64,000 nt of DNA. Origin: Halichondria panicea. Taxonomy: Eukaryota > Porifera > Demospongiae > Suberitida > Halichondriidae. The notes beneath the pieces were generated by a model. That model had not been told where the DNA came from, made no database searches, and saw only the letters and a list, made by a program, of their open reading frames with translations. A program made the position numbers and the translations under genes. Numbering within the stretch: position 1 is the stretch's first letter; every line of letters starts with the position of its first letter. The DNA lies in contig NC_087390.1 of the NCBI RefSeq assembly GCF_963675165.1, forward strand, positions 6,292,319 through 6,356,318, written 5' to 3'. Positions 1-64,000 of the stretch are shown piece by piece.

Positions 1-157
1 CCTCTATTTCACATAGTAACAGAGTGAAGTGAGCACCACATGAGATTTGGAGGGGGGAGGATTTAGGGAGTTTTACGAATTGTGGTGTTTCGGCTGAAGC
101 TGTTAGTCCATTGCCAAGTTGTCCGTACTTGCCAAAGCCCCAGCTATACACGGCCAT
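1..157 (-). CDS. RCC1-repeat protein, partial (runs off left edge)
   Basis: On the minus strand, position 157 down to 1 is one open frame beginning [17 protein letters not shown] and containing [11 protein letters not shown] further on. The blocks YSWG-GxxGQLG-G and SCGxHFTLLL are the core of an RCC1 beta-propeller blade. RCC1-type propellers act as exchange factors or protein-interaction platforms; the specific gene cannot be named from one blade. The frame opens either at an initiator ATG at 157 (good +4 G) or just after a splice acceptor, because cacacccacag lies directly upstream; I cannot decide. No stop is seen before the edge. If 157 is the start, the gene is head-to-head with spartin across ~330 bp. 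Confidence 0.65.
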
Positions 158-180
158 CTGTGGGTGTGTGTGTGTGTGGA

Positions 181-216
<36 letters not shown>

Positions 217-236
217 TGTGTGTGTGAGGGTGTGTG

Positions 237-268
<32 letters not shown>

Positions 269-488
269 GTGTGTGTGTGTGTGAGGGTGTGTGTGGTGTG
301 TGTGTGTACCTATAAAGTATTAACTAGTCTAAAAAAGTCTATAGAGAAAGTATACACAGACTCCACACAATAGAGCAACTCACCTACAACTTCAATTTTT
401 GCTGCAGAGGTAGCCCCTCCCCCCTTTTAAACAAAGTAAACAAACCACTGGATTGATTAAATAGCACCTGACTTGCCCCAGAGAAGTA
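158..488. repeat. (TG)n microsatellite and possible bidirectional promoter
   Basis: Positions ~163-308 are an interrupted (TG)n tract with gagggtg and acgtg breaks. The rest up to 488 is unique sequence upstream of the spartin ATG. No other gene is seen. A splice-donor-like ggtgag occurs on the minus strand near 381, but its phase does not fit the RCC1 exon. Confidence 0.6.
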
Positions 489-3400
489 ATGGCGACCTTA
501 CAAGCAGAGCGACCGTCCACTACACGCCATCCTCCCAGACCCAGTGCTCCTCCCAGAGCTGCCGTTAGTGTAACAGAAGTATCCACTGAAGAACTGATAG
601 CAACCAGACTAGCCCTGGGCCAGAGCTACTTCGATAAAGCCAAGCAGTGAGTTACATACAATCGTATCATACGTGTAGTACCACTGATACAATGTACACA
701 CTACAAGGAAGTATCTTACATGTAGCTATTACGATGTACAGGAGTACTCCTGCGATTGATATACCATAATTTATATGATAAAAAAAAGATAAAAAAAAAC
801 TACGTGTACGTATATGATTTAAGTAATTGACCCCACCCCCACCCCTCCCCCCAGATACATAGCGGATGCGCTTGGTGAGGATGAGAGTGGTTGTAGAATG
901 GAGGCGCTGGACTTGTACAACAAGAGCCTCACTTATCTACGGTCGGGTGTGGCCAGTCTCAGGACCAGTCTCGGAGATAGTCTCACCACAATGGCCCTCA
1001 ACGAACTCAAGGGAAAGATGGAGAGGTGTGTGTGTGGTGTGGGCGGTGTGTGTGGGTGGTGTGTGTGGGTGTGAGTTCTAGCAATTTCTTCATTTAATGT
1101 TCTGTGTGTATACACTCCACATACACAGAATGAAGAATTCAATAAAATCACGGATGGAAGTACTTTTGGAACAGGAGATTGAGGAGAGAGCGCAAACCAA
1201 AGCCAGCGCTGTAACCACCCAAACTGGTCAAACCGGTCAGACGAGTACAACTGCCGAGGCTAGCGGCAGTAGGGAGGAAACAAAGGCCGACATGTTGTTC
1301 AACACTGACAATGGTAACTAACACAGAAAGCTACGACCATGCAATGAGTAGCACTTTGATAGGTTAACAATATGGTGTGCTTAGATCAGTAATTTATTTC
1401 GTGCCCATTTACTGAAAAAAAGCGTGGGCTATAAGTGGGCGCTTTTTCCAAATCAGGCCTGTTTTCATAGCTATGTTTGAGAGGCCATAACTTGTGTTGC
1501 GAGTGTCTTTAGGTACTCATCTTGCACACACACCCTCACAGGTATAGCCCTATTTGAAGTGGACAGTCGTGATCATGTGAGACGGTACGAGGACGCAGAT
1601 GCTCTGAGTGTGTTCAAGTACCGAGAGAAGATTGAGGGACAGCCCCCTGCATTCCTGCAATGTGGGGGGTTCGTGTACCCCCTGGTGAGAGGGAAATCCC
1701 CCATCCTCAAGTCTGGGGAGAGGATGTACATGTTCCCTGAGCTGAGAGGAGAAGGTGAGTACTGTACTCCAGTACTGTACCTACATGTATATATACCACA
1801 CGGTACTGTTGGTGTTACAGTACTAGCTTTGTGTAGCTACGTGAGTGGTTGTTGGTTAGAGGTATGTGTGCCTCGAGGCGTAGCTAAAAGTAACTGTGTT
1901 GTATACTGTAGCAAGCTAAGTGGCTTGGCACTGAGTGTTGACTATAGCTAACTAATTAAGGGCCCAGTTTGCAACACTTATGAGTAGTTTTGTGTGTGCT
2001 GTGTTCACTTGTACATTGTAACTCAGCAAGCAATTAATTAGGGAGAGTCCCTGGCTAGCTTACAAGATGGGAGGGGCTATGGACATTAAAACAGCTGTAC
2101 ATATACGTATGTAGCTTACTGCGTGTGTGTATGAACCACCCACACAACATTAGCTATATCGTATTTACTGTATCATTTAGAGCACAACTCTACACCTGGT
2201 TGTAACTACGTTGTTGCACGTGCATGTTATTGTTGTTCCAGTGACTGAAGAGTCCAATTTTTTCATTTCACAATCGCAAGACTTTTTATGCCCAGTGTCT
2301 GATGTGCCATTGTACAGAATCGCTGTAGCAAAGCAGTTAGGCCCGTCAGTGGTGTAGTAGTCCTGTGGTGATACAAAGGTTTGATGATAGCCGCTCACAC
2401 TAGTTAGTATCACGCATACATTTCTAGCACTGTACAGAATGTATAATTGTTGGATTGGATTGTAAATACAGGAAACCAAACATACCGTAGCGTTCGTTGG
2501 TAGATAATTTGTGAAACACAGTGTTTTAGTTTGATCACCACCAACAGCCGAGAAGACACAGCTCTCTTTATTATTGTTGGATGTAATTAAGGCGCCGTTG
2601 CTCACTACTCCAACGCAGAGCACGAAGACTGCAATAATCAGCAAACCGATTAGTATCCCTTGAATGATCAGACAATTCCGTAGTCTGTTATTGTAACGAC
2701 CATTGTCTAGCTGTGGATAGGAAGAACCCGATAGCAGCTGATAGCTCTCCACTGATTGTGTGGACTGTACTGATACACCAGGCTCTAGATCTGCTTGTCT
2801 TGCTGCTTTGTGGCTCATTTCTGAATCTCTTTAGCTCATCTGTGTGGAGGTCTAACTTCAGCACATTCTTTGTGGCTGGGGTTTGACTCACCTTGTCCAT
2901 AATGAAAATGAAACTTTAAAACTGTTTAGGCTTTCACTGCAGGCAATTAGCAATCACTATTATTTCACTAAGGTTGCCCCTCTCCACACACACACACACG
3001 CCCACGCCACTTATGTCAGGATAGTGTGTTAAGTGTGTGTGCAGTATAGTGCTATACATTGACTACAAGAGTATATAATAGAGAAGAGAGTATCGAACGT
3101 AGGTATACTGTACATCAGATGTATGCGGAGTATAATGTGACTTCCTGTATCTGTCACAAGCTTGGAATTTGCACACTGACCAATCCAAGTGTGGGTGATG
3201 TAATCTACTTTCTAGTGTTGATTGGCTAGTGTTGTAGCAGCAATACATGTACATGCACGTAGCTTGATCGTTTGTTTCCTATAATGTTGTGGAGATGCCA
3301 CATTCACACACACAGCAATGAGCTAGCTGTCTGTGTAGCCCCTCCCACCTTGTGAGCTGGGGGAAACACCAGGGACTCCCCCTAATTATGTTTCCGTTAA

Positions 3401-6400
3401 TTGAGATGTATAGGTGTTCATTGTACACACTGTAATCTATTCATATTCTACTTAATCTGACATCTGGTTATAACTATATAGCATAGTCCAGTGCATGTTA
3501 CTAAAGAGGTGGGACTTGGGTCCGCTTCAATTTCACAATTGCAAGACTTTTCATTCCCAGAAGTTTTCTGTAGTGTGGCTGTAGCACGACAGCTGGAGCT
3601 AACACTGATGACCCTAGTGACCTCACAGCGGACGTCAGTGGTGTAGTAGTCCTGTTGGACAGTTAAATTACTAATTATGAGCACACAAATGAAAAAATAT
3701 TTAATTAAGCACTCTACTTTTATGTACGTTTTTACATTGAAATCAAGCCAAGTACAAAAGATTACGTACCTTAGCTATCGTTGATAGAGAGTTTGTGGTA
3801 CACGGTGAATTAGTGGCCTTTAACGTGACATTCCTTGAGAAGCGACAATTTGCTGTATCCTGGATACAGTTGAGGGTGGGGGGTGTTTCAACTGGGATTA
3901 TCTGGTGGCTAGCAGAGCTGTTGTTGTTGACAGGCCTGTTGTTGCCTAGCATCACTCCAACACTGAGCACTAGTACCAAGACTGCAGCAAACAGCAAAGC
4001 AATTATTATCCCTTGAATGATCAAGCAATTCCGTAGTCTATTAATACGACCATTGTCTAGCGGTAGATAGATAGCATCATTTATTCGTTGATAGCCATCA
4101 CCATTTATTCGTTGATAGTCATCACCAGACTGTACTCTTTCTACTTCAGGCTCAGCTTGTCTTTCTGCTCTGTAGCTCATCTCTGTCAAGGTCTAAAGGT
4201 CCCTTCAGCACATTCTTTGTGGCTGAGAAAACCATACAATTTTATAATGAAGCTTTAAAACTAGTTTTCATTTAATGTTTTACCCCCCCCCCTCCCTCCC
4301 TCCCCACACACACACACACATGCCACTTTGTTACGTATACGTTGTAGGAATGGTGTCTGTATAAATAGTGCTTACATCTTACATGCATTGGCTATAGTGT
4401 TGTATGAATACCTTACACGTTCACGTACGTAGCTTGATTCTCCTATAATGTTGTGGAGGTGCCCCACATACACACATAGCAGAGCTAGCTGTCTATGTAG
4501 CCCTTTGAGCTAGGGGAACACCAGGGACTCCCCCCTAATTAATTAGCCTGTATTGTGGTTAATACAGGTTTATTGTCTAATTGTACACACTATTAGACAA
4601 TAACTATTTTAACACACTATTTTAGGGCACATAGAATTCCATATGCTCTAAAATAGTGTGTACAATTAGACAATAAACCTGTATTAATTAGTTGAATGTG
4701 GCTAATGGCCGAACAGTAATCATGGTATAAGGTGAACAAAGAAAGTTACGAGTCCGGCTCAAATGTTATACAAAAACACAACATACCTTTTAAAAAAGAA
4801 GAATGGTTCTTTCCTACTTACTTACTTGACCTGACATTTGGTTATAACTAAATTGCACTGTCCACTGCATAATACTGTAGGAGTAGTCGATATCACTTCC
4901 ATCTCACAATAACAAAGGTTCTGATCCATCCCAGTATTATTGTACGGGGTGACTGTAGCACGGCAGCTGGCGTACGTCCCAGTAACCATAGTGACCTCAC
5001 AGCGGACGTCAGTGGTGTATCCCTGTTCGACATTAAAATGAGTACACTATGTTTTTAGGGTCCTAGAGTTGTCGTAATTGCTACACGTACAGTAGAGGCC
5101 AAAATAAAGTTTCTGTTTCGTTTGCGTAGTACTCTGCGTTTGTTTTGATTTCGTTGCACGCAAGCAAAACAATCGTTTTGGTGCATGTGTACTCAGGTGT
5201 GTTGACTTACACAACCCGCAGGCAATTAATTAATTAATTAAGGCAAGTGTTACATGCTGTGAGTGTAAACAACGTAACCACGACACCGCAGCGTAGTACA
5301 TGCGTGGGCGGAAACGGGCCTTCGTGTGCAATCTAGTCAGCTATCTACGGAAACGGAACAGAAACTTTATTTTGGCCTCCACTGTAGATTGGATTGTAAA
5401 TACTATATCATTTACTGGCTTGACCTTTAATGCAATTATATCACACTTGCCTTAACATTCGATGATAGAGAATTTGTTGTACACGATGCCTTACATTCGC
5501 CACTGGTTGTACGAGATGCCCAGAAGGGGCAATACGTAGCGTTACTGTAGCAGCTCGGAATGTGGATCGTGTCAGCTGGTATTACCACAGAGCTGTTAGT
5601 GTTGTTAGTGTTGTTAGTGTTGACAGGCAGAAGGAAGGTGGTGCTCAGTACACCTGCTACGATGACCAGTACTAGTACCAAGGTTGCAGCACTCACCACG
5701 AAAATTACGCAACTACGTCGTTTGTCACAACAGCCACCGCGGTTTGGCTGTGGTATCAGTGGTACGTTGGCTGGCTGTGGTCCGTTAGCTAGCTGTGGTC
5801 CGTTGGCTGGCTGTGGTCCATTGGCTGCATGTGGTCCGTTGGCTGCATGTGGTATGTTGGCTGCATGTGGTCCATTAGCTAGCTGTTGTACGTTGGCTGG
5901 CTGTTGTACGTTGGCTGCATGTGGTCCATTGGCTGCATGTGGTCCGTTGGCTGCATGTGGTCCATTAGCTAGCTGTTGTACGTTGGCTGGCTGTTGTACG
6001 TTGGCTGCATGTGGTCCATTGGCTGCATGTGGTCCATTGGCTGCATGTGGTCTGTTGGCTGCATGTGGTCCATTAGCTGCATGTGGTCCATTGGCTGCAT
6101 GTGGTACGTTGGCTGGCTGTTGTACGTTGGCTGCATGTGGTCTGTTGGCTGCATGTGGTCCATTAGCTGCATGTGGTCCATTAGCTGCATGTGGTCCATT
6201 AGCTAGCTGTTGTACTGGCTGTTGTACGTTGGCTGGCTGTTGTACGTTAGCTAGCTGTGGTACGTTGGCTGGCTGTGGAGGATTGAGAGCATTATAACCA
6301 GCTACTACCTGATAGTTGACTTGCTGATAGTTTTGTGCTTGTACTGGTAGTCTTAGAGCACCAAAAGATGCCATGTCTTTCACAATAGCTATATAGTTTT

Positions 6401-9400
6401 AACGTAGAGGTCAAATGCCTAAGATGCCATGTCTTTCACAATAGCTATATAGTTTTAACGTAGAGGTCAAATGCCTACTCAGCTGCATGGGAAACTACCT
6501 CCGGCTATATATAGTGAGTATTGCTTAATTCTGGCTTTCCATATTCCCATGCAGTCAAATATGTATTAGCAAGATTGAGTATAAATATGGTCAGTGTGCA
6601 AATTCCAAGCTTGTGACAGATACAGGAAGTCACGTTACTCTCTGCATACATCTGATGTACAGTATTCGTTGATAGTCATCACCATTTATCCTCTGATAGC
6701 CGTCACCAGACTGTACTCTTTCTACTTCAGGTTCTCCTTGTCTAGCTGCTCTGTAGCTCATCTCTGTGAGGGTCTAAACTTAAAATGTCCCATCAGCACA
6801 TTCTTTGTGGCTGAGAAAACCATACAATTTTTATAGTGAAGCTTTTAATTAAGATTAATGTTGACCTCACACACACACGTACGCGTGCGCCACTCATGTT
6901 TCGTACGTCAGGTGCATGTGTGTGTGTGTGTATAGTGCTTACATTGGCAGTGTTGTATTCATATACGTGTCACTTGTTTGGTTTCCTGTAATGTTGTTGT
7001 GTATTATTATCACACACACACACAGCAACGAGCTAGCTGTGTATGTAGCCCCTCCCACCTCAGGGACTCTCCCTAATTAATTCGCTTGCATTGCAAAGTT
7101 TATACATGTTCAGCCCAGTATACTATTGACTGTACACAATAATAATTATGTTCATGTGTGCTTGTGCACTATTTTTATGATTCATTACAGTTACACAAAT
7201 TGTCAATTTTGTCTAGCTTTCGATTGTACATGTACTTAAGTGACTGGACACCTGGTTATTTCTAAATTGCACTCTCCAGAGCATGGTGTAGATGTGTCGC
7301 TCGCGCTCAGCATATGACACTGACAATGCTTATCTCCACCATCGCTATCGCATAGAGTGGCTTTAGCACGTGCACGGCAGAATACATCGGTCTTGATCGT
7401 ACACTGAACGCTCGTGGTGTTGTAGCCCTGCAGTTTAAAGTAATAATTTATGAGTACACTGTGATCATACTTAGAGAGTTGGATTGCAAAATACCTCCTT
7501 TCTGAACAAAGCCAACTATACGTACGTATGTAGGTATATGAGAGATTGTAATAAAATTATCATACCTGAACATTCAGTGGTAGAGAATCTGTGTTACACG
7601 GAAAATTCGGAAAATTTGACCATCTTAGGAACCGACAAGATGTTGTGTTTTTGTGGCACTTATTGTGGAGCATTTCAGCCGGGATATGGTCGCCACTAGA
7701 ACTGTCGTTGTTGACAGAGCTGTTGTTGTTGTCAATGGAGTTGTTGTTATTGACAGTCAGCTGGGAGGTGCTTAGCACTGCTATTCCAGCACTGAGTACC
7801 AGGACCAAGAGTACAGTGATCACCACGGCAATTAGGTAATTACGTCGTTTGTGGTTTACACCATCACGCACCAACAGAGGTTCGTCTTCTTCTTCTCTTA
7901 CGTGGTCTTCTTCATTTATTCTTAGTTGCTCAGCTTCTGCCATTTCTAACTGTCTAGAGCTGTAGAGCTATAGAGGTCAAATGTCTCTAACGTACTCAGG
8001 GACTTGAAACTATACTATACTATACTTCAGGCTATTATGTAGTGTGAGTCTCATATATTGATGAGCCAGGGGAAACACCTGGGACTCCCACGAAAGTTAA
8101 TTTGCATTGACACCCATTGTGCGGGAAGTCACCTCATGTGCATGCATGTGCGTACTGCCTCCATACTACTATTAAACAGGGATTGAAATAACAGGTCTGC
8201 CATTTATAGTGCTCTATAGTTGTAATGTGCATGTATACTTGAATTGAAATTGTACATAGCCTTTTACGAGGTCTCATGGGGAAATTATATTTGTACTATA
8301 TTTGTACTGTGCAATGACATCATAGCTGTCCATTGTCGATCATGCAGTGACTGGTTATGTGACCATATGTGACTGGTTATTTGTGATGATATTCATAGCT
8401 GCTTAATTGTGTGTCAATGCAGTCAGTATAATTATATGCCGTATTTATTGGGTGTGAATTAACTGGCAACTGTGCAAGCACATATTTAAAATTAATTATT
8501 TAGCAGCACATGCAGTAACTTCAGAGCTAACATTATATAACATGCCTCTATCCTAATGTGCTACATGTGTTTTGTATAAGACAACTCCCTCAAATAGCAA
8601 TTCACTCCGGGCACCTAGTAACCACTATCCAGCACTTGTCATTGGTTATTAAAGTCTTGTTGTCCTTGGAGACAGCCTGCAGATTCAGATTAGCCTGGCA
8701 CCAGCACGTCACATTCATATCACCGATGTTGCCACTTCTTTGTAGAGTAGCATAAGCATGGATATACGAGTGGATAGAGTTATCTGCTTCGTATTCGCAA
8801 CGTATGTCCGTTGTGTAGTAACCCTGAATGCACGAAAGAACGATTATAAACCATCATAGAAGTAAGTGCACTCTGGTAGTAACTATAAGCTTCGAACTAC
8901 TTTGACTTAACTTTTACATAACTTACACTAATGTTATATGGGAAGGATGCCGTGGTACAAGTAAAGCCATTCGCTGTGCAGTTGGCCAAGTTTTGGTAGC
9001 AGCGATTGTAGGTAGCCATGGTATTGCTTGTAGCAATGGTAGCTGTTAGTGCTGTGACTACCAATGCTATCACTGCCACCATCACTGGGAGGAGATACTT
9101 GGACACTCGTTCCCTCAGCGATGAATCTTGGTTGTTGTTTCCATTGATCACTAACTTGCTTGTCTCATCAGTTCCCATCTTTACTATAGTAGTGTGTCTT
9201 GGAGTGGACCTTAATTTGTTAGCAGTTCTTTCACTCAGTATTTTCACTTCTCAGATATAAGTGTATTATGACTCGTGTAACTTACGTATTATATAGCCGT
9301 AAATTGCAGATTGTGTGAATTTTATAGTCTTCACTCAGACAAACCTTATGACCGGCCCGTAAAGGAAATTACTTACCTTCATTGTACGTACTCAGTGCAT

Positions 9401-12400
9401 GCACACATCCAAACAGGTGTGCCATGGTTGCCAGTTGCTAATTAAATTTACTGTAAAATAGACACAACTAAATACATATACACAATTAATCATTCTCTTG
9501 ATCTATCCTAGTAGCACCTTATATACATACTACAGTAAGTTCAGAGCTAGCATATACAACATGCCTCTATCCTAATGTGCTACAGTGTCACGGTTTTGTG
9601 TAAAACAACTCCCTCAAATAGCAATGTACTCCGGACACCTAGTGACCACTATCCAGCACTTGTCATTGGTTAGAGTTCTGTTGTACTTGGAGACAGCCCA
9701 CAGCTGCAGGGAAGCCTGGCACCAGCACTGCACATTTGCATGACCTCCCGTGCCACCTCTTTGTAGAACAGTTGAGACATGGGCATACGAGACATTATCG
9801 TTGACTGCTTCGTATTCGCAGCGTATGTCCGTATTGTAGTAATCCTGAATGCATAAAATTGACAAATAAAAATGATTATTGCTCAAAGTATGCACTCCGG
9901 TATAGTAACTATACGCTTTGAGTTTGCACTTTTATAATATATTACCGTATCCCTCGTGCGGCTACGCCTCGAGGCATAATTATGACTTACACTCATGTTA
10001 TAGTTGAAGGATGGTGTAATACAGCTACTGACATTGACTGTGCAGCTGGCCAAGTTTTGGTAGCAGCGTTTGTAGGTAGCCATGGTAATGCTTGTAGCAA
10101 CGGTAGCTGTTAGTGCTGTGACTACCAATGCTATCACTACCACCATCACTGGGAGGAGATACTTGGACACTCGTTCCCTCAGCGATGAATCTTGGTTGTT
10201 GTTTCCATTATTGATTAAGGGTGTTGTCTCATTAGTGCCCATCTTTACTAGTTAGTGTGTCTTGTAGCTTACGATCAGGCCTTGATTGTTAGCAGTTCTT
10301 CACTCAGTATTTGGTTTCACTATATTATTCACGACTCATGTGACTTTCTTGTAGTTTAAAGCCGTAATTGGAATTACTCATAGACATGTGTGGATATACT
10401 AATATATAGTTAGAGTAAAGTTTAGCGTATGGTACAAATCATGTGTTAAATGTATAGTTACTTAACAGGGCATCTGGTGATCACCAGGGTACAAGTTCCA
10501 GTGATACAGGACATTATCTTATGGCCTAATTTCTCAGGTTCAACCATATTGCAATGGCAGGAGATGTCATCAACATCTTTATGCAGTACTGCCGTCTTCA
10601 TATTCATATTGCACTTTGTATCGATGACACAGCGTACATCAGTTGTGTAGTAACCCTGACGATATTGTGTGTGTGGGGGGGGGGGGATTTTATATAGTAG
10701 TTCAGTTGTATTTTCAGTATATCTTTTTGCATGCAGCGTATAATTAATGGCTATATTTATAGTATCTCTCTGACTATACAAATACAATGCCTCCATTTGA
10801 TAAATAATCTTTGCTCTTCCAATAATAATTATACAGCTATATGCATGTATAATACATGCATGCATGCATACGTACGTAGTAGCTAGAGTACAGTATCCAC
10901 CTATAATTATATACCGTTGCATTAATGATGAGGTAGCTTGTGGCACAATTCATCCAATAGTCTAGTCCGCCACCCGGGGGGAATGAACAGCTGGCTGTCT
11001 CCTGGTGACAGCTCTCATACAATCTCCCGGGAGAGTTGATCCTCTCACTCATGCTGTTCATGGCACTCAGAAGGTGACTGGAAAGAGCTCCAAAGCTTAC
11101 AATCATAGCTAAAGTTGTCACAAATAGTATAACTGTTAGTGACGCTTGAATGATGTGACATTTGCTTCGCTTAAACTTGTTGTCACCATTATTTGGGAGT
11201 GGTGGGTTATTGCCAACTTCAGGCGCTTGTTGATAGCCACCTCTTGCTACTGCCGAGGCTCGGGGATGACAACTCTTGGAACATCCGGTTCTTCGTTTAC
11301 GATGAGGTTTGGGTTGTATAGAGGTCGTCTTTCAAGACTCATGTCAACTGTAGTATATATATATATACAGCTAGCTAGCTACTGTTAGGTTCATGCACTT
11401 TATATGATATTAATCATGTGGTTAGTGTGTACAGGGAAAGCACCATCTCACTGTTAGCTTTCATGTTGGGAACCCCTACACATGCGTAGGTCTAGCTGAA
11501 CACCTGTTGTCCTTGCATCAAAGTATAAAGTGCGTATGCGTGGGTACACGTACATTATTCTGACCAAGGTTATTCTTGTATACATGGACAAATTTGTAAT
11601 ATTATTAGTAGTATATTGCGTGTGCTTAATATATGTACAGTGCAACAACCAAAGAGAGTAGATTTTTTTTTATATTATTTTTTTTCACATTTTGTGGCAT
11701 ATCTTCTGAAGTAAAAGTGATATGATCTATTTGAGTGCAGGTACTGAAAGTTCAATTATTGGCGCTTCCATTGGACCACCACCTGTTACATCATATGACA
11801 TCATCACTATGAAATGGCTGTCTGAAGATGTGTACCTCCGAAAATATGTTAGGAATAGAAGTAGCTTATTTGTTTGAGTTAAGATCTGAAATTTATTGTG
11901 TATGTACCTGACTATATTGCTCATCTTTTGAGCTTCAACGGAAGTCTGGGCTGCTAGTAAGTTCTGAGAAATACTGAATTTTGTTGTTTTTTGGTGGCAA
12001 ATATGTTAGGAATACAACTTTTGATTTTATGCTAGTTAAGGTCTGATTTTTGAGGAGCATGTACTACAATAGCATAGAATTCATCTGTACTAACTTACAG
12101 GAGCTAGACAAGTCTCATCTTTGCTAGAGCGGCCCTTCTTGTCAAAAATGGTGATTTTGCTCCGTTTTGCTACTTTTGCTGACGTATGCAATGATATTCA
12201 TTGATTTGTGACATCACAAATCATCTTGTTGTTATTTGCTACATCCAAAGGTCATGTGATGTCTACCTGCAAATACACAGTTGGTGTTGGTCATTCTGTG
12301 TCACAGGGGCGTGGTAATTGAGCTTACTACGTAGCCAAATCGCCCCAAAAGTCATAAAAAGCACTGTTTTTGACAGGATGGGCCGCTCTAGCAAAGAAGA

Positions 12401-15400
12401 GGCTAGCCTAACACCTGTAAGTTAGTACAGATGAAAAGTACACTATTGTAGTACATGCTGCTCAAAAATCAGACCTTAACTAATATAAAATCGAAAGTTG
12501 TATTCCTAACATATTTGCCACCAAAAAACAACAAAATGCAGTATTTCTCAGAACTTACTAGTAGCCCAGACTTCCGTTGAAGCTCAAAAGATGAGCAATA
12601 TACTCAGGTACATACACAACAAATTTCAGATCTTAACTCAAACAAATAAGCTACTTCTATTCCTAACATATTTTCGGAAGTACACATCTTCAGACAGCCA
12701 TTTTATACTAATGATGTCATGTGATGTAACAGGTGGTGGTCCAATGGAAGCGCCAATAGTTGAACTTTCAGTACCTGCACTCAAATAGATCATATCACTT
12801 TTACTTTAGAAGATATGCCACAAAATGTAAAAAATGTGTACCAAAAAAAAAAATCTACTCTCTTTGGTTGTTGCACTGTACATAATTATAGGCGTATTGT
12901 GTGGGCGTGTGCGTGTACTGTGCTGACTCTTTATATTTCGTTGAGTCTTATATGCACGAAGTATCAATTTTTGGGGTTATAATTATAATCAGCAATTGCT
13001 TGTTTTTAGAATGTTGTGTAGATTGTGGAGGTGCCCCATGTACACACACATGCAGCAGTGAGCTAGCTGTTTGAGTATCTTTGTAGCCCCTCCCACCTTG
13101 TGAGCGAAGGGACCAGGGGACTCCCCAAAATTGTCTTCACATAATATAGAGTATGCACAATTCTAAAAAGTATTCATTTTTCCTGGCATCTGGTTATAAC
13201 TAGATTACATATTCCAGTGCATGTTGCTTCGGGGGTTCCCCCACTTGGTTTTTTAATCATTTCACAATAGCAAGACTTTTTATCCCCAGTCTCATCGTAC
13301 AGAATCATAAGAGCAGGGCAGGTACTTAGTCCAGTGACCTCACAGCGGACGTCAGTGGTGTAGTAGCCCTGTATATACGTATTGTATATAATTATATGTG
13401 TAGAGTAGTATATTTCATGTTAGCATTGCTATAGAATATAAATTGGAATATGTATGAGAAACCTAACTTGCCTTGGCTTTTGTTGATAGAGAATTTGTGG
13501 AACACGTTGATACAGCCTCGCCACTATCAGTCGTATTTCTAGAGAATAAACAATCCACTGTATCCTGGTGACAGCTCAGTGTGTGTGGTGCAGAGCTGTT
13601 AGTGTTGGTGTTGACAGACGTATGGAAGATGCTTATCACAACTCCAAAGCCGACCGCTAGTACCACGAATGCAACAAACAGCACGGCGATTAGTATCCCT
13701 TGAACAATTAGGCAAGTCCGTTGTTTGTTATTACGGACATCATTTAGCTGTCGAGGATTGTCATCATTAGCTACCGGCTGATAGCCACCTGCTGCTGCTT
13801 GCATCAGTACTCTTGGTTCATCAGGTTGTCCCTGGGCTTCTGCTTCGTGATCCATTGCTAACTGTCCTAACAATAGTTGTGTATAGGGTCTAATTAAATG
13901 TCTTGTGTAACTCACGTCAAATGTGTAGTTACAGCTAGCTACTTGTTTAGTGGTTCACCCACTTTATATATTAATTAAGCATGTGGTTAGTGTGTACAGG
14001 GAAAGCACCATCTCACTGTTAGCTTTCATGTTGGGAACCCCTACACATGCGTAGGTCTAGCAGAACACCTGTTGTCCTTGCATCAAAGTATAAAGTGCGT
14101 ATGCATAGGTACACGTACATTATTCTAACCAAGGTTATACGTTCAAGTAGATCTCCCTCCCCTCATGTACAGTATACAGCTAGCAGCTAGCATAATTATA
14201 CGTGATATACAAACAAAGTACTTATTCTCTACTTGATCTGACATCTGGTTATAACTAGATTGCAAAGTCCAGTGCATATTATTCCAGGGGATAAGAACCC
14301 AGTCATTTCACAATAGCAAAACTTTTGATCTCCAGTGTTATTGTACAGTGTCGCAAAAGCTTGGCAGTAAGGCCCATTAGTGACCTCACAGCGGACGTCA
14401 GTTGTGTAGTAGTCCTGTGTTGTGTATAAAGTTCATGTAAATACTAGCTATTGGTTACCAAACTTGCCTTAGCATTCGTTGATAGAGGAGGTGTGTAACA
14501 CGATGCCTCAGTTTCGATGGTATGATTCTTCAAGAAGTGACAATTTGTGGTGTCCTGGTGACAGCTTAGGGTTTGGGCTGCAGAGCTTACATGCGAAAGA
14601 AAGATGCTTAGTACAACTCCAAAACTGAGTACCATTGCCAAGAATACAGCAAACATCGCAGCAATTAGTATAATTAAGCAGATGTGTAGTTTGTTGTAAC
14701 GACCATCATTTTGCAGTGGAGGATTGGCATCATTATGACCAGCTAGTCGCTGATAGCCTTCATCTGCTGGTACTCTTGGTTCATCAGGTTGTGGCTGGTC
14801 TTCTGCCTCGAGATCCATTTCTAGCAACAATATATAGCTGTGTAGGGTCTCATTAAATGTCTATTCAGCAGGGAAACTATACCTCAGGCCATACTGCATG
14901 GGTCTTGGTAGGAATGCACTGGGCACACACACACCACACACACGCCCCCTCCGTGTAGGGTTTCCTGTAATGTTGTGTAGATGCCCCATACACACACATC
15001 AGGGCTAGCTGTTTGACTGTCTTTGTTAATAGGCCCTGGAAAATTATTACTTTTAAGCACAGCCTTAGCCTAAATTTAGCCTATTATGCTGGGGAAGTTT
15101 TAGTTGTATTTTCAGTATCATTTGCGTAGAGTGATATTCAAGGAGTTTTACTCCATCCCACCCACACACACGCCCCCTCCACAGATGGCACAGTGCTAGG
15201 TGTGATTCTGGACTCGGCTTCAGAAGAGGAAATTGCACAATTTGACTCACTACTATCTGAACTAGGTACGCTAAAGGTCAAGGAGACCTCAGAAGAAAAA
15301 GGGGGGCAGGAAGTGGGTATGTCTGAAGGGGCGGAGTCTCAATGGGGAAGCACGGTCGCTGGAGTAAGATAAATAATTATAAGATCTAATGATTTATTTT

Positions 15401-18400
15401 GGCCACCCCTCACTCCGCAGAAAATTGACAAAGGTGTTAGCTGGGTTTCTATTAAGATAGCCCAGGGCACTGAGGCTGCTGGCAATCTCATCTCCAAGGT
15501 AACCAACCATGCAGTATGCATTTAATTAGTTTGCACAAGTACATGTGCTTAAATGACAAATGCCTTTTGCACGTTCAACAGATAATTATGTTGACCATAA
15601 TTATTAAATTGTGTTTCATAAAGTGATGTAACTAAAAATCTATAGTAAAGGAAATAAATATCTATACACATTCATAGTACAGTTTGACGACAGGAACGCC
15701 ATTTAACAATTCCTCTTGTTTCAACTTCCGGTACTCTTCCGTGGTGATCACCAGTTTACTGCATGTCCGTGTCTCCTGACCGCCATCATCAACCAGCTCC
15801 AAGCACATTCTCACCCTCTCACACTCACTCAGTGTGAGAGGTAAGGCATTCTGTTTCTTTGCTTCTAATAATGACTGGAGGTTTGTTAACCTAGCTGTTA
15901 ACTGACTTGTCAGACTATCGGCTTGGCTTTGCTGCATTGCCCTGAGGAGAGACTCCAAGGTATTGTTGTTGTTTAGTGAAGTGTTTTGACTCATTAGTAG
16001 CGTAACTTCTTCTTCAAGCTCCTGTAAGCCCGCATCCAGTGTGTCTGTCTTGTTGCTAAGCAGTTCCACTTTGTTTATAAGCTCTTGATTTTGCGAGAAC
16101 AAACTCAAAGTCTGTATATAAATCAAACTAAACTGATTCGAGGCTTCGACAATCTTTTGTTCCAACTTCATATCGAATCGTAGCCGGTCTTGTTCGGCAT
16201 TATACAACAGCTGAGCATTTTCAGCCACCATTATGCCCACCCTCCCTTCAAGGTTTTTTATCCTCTGGTCATGTGATGCTACAATTCCGATTAATACTAT
16301 GAGTATCAGCAGGGCTACAGCAAACATCACCATAGCAATCACAATCAGTACACAGTACTGTGTTTTGTTGAGAGGCCGGAAACAAGGCGAAATTTCGAGA
16401 GCTCCACATATCGTGTCTGGTTTGTCCTCAGCTGTCTCTGTTAGTTTATCATCGAGATCTTCTGAGGCCATTTCTTTATCCATTGGATCTCCGACTGTAA
16501 TCTCAACTGATGAGTCACTTCTTATTATATTCAGCTTCTTTTCTGCACTCATTCTACGTGCACTAAATCTCTCTCTGTGTTATTCTCTATTCTCTACGCA
16601 TGCACTGTCTTAGTAGTAGCACTAAGACTGCTGCATAGGAATGTTGGCACTATTGCAGTGTGTTAATTTGCTGTTGAGTATCTAGTTAGCAACGTCTGTT
16701 TGATCTAGCTATCTAGTCTGGGCTACATGCACTGCATGCATATACTGATATTATAGCTATAGTTTCTCTGTATAGGATGTAGACTGGGCTACACTGCACA
16801 TGTATAGTTATTCCTGTGGCTAGTTTCTTTGTATTTCGCAGGATAGTGCTATAATTTGGCTTCAGTAGACATTCGTTGCATGGTAGTTAATTGTGGAATG
16901 CTTTTAGTGTTTGGTTACATGCATTCACAAGAAAGATGGTACATGATTTAATTATGAATCTATAGCTTCACCATAATTATAAAGATGCTGGTATTGACAT
17001 GATGTGGCGTGCTATAGAGCTATAACTGCATCACAGTGTGTGTGGTGTGGGTGTGTGTGTGTGTGTTGTGTGAGTTGTGATCGATCTACTGTACACTATA
17101 TGTGTGGGAGTATATCATGCAATGAGCAATGCATGCAATTATGTGATTGGTTGCTATGTTAGTTGGAATAGAACTGAAATATGATACTTCTGAGAAAACA
17201 TCAACACGTTGCCCACATCATAACACAAGTGCACTACCTCATTAATTTATTTCTTAACACAGTCTATAATTACACATATTGCTGCATGTACAACAACTCC
17301 AGCTCTTCCCACACACACACACACACACGCCCACACACATACGTAGGGTGCCAACAAACTTCGTGAAAAAATCGAACCAAATGAAAAGCCGACAGAAATT
17401 CCTGAGTCAGTCCAGAAAGGTGTTCATTACACACGCAAGGCTACTGGCTATGTGGTCGGTGTTAGTGATTATCTGATGGTATCTCTGGCTAAACTGACAG
17501 TGAAGGTTGGCAGGGAGGCTGGTAAAGTCGTGGCCAACTCTGATGTAAGGACATATGCACGTACATGTATAATGTGTGTGTGTGTACATGTGAGGTAGTC
17601 ATATGGTCGACTGCACTCTTCATAATTATGAAGTATTAGCATCAACCAACCTGAAATAATCCTCTGTACGTGCATCCAATTAAGACATGTATTAGTAGCA
17701 TTCTGCTGTGTTATGTGGTGTGTGGTTGTCCATGCATGCAATACTGGATTGATAATTACGTAAGTTTTCATGTGCTCCAGATGGTTAAGAACGCAGACAT
17801 CCACCCTCAGGCTAAAGAGGCCTGGAAGGTCACTAAGTCCGGCCTCAAAGGTACACAAATTAATGTACAATATCAAATTTGAAATTGTCTGTTTTTCAAT
17901 ATTTTATAGGAGCAGCATCGATGTTTGTTGATTTAGAGCAAGGTGCAGTGGCTGTAGTGAAGTCCGTGGGACAGGAGACCTCTCAAACCGTGGGGCACAA
18001 GTACGGAGAAGATGCTGGTCATGTGACTAAGGACTCAATGGCTGCTGCCTCTGACGCTGCAATACTAGCCGGGGTGAGTGATGTGTGTGTGTGTGTGTGT
18101 GGGGGGGGGGGGGGGTGTGTGCATGTACTGTGTGTGCGTACAGGTGTGTTTGCCATAATTATTGTATACATGCAGCATTACTGAGCCAGCTCTAGACTTT
18201 TGGGGGCCAAAAAAACAGAGACCCAAAATTAATGGACCCATTTTTGTAAATCATTGTTTGGAACCTAAGTTATGCCCATGCACTGTTGTTATGCATTGCT
18301 ATTTATACTTGTACGTCTATACTTTAAGCCATTTACAAGTTGGTAAGCTTAATTGTAGCAGGTATTTACCCGCCCCCCCCACACACACACACACACGCAT

Positions 18401-18525
18401 ACACCCCACACACACAGACGTACTGGAGCTGGAAGACATGGGGCATTCGTTTCGTAGGCAAAGTCGGTGAAGTAATGGCCAAAGAATCGCGAGAAAAGAA
18501 AGACAAACTTCAAAACAGCAAATAG
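489..18525 (+). CDS. SPART: Spartin (MIT plus senescence domain), ten exons
   Basis: Spartin is a lipid-droplet and endosome protein of animals: an N-terminal MIT domain binds ESCRT-III tails and a C-terminal senescence domain acts at lipid droplets. Exons inferred here: 489-646, 855-1025, 1129-1313, 1542-1754, 15185-15363, 15421-15498, 17347-17544, 17781-17850, 17910-18073, 18418-18525. All have GT-AG borders and phases agree, giving 507 residues (human is 666). Exons 1-3 give the MIT three-helix block (TRLALGQSYFDKAKQYIADA). Exon 4 gives the middle domain with PPAFLQCGGFVYPLV and MYMFPEL. Exons 6-10 give the senescence domain (KIDKGVSWVSIKIAQG, GANKLREKIEPNEKP, HKYGEDAGHVTKDS), closely matching human spartin. 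The length is reduced mainly between the domains. Oddity: intron 4 is 13.4 kb against ~100-220 bp for introns 1-3, and holds nine antisense genes; intron 6 holds another. The protein has a basic end (REKKDKLQNSK). Confidence 0.92.
2177..2818 (-). CDS. Family A1: small type II membrane protein, Cys-rich head
   Basis: I know no named family for this. Two exons, 2818-2486 and 2362-2177, make 172 residues. The N-terminal ~47 residues are hydrophilic, with YQLL (Tyr26) and SSYPQL (Tyr34); the latter fits the ITIM pattern S-x-Y-x-x-L. Residues ~49-72 are a single membrane span followed by the external part, so the topology is type II by the positive-inside rule (NNRLRN before the span). Cysteines lie at SCVF and LCFT before the intron, then PNCFA, SCDCEM, TCTCN and TRC in exon 2. 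Exon 2 opens DYYTTD and ends VVTTRC, like its neighbours. The intron is phase 0, 123 nt, a multiple of three and stop-free, so unspliced message would still read through. Confidence 0.75.
   Translation of the reverse strand: MSHKAARQADLEPGVSVQSTQSVESYQLLSGSSYPQLDNGRYNNRLRNCLIIQGILIGLLIIAVFVLCVGVVSNGALITSNNNKESCVFSAVGGDQTKTLCFTNYLPTNATVCLVSCIYNPIQQLYILYSARNVCVILTSVSGYHQTFVSPQDYYTTDGPNCFATAILYNGTSDTGHKKSCDCEMKKLDSSVTGTTITCTCNNVVTTRCRVVL
3448..4180 (-). CDS. Family A2: type II membrane protein with three tail tyrosines
   Basis: Exons 4180-3770 and 3651-3448, phase-0 intron of 118 nt, 204 residues. An upstream in-frame ATG at 4189 exists, but MSYRAERQ at 4180 aligns with the A1 start MSHKAARQ, so I chose that. 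The tail carries YQRI (22), YQRI (30) and YLPL (38). The membrane span is ~52-77. The head has CIQDTANC and a third cysteine in SPCTTNSLS before the intron. Exon 2 then gives DYYTTDVRC, SSCRA, SCNCE, TCTGLC and VITRC. Function unknown; the gene is the best template for family A. Confidence 0.8.
4561..4685. mobile_element. Small palindromic MITE-like element
   Basis: Arms 4561-4592 (aatacaggtttattgtctaa...) and 4654-4685 are exact or near-exact reverse complements, and inner parts pair again (cactattttag / ctaaaatagtg). There is no coding content. It lies between genes A2 and A3. Confidence 0.7.
4822..6374 (-). CDS. Family A3: type II membrane protein with hexapeptide-repeat tail
   Basis: Exons 6374-5451 (an alternative ATG lies at 6383) and 5022-4822. 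The cytoplasmic tail starts with three YxxPhi sites (NYQQV, VNYQVV, GYNAL), of which VNYQVV fits the ITIM pattern. Then come ~29 tandem hexapeptides of the type ANGPHA / ANVQQP / ANRPHA, then a basic patch, a membrane span (SCVIFVVSAATLVLVLVIV) and an Asn-Thr-rich, N-glycosylation-prone stalk. Head cysteines: SCYSNATYC, ECKASC before the intron; VRC, SCRA, CYCEM, LCSGQC, TKC after. The donor is AAG|GCAAGT, a GC-AG intron, the only choice that keeps the family's phase 0. The intron (5450-5023) carries a MITE. One Tyr of the DYYTTD start is lost (GYTTD). Confidence 0.75.
5090..5384. mobile_element. Palindromic MITE with TA target duplication
   Basis: The left end is TA|CAGTAGAGGCCAAAATAAAG and the right end is CTTTATTTTGGCCTCCACTG|TA, so ~30-bp inverted ends are flanked by TA on both sides, as for Tc1/mariner/pogo-type MITEs. 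It is 295 bp with no ORF, inserted in the A3 intron. Confidence 0.75.
5755..6285 (-). repeat. 18-bp coding minisatellite in A3
   Basis: About 29 imperfect copies of an 18-bp unit (gttggctgcatgtggtcc on the plus strand) encode the hexapeptide tail of A3. The variants GP, RP, VP and VQQP occur in patchy higher-order order, for example a block with ctgttgtacg units recurs at ~5880-5925 and ~5970-6020. Length is probably polymorphic. Confidence 0.85.
6366..6475. repeat. 55-bp tandem duplication at A3 5' end
   Basis: The block agatgccatgtctttcacaa... to ...gtcaaatgcct occurs twice in direct succession (6366-6420 and 6421-6475). The first copy covers the A3 start codon and the second lies just upstream, so it duplicates the start region and its 5' untranslated context. 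Confidence 0.85.
6585..6790 (-). pseudogene. Family A exon-1 fragment and inverted spacer copy
   Basis: Positions ~6663-6763 closely match the first-exon start of A2 (4085-4180), including the Tyr repeats and MSYRAARQGEPEVE, but no membrane span or second exon follows. Positions ~6590-6662 are an inverted copy of 3113-3185 (gcaaattccaagcttgtgac). This is a broken duplicate, not a gene. Confidence 0.7.
7236..7943 (-). CDS. Family A4: type II membrane protein, acidic tail
   Basis: Exons 7943-7566 and 7427-7236 with a phase-0 GT-AG intron of 138 nt, 189 residues. The tail is acidic, lacks tyrosine motifs and has a dileucine-like EDEPLLV. Then KRRNYLIAVV enters a membrane span of ~22 residues. 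The stalk is Asn/Ser rich (NNNNS, NNNSS). Head cysteines: KCHKNTTSC and PCNTDS before the intron; QC, FCRA, LC, CQCHM, PCSGEC and TRC after. Exon 2 starts GYNTTSVQC, a variant of GYYTTDVRC. It is the only intact copy without tail tyrosines besides A5 and A6. Confidence 0.75.
7944..8601. other. Spacer between A4 and A5, no gene
   Basis: AT-rich sequence with a partial spacer module near 8060-8095 (gagccaggggaaacacctgggactccc). Positions ~8500-8560 (gcagtaacttcagagcta ... atgcctctatcctaatgtgc) recur at ~9530-9585, marking the A5/A6 duplication. Nothing else recognised. Confidence 0.6.
8602..9178 (-). CDS. Family A5: short-tail type II membrane protein
   Basis: Exons 9178-8927 and 8823-8602 (phase-0 intron of 103 nt), 157 residues. 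An in-frame ATG at 9247 is possible, but MGTDETSKL at 9178 aligns with the A6 start MGTNETTPL. The tail is short with no tyrosine motif. The membrane span is ~29-52 (YLLPVMVAVIALVVTALTAT). Head: CYQNLANC, FTC, then GYYTTDIRC, TCWCQ, KCWIVVTRC. The cysteine plan is the family one. A5 and A6 form their own subgroup with exon 2 a little longer (74-77 codons). Confidence 0.8.
9614..10242 (-). CDS. Family A6: short-tail type II membrane protein
   Basis: Exons 10242-9991 and 9844-9614, phase-0 intron of 146 nt, 160 residues. The span and stalk are nearly identical to A5 (SKYLLPVMVVVIALVVTALTAT). Head: CYQNLASC, SSC, then DYYNTDIRC, QCWCQ, KCWIVVTRC, with a four-residue extended end (EYIAI). It is a local tandem duplicate of A5 about 1 kb away; the intron has gained a hairpin-like segment (gctacgcctcgaggc). 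Confidence 0.8.
10458..11342 (-). pseudogene. Family A7: frameshifted or mis-assembled copy
   Basis: Exon 2 (10655-10458) is intact: GYYTTDVRC, KC, SCHC, SCITGTC, VITRC. Exon 1 ends at 10915 (AATGCAACG|GTATAT) and codes a span and a head half with SCHQETASC and NCATS. Its start is MSLERRPLYNPN at 11342, but this frame meets TAG near 11247. The remaining tail (GGYQQAPEVGNN onwards) continues in another frame. One single-base shift near 11245-11260 separates them. It is either a pseudogene or a sequence error; everything downstream is well kept. Confidence 0.65.
11395..11580. repeat. Duplicated upstream module of A7 (pair of 13960-14145)
   Basis: About 180 bp (tgtgtacagggaaagcaccatctcac ... 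aaagtgcgtatgc ... cgtacattattct) lies just upstream of A7 and again at 13960-14145 just upstream of A8, with few differences. It is likely a co-duplicated 5' flank that could hold shared promoter signals. Confidence 0.75.
11634..12882. mobile_element. 1.25-kb foldback element, non-coding
   Basis: The ends are TA|TGTACAGTGCAACAACCAAAG and its reverse complement, followed by TA. The arms stay complementary for ~500 bp on each side (for example ggtggtggtccaatggaagc on the right matches the left arm). Only ~12180-12340 in the centre is unpaired. No transposase frame is seen; short ORFs in the two arms are mirror images of one another. It is a large non-autonomous foldback or MITE with a TA target duplication. 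Similarity between the arms is high, so it is fairly young or maintained by conversion. Confidence 0.85.
13174..13855 (-). CDS. Family A8: type II membrane protein, GC-AG intron
   Basis: Exons 13855-13472 and 13368-13174, 192 residues. MDHEAEAQGQPDEPRV was chosen as start because it aligns with A9 MDLEAEDQPQPDEPRV. The tail has YQPV (Tyr25). The span is ~49-75. Head: SCHQDTVDC, STCSTNSLS, then GYYTTDVRC, TCPA, SCYCEM, TCTGIC, VITRC. The donor is AAG|GCAAGT, a GC-AG intron of 103 nt; the next GT would break the frame. Confidence 0.8.
14229..14818 (-). CDS. Family A9: type II membrane protein, 53-nt GC-AG intron
   Basis: Exons 14818-14468 and 14414-14229, 178 residues. The tail has YQRL (Tyr22). 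The span is ~47-72. Head: SCHQDTTNC, SCYTPPLS, then DYYTTDVRC, YCQA, FCYCEM, ICTGLC, VITRC. The intron is only 53 nt and starts GCAAGT, as in A3 and A8. It is a sister copy of A8. Confidence 0.8.
15662..16552 (-). CDS. Intronless type II coiled-coil membrane protein in spartin intron 6
   Basis: A single 296-residue frame, unspliced. The N-terminal ~60 residues are acidic and cytoplasmic, followed by one membrane span (QYCVLIVIAMVMFAVALLILIVLIGIV, residues ~65-91). A long heptad-rich coiled coil (~95-245: RIKNLEGRVGIMVAENAQLL, LQELEEEVTLL) comes next, then a C-terminal globular part with CERVRMC and TCSKLVITTEEY. TCSKLVIT recalls the CNLVITRC end of family A, so a distant relation is possible but unproven. 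It differs from family A in having no intron, a long stalk and few cysteines. Function unknown. Confidence 0.8.
   Translation of the reverse strand: MSAEKKLNIIRSDSSVEITVGDPMDKEMASEDLDDKLTETAEDKPDTICGALEISPCFRPLNKTQYCVLIVIAMVMFAVALLILIVLIGIVASHDQRIKNLEGRVGIMVAENAQLLYNAEQDRLRFDMKLEQKIVEASNQFSLIYIQTLSLFSQNQELINKVELLSNKTDTLDAGLQELEEEVTLLMSQNTSLNNNNTLESLLRAMQQSQADSLTSQLTARLTNLQSLLEAKKQNALPLTLSECERVRMCLELVDDGGQETRTCSKLVITTEEYRKLKQEELLNGVPVVKLYYECV
16553..17346. other. Rest of spartin intron 6, no gene
   Basis: AT-rich sequence with (TG)n at ~17036-17066 and (CA)n at ~17311-17338 before the exon 7 acceptor. The first ~100 bases presumably hold the promoter of the antisense coiled-coil gene. Confidence 0.5.
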
Positions 18526-18796
18526 ACAGTTTAATTATGTAATTATTATCAAGAACATTAGACCTGCGTTAATTGTTATTAATTTGCCTCTGTGCATTTT
18601 TTATCTCTCTTCAAAAACAGTCGCTATAATTATTCTGCATGTTCACATGCAGAATTACCTCGGGGTCAGGCCCGCAGATATTACTAATAACCTCATAATT
18701 CCGCCGCCTTCCTCATGAGGGCGGCTATTGTATAAACTACTATCCATTGACGATCCGTACCTACTCTACACACAGCACACGTTAGGAAGGTTTATG

Positions 18797-21671
<2,875 letters not shown>

Positions 21672-21937
21672 TCGCTCCTAAGAGAGAGAGTGGGCAGAGA
21701 AATGAACTTATTGAACTCTGTATTAATTAGTTATAATTATGACACTATGTACGTATAATCATTGCTTATTCAACTGTATTTCAATCATGATGAATTTGCA
21801 TTATTATTCACATTAATTCTCAATCAATACGACTACATTACAGTTCACTCTACGTATAATTAAACTAGCTAGCTAGGGGATAAAAATGTTATGACAGTTC
21901 ATAATTATATAAAATGTCTCAGATCGAGTCTTTAGCT

Positions 21938-24715
21938 CTAAAAGCACGAGAATTCCACAGCAGCTCCCGTGGTTACGTCAATGTCAACGCTAGTGTCCCC
22001 ATTCCCAGTGCCAGCATTGCACATCTCCATAGTTGCTTCAGCCGCCATCAGGTTGTTCCCGGCAACGTGGTACAAGCCCAACTCTGGGTTGTTGAAATCA
22101 CTCGACACTAGGGAACCCGTACGCAAGATGAGCTGCTCCATATTACTGGTATCCGATAGCAACGAGTTGCTTAGAAACACGGAACGTCCGGTAATTGTAC
22201 AAAAACCTGTGGTACCACTGTCTGCATTTTGACGTACTAATAATTGAACGTTGTCTCCGCAGACATAGGGCAGGCAAGCCCCTCGCAGTGTAGCAGTGCT
22301 GGCATCACACACTGGAGTGCCAGCCTCAGTAGTGACCTCAGGAGGCATCGTACCAGAAAAGGTAGGCATCTCTGTTTCTGGAGGTTCGGTTATTGACAAT
22401 GTGACGGAGCCCTCAATAGTTCCGGTATCAACGTTTACAGATGTGATCGTGATCGAGTTGTCGATGAAACAATCCAAGATTTGAATCTTGATGGAGCATG
22501 AATCGGTGCCTAACGGAGCGATAATGGCTGATTCTTGGAATCCAAAGAAAGCCGATCTTGAAGGAGTTGCGCTAGTTGCCGAGGCAACGCAATCTGATTG
22601 AGAGGAGTAGAAGGGACGAAGACGATTCGTAGTAGACAAAATAACCTCCTCAAAAGAGAACACAGACCCAAACATAATGGGTGCATTTTCATTGATATCG
22701 AATGCTTCTGTCGGGAGGGACAGAGGAGCTAGAGGAGTGCTCTGAGAATCAAACAGTGTTCTTGATGATATGGTGGCGCTCACTGCACTCCCGCAATCCA
22801 CGGGAAGACACAACGCATTACTAGCCAGTCCAGACTGAGCCCCGGTATTGGTACCGAATCGAACCAGACGAGGATTCCCATTCCGAAGTAGCGTCTCCTC
22901 GACGGTAATGAAGCGATTAGATACAGCAAGGCCGTTACCATCGAATGTGCGACCTTGTAGCCAGCAGTTGACTTGTACACTACCGGCCACAGCTGCAAAC
23001 ACTCCGAGTGGGGTGTTCTGGTTCTCAAGAATAACTGGAGCGTTTTGTCGTTTGCGACGTGACTCCTGGCTGGGACTGAAGTCCGAGTATTTCTCCCACT
23101 CGTGAGATGTTTCGTTATAGATTATGAGGCAGAGGTTCGGAGCGTTGCCATCGTCATTGGTAACCGAGATCTGTGTGTGTGGGTGTGTGGGATGAGTGTA
23201 GGACTCGAAAACATCCTATTTTATATCGTATAGCTATCATTTCACACAATCGTTCATTGCATGTGTGCTGTATTATAATGATAAACCAAGACCCTAACTA
23301 CTGTAGCCATATACCATTATGCACTCCTGATTTCAATAATATTATGGTACCCCCGTACCTGCATTAAAAGCTCTTCATTGGTGAGGCTCTGTCCCTCGGA
23401 GCCCATGAAGCCCAGCCAGGTGGCGAACAGCACACCCATCGGCTCCCTCTCTCCAGTCACCTTGTTCAATACCACAAACTCTGCCCCAGGCACTCCAGTC
23501 AGCCCGTTGACGTCGCTAGGGGTGACAAACATTCCCTGAAACTGCACGAGGTCATCATATGAGGTGTCCTCACTGTAGAAGGAACCTGTGTGGGTGTGTG
23601 TGTGGAGTGTGTATGGAGTGTGTGTGGAGTGTGTGTGGGTGGATGGTGTGTGTGTGTGTGTGAGGGGGTAATTAAAGCCATTCAATAGCGCACACGTACT
23701 ATTTAAAACATTCAACAGTGTGCACTTGAACGTAATCGTAGTATCAACAAACTACACAGGAATCTGTCTTATGTATTCCCACTAATTCCCGTACCACTCA
23801 CCAGCTGGAGCAGACACTGTAGCCATAGTGCCGAGTCTCACCACAATATCTGAACCACCCAGACCAACGTTCATGTTCATTGTTGGTATCATTACAATCC
23901 GTAGCTCTATCACATGACGATGCGGCTGCAATCTCATTGGTAGAGTCATCTGTGGCATATAGTCTGCAGCAACGACCTTTAGCTCAAGGTACACCCGTCC
24001 TACTCTCTCTGTGTACATATAGCGACCGTGATGATTCGTTACTCCCAATAGATTAAAGGAGTCCTCCCCTCCATCGTTACGCAACACCATAGCTGCAGAG
24101 ATTGGTTCGTCCGTATCTCGATTGACGACTGTTACGTGTACTTGCACGCTCACATCGTCACACACTCCACACCCACACATCGTAGTGTTGGCCAGGATGG
24201 GAGGGACAACGCCTTCAGGGCATACCACGTTGAATAGCGGCTCACTTCTTAGAGAGCGGCAACAACAGACGTTTCCATTTTGTTCCGGATCACAATCGCA
24301 CTCTTGAGCACTGCAAACTGATTCTTCGATGCTTGGTTGGTTGTCATAGGTACAGCCGTGGGGAAGGAGTCGTTCTTGCAGTTTTGGTTCACATGATCCC
24401 ATCAGCTCATCTATACAAGTACGTGTGTGTGTGTGTATGGGGGGGGGGGTATGTACAGTAACACACAGGCTTGTACAATGCATAATTCCCTCGAGTCTAT
24501 TGATACACCATAGGATAATTTTGTGCAGCTATTTGCACACTCACTCACTCACCGATATTGACAGTCTGTGCCCTTTGCCCCGGAGGATGTCTCACTGGCT
24601 CCACTAGTAGGAACCCTATGATAAACAGACCCCCCAGGATGGCTACACCCCCCACCAAGAGGGAGATAAAGAACTCTATACATACCGAAGAGCCTTGTCT
24701 TCTTCTCAAAGTCAT
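21938..24715 (-). CDS. CILP-like membrane-anchored protein with furin site
   Basis: Five exons, 24715-24553, 24410-23802, 23585-23359, 23170-21938 (four joins checked for phase; 743 residues). Residues ~11-37 form an uncleaved signal anchor. Exon 2 has a cysteine-rich part (CDCDPEQNGNVCCC, CGCGVC) and then a carboxypeptidase-regulatory-like beta-sandwich (VTVVNRDTDEPISAAMVLRN, GVTNHHGRYMY). A furin-type site RRKR at ~371-374 follows, then a large C-terminal part ending MEMCNAGTGNG and AVEFSC. The order of regulatory-like domain, furin site and this C-terminal block is that of cartilage intermediate layer proteins, matrix proteins cleaved by furin. The name is by recollected resemblance. It is convergent with Rpt6, 266 bp between stops. 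Confidence 0.65.
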
Positions 24716-25214
24716 CTTGAGGCAATTAACAATAGAAATGCTACACTATAAGAATCGTAGTAAACTTTAAAGCCAGTTCACGCCTCTCACTGATGTTCTA
24801 TAACTAGCACTATACACACTAGAGAGGGCCACTGCAGAGCTGATGCAGGATTGAAGCTATTAACACAATCTAGCGTTAACTATACTGAAACATTATTGCA
24901 TGCCTAGTAACGGTGGAAAGGTCTAGTTGGTACTATATAGACACTTGTACATTGTACAATGCGTACCAGGTGGAGATGTTGGTATGACTTACAGCATGCA
25001 GCCATATATAGTATTTAGCTACAGGTCAGGCAGTGTGGAATTTATGCTTAATTAAGAGTAACAGTCGATGATAACATTCAATGTCAATGCATTTGAGGTA
25101 ACAAGTATTTCCGTGTTGCTAATAGGTCAATTATGATATCAATGACTATTGCATTAAAGTCACGTACGTGTGTACCCATATGCATGCACACACAACACTG
25201 GCAGTTACTGTTTC
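24716..25214. other. Spacer between CILP-like gene and NMT
   Basis: About 500 bp of AT-rich unique sequence holding the CILP-like promoter and the NMT 3' end. Nothing else recognised. Confidence 0.5.
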
Positions 25215-26223
25215 TCATGGCAGTAGCAGTCCAACCTGCAGGATAGCACGTATAGATAACTATGGAACACATGCAGATAATAATTGACTGCAGCCTAATA
25301 TTAATGCATCCACTTACTCTGTCAGGGGATATCTCTGGGCACTTGAAGTTGTAGAAGTAGTAATGGAGGTTTCCATCTCCCTCCCCAAACTTGAGCTCCT
25401 CCAGAACACTGCTGTTCTCCATTATGTCCAGACTGTTGAACACATCACAACCACCCTAAAGGGGGGGGGGGGGGACACACTTAACAAACATACTGAGTAA
25501 TGATATAGAAATCTAAAATATGTATTCTATAGCTATATCAGATACGGGGAGGGCGAGAAATTATTACCTTCTTAGCGATGACTAGCATGTCATAGATGAG
25601 ATCTTTGAGGGATATGGTTGTGTGGGTGTAATAGAAGAGGTAGGCAACATAGAGTGTCTTGTGTGTGGGGTGGCGTACTATGGACGAGGGGAGGTGGTAG
25701 AAACTAATCATGTCAGCCACCTCACCAGTGGACGGACTCTGCATTGGAATTAAGATTTTTCTTCTAAATCACGCTCTTTTCAACAATTTGAGCTCGAATG
25801 AATCACTGATCTAAACACACCATATATTGCCAGAAAGTTACTAAATAGGATGTTTGCAATACAAGACCTCTTAAAACTAAGATTTAGAAAAAGCCCCGAC
25901 AATTCAGGCCCGAAATAAATCGCTGATCTAAGCACAATATATTGTAGCACACTATCAAACAGATTCTAAACGAAATCAGAAATAAATCACATCAAAGTGT
26001 TGAAGTTAACAAAAATGTCATGAAAAACATTTGTTCCTACGAGCTAAAATGAAGTGTCACATATTTCACAGAATTACAAGTCAACAGTTAGTACTCACTT
26101 CCACAACGTAAGTGTCGATGATTCTCTCTCTGGGAGTGAACCAATGATCCACTTCGGCCTCACTGGCAAACACTGGACACACGTCAAACCGTCCCAGTTG
26201 CTGTGAGGGTGTGTGTGTGTGTG

Positions 26224-26275
<52 letters not shown>

Positions 26276-27569
26276 CTCACTTCATTCAGTAGTCTCAGAA
26301 CAGCTGCAGCGTCCCTCCTTTGATAAGGTCTTAGACCTGGTGTCTTAGTTTCCTATAGAATTACAGTCAATAATCAGTATCAGTTGATCAGTTGTTAAGT
26401 CTTACGTTTGGCAGTTTGTTGATGCGTATCATTCTCTGCAAGGTCATGTGGCCATGAAGAGAAGCAAAGTTGATCTCCACAAGTTTTTTGACGTTGAGTG
26501 AACGATGCCAGAACTTGGCCGTTGAGAAGGGCTTTGGAATGACCACACCCACTGTGTATACTGCCTGGAACACCCCCTCCCCCTTCACCCTCCGAATAAT
26601 CTCTTTAATTAGGACAGGGGCCACTCTTTTAGAGCGAAGCTTTTTGTGTACACATAGGAAGTTGATTTCCACCATATTATTTTGACTATAATTATGAGGA
26701 AGAAATCTTTAGTGATCAAAATAACCTGCATTATTTGACGTGACTTACTGGCTGTGAATCCTGATAAGTGCTGGTACTGCACTGATGAAGCCGACTAGTT
26801 TCTTAGAGGTGCTCACTCGTACCCCGCAGTGCCACGCCCCCTTCCAGCCGGGGGGGAGGAGCGCCCAACGAAGGAACTCACGACTGTAGTCAAACCTGTA
26901 CTTGCTCTCACAACCCTCCACATAATTCTCTAATAGAAGTGTATACAGCTCTGACAACTGTGTAGGGTTAAAGGTTATCATTAGCAGACATGCTAAATGA
27001 TCTCTGACCTCTTCGTCATCTTGTATGTCAACGTTGCACCACTCAAACTGGTCTGGTAGTTTCACAGGATCTTTTCTGGCATCCTCTTTTCGATAGTCCA
27101 CAAGAGCTCCCATTTCCGTCACCTTCTCAACTATGTCATGTGACACTGGATGTACACATGTATAGGAATGGGACTATTACGTACCTAGTTTTGGTACGGG
27201 CTGGGTGTCCCAGAAATCATGAATATCCGCTGGTTGGTAATCACTGGAAGTTTCAATCAGTTCTTGCCTGTTCTGAGCTGTCAATAGTTGTCCTTCCGTC
27301 TGTGAGACTCCACCCACTAATGTAGGACCATTCTTAGTCCCTTTTCGCTTCTTTTTACCCTGCATAAACAGAAGCGCATACCATAACAATATAAAAACAC
27401 CGTTATAATTATTGTAAAGACATGAAGTATAATTATGCATACAACAGTGAACCTTCTTAGCTGGTTTGGTTGCAGCAGACTGGTGTCCCACTGCTCCAGT
27501 CTCGCTACTCTCTTCACTACCAATGGCGAGCATCTCCATAGGAGGATCTTCACTAGGATCTTCAGCCAT
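25215..27569 (-). CDS. Glycylpeptide N-tetradecanoyltransferase, copy 1
   Basis: NMT moves myristate from myristoyl-CoA to N-terminal glycine of cytosolic proteins. Exons: 27569-27453, 27359-27185, 27145-27009, 26957-26749, 26685-26406, 26352-26281, 26200-26099, 25738-25568, 25455-25318, 25235-25215; 473 residues (human NMT1 496). Seen: basic ribosome-binding stretch [56 protein letters not shown] (oxyanion region), [19 protein letters not shown], the peptide-site region [13 protein letters not shown], and C-terminus VGLLLP. The terminal carboxylate is the catalytic base in this family. The intron after DDEE is just 51 nt and in frame. It is a tandem duplicate of the next gene; exons 4 and 6-9 are almost identical, while exons 1-3 and 5 have diverged. 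Confidence 0.93.
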
Positions 27570-27860
27570 TCTGCTTGAAGTAGTTTGCTCCGCGCATGCG
27601 CACTACAGAGGAAGCTTGAATCTGCAGTAATGTCTCGAAACAGCCTTAGCATCCGCGGTGATATCTCGAAACTAGCTGGAGCCACACCCTGCATACTTTC
27701 ATTAGCCTCGGAATTTAGTCGCAGATTAAGACTTGATTACATTCAATTTTACACAGAACTTTAACAGAAGTACCACACACATACACACACTTTACAAAAA
27801 ATCTTAATACAATAAAACTCCTAAAAATTTAAATAAGTCACTTAATTCTCTCTCTTTCTC

Positions 27861-30465
27861 TCACTGCAACACTAGCCCGACCTGCACAAAGAACACAAGA
27901 CAAAGTCAATCAAGTGATCACTATTCAACTGCCATCACACTTACTCTGTCAGGGGATATCTCTGGGCACTTGAAGTTATAGAAGTAGTAATGGAGGTTTC
28001 CATCTCCCTCCCCAAACTTGAGCTCCTCCAGAACACTGCTGTTCTCCATTATGTCCAGGCTGTTGAATACATCACAACCACCCTAAAGGGGACACACACA
28101 CTTAACAAAAGTACACATACGTGCATTTTTCAGAAAGCGAACAATTTGGTAAGCTACTTTCGGGAGGTCATAACTTCACCAAAAATCCATCAATATCAAA
28201 ACTAAGAGATGCATTTTATAGCTCTAGACAAGGCCTATCACCTGATATGCTCAGATTAAAGTTGCATAAATTAACAAGCACCTTCTTGGCGATGACTAGC
28301 ATATCGTAGATGAGATCCTTGAGGGGTGTGGTTGTGTGGGCATAATAGAAGAGGTAGGCAACGTAGAGTGTCTTGTGTGTGGGGTGGCGTACTATGGACG
28401 AGGGGAGGTAGTAGAAACTAATCATGTCAGTCACCTCACCAGTGGACGGACTCTGCATTGGAACAACAAAGTGTTGAAATGTCATGAAAATGCATATACT
28501 GGTACACTTAAACGAGAATTGTTTCACTGAAGTACAAGTCAACAGTTAGTACTCACTTCCACAACGTAAGTGTCGATGATTCTCTCTCTGGGAGTGAACC
28601 AATGATCCACCTCGGCCTCACTGGCAAACACTGGACACACGTCAAACCGCCCCAGTTGCTGTGAGGGTGTGTGTGAGGAGTGAGGGTGTGAGGTGTGTGG
28701 GTGGGCTCACTTCATTCAGTAGTCTCAGAACAGCTGCAGCGTCCCTCCTCTGATAAGGTCTTAGACCTGGTGTCTTAGTTTCCTATAGAAAAAGAAAGAA
28801 ATAAGTAATCATCAGACATTCGTATAATTACATTCTTACGTCTGGTAGTCTGAAGAGTCGTATCATTCTCTGCAAGGTCATGTGACGATGGAGTGAAGAG
28901 AACTGAACATCGACAAGTTTCTTTGGGTTGAGTGAGCGATGCCAGTATCGACATACTGCTATAGGCTTAGGAATGAGGACGCCAGCCGTGTACACTGCCT
29001 GGAATGTGCCCACCATATTCACACGTCTGGTGATCTCTTTAATTAGGACAGGGGCCACTCTTTTAGAGCGAAGCTTCTTGTGAACACATAGGAAGTTGAT
29101 TTCTACCATATTCTGTTGGCTACATGTATATCAAGGAAATAATCACACACACATATGAGTGATGTGCCCACACTGGTCAGTGGTGGTGGTTGGTACTAAC
29201 CACCTCTAGACAACAATAACCACCTCTTAGGCTAGCTAGTTTACTATCAGAGGAGGTACGACATCCGCGTGTCAAAGGAAATGTTTTAGACACACATTCC
29301 TTAGGTCAAAGTATTAAGACACGCGGATGTCGTACCTCCTCTGGTTTACTACATAAAAGATGAGTTTGAGGATTGAAAATATCCAACTTTGAAAATTCTA
29401 GGCACTTCACTCCACGTTATTTGACGGGACTTACTGGCTGTGAATCCTGATAAGTGCTGGTACTGCACTGATGAAGCCGACTAGTTTCTTAGAGGTGCTC
29501 ACTCGTACCCCGCAGTGCCACGCCCCCTTCCAGCCGGGGGGGAGGAGCGCCCAACGAAGGAACTCACGACTGTAGTCAAACCGAAACAGATTGTCATCAT
29601 CTTCCACATAGTTCTCAGACAAGAGTGTGTACAACTCCGCCACCTGTGTGTGTGTGTGTGTAGGGAGGGGGAGGGGCATCGCTAGTAGTTACTAGTACAC
29701 TACCATAGACATGTAACTGCTATCACCTACATGTAAAAATTTTTAGACACACTGTTTTGATCAGTATCTAAGGCTGCAGGTACGCCGCTGTAGTATCTCG
29801 AGCTCAGGGCATAAAGCATTGTTTTGTAGTTTATTATAAAGAGGTGGTGTACTTCAAGTGGTTCACCTGGTCATTGTCCTCAAGGTCAATATCACTCCAT
29901 ACAAACTTGTCTGGTAGTTTCAGTGGCTCTGTACGAATATCCGCTCTGTCATCCTCCAGCGGTCCCATCTCTGTCACCTTGTCATCTAGTCATGTGATTA
30001 CGCACTCAAGTCATGTGACATTCATCATACGAACCATACATACCTAACTTTGGAACAGGTTGTGTGTCCCAGAAATCGTGTGATTTATCTTTTTCTTCGA
30101 CTGTTAGTTTTCCGATGAGCTCTTGAAGATTACGAGATGATATCAGCTGATCACTAGTCTGTGGTGTTGCCACGCCCCCTCCCGTAGCAACGTCCTTTGC
30201 ACCTTTACGCTTCTTCTTACCCTATGGACGTACGGAGGGGTCAAAGGTCAGTCTATTGTTTACATTTCGTACACAATACCTTTTTAGATGATTTCGCTGG
30301 AGTGGGTTCATGTTTGGCAGCATCTGGTTTTCCCACCACACCGCCCCCGCCACCCACGCCACTCCCACCATCTCCACACACCTTGCCAGCCTCACCAGGG
30401 TCCCCAGTTAGGAGCTGTGGGGTCAAATCGCTACCATCACTAGCACTAGCGCCTCCTTCAGCCAT
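27861..30465 (-). CDS. NMT1: Glycylpeptide N-tetradecanoyltransferase, copy 2
   Basis: Exons: 30465-30280, 30221-30044, 29985-29867, 29643-29435, 29119-28840, 28782-28711, 28658-28557, 28452-28282, 28082-27945, 27881-27861; 491 residues. The N-terminus is Gly-rich and then basic (KKGKKKRKG). The fold follows the family ([53 protein letters not shown]). The end VGLVLQ is identical to the human end, and EDDDN matches human better than copy 1 (EGCES), so this is probably the ancestral-like copy. It starts 321 bp from the calaxin-like gene in head-to-head orientation. A palindromic element sits in its intron 4. Symbol given by family; one-to-one orthology is not established. Confidence 0.93.
29243..29345. 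mobile_element. Short palindromic element in NMT copy 2 intron
   Basis: The arm cagaggaggtacgacatccg at ~29250 pairs with cggatgtcgtacctcctctg at ~29323, with a ~30-bp centre. It is absent from the matching intron of NMT copy 1. No ORF. Confidence 0.7.
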
Positions 30466-30786
30466 GATTGATACCACGTGGTTAACTAGGGTAGTCACAT
30501 GACTCCATAACTGGGAGGCAAGAAGAAAAGAAAACCAGAAATGGTAAAGATCGTTAACACAGAGAGACAATAATCTATTTATCTATTGTCATATTTTATT
30601 TGGCGACCATTATCACAAAAGTTAAGTAGGTGGATTTTTCAAGCAACCTCAGACCTTGCGTGTGTTCTCTGAGCTCCTTTAAAATACCAGATACCAGAAG
30701 TTAGCGATTTATCACAAGTTCTGAAGTTTGAGTGGCTTCTAATACAAGAAGAGAGAAGATTTGAGAGATTGTTGTGTAGTGTAACC
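30466..30786. promoter_or_regulatory. Candidate bidirectional promoter NMT / calaxin-like
   Basis: 321 bp separate the divergent start codons of NMT copy 2 (30465, minus) and the calaxin-like gene (30787, plus). There is no repeat tract and no other gene. Promoter role is inferred from position only. Confidence 0.5.
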
Positions 30787-30971
30787 ATGGCAACCCTTCC
30801 TACTTTCGAAGTGAATGCTGTCGAGAGAAAGCATTTATTTACAATAGCAGAACAAATAGACAAGAAACAGTGCAGCAAATGTGAGCACACACACACGCAC
30901 ACACACACAGATCCACTCTACGCCCCCTCCCCACACACACTGTATGTAGTGTACGTACGTACATTACCCCC

Positions 30972-31005
<34 letters not shown>

Positions 31006-33174
31006 ATATTGTGATAGTGCTGTGTACATACATTACCCCCCCCCTCCCACACACACACACAGTTTCTAGGGATGAGATTGAGCAGCTACTATACACGTAT
31101 CGAGCCATCACTGGTGACCCCAATGGACGAATAGACAGAATCAAGTTCCGGGACCTACTACAAGACCACTTCCACATGAGTGATGACTTCTTTATGGATC
31201 GTGTATTCCGTGCATTTGATAAGGACAGTGATGGCTACCTGAGTCACGAGGAGTGGGTGGTGGGTATGACCACCTTCATCAAGGGAGATCTGGACAGTGC
31301 CATTGAGTGTGAGCAGCTATTATAACTGGCTTCCCAGTATAGCTACCAATGTAGATATTTGTCACTGATAACTCAACTAATTAGTCGGCCATTTCCTAGT
31401 GCCAGCCGTTCGGTTGATAGAAAAAATTCTTGATACTGAATTTTAATTTCAGTTTTAATTATTCTGGGTGACAAAATCCTTATAGCTTTTTCCAACATTA
31501 TTATAGCCATATTTCCCACCTACTACACTTTTGCCATGTAGTCTAGTGGGGTTTAACTGTCATAAATTGGCACCTCAGGGCTACAAGGGAAAATATTGCT
31601 CATAAATTGGCACCTCAAGCATAATTATGCAAAAAATATAATGGTGTTTTCGATGAATGAAGATGAATGCAATGTCTTGCATGAGAAACAAAATGTCATA
31701 AATGAAAACATATAGAGACAGAGGGTGTAGTCTGTGGACTAGTCCATTAAAAATTCTGCTGTGTGAGGAGCTGCTTTAGAGACACTCTGGGAGAGGGCTT
31801 GGGCTCATGCAGGGTGAGCTTTTTCAGTGTTCACTAGCACTAGTACTGACTGACTGCACGCACTGCACTCTAGGCCTGTTCAGCAAAGAAAAAGAAGCCA
31901 TTTTAATAATAATATAGGAGTGGCTATTTTAAGCTTACCTTTGCTTGCCTACTAGCCTGGCATAGCTGAAGAGAGCAGGTCAGCCTGTCTAGAGCTAGCT
32001 GTATTGTTTCTTCTGGCTGGTTGCTGCACAGTAGGAGGGAGGGGCTGACTAATTGAACAGAGAGGGTGAGTGGCTCTGGTCGCTTGGAGGGAGGGGCTGG
32101 CTGCTCATATTTTTGTCCAGGCTGCGCAAGATTTGAGTGTGGACAGGAGCCCTGGTGTGGACGAGCTCTCTTTTCCTAGTTGTCTTCTTGTTTGAATAGT
32201 GTTGCTATGTGGTAGTCATGCAAGCTTATATAGGCTGGATGCATAGCAACCAGCCAGCCAATCAGATGGGGACATATATCAGTAATGCACAGTGCCTCGG
32301 GGTTTATGAGAGTAAACCACACCTCTCACTCGGGCTACGCCCTCGTGGTCGGGAGGTTTACAGTCATAAACCCCTCTACACTGTACATTAACTAATACAT
32401 ATTATTGTAGCCACAGGTATTATACGTATAACTATTAGGCCCTCGTCATCCATTGCCCCCGTCCCTTTTATATTAGATTGCTTTGGAGTGTACGACCTCA
32501 ACGATGACGGCTACATCAGTCGTGAGGAGATGTTTCAGATGCTCAAGAATACGATGCCCAAACAGTTGACAGAGGAGGACCCAGACGAGGGTATCAAGGA
32601 GATAGTGGAGGGCATGGTCAAGAGAATGGTGAGACAGAGACTAACTATTGTCAGTACTCTCTCACACTATCCCCACTCTCTCCCCTTTCGTTCCAATATC
32701 CCCAATTCTTTCTCACTAGTTTCATTCCCCCACTAACTGAGTACCTAGAATATTTTGCGTATGAAAAACCTTTGCGAATGAGCCAAATCAACAGAAAAGT
32801 TGACCCTTTGCAATCTAACTATTGCGTCGTTTTGGCAAGGATCGTGTGTATTTACTAGTAATAATGCGATTTTTATTGTTCAATGTTCGCATACGCATGT
32901 TTGATGCTCGCAAAACATTCTAGTAATACGGTATAGTAGCGTTGGCAGTCTGCTGTACATGTATTGTATATACACATGTATGCATGTATTATAGTAAGTA
33001 CATTTACGATATCTTTCTGTTTCTCTGCAGGATCATGACAATGATTCAAAAGTGTCACTGGAGGATTTCAAGAAATCTATTGAGAATGAGCGACTGTTGA
33101 TTGAAGCATTTGGACCTTGTTTACCAGACTCCACCTTGTTAGAGGACTTCTCAGCTAAAATATTCAATAGCTAG
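30787..33174 (+). CDS. CLXN: Calaxin-like EF-hand protein (EFCAB1/CLXN type)
   Basis: Calaxin is a calcium sensor of the outer dynein arm in motile cilia. Exons 30787-30880, 31063-31308, 32477-32628, 33031-33174 give 211 residues, the same length as human EFCAB1. EF-hand loops: [13 protein letters not shown] (exon 2), [13 protein letters not shown] (exon 3), [13 protein letters not shown] (exon 4). Shared blocks with human: [45 protein letters not shown]. Its last exon is the seed of many orphan copies downstream. Intron 2 (31309-32476) has ~0.9 kb not present in the second copy at 63 kb. Confidence 0.9.
31513..32400. mobile_element. Insertion in calaxin-like intron 2
   Basis: Aligning this intron with the shorter one at 63084-63374 (shared tagctttttccaacattatt ... 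attgtagccacag) shows ~890 bp extra here. It holds a terminal palindrome at ~32290-32390 (ggggtttatgagagtaaacc / ggtttacagtcataaacccc) and no ORF of note. It could be an insertion here or a deletion in the other copy. Confidence 0.5.
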
Positions 33175-33462
33175 TAGCCGTTATTATTATTATTACGGTA
33201 GTGCTTGACACTGTATTGCTGTGTGTTATATATGAGCACTAAGAGATGTGGAAATTGAGTGGGTGGTTCTGCAACATAAACATGCATGTGTAATGACTGA
33301 ACAGGCAGTATGATAATTATGCACGCAAAATTAATTATAATTATAGAGGATAACATACCCATGTAGAGCTACTCATTCTATATGAATTACCAGGAATGCA
33401 TGAACTCCTGAAACTACACACAAGGTTTCCGTTTAGTTCTAACAAAATAAAAAGTTAGTTCA

Positions 33463-34322
33463 TCAGCTCAGGAGGTTTAGAGTATAAGGACACTTGGTGA
33501 CAGTCAGTGTACAGATGCCATTACTTGGCGTGAATGTTCTGTGACCATCACTACTGGGATAGGTAACTTGACAGGCACAGTAAATGATGTTTCCACCTTT
33601 GTAGTGTGTGGTGGACACAAAGTGGCCGGTAAAGGGAAGATCACACAATATGCTGGATATGAAGTATTGTGTGTCCTGTATGGGATTGATAATTATGGTT
33701 AACATTTGATCATGTGCTTTATGTAGTGGCTTAGACTTACTCCACGATTGATGGTCACACCCTGATTAGTGGTACAAGTGGCATAAGTAGTGGTTGATGA
33801 TTGTGACAACGAACAAGTGCTGGTCTCCTGGATGCAACCCTCATAGAGATTGATTGTGCGGAGACGGTCCAAATCTTGACGAATGTTGTTCTGTACCAAA
33901 GTTGAGGTCTGTATTAAGTTCTGCATGCTGGCTATCTGGGATTCTTTAGCAGTGTTTGTTTCCTCCAACTGTTGAATCCTCGATAACAACAGATTATATC
34001 CGGCAGTGCTTGCACTTGATTCAGTGTTGTCTCCACCACTGACCAGAGGACTGTACATGATGACAGCCACCAGAGACACAACTAGAGCAATGACCAGAAA
34101 TACAGTCATCAATGCAATCACAACACATTTCCACCTCTTGACTTTAGTGGAGATTTGACCGGCTAGTTGGGAGTTGTTCTCAACTTCAACACGGTTAGGA
34201 CGATTGATTGTCATGTAATGAGATTGTTGTTCCTGCATCTCGACGTGCTCGTACAACTCTTGTTCTTTGTTTGGCTGTGGTTTAACCTGGCGACTTGTTT
34301 TAGGAGCTGGTTGACGACTCAT
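33463..34322 (-). CDS. Family B1: type II coiled-coil receptor-like protein
   Basis: Exons 34322-33741 and 33675-33463 (phase-0 intron of 65 nt), 264 residues. The tail of ~65 residues contains YEHVEMQEQQSHYMTI (Tyr24, Tyr36): two YxxPhi sites with eight residues between, ITAM-like spacing, the second also S-x-Y-x-x-I (ITIM pattern). The membrane span is ~67-89. A heptad stalk follows (LLLSRIQQLEETNTAKESQI, LRQDLDRL-type). Head: GCIQETSTC, ATC, then exon 2 DTQYFISSILC, YCAC, GICTLTVTKC. The head plan matches family A. It is convergent with the calaxin-like gene. Confidence 0.82.
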
Positions 34323-35091
34323 TTTCTCAACTAATTGAGTGAGTCACATCACATAATGTGCATTTTATGGTGCAATGTGCATATATATACATGCATGTCT
34401 ATAGCATTATTAATATTATCATATTGATAGAAGGAGGTAAACAGTTTCTGTTTGTAGTTTTAGATGAAAGCAAACCCCACATTACAGTAAACACACTTGC
34501 AACAGGTGGACTTCATCTGCATACCATCAAGCCACAATAAGTTATATAGTTCCCATGCACTGCATGCTATTGTGCAGTACTGTACTGTATAGTAATTTCT
34601 GTGCAATTGTGCGTGAAAGTGGGTGGCTGTACTTACTACCTATATCAAAGCTACAATATTCATCCATTAACACATGTAAATTTTACACAGTAGCTACAAA
34701 CAAGTATATATTTGGCATAATTATGTCTTCACAATAAACACCACAGATATACTTATGAGTTATGACGAACAAGTATACGGAGATCTGCCATATAAAGTCA
34801 TCAAGATGTAAGTTGTCTCATGTGATGTCAATGCATGCTGCATATACTTTTTGGCCAGTTTCGTTGATCACACACATGGCTGCATAATTATAAGAGAGAA
34901 ACCATGGTAACACAGCCACAAAACACTATTGCAATGATGAAAAGCTTCATGTTATTGTAAACAGTGTCACTTTAAACATGTGTCACTACTTACATTGAGA
35001 TCTCAGAGTGAAAATTTGTTGTAGTCCTTGCAAATTTGATGACGGTATGATGTTATTAATAGCATTACGACATCTTTCTGTTTCTCTGCAG
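34323..35091. other. Duplicated spacer unit upstream of B1
   Basis: This spacer (gaaggaggtaaacagtttctg ... caacaggtggacttcatctg ... catatactttttggcc) recurs with high similarity at 43990-44740, 56150-56865 and 58105-58820, always between a B first exon and an orphan calaxin exon. No gene seen. Confidence 0.7.
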
Positions 35092-35388
35092 GATCATGAC
35101 AATGACTTAAAAGTGTCATTTGAGGATTTTAAGAAGTCTATTGAGAATGAGCGACTGTTGATTGAAGCATTTGGACCTTGTTCACCAGACTCTACCTTGT
35201 TAGAGGACTTCTCAGCTAAAATATGCAGTATTAATTGTTATGACTATATATATGCATACAAAGGATTGTGTATGCATGTGTTGAATGAGTGGGTGGCATT
35301 GCAGTATCTACAACATTATGATGCATGGTATCAAGAGTTCATTATGGTGGTATGCAGCAGCAGCAGTAATCAGACAACAACAAATTAA
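35092..35388 (+). pseudogene. Orphan calaxin last exon, copy 1, extended frame
   Basis: Preceded by an intact acceptor (tttctgtttctctgcag). Codes DHDNDLKVSFEDFKKS and [12 protein letters not shown], but the normal stop is lost (AAAATATGCAG) and the frame runs on ~45 codons to TAA at 35386. There are no partner exons nearby. It is either a dead duplicate or an alternative last exon of the upstream gene. Confidence 0.7.
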
Positions 35389-35509
35389 ATGTACACTAAA
35401 TAATTATTAAGCTAGATGGAGGGTAACAGATAAACACCATGTAGCTACTCATTCACACAATGTCTCAGTTCAGTTTCAGCAAAATACGTTATAGTCAGTT
35501 TAGCTCAGA

Positions 35510-35660
35510 AGGTTTTGAGTATAAGGACACTTGGTGACAGTCAGTGTATATACAGACTAGCCTGCCGATTATTTAATCGGCCTCGAGGCTATGTGCAGAC
35601 AGGATAATAGACAGCGAATGTGCTGTGACCAGTACTAATAGGAGAAGTAAGTTATACTGT
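35510..35660 (-). pseudogene. Family B exon-2 fragment with hairpin insertion
   Basis: The end of a B second exon (ggttttgagtataaggacac, ttggtgacagtcagtgt) is interrupted by a short palindromic insert (gactagcctgccgattattt ... cggcctcgaggcta, ~35562-35602). It then resumes as tgtgctgtgaccagtactaat and stops. It cannot be translated. Confidence 0.65.
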
Positions 35661-36098
35661 ATTATACTGTACAGTAATTTCTGTGCAATTGTGTGTGTGC
35701 CTGAGTGGATCTGCAAAATAATAATTAAAATTAATCGACATTGAAAGTTAGGTCACAGTATACTGGGTGGCTGTGCTTATAGCTAGATCTACCTATATAT
35801 ATCAAAGCTACAACATCACTTTAACTTATGTAAATTTTATACAGTATAGCTCATTGTAAACAAGCAAAACTGCATGGTATGCAGGTAATTGGGTATGTGT
35901 TTGAGTTGAGTGGGTGGTGGTTCTGCAGGACATCTCATATAAATTATAATGTGAACTCATGCACGCACATAGTAAAGGTAACGAACTATTAACATCATGC
36001 ACAATCTATGCAGCTATAATATATATATATTGTTGAACTACACACAATGTCACAAGACAATTTAGTTTCAGCAAAATACTTATTATAATTATGTCAGT

Positions 36099-36310
36099 TC
36101 AGTTGAGGAGGTTTTGAGTATAAGGACACTTGGTGACAATCAGTGTGCAGACCACATTACTTCCCGAGTCGTGACCATCACCATTGGGAGGAGCAGTAAT
36201 ATCACAGTCACAGTGAATACTGTTTCCATGCACTCTTGTAGTATGAGGTTGACACAAAGAAGCCGGTATGGGACAGATCACACAATATACTGGATGTGAA
36301 GTAATCTGTG
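36099..36310 (-). pseudogene. Family B2 exon-2 pseudogene
   Basis: A complete second-exon region (acceptor at ~36311, DTDYFTSSILC start, end VVCTLIVTKC) with a four-base insertion (gcat) in the segment normally AAGAGTGGAAAC, which shifts the frame. No first exon lies upstream. Confidence 0.7.
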
Positions 36311-36379
36311 TCCTGTATGGATTGATACCCTATAGCTCAATGTCATTATAAAACGTGTATGTATTAGTTATTGCCCAGC

Positions 36380-36480
36380 CAGCAACATGCCATATATTGC
36401 ACTGGAGCAATATAATGCCCTCGGGCCGCAGGCCCCGAGGGCATTATATCATCCAGTGCAATATATGGCATGTTGCACGA
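36380..36480. mobile_element. Palindromic element
   Basis: tgccatatattgcactgg at ~36388 pairs with ccagtgcaatatatggca at ~36452 around a GC-rich centre (gccctcgggccgcaggcccc). The same tgccatat / cactggatt words make up the related elements at 36720-36860 and, inverted, at 61665-61815. Confidence 0.65.
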
Positions 36481-36719
36481 GGGCGCCTGCAATAACTAAC
36501 TTGTTGCCCAATGACGTTAAACTCGTCTGACTGGTCATATAAATCGTAATAAAAGACATGTGTTTTGAAGGAATTTAGTGTATTCATTAGTTTTGCTGAA
36601 TTCCATAGTAAATTTTTTAGGTTTTCTTCACACTAGTAGTTGTAAAGGTAGTAGCCTATAAAAGGGACCAACTGAGTATTGGGTAGGATGGTGGGGCATA
36701 AGTCCCAACTGGATATCTC

Positions 36720-36860
36720 TTAAAGAAATCTACTGCATTTACACACAGTGCAAGTGCATATAATCCAGTGCAATATATGGTAGCCATCCATGGCAGTTAT
36801 GCAACATGCCATATACTGAGCACTGGATTGCTTTGATCTGCCCACTCACTGGGCAACAAA
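36720..36860. mobile_element. MITE-like copy, inverted copy at 61665-61815
   Basis: The run from tctactgcatttacacacag through gcatataatccagtgcaata to tttgatctgcccactcactg reappears as reverse complement at ~61665-61815 (agtgagtgggcagatcaaag ... tgtgtgtaaatgcagtagat). Non-coding. Confidence 0.65.
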
Positions 36861-36923
36861 TATATATATATATATACGTTATAGATGTGCATTCATTTGC
36901 GACATCTTTCTGTTTCTCTACAG

Positions 36924-37076
36924 GATCATGACAATGTCTCGAAAGTGTCACTGGAGGATTTCAAGAAGTCTATTGAGAATGAGCGACTGTTGATTGAAGC
37001 ATTTGGACCTTGTTTACCAGACTCCACCTTGTTAGAGGAGTTCTCAGCTAAAATATTCATCCGATCATTATTATGA
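36924..37076 (+). pseudogene. Orphan calaxin last exon, copy 2
   Basis: The acceptor (tttctgtttctctacag) is intact and the frame is open to a stop at 37074. The EF loop reads [13 protein letters not shown], so the fifth loop ligand Asp is Val, which should weaken calcium binding. The end is KIFIRSLL instead of KIFNS. Confidence 0.7.
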
Positions 37077-37245
37077 GTGCTTTGCACTATGTGCAATATC
37101 TAGCTATTATACAACATGTACAGAACTGTGCAAAATGTACACAATAACTTATAGCTAGAAGATAACATTATAAACACCATTTAGAGCAGCTATACTGCCT
37201 CAGTTAATTGTTTCAGCAAAATATAGGTAGTATTATTAAAACAGT

Positions 37246-38289
37246 TTAGTTCAGGAGGTTTCGAGTATAAGGACACTTGGTGACAGTCAGTGTACAGATG
37301 CCATTACTTGGTGAGAATGTTCTGTGACCATCACTATTGGGATAGGTAACTTGACAGGTACAGTAAATATTGTTTCCACTCTTGTCGTATGTGGATGACG
37401 TGAAGTGGCCAGTATAGAATTGAAGATTACACAATATGCTGGATGTAAAGTATTGTGTGTCCTGTATGGGATTGATATGATTATGAGCTGTACACTTAAA
37501 ATTGATCATGTTATTAGTGTACTAGAGGCTTAGACTTACTTCAGGATTGATGGACATACTTGGACTAGTGCGACAAGTGGCATAAGTACTCGTTGATGAT
37601 GTTGGCATCGTGCAAGTCCTGGTCTGCTGGATACAGCCCTCATAGAGGTTGATTGTGCGGAGACGGTCCAAATCTTGACGAAGGTTGTTCTGGATCAAAG
37701 TTGATGTCTGTATTAAGTTCTGCATGCTGGCTATCTGGGAAGAGTACAATGCTGATGATTTAACAGTGTTCGCCACTGTGACATTCAATCCCTGAATTGC
37801 TTGCATCCTTCCCTCCAACTGTGAGATCCTCGACAATATATAGTTATAGTCCATTTGCCGCTGAACTTGTGCTTCCAGGAATTTTTGTAGCAATTCAAAA
37901 GAGTGGTTGGTTCCCTGTTGTTCCATTCTTCCCTCCAACTGCTGTATCCTAGACAACAGATTATCTCCGGCAGTGCTGGCACTTGATTCAGTGTTGTCTC
38001 CACTGCTGACCAGAGGACTGTATATGATGACTGCCACCAGAGACACAACTAGAGCAATGACCAGAAATACAGCAATCAGTGCAATCACAACACGTTTCCC
38101 CCTCTTGACTTTAGTGGAGATTTGACCGGCTAGTTGGGATTTGTCCTCAACTTCAACGCGGTTAGGGCGATTGATTGTCATGTAATGAGATTGTTGTTCC
38201 TGCATCTCGACGTGCTCGTACAACTCTTGTTCTTTGTTTGGCTGTGGTTTAACCTGGCGACTTGTTTTAGGAGCTGGTTGACGACTCAT
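37246..38289 (-). CDS. Family B3: longest-stalk receptor-like protein
   Basis: Exons 38289-37540 and 37461-37246, intron of 78 nt, 321 residues. MSRQPAPK was chosen over an ATG 21 bases upstream because all B copies start there. The tail has YEHVEMQEQQSHYMTI. The span is ~67-89. The coiled-coil stalk is doubled (LLSRIQQLEGRMEQQ ... ILSRISQLEGRMQA ... SQIASMQNLIQ), about 60 residues longer than B1, and holds an N-glycosylation site (LNVTVANT). Head: GCIQQTRTC, ATC, then LC, YCTC, GICTLTVTKC. Stalk-length variation suggests internal duplication. Confidence 0.82.
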
Positions 38290-38323
38290 CTTCTCAACTA
38301 ACTGGGTCACATCACATAATGTG

Positions 38324-38331
38324 TATTTATA
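38324..38331 (-). promoter_or_regulatory. TATA-like box of family B
   Basis: On the minus strand TATAAATA lies ~35-42 bp before the B3 start codon, inside a block shared by B copies (cataatgtgtatttatagc on plus). The same box occurs upstream of B7 (46035-46042) and B11 (~54654-54661); B1 and B6 have a shortened form. It is a plausible core promoter. Confidence 0.45.
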
Positions 38332-38712
38332 GCATTTTATGGTGCAGCAATGTGCGTATATACATATCTATATAATAGCAACATTAATGTCATATTGATA
38401 GAGGGAGGTAAACAGTTCCTGTTTGTTGTTTTAATTACTGAAAGCAAACCACATTTAATACAGTAAACACACATACAATAAGCATAAAACAGATGGACTT
38501 CATCTGCCATCAAGTCCCAATATAATTATAGTTCCCCATGCCTGCATGCTATTGTGCAGCACTGTATATACTATAGTAATTTCTGTGCAATTTTTGTGCC
38601 TGAGTGGATCTGCTTAAAATGCAATATCCCAATACAGAACCCCATAAGGCCACTGCTAATGAATGTCATGTTTCTGGTTTGGGAATCACCTTACCACTAA
38701 ACCTATACCAGC

Positions 38713-39017
38713 TATAGCCTCGAGACCAGCCGTTCGTTATTTGAAGAACGCCTGGTCAAGTTCCAATGTAGCACTCGTCCAGCGGTCCAGGAATTTCTTG
38801 GACCGGTAATTGCCCGCAACAACCATACTTTCCCGTGAATATCATTATGATGCTTCCAGTAACGTGCAGCTAGCTATAGTATTGTTGTGGTTGCAGTTAC
38901 CGCATCATGTTCACAACTACTCAAGCCTAACCACTCGCTGACTCAGCTAAATGAGTTCTACATTGGAACTTGACCAGGCGTTCTTTCAGATAACGAACGG
39001 CTGGTCTCGAGGCTATA
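38713..39017. mobile_element. Palindromic MITE (tatagcctcgagaccagc ends), copy 1
   Basis: The left arm tatagcctcgagaccagccg ... gaacgcctggtcaagttcca pairs with the right arm tggaacttgaccaggcgttc ... ggctggtctcgaggctata. ~305 bp, no ORF. A second copy at 50828-51419 carries a nested insertion; a right-arm remnant lies at ~46402-46464. Confidence 0.8.
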
Positions 39018-39885
39018 TACCAGCTACTGAGGGAGGGAGGTTATCATTATTCATTATTGTGACATCACTTCCTGTAAAACCCATTTCCTGTTAATTAAAA
39101 ACACAACACAAACATGAAGGCACAGTACAAGAGTAATTGTACACTTCAATTTTTATCATATGACACACCCACAAATAGGTGTGGCTAATGAAAACAATGA
39201 AGTGATGTCATAATAATGAGTTTTTTTTATGAGGTAGTGAAATTCAATGATGGAGGTGACCAGAAACAAGACTTTCATCCTAACGGACCCTCCCACTAGA
39301 GCATAACCTCTCTAGCTCTATAGAGTAGTCTCGCGGACCCAGACCCTGAAAGATTGTAACGACTGGCTTGCGAGACTATCCATAGAGGACACTCAGCTAT
39401 ATGGCACAAATTGAAATCACTATCTACTGTCTAAGTACACAGAAACAACCTTCCACTATAGCAGACCTTCTTGATTCCGGACAGAGGACAATTAAGCTTT
39501 GTGCTCCCAAAACTGACCAACTTGGCTCTCTGTGTAAAACTGCCTCTTATAACAAACAGGAAACTACATTATGCTCAACAATTATGCCATGCCATATTGG
39601 GCATAAAAATAATAGTACTATATAGACGCACGTCTATAATAATTATACAACATAATTGAAATAAGCAAAAAACTGTATGCAGATAATTGGGTATGTGTTT
39701 GGAGTTCAGTGCCAGGGCGGTAAATTATTCTCATGAACTCATGCACATAATAATTTATAGTAAAGCTTAGGGTAATTATCTATCCAGCTATAATTATATA
39801 ATATATACATTCTTAGCTATTGAGCTACACACAATGTCATAAGACAATTCAGTTTCAGCAAAATACGTATTATCAAGTCAGTTCA
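39018..39885. repeat. Segmentally duplicated spacer, block I
   Basis: The run from ccagctactgagggaggg through gacatcacttcctgtaaaac, tctcgcggacc...gcgagact and acagaggacaattaagcttt recurs at ~46465-47520 and ~51420-52195. No gene. It is part of a ~4-kb unit present three times. Confidence 0.75.
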
Positions 39886-39889
39886 GTTG

Positions 39890-41000
39890 AGGAGGTTTTG
39901 AGTATAAGGATACTTGGTGATAGTCAGTGTGCAGACGGCATTACTTCCCAAGGCTACTGAGCCATGACCATCACCGTCGGGACACAGTCACAGCAAATAT
40001 TGTTGCACTCTTGTAGTACGAGGTTGACACAAAGAAGGCGGTATTATAGACAGATCACAATAATTATTATATACTGGATGTGAAGTACTCTGTGTCCTGC
40101 ATGCATGTGGGATTGATACCACCCTCAATGTATGTAGATATATAATTATGATAAATACACTTACACCAGGATTGATGGTTATATCTCCAGTTTGACAGCC
40201 GATCCAATAAGGATTGATTGGAATTGGCAACGTACAAGTCCTGGTCTCCTGGATACAGCCCTCAAAGAGGTTGACTGTGCGGAGACAGTCCAAATCTTGA
40301 CGAAGGTTGTTCTGTACCAAGCTCAGGTTTTGCACTGAGTTCTGCACAATAAGAAACTGTGAGGAGACAGTATCATCATAGTCCGATTACCGCTGAAATT
40401 GTACTTATACCCTGCATCTCATTTGGTACAGTGGATCTCCTTTTATTATGACGTACACTTTGGGAAACAAAATTTTGGCCATCATAATTATATAGAGGCC
40501 TTTATTGAGAGGTTCTTTTGCACACACTGTGACTGTGTTCATTTGGGACCTGGGTGGCTGGCCTTAATATCACAGTTGGCCTTCAGGAGTGCCATGGCCG
40601 GTAAGAGGGTTCCATGCACTTACAGTAGCAAATCCCTGCATGTAGTCACCACCACTCTTGCAAATTTGATTTTGTTATAACCATAAGTACATACATAACT
40701 ATAGCAATCTACTACACTAGAAGGGCTGTATGATGACTGCCACCAGAGACACAACTAGAGTACAGGCCAGAAATAAAGCCATTAGTGCAATCACAACAAC
40801 ATTCCACAACTCTTGGTTTTAATGGAGATTTGACCGAGTATGTAGTTGAGAACTGTCCTCAACGGGGTTGGGGTGAATGGTGGTCATGTTCTTCCTGCAT
40901 CTCAAGTTATTCATACACATCTTCTTCTTTGCTGGGCTGTCCTTTCACTGTGGGTGACTTATCATGTTTAGAAGCTTGGCTATATATACTTATCTCCTCA
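39890..41000 (-). pseudogene. Family B4 pseudogene
   Basis: The second exon is broken soon after its acceptor by an ataattat-type insertion (CCAGTATATAATAATTATTG), giving stops. The head half of exon 1 (FEGCIQETRTC) survives near 40200-40340. The tail and span lie ~400 bp away at ~40735-40990, badly worn, with EDSSQL-like and EEDVYE-like traces. A ~290-bp unrelated stretch (gtgactgtgttcatttggga...) separates them. Confidence 0.7.
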
Positions 41001-41224
41001 ACTGATGTGTGTAATAATTATGAATCATGCACATCATAATTATTTATATAGCATACTAGCAATTATTGCATGGACCACCTTGTATGTAAAATCACAGTAT
41101 ATAATTATTAAACAGTAGACATCTGCCATAAAGTCATAAATTTAAGTTTATATATAGTTGTCTCATGTGATGTCTCACTGCATGCGTATTACTGAGAACA
41201 AGTGACTGTTAGTCTGTTAGTTTA

Positions 41225-41285
41225 CCATGCATGCAGACTCTATACCTTGTTAGATCTGGGATTTCTCAGCTAAAATATTCAGTGG
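41225..41285 (+). pseudogene. Remnant of calaxin last exon
   Basis: agactctataccttgttaga and tttctcagctaaaatattca match the end of the exon; the EF-hand part and acceptor are gone. Equivalent remnants lie at ~48858-48914 and ~53048-53096. Confidence 0.55.
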
Positions 41286-41572
41286 TTACCACTTAATGAC
41301 ATGCAGATATTGTATCTTAATGCCAATTAAAGTAGGTCAATTAGTGCACTCAATACTGGGTGGGTATGTGGGTGATCATGACTCTACAGTAAACTTTAAC
41401 AACGCATCATATACTACAAAAATCAAGTACAAGCAATTAATTAGAATTAAGCAAGAGGGTGACAGACAACATTATATACACCAACGAATACGTAAGCTAT
41501 TCATGCATTGTTTTGAAGTACACACAATATCTCAGTTTAGTACATTTCAGCAATAATATACTTAAAGTCAGT

Positions 41573-42345
41573 TCAGTTGAGGAGGTTTCGAGTATTAAGG
41601 ACACTTGGTGACAGTCAGTGTGCGGACAGGATCATATAGACAGAGAATGAGCTGTGACTAGCACCACTGGGATAAGTAACTTCACAGTAGCAGTAAATAT
41701 TGTTTCCACTCTTGTAGTATGTGGCTGATGTGAAGTAGGCTGGTATGAGAAAAATCACACACTATGCTGGATGTGAAGTACTGTGTGTCCTGTATGGGAT
41801 TGATATGGTTATGAGCTGTACACTTGATCATGTGATTATAGTGTATTATATAGGGGCTTAGACTTACTCCACGAGGTCACACTACTAGTGCTACAAGTGG
41901 CATAACTAGTGACTGATGATTGTGTTATCGTACAAGGTCCTGGTCTCCTGGATACAGCCCTCATAGAGGTTGATTGTGCGGAGACAGTCCAAATCTTGAC
42001 GAATGTTGTTCTGTACCAAAGTTGAGGTCTGTATTAAGTTTTGCATGCTGGCTATCTGGGATTCTTTAGCAGTGTTTGTTTCCTCCAACTGTTGAATCCT
42101 CGACAATAGATTCCCAGTGTCTCCACCGCTGACCCAGAGGACTGTATATGATGACAGCCACCAGAGACACAATTAGAGCAATGACCAGAAATACTGCAAT
42201 CAATGCAATCACAACACATTTCCCCCTCTTGACTTTAGTGGAGATTTGACGGCTAGTTGGGATTTGTCCTCAACTTCAACGCAGTTAGGGCGATTGTAAT
42301 GAGATTGTCGTTTCCTGCATCTCGACGTGTTCGTACAACTCTTGT
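41573..42345 (-). pseudogene. Family B5 pseudogene
   Basis: Both exon regions are recognisable (exon 2 from 41789; stalk and head near 41906-42120), but there are several single-base changes of frame: an extra C in the span region (gacccagagg), a lost C in gatttgac-ggctag, and extra bases in exon 2. The first ~25 codons are missing: homology ends at cttgttctttgg (~42351). Confidence 0.75.
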
Positions 42346-42559
42346 TCTTTGGATTAGATCACATATTGATGAGGTCTATTATTTTATTACACAAACAAAA
42401 ATTGCATCATCTGTAATTGAAGAATTTTTCCCATATGGCTAGGTGTAACTCATTAATTAATTTAGGCCACACCCCTAACATGATGAACTTTTTGGGAAGC
42501 CATGAGGGGGCTGATGAGAAACTACTAATCTACTTTGCCTGACCTATTAGAGTCACATC

Positions 42560-42630
42560 ACATATCAGCCTCGAATCCATGCTGATTAAAATATGTATTT
42601 TAATCAGCGTGGATTCGAGGCTACATTACA
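42560..42630. repeat. Hairpin repeat (tagcctcgaatcca ... tggattcgaggcta)
   Basis: A near-perfect inverted repeat of ~28-bp arms; the equivalent at 50386-50447 has the same arms with paired changes (gctgattaaaata / gccgattaaaaca), so the stem keeps pairing. Confidence 0.75.
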
Positions 42631-43129
42631 TACATGCATATAATTATTGATAGGTAGTACTGCACTCTATGAGTATCTAGATTGTACTTAGCTTGTGTCA
42701 GTTAGCTCTAGCTGTGTAGTTTGGCAAAAACAGGGATCGGTACGTTCTGGCGCAAATCGAATTATTCGGTAGTTTTTTCCAAGTGATCACTGCCTCGGAC
42801 TGGAAGCGATTTGGCCTATCCAAGTTTTCGCTGGATAATAGTCCCATGGCCATCTGTTAGTGTGTCTAATTAGTTTGAATCAGTCTTGTTTTGTTCGTGC
42901 ATTACACACCCTTTTATACCTGACGCACTTTGATGTCTGACGGAGTTCGGCGACTTACTCTATTGAAGGTGCATGGCTGTGCAGCTACAAAGTACTGAAC
43001 TGTATGCAGTAATCAGGCAAAATGTAATTAAGCTGGAGGGTAACAGACAACATTGTAACACCAGTATATTATTCTATTGAACTACACACAATGTTTCGAC
43101 ATGCAGTTGCAGTAATAATTAAAGTCAGT

Positions 43130-43970
43130 TCAGCTCAGGAGGTTTCGAGTATAAGGGCACTTGGTGACAGTCAGTGTGCAGATGCCATTGAACGAGAATA
43201 TACTGTGAATACTACCACTGGGATAGGTAACCTCACAGCGACAACGGATATTGTTTTCACTCTTGTAGTACGAGGTTGACACGAGGTAGTTGGGATTTGA
43301 AACATCACACAATATGCTGGATGTGAAGTACTGTGTGTCCTGTATGGGATTGATATGGTTATGAAACTGTGCATACATAACTAATCACGTGGTGGGGGAC
43401 CCAAAAGGCAATGTTTAGACTTACTCCAGAATTTATGGTTACAACACCAGTGTTGCAGGCGATCCAATAATTGCCATTTGCTGCCAACGTACAAGTCCCT
43501 GTCTGCTGGATACAGCCCTCATAGAGGTTGATTGTGCGGAGACGGTCTAAATCTTGACGAATGTTGTTCTGTGCCAAAGTTGAGGTCTGTATTAAGTTCT
43601 GCATGCTGGCTATCTGGGATTCTTTAGCAGTGTTTGTTTCCTTCAGCTGTTGAATCATCGATAATAGATTCCCAGTGTCTCCATTTCTGACCAGAGGACT
43701 GTATATGATGACAGCCACCAGAGACACAACTAGAGCAATGACCAGAAATACTGCAATCAGTGCAATCACACCACATTTCCACCTCTTGACTTCAGTGGAA
43801 ATTTGACCGGCTAGTTGGGATTTGTCCTCAACTTCAACAGGGTTAGGGCGATTGATTGTCATGTAATGAGATTGTTGTTCCTGCATCTCGACGTGCTCGT
43901 ACAACTCTTGTTCTTTGTTTGGCTGTGATTTAACCTGGCGACTTGTTTTAGCAGCTGGTTGACGACTCAT
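43130..43970 (-). CDS. Family B6: receptor-like type II protein
   Basis: Exons 43970-43425 and 43339-43130, intron of 85 nt, 251 residues. Tail YEHVEMQEQQSHYMTI; span; short stalk (LLSMIQQLKETNTAKESQI). Head: GCIQQTGTC, IAC, then DTQYFTSSILC, IRCRC, GICTLTVTKC. The exon 2 surface differs from B1 and B3 (NPNYLVSTSYYKSENN), so heads diverge more than tails. Confidence 0.82.
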
Positions 43971-44743
43971 CTTCTCAACTAATTGAGTGAGTCACATCGC
44001 ATAATGTGTATTTTATGGTAACAGCAATGTGCATATATATACATGTCTATAGCATTATTAATATTATCATATTGATAGAAGGAGGTAAACAGTTTCTGTT
44101 TGTTGTTTTAGATGAAAGCAAACCCCACATTACAGTAAACACACTTGCAACAGGTGGACTTCATCTGCATACCATCAAGCCACAATAAGTTATATAGTTC
44201 CCATGCACTGCATGCTATTGTGCAGCACTGTACTGTATAGTAATTTCTGTGCAATTGTGCGTGAAAGTGGGTGGCTGTACTTAGCTACCTATATCAAAGC
44301 TACAATATTCATCCACTAACACATGCATGTAAATTTTATACAGTATAGCTACAAACAAGCATATATTTTGGCATAATTATGTCTTCACAATAAACACCAC
44401 AGATATACTTATGACGAACAAGTATACGGAGATCTGCCATATAAAGTCATCAAGCTATAAGTTGTCTCATGTGATGTCACTGCACGCTGCATATACTTTT
44501 TTGGCCAAATCACACATGCACACATGGCTGCATAATTATAAGAGAGAAACCATGGTAACACAGCCACAAAACACTATTGCAATGATGAAAAGCTTCATGT
44601 TACTGTAAACAGTGTCACTTTAAACATGCATGTGTCACTACTTACATTGAGATCTCAGAGTTAAGAATTTGTTGTAAGTTGTTGCAAATCGTGACGACGA
44701 TATAATGTAATAGCATTTACGACATCTTTCTGTTTCTCTGCAG

Positions 44744-44876
44744 GATCATGACAATGACTCAAAAGTGTCACTGGAGGATTTCAAGAAGTCTATTGAGAAT
44801 GAGCGACTGTTGATTGAAGCATTTGGAACCTTGTTTACCAGACTCTACCTTGTTAGAGGACTTCTCAGCTAAAATA
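44744..44876 (+). pseudogene. Orphan calaxin last exon, copy 3, frameshifted
   Basis: Intact acceptor and EF loop ([13 protein letters not shown]), then one extra A in gcatttggaacc shifts the frame after LLIEAFG and leads to an early stop. Confidence 0.75.
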
Positions 44877-45098
44877 TGCAGTATTAATTGTTATGACTGC
44901 ATGCATGCATACAAGGGATTGTTGCATGTATTAAATTGAATTGAGTGGGTGGCATTGCAGCAGCTATGCATGGTATATACAGTAATCAGACACAAAATTA
45001 AACTTAACTAGAGGGTAACAGATAACATTATAAAGCTACTCATTCTATTAACTATAATTATACACTCAGTTCTGTTTCAGCAAATACGTATTATCAAG

Positions 45099-45998
45099 TC
45101 AGTTCAGGAGGTTTCGAGTATAAGGACACTTGGTGACAGTCAGTGTGCAGATGCCATTACTTGGTGAGAATGTTATGTGACCAGTACCAGTGGGAAAGGT
45201 AACTTGACAGGAGCAACGGATATTGTTTCCACTCTTGTCGTATGTGGATGACGTGAAGTGGCCGGTATAGAATTGAAGATTACACAATATGCTGGATGTG
45301 AAGTACTGTGTGTCCTGTATGGGATTGATATGGTTATGAGCTGTACACTTGATCATGTGATTATAGTGTATTAGAGGCTATAGACTTACTCAAGGATTGA
45401 TGGTCACACTACTAGTGAGACAAGTGGCATAAGTACTCGTTGATGATGTTGGTATCGTACAAGTCCTGGTCTCCTGGATACAACCCTCATAGAGGTTGAT
45501 TGTGCGGAGACGGTCCAAATCTTGACGAACGTTGTTCTGTATTGAAGTTGAGGTCTGTAATAAGTTCTGCATGCTGGCTATCTGCATGGGAAGAGTAAAA
45601 TGCTGATAATTAATTAACAGTGTTTGCCACTGAACGCTTGCACGTACACTTCCCTCCAACTGTGAGATCCTCGACAACATATTATCTCCGGCAGTGCTGG
45701 CACTTGATTCAGTGTTGTCTCCACTGCTGACCAGAGGACTGTACATGATGACAGCCACCAGAGACACAACTAGAGCACAGACCAGAAATACAGCAATCAG
45801 TGCAATCACAACACGTTTCCCTCTCTTGACTTTAGTGGAGATTTGACCGGCTAGTTGGGATTTGTCCTCAACTTCAACGGGGTTAGGGCGATTGATTGTC
45901 ATGTAATGAGATTGTTGTTCCTGCATCTCGACGTGCTCGTACAACTCTTGTTCTTTGTTTGGCTGGTGACTTGTTTTAGCAGCTGGTTGACGACTCAT
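45099..45998 (-). pseudogene. Family B7: nonsense codon at the exon 1 border
   Basis: Exon 1 (45998-45390) and exon 2 (45314-45099) are otherwise intact. The last codon of exon 1, GGA or GAA in other copies, is TGA here (AATCCTTGA|GTAAGT). The product would end just before the second half of the head, losing five cysteines. The tail lacks six residues (TSHQPNKEQ) but keeps the YEHV...YMTI pair. The stalk has a replaced segment (WQTLLINYQHFTLPM). It could be a secreted-head-less receptor or a young pseudogene. Confidence 0.75.
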
Positions 45999-46564
45999 CT
46001 TCTCAACTAATTGAGTCACATCACATATAATGTGTATTTATAGCCTTTATGGTGCAGCAATGTGCGTACATGTCTAGAGCATAATTATCATTTTGATAGG
46101 GGGAGGTAAACAGTTTCTGTTTGTTGCTATGATAATAGTGAAAGCAAACGCCCACATTATACAGTAAACATGCGTAGACTACATACATTAAGCACAAAAC
46201 AGATGGACTGTATCTGCCACCAAATCACAATAAATTACATTATATAGTTCATATTCTGCTATTATGCAGCACTGTATCTACTGTATAGTAATTTCTGTGC
46301 AATTGTGTGTGTGCCTGAGTGGATCTGCAAAATAATAATTAAAATCAATCGACATTGAAAGTTGGGTACTGGGTGGCTGTGCTTATAGCTACCTATAATT
46401 ATATCTACATTGGAACTTGACTAGGCGTTCTTTCAGATAACGAACGGCTGGTCTCGAGGCTATACCAGCTACTGAGGGAGGGAGGTTATCATTATTCATT
46501 ATTGTGACATCACTTCCTGTAAAACCCCATTTCCTGTTAATTAAAAACACAACAACACAAACTA

Positions 46565-46770
46565 TGACGGCGACCGTCCCTGACGGGAGGTCGGGTTGCA
46601 AGCGGATTTGTACATGTAGACGTTTCGCAACTAGATGCAAACAGAAGTGTAACCAAGCACGTGAAAAATGCTGCAATCTGATAGGGCGCCACTATAGTGG
46701 CGCTAGAACAAATCCCAGATAGGCTTGCAACCTGATCTCCCGTCAGGAGACGGTCGGGCAACGCCCAACT
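46565..46770. mobile_element. Insertion with imperfect inverted ends in block II
   Basis: Blocks I and III read acacaaacatgaag...acagtacaag without interruption; block II has ~205 extra bases between acacaaac-ta and ta-gcacagtac. The ends pair imperfectly (gtccctgacgggaggtcggg / atctcccgtcaggagac), with TA on each side. Confidence 0.6.
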
Positions 46771-47534
46771 AGCACAGTACAAGAGTAATTTAACATTGTA
46801 CACTTCAATGATTTATCATATGACACACCCACAAATAGGTGTGGCTAATGAAAACAATGAAGTGATGTCATAATAATGATTTATGAGGCAGTGAAATTCA
46901 ACGAGGGAGGTGACCAGAAACAAGACTTTCATTAACAGTGGCCTAACGGACCCTCCCACTAGAGCACAACCTCTCCAGCTCTATAGAGTAGTCTCGCGGA
47001 CCTAGACCCTGAAAGATTGTAACGGCTGGCTTGCGAGACTATCCATAGAGGACACTAGCTATGTATGGCACAAACTGAAATCACTATCTACTCTCTAAGT
47101 ACACAGAAACAACCTTCCACTATAACAGACCTTCTTGATTCCGGCCGGACAGAGGACAATTAAGCTTTGTGCTCCCAAAACTGACCAACTTGGCTCTCTG
47201 TGCAAAACTGCCTCTTATAATTATAAAAGACGAACAGGAAACCACATTATGCCCAACAATTATGCCATGCCATATTGGGCATAAAATAATAGTACTATAA
47301 TTATACAACATAATTATTAATAGAAATAAGCAAAAAACTGTATGCAGGTAATTGGGTATGTGTTTGGAGTTCAGTGCCAGGGTGGTAAATTATTCTGATA
47401 AACTCATGCACATAATATAGTAAAGGGTAACATCACAATCTATGCAGCTATAATTATCTATTGAACTACACACAATGTCACAAGACAATTCAGTAGTTTC
47501 AGCAAAATACGTATTATCAAGTCAGTTCAGTTGA

Positions 47535-48665
47535 GGAGGTTTTGAGTATAAGGATACTTGGTGATAGTCAGTGTGCAGACGGAATTACTTCCCAAGGCTA
47601 CTGAGCCATGACCATGACCGTCGGGACACAGTTACAGCGAATATTAATATTGTTTCCACTCTTGTAGTACGAGGTTGACACAAAGAAGGCGGTATTAGAC
47701 AGATCACCATAATATTATATACTGGATGTGAAGTACTCTGTGTGTGTCCTGCATGCATGTGGGATTGATACCACCCTCATGCAATGTATGTAGATATATA
47801 ATTATGATAAATACACTTACACCAGGATTGATGGTTATATATACCATCAGTGTGACAGCCGATCCAATAAGGAATTGGCAATGTACAAGTCCCGGTCTCC
47901 TGGATACAGCCCTCATAGAGGTTGACTGTGCGGAGACGGTCCAAATCTTGACGAAGGTTGTTCTGTACCAAGCTCAGGTTTTGCACTGAGTTCTGCACAA
48001 TAAGAAACTGTGAGGAGACAGTATCATCATAGTCCGATTGCCGCTGAAATTGTACTTATTATCTCATTTGGTACAGTGAATCTCCTTTTATTATGACGTA
48101 CACTTTGGGAAACAAAATTTTGGCCATTATAATTATATAGAGGCCTTTATTGAGAGGTTCTTTTGCACACACTGTGACTGTGTTCATTTGGGACCTGGGT
48201 GGCTGGCCTTAATATCACAGTTGGCCTTCAGGAGTGGTCGTAGGAGGGTTCCATGCACTTACAGTAGCAAATCCCTGCATGTAGTCACCATACTTATGTA
48301 TGTCACCATACATGGCTTGCAAATTTGATTTTGTTATAACCATAAGTACATACATAACTATAGTAATCTACTACACTAGAAGAGCTGTATGATGACTGCC
48401 ACCAGAGACACAACTAGAGTACAGGCCAGAAATAAAGCATTAGTGCAATCACAACAACATTCCTCCTCTTGGTGTTAATGGAGATTTGACCGAGTATATA
48501 GTTGAGAACTGTCCTCAACGGGGTTAGGGTGAATGGTGGTCATGTCAGTCCTGAGACTGTTCTTCCTGCATCTCAAGTTGTTCATACACGTCTTCTTCTT
48601 TGCTTGGCTGTCCTTTCACTGGGTAACTTATCATGTTTAGAAGCTGGTTGGCTATATATACTTAT
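47535..48665 (-). pseudogene. Family B8 pseudogene (duplicate of B4)
   Basis: The layout is the same as B4: a broken exon 2 (stops in CCAGTATATAATATTATGG), a surviving head half (YEGCIQETGTC) near 47880-47990, and worn tail and span at ~48390-48650. It was already defective when the block duplicated, since the same type of lesion occurs in both. Confidence 0.7.
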
Positions 48666-49219
48666 CTTCTCAACTGATGTGTGTAATATGAATCATGCAC
48701 ATCATAATTATTTATATAGCATACTAGCAATTATTGCATGGACCACCTTGTATGTAAAATCACAGACATCTGCCATAAAGTCATAAATTTAAGTTTATAG
48801 TTGTCTCATGTGATGTCTCACTGCGTATATTACTGAGAACGAGTGACTGTTAGTCTGTTAGTTTACCAGACTCTACTGTGTTAGATTTGGGATTTCTCAG
48901 CTAAAATATTCAGTGCCTAACACTTAATGACATGCAGATATTGTACCTTAATGCCAATTAAAGTAGGTCAATTAGTGCAGCACTCAATACTGGGTGTTGG
49001 GTATGTGGGTGATCATGACTCTGCAGTAAACTTCAACAACGCATCCTATATTTTTATATATACTACAAAAATCAAGTACAAGCAATTAATTAGAATTAAG
49101 CAAGAGGGTGACAGACAACATTATATACACCAACGTATACGTAAGCTATTCATGCATTGTTTTAAAGTACACACAATATCTCAGTTTAGTACATTTCAGC
49201 AACAATACTTAAAGTCAGT

Positions 49220-50119
49220 TCAGCTCAGGAGGTTTTTAGTATAAGGACACTTGGTGACAGTCAGTGTGCAGACAGGATTATAGATATAGAATGAGCTGTG
49301 ACCAGAACTACTGGGAGCAGTAACTTCACAGGAGCAGCGAATACTGTTTCCACTCTTGTAGTATGTGGATGATGTGAAGTAGCTGGTATAAGAAAAATCA
49401 CACAATATGCTGGATATGAAGTACTGTGTGTCCTGTATGGGATTGATATGGTTATGAGCTGTACACTTGATCATGTGATTATAGTGTATTAGAGGCTATA
49501 GACTTACTCCAGGATTGATGGTTACATAAGCAGTGCTACAAGTGGCATAACTAGTGACTGATGATGATTGTGTTATCGTACAAGTCCCGGTCTCCTGGAT
49601 ACAGCCCTCATAGAGGTTGATTGTGCGGAGACGGTCCAAATCTTGACGAAGGTTGTTCTGTGCCAAAGTTGAGGTCTGTATTAAGTTTTGCATGCTGGCT
49701 ATCTGGGAAGAGTACAATGCCGACGATTTAACAGTATTTGCCACTGTGACATTCAACCCCTGAATTGCTTGCACTCTTCCTTCCAACTGTGAGATCCTCG
49801 ACAACAGATCCTCGACTTTAGTGTTGTCTCCACCGCTGGCCAGAGGACTGTATATGATGACAGCCACCAGAGACACAACTAGAGCAATGACCATAAATAC
49901 AGCAATCAGTGCAATCACAACACATTTCCCCCTCTTGACTTTAGTGCAGATTTGACCAGCTAGTTGGGATTTGTTCTCAACTTCAACGGGGTTAGGACGA
50001 TTGATTGTCATGTAATGAGATTTTTGTTCCTGCATCTCGACGTGCTCGTACAACTCTTGTTCTTTGTTTGGCTGTGGTTTAACCTGGTGACTTGTTTTAG
50101 GAGCTGGTTGACGACTCAT
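49220..50119 (-). CDS. Family B9: receptor-like type II protein
   Basis: Exons 50119-49508 and 49432-49220, intron of 75 nt, 274 residues. MSRQPAPK start as in the others. Tail YEHVEMQEQKSHYMTI. Span ~67-89. Stalk LLSRISQLEGRVQAIQGLNVT with a glycosylation site. Head: GCIQETGTC, ATC, then DTQYFISSILC, IRCSC, PVCTLTVTKC. All borders are intact, so it is likely functional. Confidence 0.82.
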
Positions 50120-50385
50120 CTTCTTAGGCAAGTAGTTTCTCATTACATGGTTTTTGTAAATTGATAAGGTATTTTAATGATATTCATTACACAAGCAAAT
50201 ACATCATGCATGCAGTAATTGGTTTCTTAATAATTTTGCCATGTGGCTGGGTGTAACTCATTAATTTAGACCACACCCCGAACATGATGAATACTGAACC
50301 TCTTTGGGAAGCCATGAGGGGGCTGATGAGAAACTGCTAATCTACTTTGCCTGGCCTAAATTGAGTCACATCACATAATTATTAT

Positions 50386-50447
50386 AGCCTCGAATCCACG
50401 CCGATTAAAACACGTATTTTAATCGGCGTGGATTCAAGGCTACATCA
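50386..50447. repeat. Hairpin repeat, second copy
   Basis: Partner of the hairpin at 42560-42630, in the same position relative to a B gene start. Arms tcgaatccacgccgattaaa / tttaatcggcgtggattcaa. Confidence 0.7.
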
Positions 50448-50827
50448 CATACTGTGTTATTATGGTACAGCAATGTGCATGTCTATAATTATTATAGCAT
50501 TAATAATTAATGATAGGGAGGTGAACAGTTTCCGTTTGTTGTTTTAATTACAGTAGATGATAAAAGCAAACCACATTTAATACAGTAAACACACATGCAA
50601 TAAGCGTAAAACAGATGGACTTCATCTGCCATCAAGTTGCAGTAATAGTTCCCATGCCTGCATGCTATTGTGCAGCACTGTATATACTATAGTAATTTCT
50701 GTGCCTGAATGGATCTGCTTAAAATGCAATTTTTCCCAATACAGTAACCTCCCATATGATAAGGCCACTGTTAATGAATGTCATGTTTCTGGTTTGGGAA
50801 TCACTTTACCGCTATACCTATACCAGC

Positions 50828-51419
50828 TATAGCCTCGAGACCAGCCGTTCGTTATCTGAAAGAACGCCTGGTCAAGTTCCAATGTAGAACTGGTCCAGGA
50901 ATTTCTTGGACCAATAATTGCCCGCAACTTGCCCGTGAATATCATTATGATGCTTCCAGTAACGTGCAGCTAGCTATAGTATTGTTGTGTTTGCGGTTAC
51001 AGTAGAACCTCGATTATCCGGACACCTTGGTTCCAGAAGCAGGCCGGATAAGTGAATATGCCGGATAATCGAATAGATAAACCACGCCTTGATCCACCCA
51101 TTTTATTGATAAACAGCAGTGCCACATGGTTGTATGTGCATGTGCAGAAGATAAGCAGGCATGTCTCCATGGTAACAGCTGCAACGCGCATGCGCGTTTG
51201 AGGGACACGCCCATTTTCTGATCTGATAACAAGAAAACTGCCAAGTCGGATAATCGAGGTCCCAAATAATGGAGAGCCAGATAATCGAGGTTCTACTGTA
51301 CCGCAATCATGTTCACAACTACTCAAGCCTAACCACTCGCTGACTCAGCTAAACGAGTTCTACATTGGAATTTTACCAGGCGTTCTTTCAGATAACGAAC
51401 GGCTGGTCTCGAGGCTATA
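50828..51419. mobile_element. Palindromic MITE copy 2, host of nested insertion
   Basis: Same ends as 38713-39017 (tatagcctcgagaccagccg / ggctggtctcgaggctata). Extra length is fully explained by the nested element at 51000-51298. Confidence 0.8.
51000..51298. mobile_element. Pogo/Tigger-like MITE, nested
   Basis: Ends CAGTAGAACCTCGATTATCC and GGATAATCGAG-type with ...GAGGTTCTACTG, flanked by TA on both sides. CAGTAGA-CCTCGATTATCCG ends are typical of Tigger/pogo elements. 299 bp, no transposase. The empty site in the sister MITE is seen at ~38894 (ggttgcagTTAccgcat). Confidence 0.85.
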
Positions 51420-52199
51420 CCAGCTACTGAGGGAGGGAGGTTATCATTATTCATTATTGTGACATCACTTCCTGTAAAACCCCCATTTCCTGTTAATTAA
51501 ACACAACAACACAAACATGAAGGACAGTACAAGAGTAATTTAACATTGTACACTTCAATGATTTATCATATGATACACCCACAAGTAGGTGTGGCTAATG
51601 AAAATAATGAAGGATGTCATTTTTTTATGAGGTAGTGAAATTCAACGAGGGAGGTGACCAGAAACATGACTTTCATTAACAGTGGCCTAACGGACCCTCC
51701 CACTGGAGCACAACCTCTCTAGCTCTATAGAGTAGCCTCGCGGACCTAGACCCTGAAAGATTGTAACGGCTGGCTTGCAAGACTATCCATAGAGGACACT
51801 AGCTATGGCACAAATTGAAATCACTATCTACTGTCTAAGTACACAGAAACAACCTTCCACTATAACAGACCTTCTTGATTCCGGCCGGACAGAGGACAAT
51901 TAAGCTTTGTGCTCCCAAAACTGACCAACTTGGCTCTCTGTGCAAAACTGCCTCTTATAATTATAAAAGACGAACAGGAAACCACATTATGCCCAACAAT
52001 TATGCCATGCCATATTGGGCATAAAATAATAGTACTATAATTATACAACATAATTATTAATAGAAATAAGCAAAAAACTTGTGTTTGGAGTTCAGTGCCA
52101 GGGTGGTAAATTATTCTGATAAACTCATGCACATAATAATTTATAGTAAAGGGTAACATCACAATCTATGCAGCTATAATTATCTATTGAACTACATGC

Positions 52200-52860
52200 A
52201 GTATCATCATAGTCCGATTGCTGCTGAAATTGTACTTATACCCTGCATCTCATTTGGTACAGTGGATCTCCTTTTATTATGACGTACACTTTGGGAAACA
52301 AAATTTTGGCCATCATAATTATAGAGGTGGCCTTTATTGAGAGGTTCTTTTGCACACACTGTGACTGTGTTCATTTGGGACCTGGGTGGTTGGCCTTAAT
52401 ATCACAGTTGGCCTTCAGGAGTGGCCGGTAGGAGGGTTCCATGCACTTACAGTAGCAAATCCCTGTAGTCACCACCACTCTTGCAAATTTGATTTTGTTA
52501 TAACCATAAGTACATACATATAACTATAGCAATCTACTACACTAGAAGAGCTGTATGATGACTGCCACCAGAGACACAACTAGAGTACAGGCCAGAAATA
52601 GCATTAGTGCAATCAGTCACAACAACATTCCTCCTCTTGGTTTTAATGGAGATTTGACCGAGTATATATGTAGTTGAGAACTGTCCTCAACGGGGTTAGG
52701 GTGAATGGTGGTCATGTACTAGCTGAGATTGTTCTTCCTGCATGCATCTCGAGTTAATCATACACGTCTTCTTCTTTGCTTGGCTGTCCTTTCACTGGGT
52801 GACTTATCATGTTTAGAAGCTTGGCTATATATATACTTATCTTCTCAACTGATGTGTGTA
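52200..52860 (-). pseudogene. Family B10 remnant
   Basis: Only the tail and span region (~52555-52850) and a few bases of stalk (~52205) remain; the head and second exon are gone. It corresponds to the far half of B4 and B8. Confidence 0.65.
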
Positions 52861-53414
52861 ATATGAATCATGCACATCATAATTATTTATATAGCATACT
52901 AGCAATTATTGCATGGACCACCTTGTATGTAAAATCACAGTATATAATTATTAACAAACAGTAGACATCTGCCATAAAGTCATAAATTTAAGTTTATAGT
53001 TGTCTCATGTGATGTCTCACTGCGTATTACTGAGAACGAGTGACTGTTACAGACTCTACTGTGTTAGATCTGGGATTTCTCAGCTAAAATATTCAGTGCC
53101 TATAACACTTATGACATGCAGATATTGTATCTTAATGCCAATTAAAGCAAGTCAATTAGTGCACTCAATACTGGGTGTTGGGTATGTGGGTGATCATGAC
53201 TCTGCAGTAAACTTCAACAACGCATCCTATATTTTTATATATACTACAAAAATCAAGTTACAAGCAATTACTTAGAATTAAGGAGAGGTTAAGAGGGTGA
53301 CAGACAACATTATATATACACCAACATATACGTAAGCTATTCATGCATTGTTTTGAAGTACACACAATATCTCAGTTTAGTACATTTCAGCAATAATACT
53401 TAAAGCCATGCAGT

Positions 53415-54609
53415 TCAGCTCAGGAGGTTTTTAGTATAAGGACACTTGGTGACAGTCAGTGTGCAGACAGGATTATAGATAGAGAATGAGCTGTGACTAG
53501 CACCACTGGGATACGTAACTTCACAGTAGCAGTAAATATTGTTTCCACTCTTGTAGTAGGTGGATGATGTGAAGTAGCTGGTAAGAGAAAAATCACACAC
53601 TATGCTGGATGTGAAGTACTGTGTGTCCTGTATGGGATGGATATGGTTATGAGCTGTAACTTGATCATGTGATTATAGTGTATTAGGGCTTGGACTTACT
53701 CCAGGATTGATGGTCACACCACCATTAGTGCGACAAGTGGCATAACTAGTGACTGATGATTGTGTTATCGTGCAAGTCCTGGTCTCCTGGATACAGCCCT
53801 CATAGAGGTTGATTGTGCGGAGACGGTCTAAATCTTGACGAAGGTTGGTCTGTATCGAAGTTGAGTTCTGTATTAAGTTCTGCAGGCTGGCTATTTGGGA
53901 AGAGTGTGATGCCAACATCATTGTGATAGTGTCGCGCCCACTGTTACATTTGTTCCCTGCATTGTGTGGAGATGGTCTAAATCTTGACGAACGTTGTTTT
54001 GCATTGAGCTAAGGGCTGATTCTAGCGATTCCTTCAGCGATATCAAAGAATGGTTGGTTGCTCCCTGTATTGTCCAAAGGTGGTCCAAATCTTGACAAAT
54101 GTTGTTCTGTACCAAGCTCAGGTTTTGCACTGAGTTCTGCACATTAAGGAACTGTGAGGAGACATTACCATCATAGTCCGATTGCTGCTGAACTTGTGCT
54201 TCTATAGTGACTCCAGCGATTTCTGAAAGAGTTGTTGGTTACCTGCATTTTCTCCAGCTGCTGTATCCTTGACAACAGATCCTCCACTTCAGTGCTGGCA
54301 CTTGATTCAGTGTTGTCTCCACTGCTGACCAGAGGACTGTATAATTATGATGACAGCCACCAGAGACACAACTAGAGCAATGACCAGAAATACAGCCACC
54401 ATTAGTGTAATCACACAAAAGTTCCCTCTATTAATTTTAGTGGAGATTTGACCAGCTAGTTGGGAGTTGTCCTCAACGTGGTTAGGGCGATTGATTGTCA
54501 TGTACTGAGATTGTTCTTCCTGCATCTCGAGTTGTTCATACACCTCTTCTTCTTTGCTCGGCTGTCCTCTCACTGGGTGACTTATCTCAGGAGCTGGTTG
54601 GCGACTCAT
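53415..54609 (-). pseudogene. Family B11: divergent copy, frameshifted
   Basis: The tail differs from other B copies (SHPVRGQPSKEEEVYEQLEM) and carries YEQL...YMTI, a full ITAM consensus (YxxL-x8-YxxI). A four-base insertion in the span (gactgtataattatgatg) shifts the frame. The long stalk has two further breaks. Exon 2 (53627-53415) is still open with all five cysteines. The worn tails of B4, B8 and B10 resemble this type, so it is probably an older subfamily. Confidence 0.7.
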
Positions 54610-54968
54610 CTTCTCTGTATATATATGATTATAATTAGGAACATCACATCACGTATTTATAGCATAGAAATTGCATGATTTTGTATACGCATAACAGGAC
54701 CATCTTGTGGCAGGTGGATAACAGTTGTTGTTATTATAATGAAGCAAAAGAAAGTTAAGAGAGCTATAAGCTTATACATAAGAAGACTTTATTAGGCAAA
54801 ATAGTGAGATTCAATTCGATAATTCTGTCCAATAAATAAACACCACATGTACAACAGTAAACGAGTGATGCAAGCTGTGCTGTGCTATTGCCTCTCGCCA
54901 TGCATATTTTGCTTTCGCTCAAAAAGTATTGTCAAAGGCATAGTCTATATTATAGTCTAAGAATAGTG
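54610..54968. other. Spacer, no gene
   Basis: AT-rich sequence with a TATA-like box near 54655; nothing coding seen. Confidence 0.5.
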
Positions 54969-55052
54969 AGAGAACGAGTGACTGTTGATTGAAGTATTTG
55001 GACCTTGTTTACCAGACTCAACCTTGTTAGAGGACTTCTCAGCTAAAATATG
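54969..55052 (+). pseudogene. Orphan calaxin last exon, 5'-truncated
   Basis: Starts inside the exon at gagcgactg-equivalent (gaacgagtgactgttgattg) and continues to ttctcagctaaaatatg. Acceptor and EF loop are missing. Confidence 0.65.
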
Positions 55053-55297
55053 CTGCATCGCTATGACTGTATACATGTATACAAGGGATTGAATTGAATT
55101 GAGTGGGTGGCATTGCAGCAGCTAGAACATTATGATGGTATACAGTAATCCGACGATAAAAAATTAAAGTATATATACACCTAATTTTAAGCTAGAGGGT
55201 AACAGATATCATTATAAACACCATGTAGCTACTCATTCTATTAACTACACACAATGTCTCAGTTCTGTTTCAGCAAATTCGTATTATTAAAGTCAAT

Positions 55298-56129
55298 TCA
55301 GTTCAGGAGGTTTTGAGTATAAGGACACTTGGTGACAGTCAGTGTGCATACGGCACTACTGTACGAGAATGTACTGTGACCAGTACTAATGGGATTGGTA
55401 ACTTCACAGTCACAGCGAATACTGTTTCCATTCTTGTAGTATGAGGTTGACACGAGGTAGTTGGAACTGGACAAATCACACACTATGCTGGATGTGAAGT
55501 ACTGTGTGTCCTGTATGGGATTGATATTGTTATGGTTGTACATGCATAATTTATGAGTCCCGAGAGGCAATGTGTATACTTACTCTAGGATTGATGGATA
55601 CAAAACCAGTGTTGCAGGCGATCCAATAATTGCTTAATGTTGCCAAATGACAAGTGCTGGTCTCCTGGATACAGTCCTTATAGAGGTTGACTGTGTGGAG
55701 ACGGTCCAAATCTTGACGAAGGTTGTTCTGTGCCAAAGTTGAGATCTGTATTAAGTTCTGCATACTGGCTATCTGGGATTCTTTAGCAGTGTTTGTTTCT
55801 TCCAACTGTTGAATCCTCGACAATATATTCCCAGTGTCTCCACCGCTGACCAGAGGACTGTATATGATGACTGCCACCAGAGACACTACTAGAGCAATGA
55901 CTAGAAATACTGCAATCAATGCAATCACAACACATTTCCCCCTCTTGATTTTAGTGGAGATTTGACCGGCTAGTTGGGATTTGTCCTCAACTTCAACGCG
56001 GTTAGGACGATTGATTGTCATGTAATGAGATTGTTGTTCCTGCATCTCGACGTGCTCGTACAACTCTTGTTCTTTGTTTGGTTGTGGTTTAACCTGGCGA
56101 CTTGTTTTAGCAGTTGGTTGACTACTCAT
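55298..56129 (-). CDS. Family B12: receptor-like type II protein
   Basis: Exons 56129-55584 and 55510-55298, intron of 73 nt, 252 residues; start MSSQPTAK in place of MSRQPAPK. Tail YEHVEMQEQQSHYMTI. Span; stalk ILSRIQQLEETNTAKESQI. Head: DCIQETSTC, IAC, then DTQYFTSSIVC, IRCDC, AVCTLTVTKC. Intact. Confidence 0.82.
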
Positions 56130-56868
56130 CTTCTCAACTAATTGAGTCACATTGCATAATGTGTATTTTATGGTAACAGCAATGTGCGTATACATGTCTA
56201 TAGCATTATTAATATTATCATATTGATAGAAGGAGGTAAACAGTTTCTGTTTGTAGTTTTAGATGAAAGCAAACCCTACATTACAGTAAACACACTTGCA
56301 ACAGGTGGACTTCATCTGCATACCATCAAGCCACAATAAGTTATATAGTTCCCATGCACTGCATGCTATTGTGCAGCACTGTACTGTATAGTAATTTCTG
56401 TGCAATTGTGCGTGAAAGTGGGTGGCTGTACTTAGCTATATACCTGTATCAAAGCTACAATATTCATCCATTAACACATGTAAATTTTACACAGTAGCTA
56501 TACAAACAAGTATATATTTTGGCATAATTATGTCTTCACAATAAACACCACAGATATACTTGTGACGAACAAGTATACAGAGATCTGCCATATAAAGTCA
56601 TCAAGATGTAAGTTGTCTCATGTGATGTCAATGCACGCTGCATATACTTTTTTGGCCAGTTTCGTTAATCACACACACACATGGCTGCATAATTATGAGA
56701 GAAACCATGGTAACACAGCCACAAAACATATTGCAATGACTGTAACGGTGTCACTTTAAACATGTGTCACTACTTTCTGAGTGAAAATGTGTTGTGTAGT
56801 CGTTGCAAATTTTGACGACGGTATAATGTGCATTAATAGCATTACGACATCTTTCTGTTTCTCTGCAG

Positions 56869-57057
56869 GATCATGACAATGACTTAAAAGTGTCACTGGA
56901 GGATTTCAAGAAGTCTATTGAGAATGAGCGACTGTTGATTGAAGCTTGTTTACTAGACTCCACCTTGTTAGAGAACTTCTCAGCTCAAATATGCTGTATT
57001 GTTAATTATTATGACTGCATGTATGTATACAAGGGATTGTTGCATGTATTAAATTGA
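56869..57057 (+). pseudogene. Orphan calaxin last exon, copy 4
   Basis: Intact acceptor; frame open for 63 codons to TGA. A nine-base in-frame deletion removes the FGP of EAFGPC, and the tail is extended past the normal stop (CIVNYYDCMYVYKG), similar to copy 1. It belongs to the 1955-bp duplication. Confidence 0.7.
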
Positions 57058-57232
57058 ATTGAGTGGGTGGCATTGCAGCAGCTAGAACATTATGATGGTA
57101 TACAGTAATCAGACAAAAATTTGAAGTATACACTTAATTTTAAGCTAGAGGGTAACAGATAACATTATAAACACCATGTAGCTACTCATTCTATTAAATA
57201 TATACACTCAGTTCTGTTTCAGCAAATAGGTA

Positions 57233-58079
57233 TCAGTTCAGTTCAGGAGGTTTCAAGTATAAGGACACTTGGTGACAGTCAGTGTGCAGACGGCACTGCA
57301 TGTACAGGAATGTGTTGTGACCAGCACTAATGGGATAGGTAACTTCACATTCGCAGCAAATAGTGTTTCCACTCTTGTATGTACGAGGTTGACACAAGGT
57401 AGTTGGAACTGGACACATCACACACTATGCTGGATGTGAAGTACTGTGTGTCCTGTATGCATGGGATTGATATGGTTATGGTTGTACATGGATAACTTAT
57501 GAGTCCTGAGAGGCAATGTTTATACTTACTCCAGGATTGATGATCAGTAAAAAACCAGTGTTGCAAGCGATCCAATCATTGCTTAATGATAACAACAGTC
57601 AAGTCCTGGTCTCATTGGTACAGCCCCCATAGAGGTTAACTGTGCGGAGACAGTCCAAATCTTGACGAAAATTGTTTTGTGCCAAAGTTGATGTCTGTAC
57701 TAAGTGTTGTATGCTGGCTATCTGAGATTCTTTAGCAGTGTTTTTTTCCTCCAGCTGTTGAATCCTCGACAATAGATTCCCAGTGTCTCCACCGCTGACC
57801 AAAGGACTGTATAATGATGACAGCCACCAGACACACAACTAGAGCAATGACCAGAAATACAGTCATCAGTGCAATCACAACACATTTCCACCTCTCGATT
57901 TTAGTGGAGATTTGACCGGCTAGTTGGGAGTTGTTCTCAACTTCAACGTGGTTAAGACGATTGATTGTCATGTAATGAGATTGTTGTTCCTGCATCTCGA
58001 CGTGCTCGTACAACTCTTGTTCTTTGTTTGGCTGTGGTTTAACCTGGCAACTTGTTTTAGCAGCTGGTTGACGACTCAT
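57233..58079 (-). pseudogene. Family B13 pseudogene
   Basis: Exon 1 from 58079 keeps the tail (YEHV...YMTI) but an extra base in the span (gactgtataatgatg) moves the frame. The stalk and half-head then lie in another frame (GGCTNETRT). Exon 2 has a further shift at ttgtatgtacgag. Not translatable in full. Confidence 0.8.
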
Positions 58080-58823
58080 CTTCTCAACTAATTGAGTGAG
58101 TCACATCGCATAATGTGTATTTTATGGTAACAGCAATGTGCATATATATACATGTCTATAGCATTATTAATATTATCATATTGATAGAAGGAGGTAAACA
58201 GTTTCTGTTTGTTGTTTTAGATGAAAACAAACCCCACATTACAGTAAACACACTTGCAACAGGTGGACTTCATCTGCATACCATCAAGCCACAATAAGTT
58301 ATATAGTTCCTATGCATGCACTGCATGCTATTGTGCAGCACTGTACTGTATAGTAATTTCTGTGCAATTGTGCGTGAAAGTGGGTGGCTGTACTTACTAC
58401 CTATATCAAAGCTACAATATTCATCCATTAACACATGTAAATTTTACACAGTAGCTACAAACAAGCATATATTTTGGCATAATTATGTCTTCACAATAAA
58501 CACCACAGATATACTTGTGACGAACAAGTATACAGAGATCTGCCATATAAAGTCATCAAGATGTAAGTTGTCTCATGTGATGTCAATGCACGCTGCATAT
58601 ACTTTTTTGGCCAGTTTCGTTAATCACACACACACATGGCTGCATAATTATGAGAGAAACCATGGTAACACAGCCACAAAACATATTGCAATGACTGTAA
58701 CGGTGTCACTTTAAACATGTGTCACTACTTTCTGAGTGAAAATGTGTTGTGTAGTCGTTGCAAATTTTGACGACGGTATAATGTGCATTAATAGCATTAC
58801 GACATCTTTCTGTTTCTCTGCAG

Positions 58824-59012
58824 GATCATGACAATGACTTAAAAGTGTCACTGGAGGATTTCAAGAAGTCTATTGAGAATGAGCGACTGTTGATTGAAGC
58901 TTGTTTACTAGACTCCACCTTGTTAGAGAACTTCTCAGCTCAAATATGCTGTATTGTTAATTATTATGACTGCATGTATGTATACAAGGGATTGTTGCAT
59001 GTATTAAATTGA
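58824..59012 (+). pseudogene. Orphan calaxin last exon, copy 5
   Basis: Same sequence as the copy at 56869, with acceptor, deletion of FGP and extended tail, from the 1955-bp duplication. Confidence 0.7.
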
Positions 59013-59187
59013 ATTGAGTGGGTGGCATTGCAGCAGCTAGAACATTATGATGGTATACAGTAATCAGACAAAAATTTGAAGTATACACTTAATTTTAAGC
59101 TAGAGGGTAACAGATAACATTATAAACACCATGTAGCTACTCATTCTATTAAATATATACACTCAGTTCTGTTTCAGCAAATAGGTA

Positions 59188-60039
59188 TCAGTTCAGTTCA
59201 GGAGGTTTCAAGTATAAGGACACTTGGTGACAGTCAGTGTGCAGACGGCACTGCATGTACAGGAATGTGTTGTGACCAGCACTAATGGGATAGGTAACTT
59301 CACATTCGCAGCAAATAGTGTTTCCACTCTTGTATGTACGAGGTTGACACAAGGTAGTTGGAACTGGACACATCACACACTATGCTGGATGTGAAGTACT
59401 GTGTGTCCTGTATGCATGGGATTGATATGGTTATGGTTGTACATGGATAACTTATGAGTCCTGAGAGGCAATGTTTATACTTACCCCAGGATTGATGATC
59501 AGTAAAAAACCAGTGTTGCAAGCGATCCAATCATTGCTTAATGATAACAACAGACAAGTCCTGGTCTCATTGGTACAGCCCCCATAGAGGTTAACTGTGC
59601 GGAGACATGCAGTCCAAATCTTGACGAAAATTGTTTTGTGCCAAAGTTGATGTCTGTACTAAGTGTTGTATGCTGGCTATCTGAGATTCTTTAGCAGTGT
59701 TTTTTTCCTCCAGCTGTTGAATCCTCGACAATAGATTCCCAGTGTCTCCACCGCTGACCAAAGGACTGTATAATGATGACAGCCACCAGACACACAACTA
59801 GAGCAATGACCAGAAATACAGTCATCAGTGCAATCACAACACATTTCCACCTCTCGATTTTAGTGGAGATTTGACCGGCTAGTTGGGAGTTGTTCTCAAC
59901 TTCAACGTGGTTAAGACGATTGATTGTCATGTAATGAGATTGTTGTTCCTGCATCTCGACGTGCTCGTACAACTCTTGTTCTTTGTTTGGCTGTGGTTTA
60001 ACCTGGCGACTTGTTTTAGCAGCTGGTTGACAACTCATC
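59188..60039 (-). pseudogene. Family B14 pseudogene (duplicate of B13)
   Basis: Carries the same span and exon 2 frame changes as B13, plus a private atgc insertion in gagacatgcagtcc. The start reads MSCQPAAK. The shared lesions show that B13 was already broken before duplication. Confidence 0.8.
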
Positions 60040-60074
60040 TTCTCAACTAATTGAGTCACATCACATAATAGCAT

Positions 60075-61560
60075 TTTTTATGGTGCAGCAATGTGCGTAC
60101 ATGCATGTCTATAGCATTGATAGAAGGAGGTAAACAGTTCCTGCATGTTTGTTGTTTTAAAGTAAACCACATTTAATACAGTAAACACACATGCAATAAA
60201 CATAAAACAGACTTCATCTGCCATTAATTTAAGTTGCAGTAAGTTACTTAGTTATCACCGCTATTGTGTGCAGCACGCATGTATATACTGTAGTAATTTC
60301 TGTGCCTGCATGCATAGCTTATTGTATAAACAAGCAAGTGTATGCAGGGAAAATTGTGTGTTGGAGTTGAATGAGTGGTGGTTCTACAGGACGTCATATA
60401 ATGAACACTCATACATAATTATGTAAAGGGTAACAATTTGAAACTAAATCTATGCAGCTATATATAGCATGCATGCTAGAGCAAATATACATGTACTACC
60501 ATAACAGGACTAATAGTAGATTGTGAGACATTGTGAGACTAACTGATTAAGTCATTGTAATTACCTAATTAGATAGATCTAGAACTTTCCATGTAAGTAA
60601 TCTATAGTAATCTTAGTCAGTAATTTTTGTCAACACATGTGCGTTCTATCCTAAAAAGATATACTTGATCAAACTGAAGTTGATATTAAGGGGACAAGAT
60701 TTCAACAAGGACCACCTTTATCGAAGTATAGAGATATATAGTTAGACTCCGTTAGAGAGCTATAGACTATAATAGCTTATTTTATATATAGTATAGTCCA
60801 ACAAAGTAAGCACAAACAATTTAATAGGTGTAATAATTTATGTCATCAAATACAGTGGCGGATCCAGAGGGGGTTCTTTGGGTTCAATTGACCCCCCCTC
60901 TGAGACATAAATGAGCGGGAGGCTTAAGCAACTAGTTAGCAAGGTGTTCCTTTAGTACTAGCTTTAACGTGCACTTCTCACTTATACCTTTAGTCCTTGT
61001 AAGTCCTGCTAAGCTTTGTTTCTGCACTTTTAGTGACTATTTATTTTCGCCTTCTTCGTACAGCTCTTCTTGTTTATTTGGCTATCTTATATTGTGGGGA
61101 ATTATTTTAGGAGCAGGTTGACGACTCATATTATCTTCTCATCTAATTAGCCACGAGTCACATCGCGTAGAATATTATACGTCATAAGTACAAACTGATA
61201 ATGATTTATTGTTTTACTAGATATAGTGAAAATGAAAGTGTTAGTGATATTAAAGCGTTATATGCATGCAACGCTTCAAGGTGAAGGTGTATACATAATT
61301 ATAATAGATTCATTGGCTATATATTGTGTTAATTACTCAACAAAACACACACCACATTAGCAATAAGCATGCATAAACAGATAAGTGCATGCTGGTACTG
61401 TATAATTATGCCATAAAGTCCCTTAAGTTGTTGTATGACCATGAGTGTCTGTGATGTCATACCGCACACTTATTTTGGTCAGTTTTGTTAATCACACACA
61501 CACACACACAGTCACACACATGCTGCATAGGTAGGAGAGACAAATATATTTCTGTTTCTC
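60075..61560. other. Degenerate end of the B array
   Basis: No intact gene. ~60852-60925 (cagtggcggatccagagggg) looks like the end of a hAT-type element. ~61050-61130 is a worn family B first-exon start on the minus strand (gacgactcat ... cttcttgtttatttggc). A (CA)n tract is at ~61494-61520. Confidence 0.5.
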
Positions 61561-61565
61561 GGCAG

Positions 61566-61595
61566 GATCATGACAATGACTCCTTATTAAGGTTA
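61566..61595 (+). pseudogene. Calaxin last-exon stub
   Basis: Acceptor-like tctgtttctcggcag followed by gatcatgacaatgactcc, then unrelated sequence. Confidence 0.55.
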
Positions 61596-61664
61596 AACAG
61601 GAAAAGTTTAATTAACTGTTAATTTGACAATCATGTTCTGTTCAACACTCAACAAAAAACACTT

Positions 61665-61815
61665 GTTGCACAGTGAGTGGGCAGATCAAAGCAATCCAGT
61701 GCTCTGTATATGGCATGTTGCATCACTACCATAGCAACCATATATTGCACTGCATTATATGGCAATGCACTGGATTATATGCACTTGCACTGTGTGTAAA
61801 TGCAGTAGATTTCTG
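61665..61815. mobile_element. Inverted copy of the 36720-36860 MITE
   Basis: gtgagtgggcagatcaaagc ... tgtgtgtaaatgcagtagat is the reverse complement of the earlier copy, with an extra half-palindrome (ccatatattgcactgcatta). Confidence 0.65.
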
Positions 61816-61934
61816 CAAGAGATATGCTTTTGGGACTTATATGTCCCACCCAATATAACTCATTTGGTACCTTTAGCACTATAATAGTAGGAAAAATACT
61901 ATGTAATTCAGCACAACTAATGAAATTCACTCAA

Positions 61935-62833
61935 AACACACACACACATGATATTGCGATATTGCTGTGTACACACATTATCCCCTCCCCCCACACACAC
62001 ATACACATGATATTACTGTGTATGCACATTACCCCCCCCCCCCACACACACACACATGATATTACTGTGTATGCACATTGCCCCCCCCCCCCCACACACA
62101 CACACATGATATTACTGTGTATGCACATTACCCCTCCCCCCACACACACACACACACATGATATTACTGTGTATGCACATTACCCCCTCCCTCACACACA
62201 CACACATGATATTACTGTGTATGCACATTACCCCCCCCCCCCCACACACACACACATGATATTACTGTGTATGCACATTACCCCCCCCCCCACACACACA
62301 CATGATATTACTGTGTATGCACATTACCCCCCCCCCCACACACACACACATGATATTACTGTGTATGCACATTACCCCCCCCCACACACACACACACACA
62401 CACACATGATATTACTGTGTATGCACATTACCCCTCCCCCCACACACACACACACACATGATATTACTGTGTATGCACATTACCCCCTCCCTCACACACA
62501 CACACATGATATTACTGTGTATGCACATTACCCCCCCCCCCACACACACATGATATTACTGTGTATGCACATTACCCCCCCCCCACACACACACACATGA
62601 TATTACTGTGTATGCACATTACCCCCTCCCCCCCACACACATATGATATTACTGTGTATGCACATTACCCCCCCCCCCACACACACACACATGATATTAC
62701 TGTGTATGCACATTACCCCCCCCCCCCCACACACACACACACACACACATGATATTACTGTGTATGCACATTACCCCCCCCCCACACACACACACATGAT
62801 ATTACTGTGTACATATATTACCCCTCCCCCCAC
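61935..62833. repeat. Minisatellite, ~18 units, with 300-bp higher-order repeat
   Basis: The unit is a 30-base core (atgatattactgtgtatgca + cattaccccc) plus variable C and CA runs, 44-59 bp in all. The first and last units are variants; the last matches the single unit in intron 1 of the calaxin-like gene (31003-31062). Blocks 62101-62230 and 62401-62530 are the same at exactly 300-bp offset. Confidence 0.9.
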
Positions 62834-62837
62834 ACAG

Positions 62838-63869
62838 TTTCTAAGGATGAGATTGAGCAGCTACTATACACGTATCGAGCCATCACTGGTGACCCCAACG
62901 GACGAATAGACAGAATCAAGTTCCGGGACCTACTACAAGACCACTTCCACATGAGTGATGACTTCTTTATGGATCGTGTGTTCCGTGCATTTGATAAGGA
63001 CAGTGATGGCTACCTCAGTCACGAGGAGTGGGTGGTTGGTATGATCACCTTCATCAAGGGAGATCTGGACAGTGACATTGAGTGTGAGGCATAGCCAGCC
63101 ATTATTGTAACTGGCTTTCCAGTATAGCTACCATGCAATGTAGATATTAATTTGCCACGTACTGATAACTCAACTAATTAGTCGGCCATTTCCTAGTGCC
63201 AATCGTTTGGTTGATAGAAACAATTCTTGATACTGAATTTTAATTTCAGTTATTCTGGGTGACAAAATTCTTATAGCTTTTTCCAACATTATTATAGCCA
63301 TATATTGTAGCCACAGATATTATACGTATAACTATTAGGCCCTCGTCATCCATTGCCCCTGTCCCTTTTATTAGATTGCTTTGGAGTGTACGACCTCAAC
63401 GATGACGGCTACATCAGTCGTGAGGAGATGTTTCAGATGCTCAAGAACACGATGCCCAAACAGTTGACAGAGGAGGACCCTGACGAGGGCATCAAGGAGA
63501 TAGTGGAGGGCATGGTCAAGAGAATGGTGAGACAGAGACTACCTTATATAAACGGGTACTAATTTTAGCGAATTTGTAATTAACGCTAAATTAAGTACGC
63601 GCTAATAATAAAACGCAAGTAAAAAATTATGAATCTCAAAATTTTTTTAAATGCACTTTTACATTACATTGTATATACACATGTATCTGTAAGTACATTT
63701 ACGACATCGTTCCGTTTCTCTGCAGGATCATGACAATGACTCAAAAGTGTCACTGGAGGATTTCAAGAAATCTATTGAGAACGAGCGACTGTTGATTGAA
63801 GCATTTGGACCTTGTTTACCAGACTCTACCTTGTTAGAGGACTTCTCAGCTAAAATATTCAATAGCTAG
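62838..63869 (+). pseudogene. Second calaxin-like copy lacking exon 1
   Basis: Exons 62838-63083, 63375-63526 and 63726-63869 match exons 2-4 of the gene at 30787-33174 in length and phase, with three intact EF loops ([39 protein letters not shown]) and the normal end KIFNS. No copy of exon 1 (MATLPTFEV) is found upstream; the minisatellite fills that place. Coding changes are few (for example VGMITF, DSDIEC). It could be a 5'-truncated duplicate, or be expressed by splicing from the distant exon 1. Whether it is dead is open, since the frame is clean. Confidence 0.75.
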
Positions 63870-64000
63870 TGGCCATTATTATTATAGTGCTTGATACTGC
63901 ATTACCTGTGATATAATTATATATATTATGAGTGCTATAATTGATTGGAGCTTAATGTCAGAGTAGATCTATAGTGTACTTAGAGTGATGTGTATTGAAG

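Follow-up and report, generated by a model that had tools for sequence, protein, structure and literature searches.

Organisation of the family-B cluster

The window (the whole 64,000-nucleotide stretch of Halichondria panicea DNA that was analysed) contained 11 family-B copies, all on the minus strand, which are named here by the window positions of their first-site tyrosines (59969, 58010, 56060, 54540, 50050, 48586, 45941, 43901, 42335, 38220 and 34253). Both exons were open in 5 of the 11 (56060, 50050, 43901, 38220 and 34253), another five were broken (59969, 58010, 54540, 48586 and 42335), and exon 1 of copy 45941 ended in a stop codon, which bears out the tandem copies and pseudogenes reported in the preliminary description. 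The cluster extended 13.9 kb beyond the window, to C14:6370204, with three further tail-bearing copies there. The features are as follows (window positions; (-), minus strand):

59694..60077 (-): copy 59969, two-site tail plus span; frame lost past the span
57735..58100 (-): copy 58010, two-site tail plus span; frame lost past the span
55584..56129 (-): copy 56060, exon 1, tyrosine pair 56013-56060; open
55298..55510 (-): copy 56060, exon 2, with stop
54310..54648 (-): copy 54540 (B11, YEQL), two-site tail plus span; frame lost past the span
53421-53627: copy 54540 (B11), exon 2; open
49508..50119 (-): copy 50050, exon 1, tyrosine pair 50003-50050; open
49220..49432 (-): copy 50050, exon 2, with stop
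48548..48661 (-): copy 48586, disrupted tail piece, first site alone
45390..45998 (-): copy 45941, exon 1, tyrosine pair 45894-45941; last codon a stop
45099..45314 (-): copy 45941, exon 2, with stop
43425..43970 (-): copy 43901, exon 1, tyrosine pair 43854-43901; open
43130..43339 (-): copy 43901, exon 2, with stop
42288..42353 (-): copy 42335, disrupted tail piece, first site alone
37540..38289 (-): copy 38220, exon 1, tail (tyrosine pair 38173-38220), span, stalk and head cysteines 1-3; open
37246..37461 (-): copy 38220, exon 2, remainder of the head, with stop
33741..34322 (-): copy 34253, exon 1, tyrosine pair 34206-34253; open
33463..33675 (-): copy 34253, exon 2, with stop
10464..10652 (-): exon 2 of a family A head (CHCNM..CTLVITRC), E 5e-5; outside 33463..60039

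Because its last exon-1 codon is a stop, the head of copy 45941 is truncated after exon 1, and RefSeq isoform X6 (P0011) terminates at the same residue. The spliced product of copy 50050 was RefSeq isoform X3 (P0002), the predicted splice matching P0002. P0002, P0011 and P0047 are the only proteins labelled as H. panicea. The exon-1 cysteines of family A lay at 10945-11022, and its exon pattern was the same as that of the family-B head.

Family-B chains had one hydrophobic span after the tail, followed by a helical stalk and a Cys-rich head with eight cysteines. The span was uncharged and its inner flank rich in K/R, supporting an N-inside topology; the type II orientation, the stalk and the cysteine head described earlier were all supported. 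Paralogs elsewhere in the genome and relatives had stalk and head in common with the cluster. The relatives P0033-P0044 (33 to 43% identity) and P0075-P0083 probably come from a second sponge. A tail tyrosine was lacking at C14:4497059 and C14:4492042 and the span at C14:5832285, and some paralogs look secreted from their sequences, with stalk and head unchanged.

Tyrosine motifs and codon changes in the tail

ITAM, ITIM and hemITAM are used here by their consensus letters, the strict ITAM as YxxPhi-x6-8-YxxPhi, the ITIM as S/I/V/L-x-Y-x-x-I/V/L and the hemITAM as one YxxPhi preceded by acidic residues, on an oligomeric receptor. A tyrosine pair had been attributed to every tailed family-B copy; 9 of the 11 carried both sites, and copies 48586 and 42335 only the first, the second reading SQD* in 48586 and lying beyond a frameshift in 42335. 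The ITIM pattern occurred as S-H-Y-M-T-I in 8/11 window copies and as SQYMTI in one more, and this second site was not retained in more distant groups. The full ITAM consensus noted in B11 was present as YEQL in copy 54540, but in a frame that breaks just past the span.

Tails were then counted in two sets of matches. From the first (46 matches), P0026, P0031, P0032, P0045 and P0046 were dropped for having no or only a partial tail, and the 29 close tails used were collapsed to 27; from the second (45 matches), 30 were read and 21 used, the others being secreted, garbled, near-duplicate or tail-less. A strict ITAM was found in 20/27 close family-B tails (0.04 expected by shuffling) and in 4/7 further paralog tails (0.16 expected), these seven including C14_5964818, a headless frame, and C14_3062354, a partial tail. 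Three of the four ITAM-bearing paralog tails differed by eye in letters from family B, and two of those three adjoin each other on C9. ITAM spacing occurred in 0/33 distant tails (0/12 distant family-B tails, P0033-P0044; 0/16 and 0/5 family-C tails), and six close tails had an altered second site, the tyrosine being missing from P0027-P0029 and the site reading YMTT in P0003, P0008 and P0024. The ITAM pair is therefore not supported as the conserved feature: by the refuting condition set in the preliminary description, free variation of the tyrosines, its second site fails and its first holds.

On the tail sequences, the recurrent element of families B and C is the single site L/V-Y-E-x-V/I/L rather than the ITAM pair. 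At 45 anchored sites, which were hand-picked with duplicates collapsed and which leave out P0036, P0037, P0068 and P0081 (no recognisable site) and so favour conservation, Tyr was present in 40/45, Glu at +1 in 43/45 and V/I/L at +3 in 44/45, with +2 variable and an acidic residue at -2 in 27/45. The DEDG box of hemITAMs was found at none of these 45 sites.

The ITAM pattern was rejected as stand-alone evidence: Y..[LIV]x6-8Y..[LIV] gave 41 stop-free matches in the six frames of the window, 32 of them outside family B, where 30 order-1 Markov sequences gave 19.5 on average (10-30). The copies descend from one ancestor, so their motifs cannot be counted as separate occurrences. Chance does not account for the position of the motif in the tail together with the local paucity of residue change.

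This paucity was measured in eight of nine copies, o6370195 being left out since its exon 2 is frameshifted. In a motif stretch delimited post hoc, once the alignment columns were known, 1/18 codons showed residue changes compared with 17/48 of the remaining tail codons (Fisher P = 0.015), while silent changes affected 2/18 and 7/48 codons, respectively; the direct N-to-S contrast between the two was not significant (P = 0.25). The scarcity of residue changes in this stretch counts in favour of the earlier interpretation. The dN/dS ratio was 0.54 (CI 0.23-1.46) in the tail, 0.45 (0.17-1.31) in the span, 0.61 (0.37-1.00) in the stalk, 1.25 (0.61-2.72) in head 1 and 0.72 (0.45-1.18) in head 2; no region clearly departed from 1, and diversifying selection on the head was rejected.

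Predicted fold of the head

Two head models, one each from families B and C, both had six strands, and their best structural matches were lectins of modest score (Z 5 to 6). The lectin rows of the VIA-align output (1-8 for one model; 1-3, 9-11 and 13 for the other) were SLL-2, discoidin C-terminal domains and Helix agglutinins, which belong to the H-type family. These models suggest that the head is probably lectin-shaped and six-stranded, resembling an H-type lectin. No C-type lectin fold was among the VIA-align matches listed. Foldseek on PDB gave nothing below 0.001, with CBM3 the best row for the first model and a phage tailspike for the second.

At the sequence level, the absence of any relation to NK-receptor heads, as described earlier, was upheld within the profiles used: no Pfam C-type lectin profile matched exon 1 of copy 38220 at E 0.01 or 7/8 relatives at E 10 (for the eighth, among the best 25 of 57 weak rows). 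H_lectin (PF09458) was absent among the Pfam matches listed for the eight relatives scanned, which held weak coiled-coil rows only, and a genome search with it gave a single row on C6 (E 5.7) and none in the cluster. A PDB sequence search with P0002 returned nothing at E up to 1. Profile A1 against PDB gave 16 rows at chance level (E 0.43 and up; viral fusion proteins, CTLA-4), and a viral fold library gave a best E of 0.004, none below 0.001, and no coherent family.

Candidate signalling, alternatives and known systems

The best explanation, to which we assign a probability of roughly one half, is that these are trimeric lectin-like type II receptors that signal by one phosphotyrosine per chain, extended in family B to ITAM spacing. 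On this view the demosponge has a gene family encoding stalked receptors of the cell surface. The N-terminal tail of every chain would be disordered and cytoplasmic; a single span leads from it to a helical stalk, probably a trimeric coiled coil, and this in turn to a six-stranded head whose cysteines may pair in disulfides. The head would bind a ligand, perhaps a glycan from microbes or self cells, and binding would cluster the receptors; a Src-type kinase could then phosphorylate the recurrent first tyrosine, on which an SH2 protein would dock. In a multi-chain receptor, one site per chain could suffice to engage a kinase or phosphatase with tandem SH2 domains, much as hemITAM receptors do, and in close family B the second YxxI site at ITAM spacing could make a single tail enough. 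Exon orders fitting such partners were found in the genome: SH2, SH2, kinase on C9, which fits the Syk or Shark type alike, and SH2, SH2, phosphatase on C3, the first SH2 match there being incomplete and interrupted by one in-frame stop. SH2-kinase pairs also occurred three times on C2.

The strongest alternative, though a doubtful one, is that these are endocytic or scavenger receptors whose heads take up particles or glycoproteins, with YxxPhi and NPxY as internalisation signals for AP-2/PTB adaptors; such a role may coexist with signalling. YxxPhi was widespread (27/27 close and 9/12 distant family-B tails, 11/16 and 2/5 family-C tails, 7/7 others) and NPxY occurred in 15/28 tails outside family B, motifs equally compatible with either function, but NPxY was found in 0/27 close and 0/12 distant family-B tails. 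The near-constant Glu at +1 also speaks against this reading: AP-2 sites are not known to prefer it, and it resembles Src-type substrates. As a precedent for uptake, PMC11624271 describes the hemITAM receptor CLEC9A as routing cargo to endosomes. A strict ITAM, with paired phosphotyrosines on one tail holding a Syk- or SHP-type tandem SH2 as the conserved function of the family, is unlikely: the excess over shuffling in close and paralog tails and the tandem-SH2 exon orders favour it, but the pair was missing from every distant tail and altered in six close ones, the first SH2 exon on C3 is imperfect, and the C9 kinase could be of Syk or Shark type. That the tails have no notable function, being those of adhesion or structural proteins kept alike by recent duplication and gene conversion, is quite improbable, since residue changes avoid the motif stretch, silent changes do not, and families B and C both carry the core site, even though tail dS (0.08-0.13) is below head-2 dS (0.26-0.34) as homogenisation predicts, the motif persists in three broken copies, and some relatives lack the tail tyrosine or span.

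The plan of the receptors described here resembles that of vertebrate immune lectin receptors and was apparently reached independently. According to PMC11624271, Dectin-1/CLEC-2 type receptors of the NK gene complex are clustered type II proteins with a stalk, a lectin-like head and a hemITAM or ITIM tail, and clustering of CLEC-2 brings single sites together. The sponge family shares the clustering, type II form, stalk, probably lectin-like head and tyrosine tail; however, the vertebrate head is a C-type lectin-like domain, for which the sponge head gave no Pfam match, and family B has ITAM spacing on one tail and a long stalk, with no sequence relation found. H-type lectins, described as GalNAc-binding in PMC8878817, also differ: compared with SLL-2, discoidins I and II and Helix agglutinins, the sponge head has no sequence match, eight cysteines and a membrane-anchored stalk.

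If the tails signal, sponges would have evolved tyrosine-motif lectin receptors with a head unrelated in sequence to C-type lectins or Ig domains, making the vertebrate NK plan one of several independent solutions to the same need. The family would also be a clustered, variable candidate for how sponges recognise themselves and microbes, and it may have a role in immunity or self-recognition. More tentatively, sponges may have a system of their own like the NK complex. Its type II receptors, clustered and quick to turn over, and its secreted partners would bear H-type-lectin-like heads on trimeric stalks; hemITAM/ITAM tails would wire the receptors to SH2 kinases and phosphatases, and the system would serve to distinguish microbes or foreign sponges from self. 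Such a system would be the most basal one among animals and, on the literature searched, the first with an H-type-lectin-like head. Among the literature matches listed, which covered few subscription papers, neither this family nor an ITAM tail from any sponge was reported. The published survey of H. panicea receptors (PMC8242945) targeted TIR, NACHT, GPS, C-type lectin, SRCR and similar domains; this family has no Pfam domain and would not be expected there.

Other invertebrate families have similar tyrosine-motif tails. Those of Botryllus fester co-receptors and Hydractinia candidate allorecognition proteins carry ITIM, hemITAM, ITAM or bare YxxI/L/V motifs (PMC12065747); the Botryllus co-receptors have Ig and sushi ectodomains behind a signal sequence, which the sponge family lacks, and their role is tied to histocompatibility, whereas a comparable role for the sponge family would be putative. 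The oyster CgIgIT2, as described in PMC11999971, is an invertebrate membrane receptor with an ITAM; its five Ig domains set it apart from the sponge ectodomain.

Structure of the family-B cluster

The window lies inside a 6.5-Mb contig of the 131-Mb genome, and one of its copies corresponds to the RefSeq protein LOC135348196 isoform X3 (P0002) of the demosponge Halichondria panicea. The tandem arrangement in the preliminary description was confirmed: a single gene is represented eleven times, as copies or as fragments, on the minus strand of window 33463..60039, and three further tail-bearing copies lie beyond the right edge, as far as C14:6370204. Each complete gene has two coding exons, separated within the head by a phase-0 intron of 61-85 nt (nine copies) running from GTAAGT to CAG. 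The first exon encodes the tail, the span, the stalk and three cysteines of the head, the second exon encodes the other five cysteines, and the P0002 protein follows the predicted splice. Five window copies are open across both exons, copy 45941 (named by its first-site tyrosine) has a stop as the last exon-1 codon, and five are broken. Because the inner flank of the span is K/R-rich and the span itself uncharged, the protein fits an N-inside topology that would not require a charged adaptor.

RefSeq isoforms X3 and X6 of LOC135348196 match copies 50050 and 45941 (window 45390-50119), ~4.1 kb apart; these tandem copies were either merged by annotation or joined by transcripts. Two 281-nt stretches (window 47059-47339 and 51799-52079; 99% identity, spacing 4740 bases) reflect either recent duplication or conversion within the cluster.

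Tail tyrosines in families A, B and C

Both tyrosine sites, previously ascribed to every tailed copy, were present in nine of the eleven and not in the other two. The bare ITAM-like pattern often arises by chance, and common descent links the copies, so constraint on the tail was examined in eight copies. Residue-changing codons numbered 1/18 in the motif stretch versus 17/48 elsewhere (p 0.015; the stretch was picked after inspecting alignment columns), with silent changes evenly distributed (2 and 7, respectively), but the direct N-to-S contrast between these codon sets was not significant (p 0.25). The motif is also retained in three broken copies; tail likeness is therefore partly recent copying.

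Exon searches located paralogs on C14 (3.06, 4.49, 5.83 and 5.92-5.96 Mb), C4, C5 and C9, the weakest matching at E near 0.001 yet with an identical exon pattern. Protein searches returned 46, 45 and 50 matches, the third set mostly repeating the first. The ITAM spacing proved real in close family-B tails (strict ITAM in 20/27) but local, being found in 0/12 distant family-B tails and 0/16 and 0/5 family-C tails; further paralogs had it in 4/7. The seven exceptions among close tails carry YMTT (P0003, P0008, P0024), lack the second tyrosine (P0027-P0029) or are more widely spaced (P0017). Families B and C share a single site, L/V-Y-E-x-V/I/L (45 hand-anchored sites: Tyr 40/45, Glu 43/45, V/I/L 44/45); one family-C subgroup (4/16 tails) has lost the core tyrosine and retains another closer to the start. 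Given these counts and the shared site, the sequences indicate that the more widely occurring element is the single tyrosine site, the ITAM being local. P0105, a weak match (E 2.5e-4) whose tail reads NLYEEIDAT and which also has a coiled coil, may represent a third sponge bearing the core site.

Family A occupies the left part of the window:
Window 2177-14860, minus strand: type II proteins of small size that appear to lack a stalk and carry YQxPhi tails and short cysteine heads
Window 3743-4192, minus strand: example tail, YQRI-x4-YQRI-x4-YLPL

Among the family-A exons, 10464-10652 alone showed a search match to the head of family B (E 5e-5); the others are related by pattern only. YxxPhi occurred in 5/7 family-A tails (2.2 expected) and a close tyrosine pair in 3/7 (0.15 expected), so tyrosine tails mark more of the region than family B. 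At window 5436-6398 (minus strand), an extended tract of PHAANG and related repeats separates a family-A tail from its span.

In C14:5832285-5833010 (L075:2786-3511), P0073, P0086 and P0088, an apparent signal peptide, judged by eye, replaces tail and span with stalk and head unchanged; these are apparent secreted relatives. One family-C stalk (L074:2812-3468; C14:5959812-5960468) consists of 10.4 copies of a 63-nt repeat with 91% matches, and stalk length may vary with repeat number.

Proposed signalling and candidate partners

The vertebrate NK-receptor-like plan noted earlier agrees with that of the Dectin-1 and CLEC-2 receptors (PMC11624271). Tyrosine-motif recognition receptors are already known from Botryllus and Hydractinia (PMC12065747) and oyster (PMC11999971); none from a sponge was among the reports listed in our literature search. 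A putative ligand would probably cluster the stalked, presumably trimeric heads, a Src-type kinase would probably phosphorylate the recurrent tail tyrosine, and an SH2 protein would probably dock there; ITAM spacing in family B would extend this single-site scheme. The receptors may have an immune role. The main rival, endocytosis by the tyrosine-tailed receptors, may coexist with signalling.

Exon matches gave these candidate SH2 partners:
C9, 5259157 down to 5255365, minus strand: SH2, SH2, tyrosine kinase in exon order (second SH2 partial)
C3, 8406287 down to 8404573, minus strand: SH2, SH2, tyrosine phosphatase in exon order (first SH2 partial, with one in-frame stop)
C2: three SH2-kinase pairs

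The C9 candidate tandem-SH2 kinase may be of either Syk or Shark type. On C4 (~0.04-2.6 Mb), many tyrosine-phosphatase exons were among the matches listed, often spaced like tandem genes.
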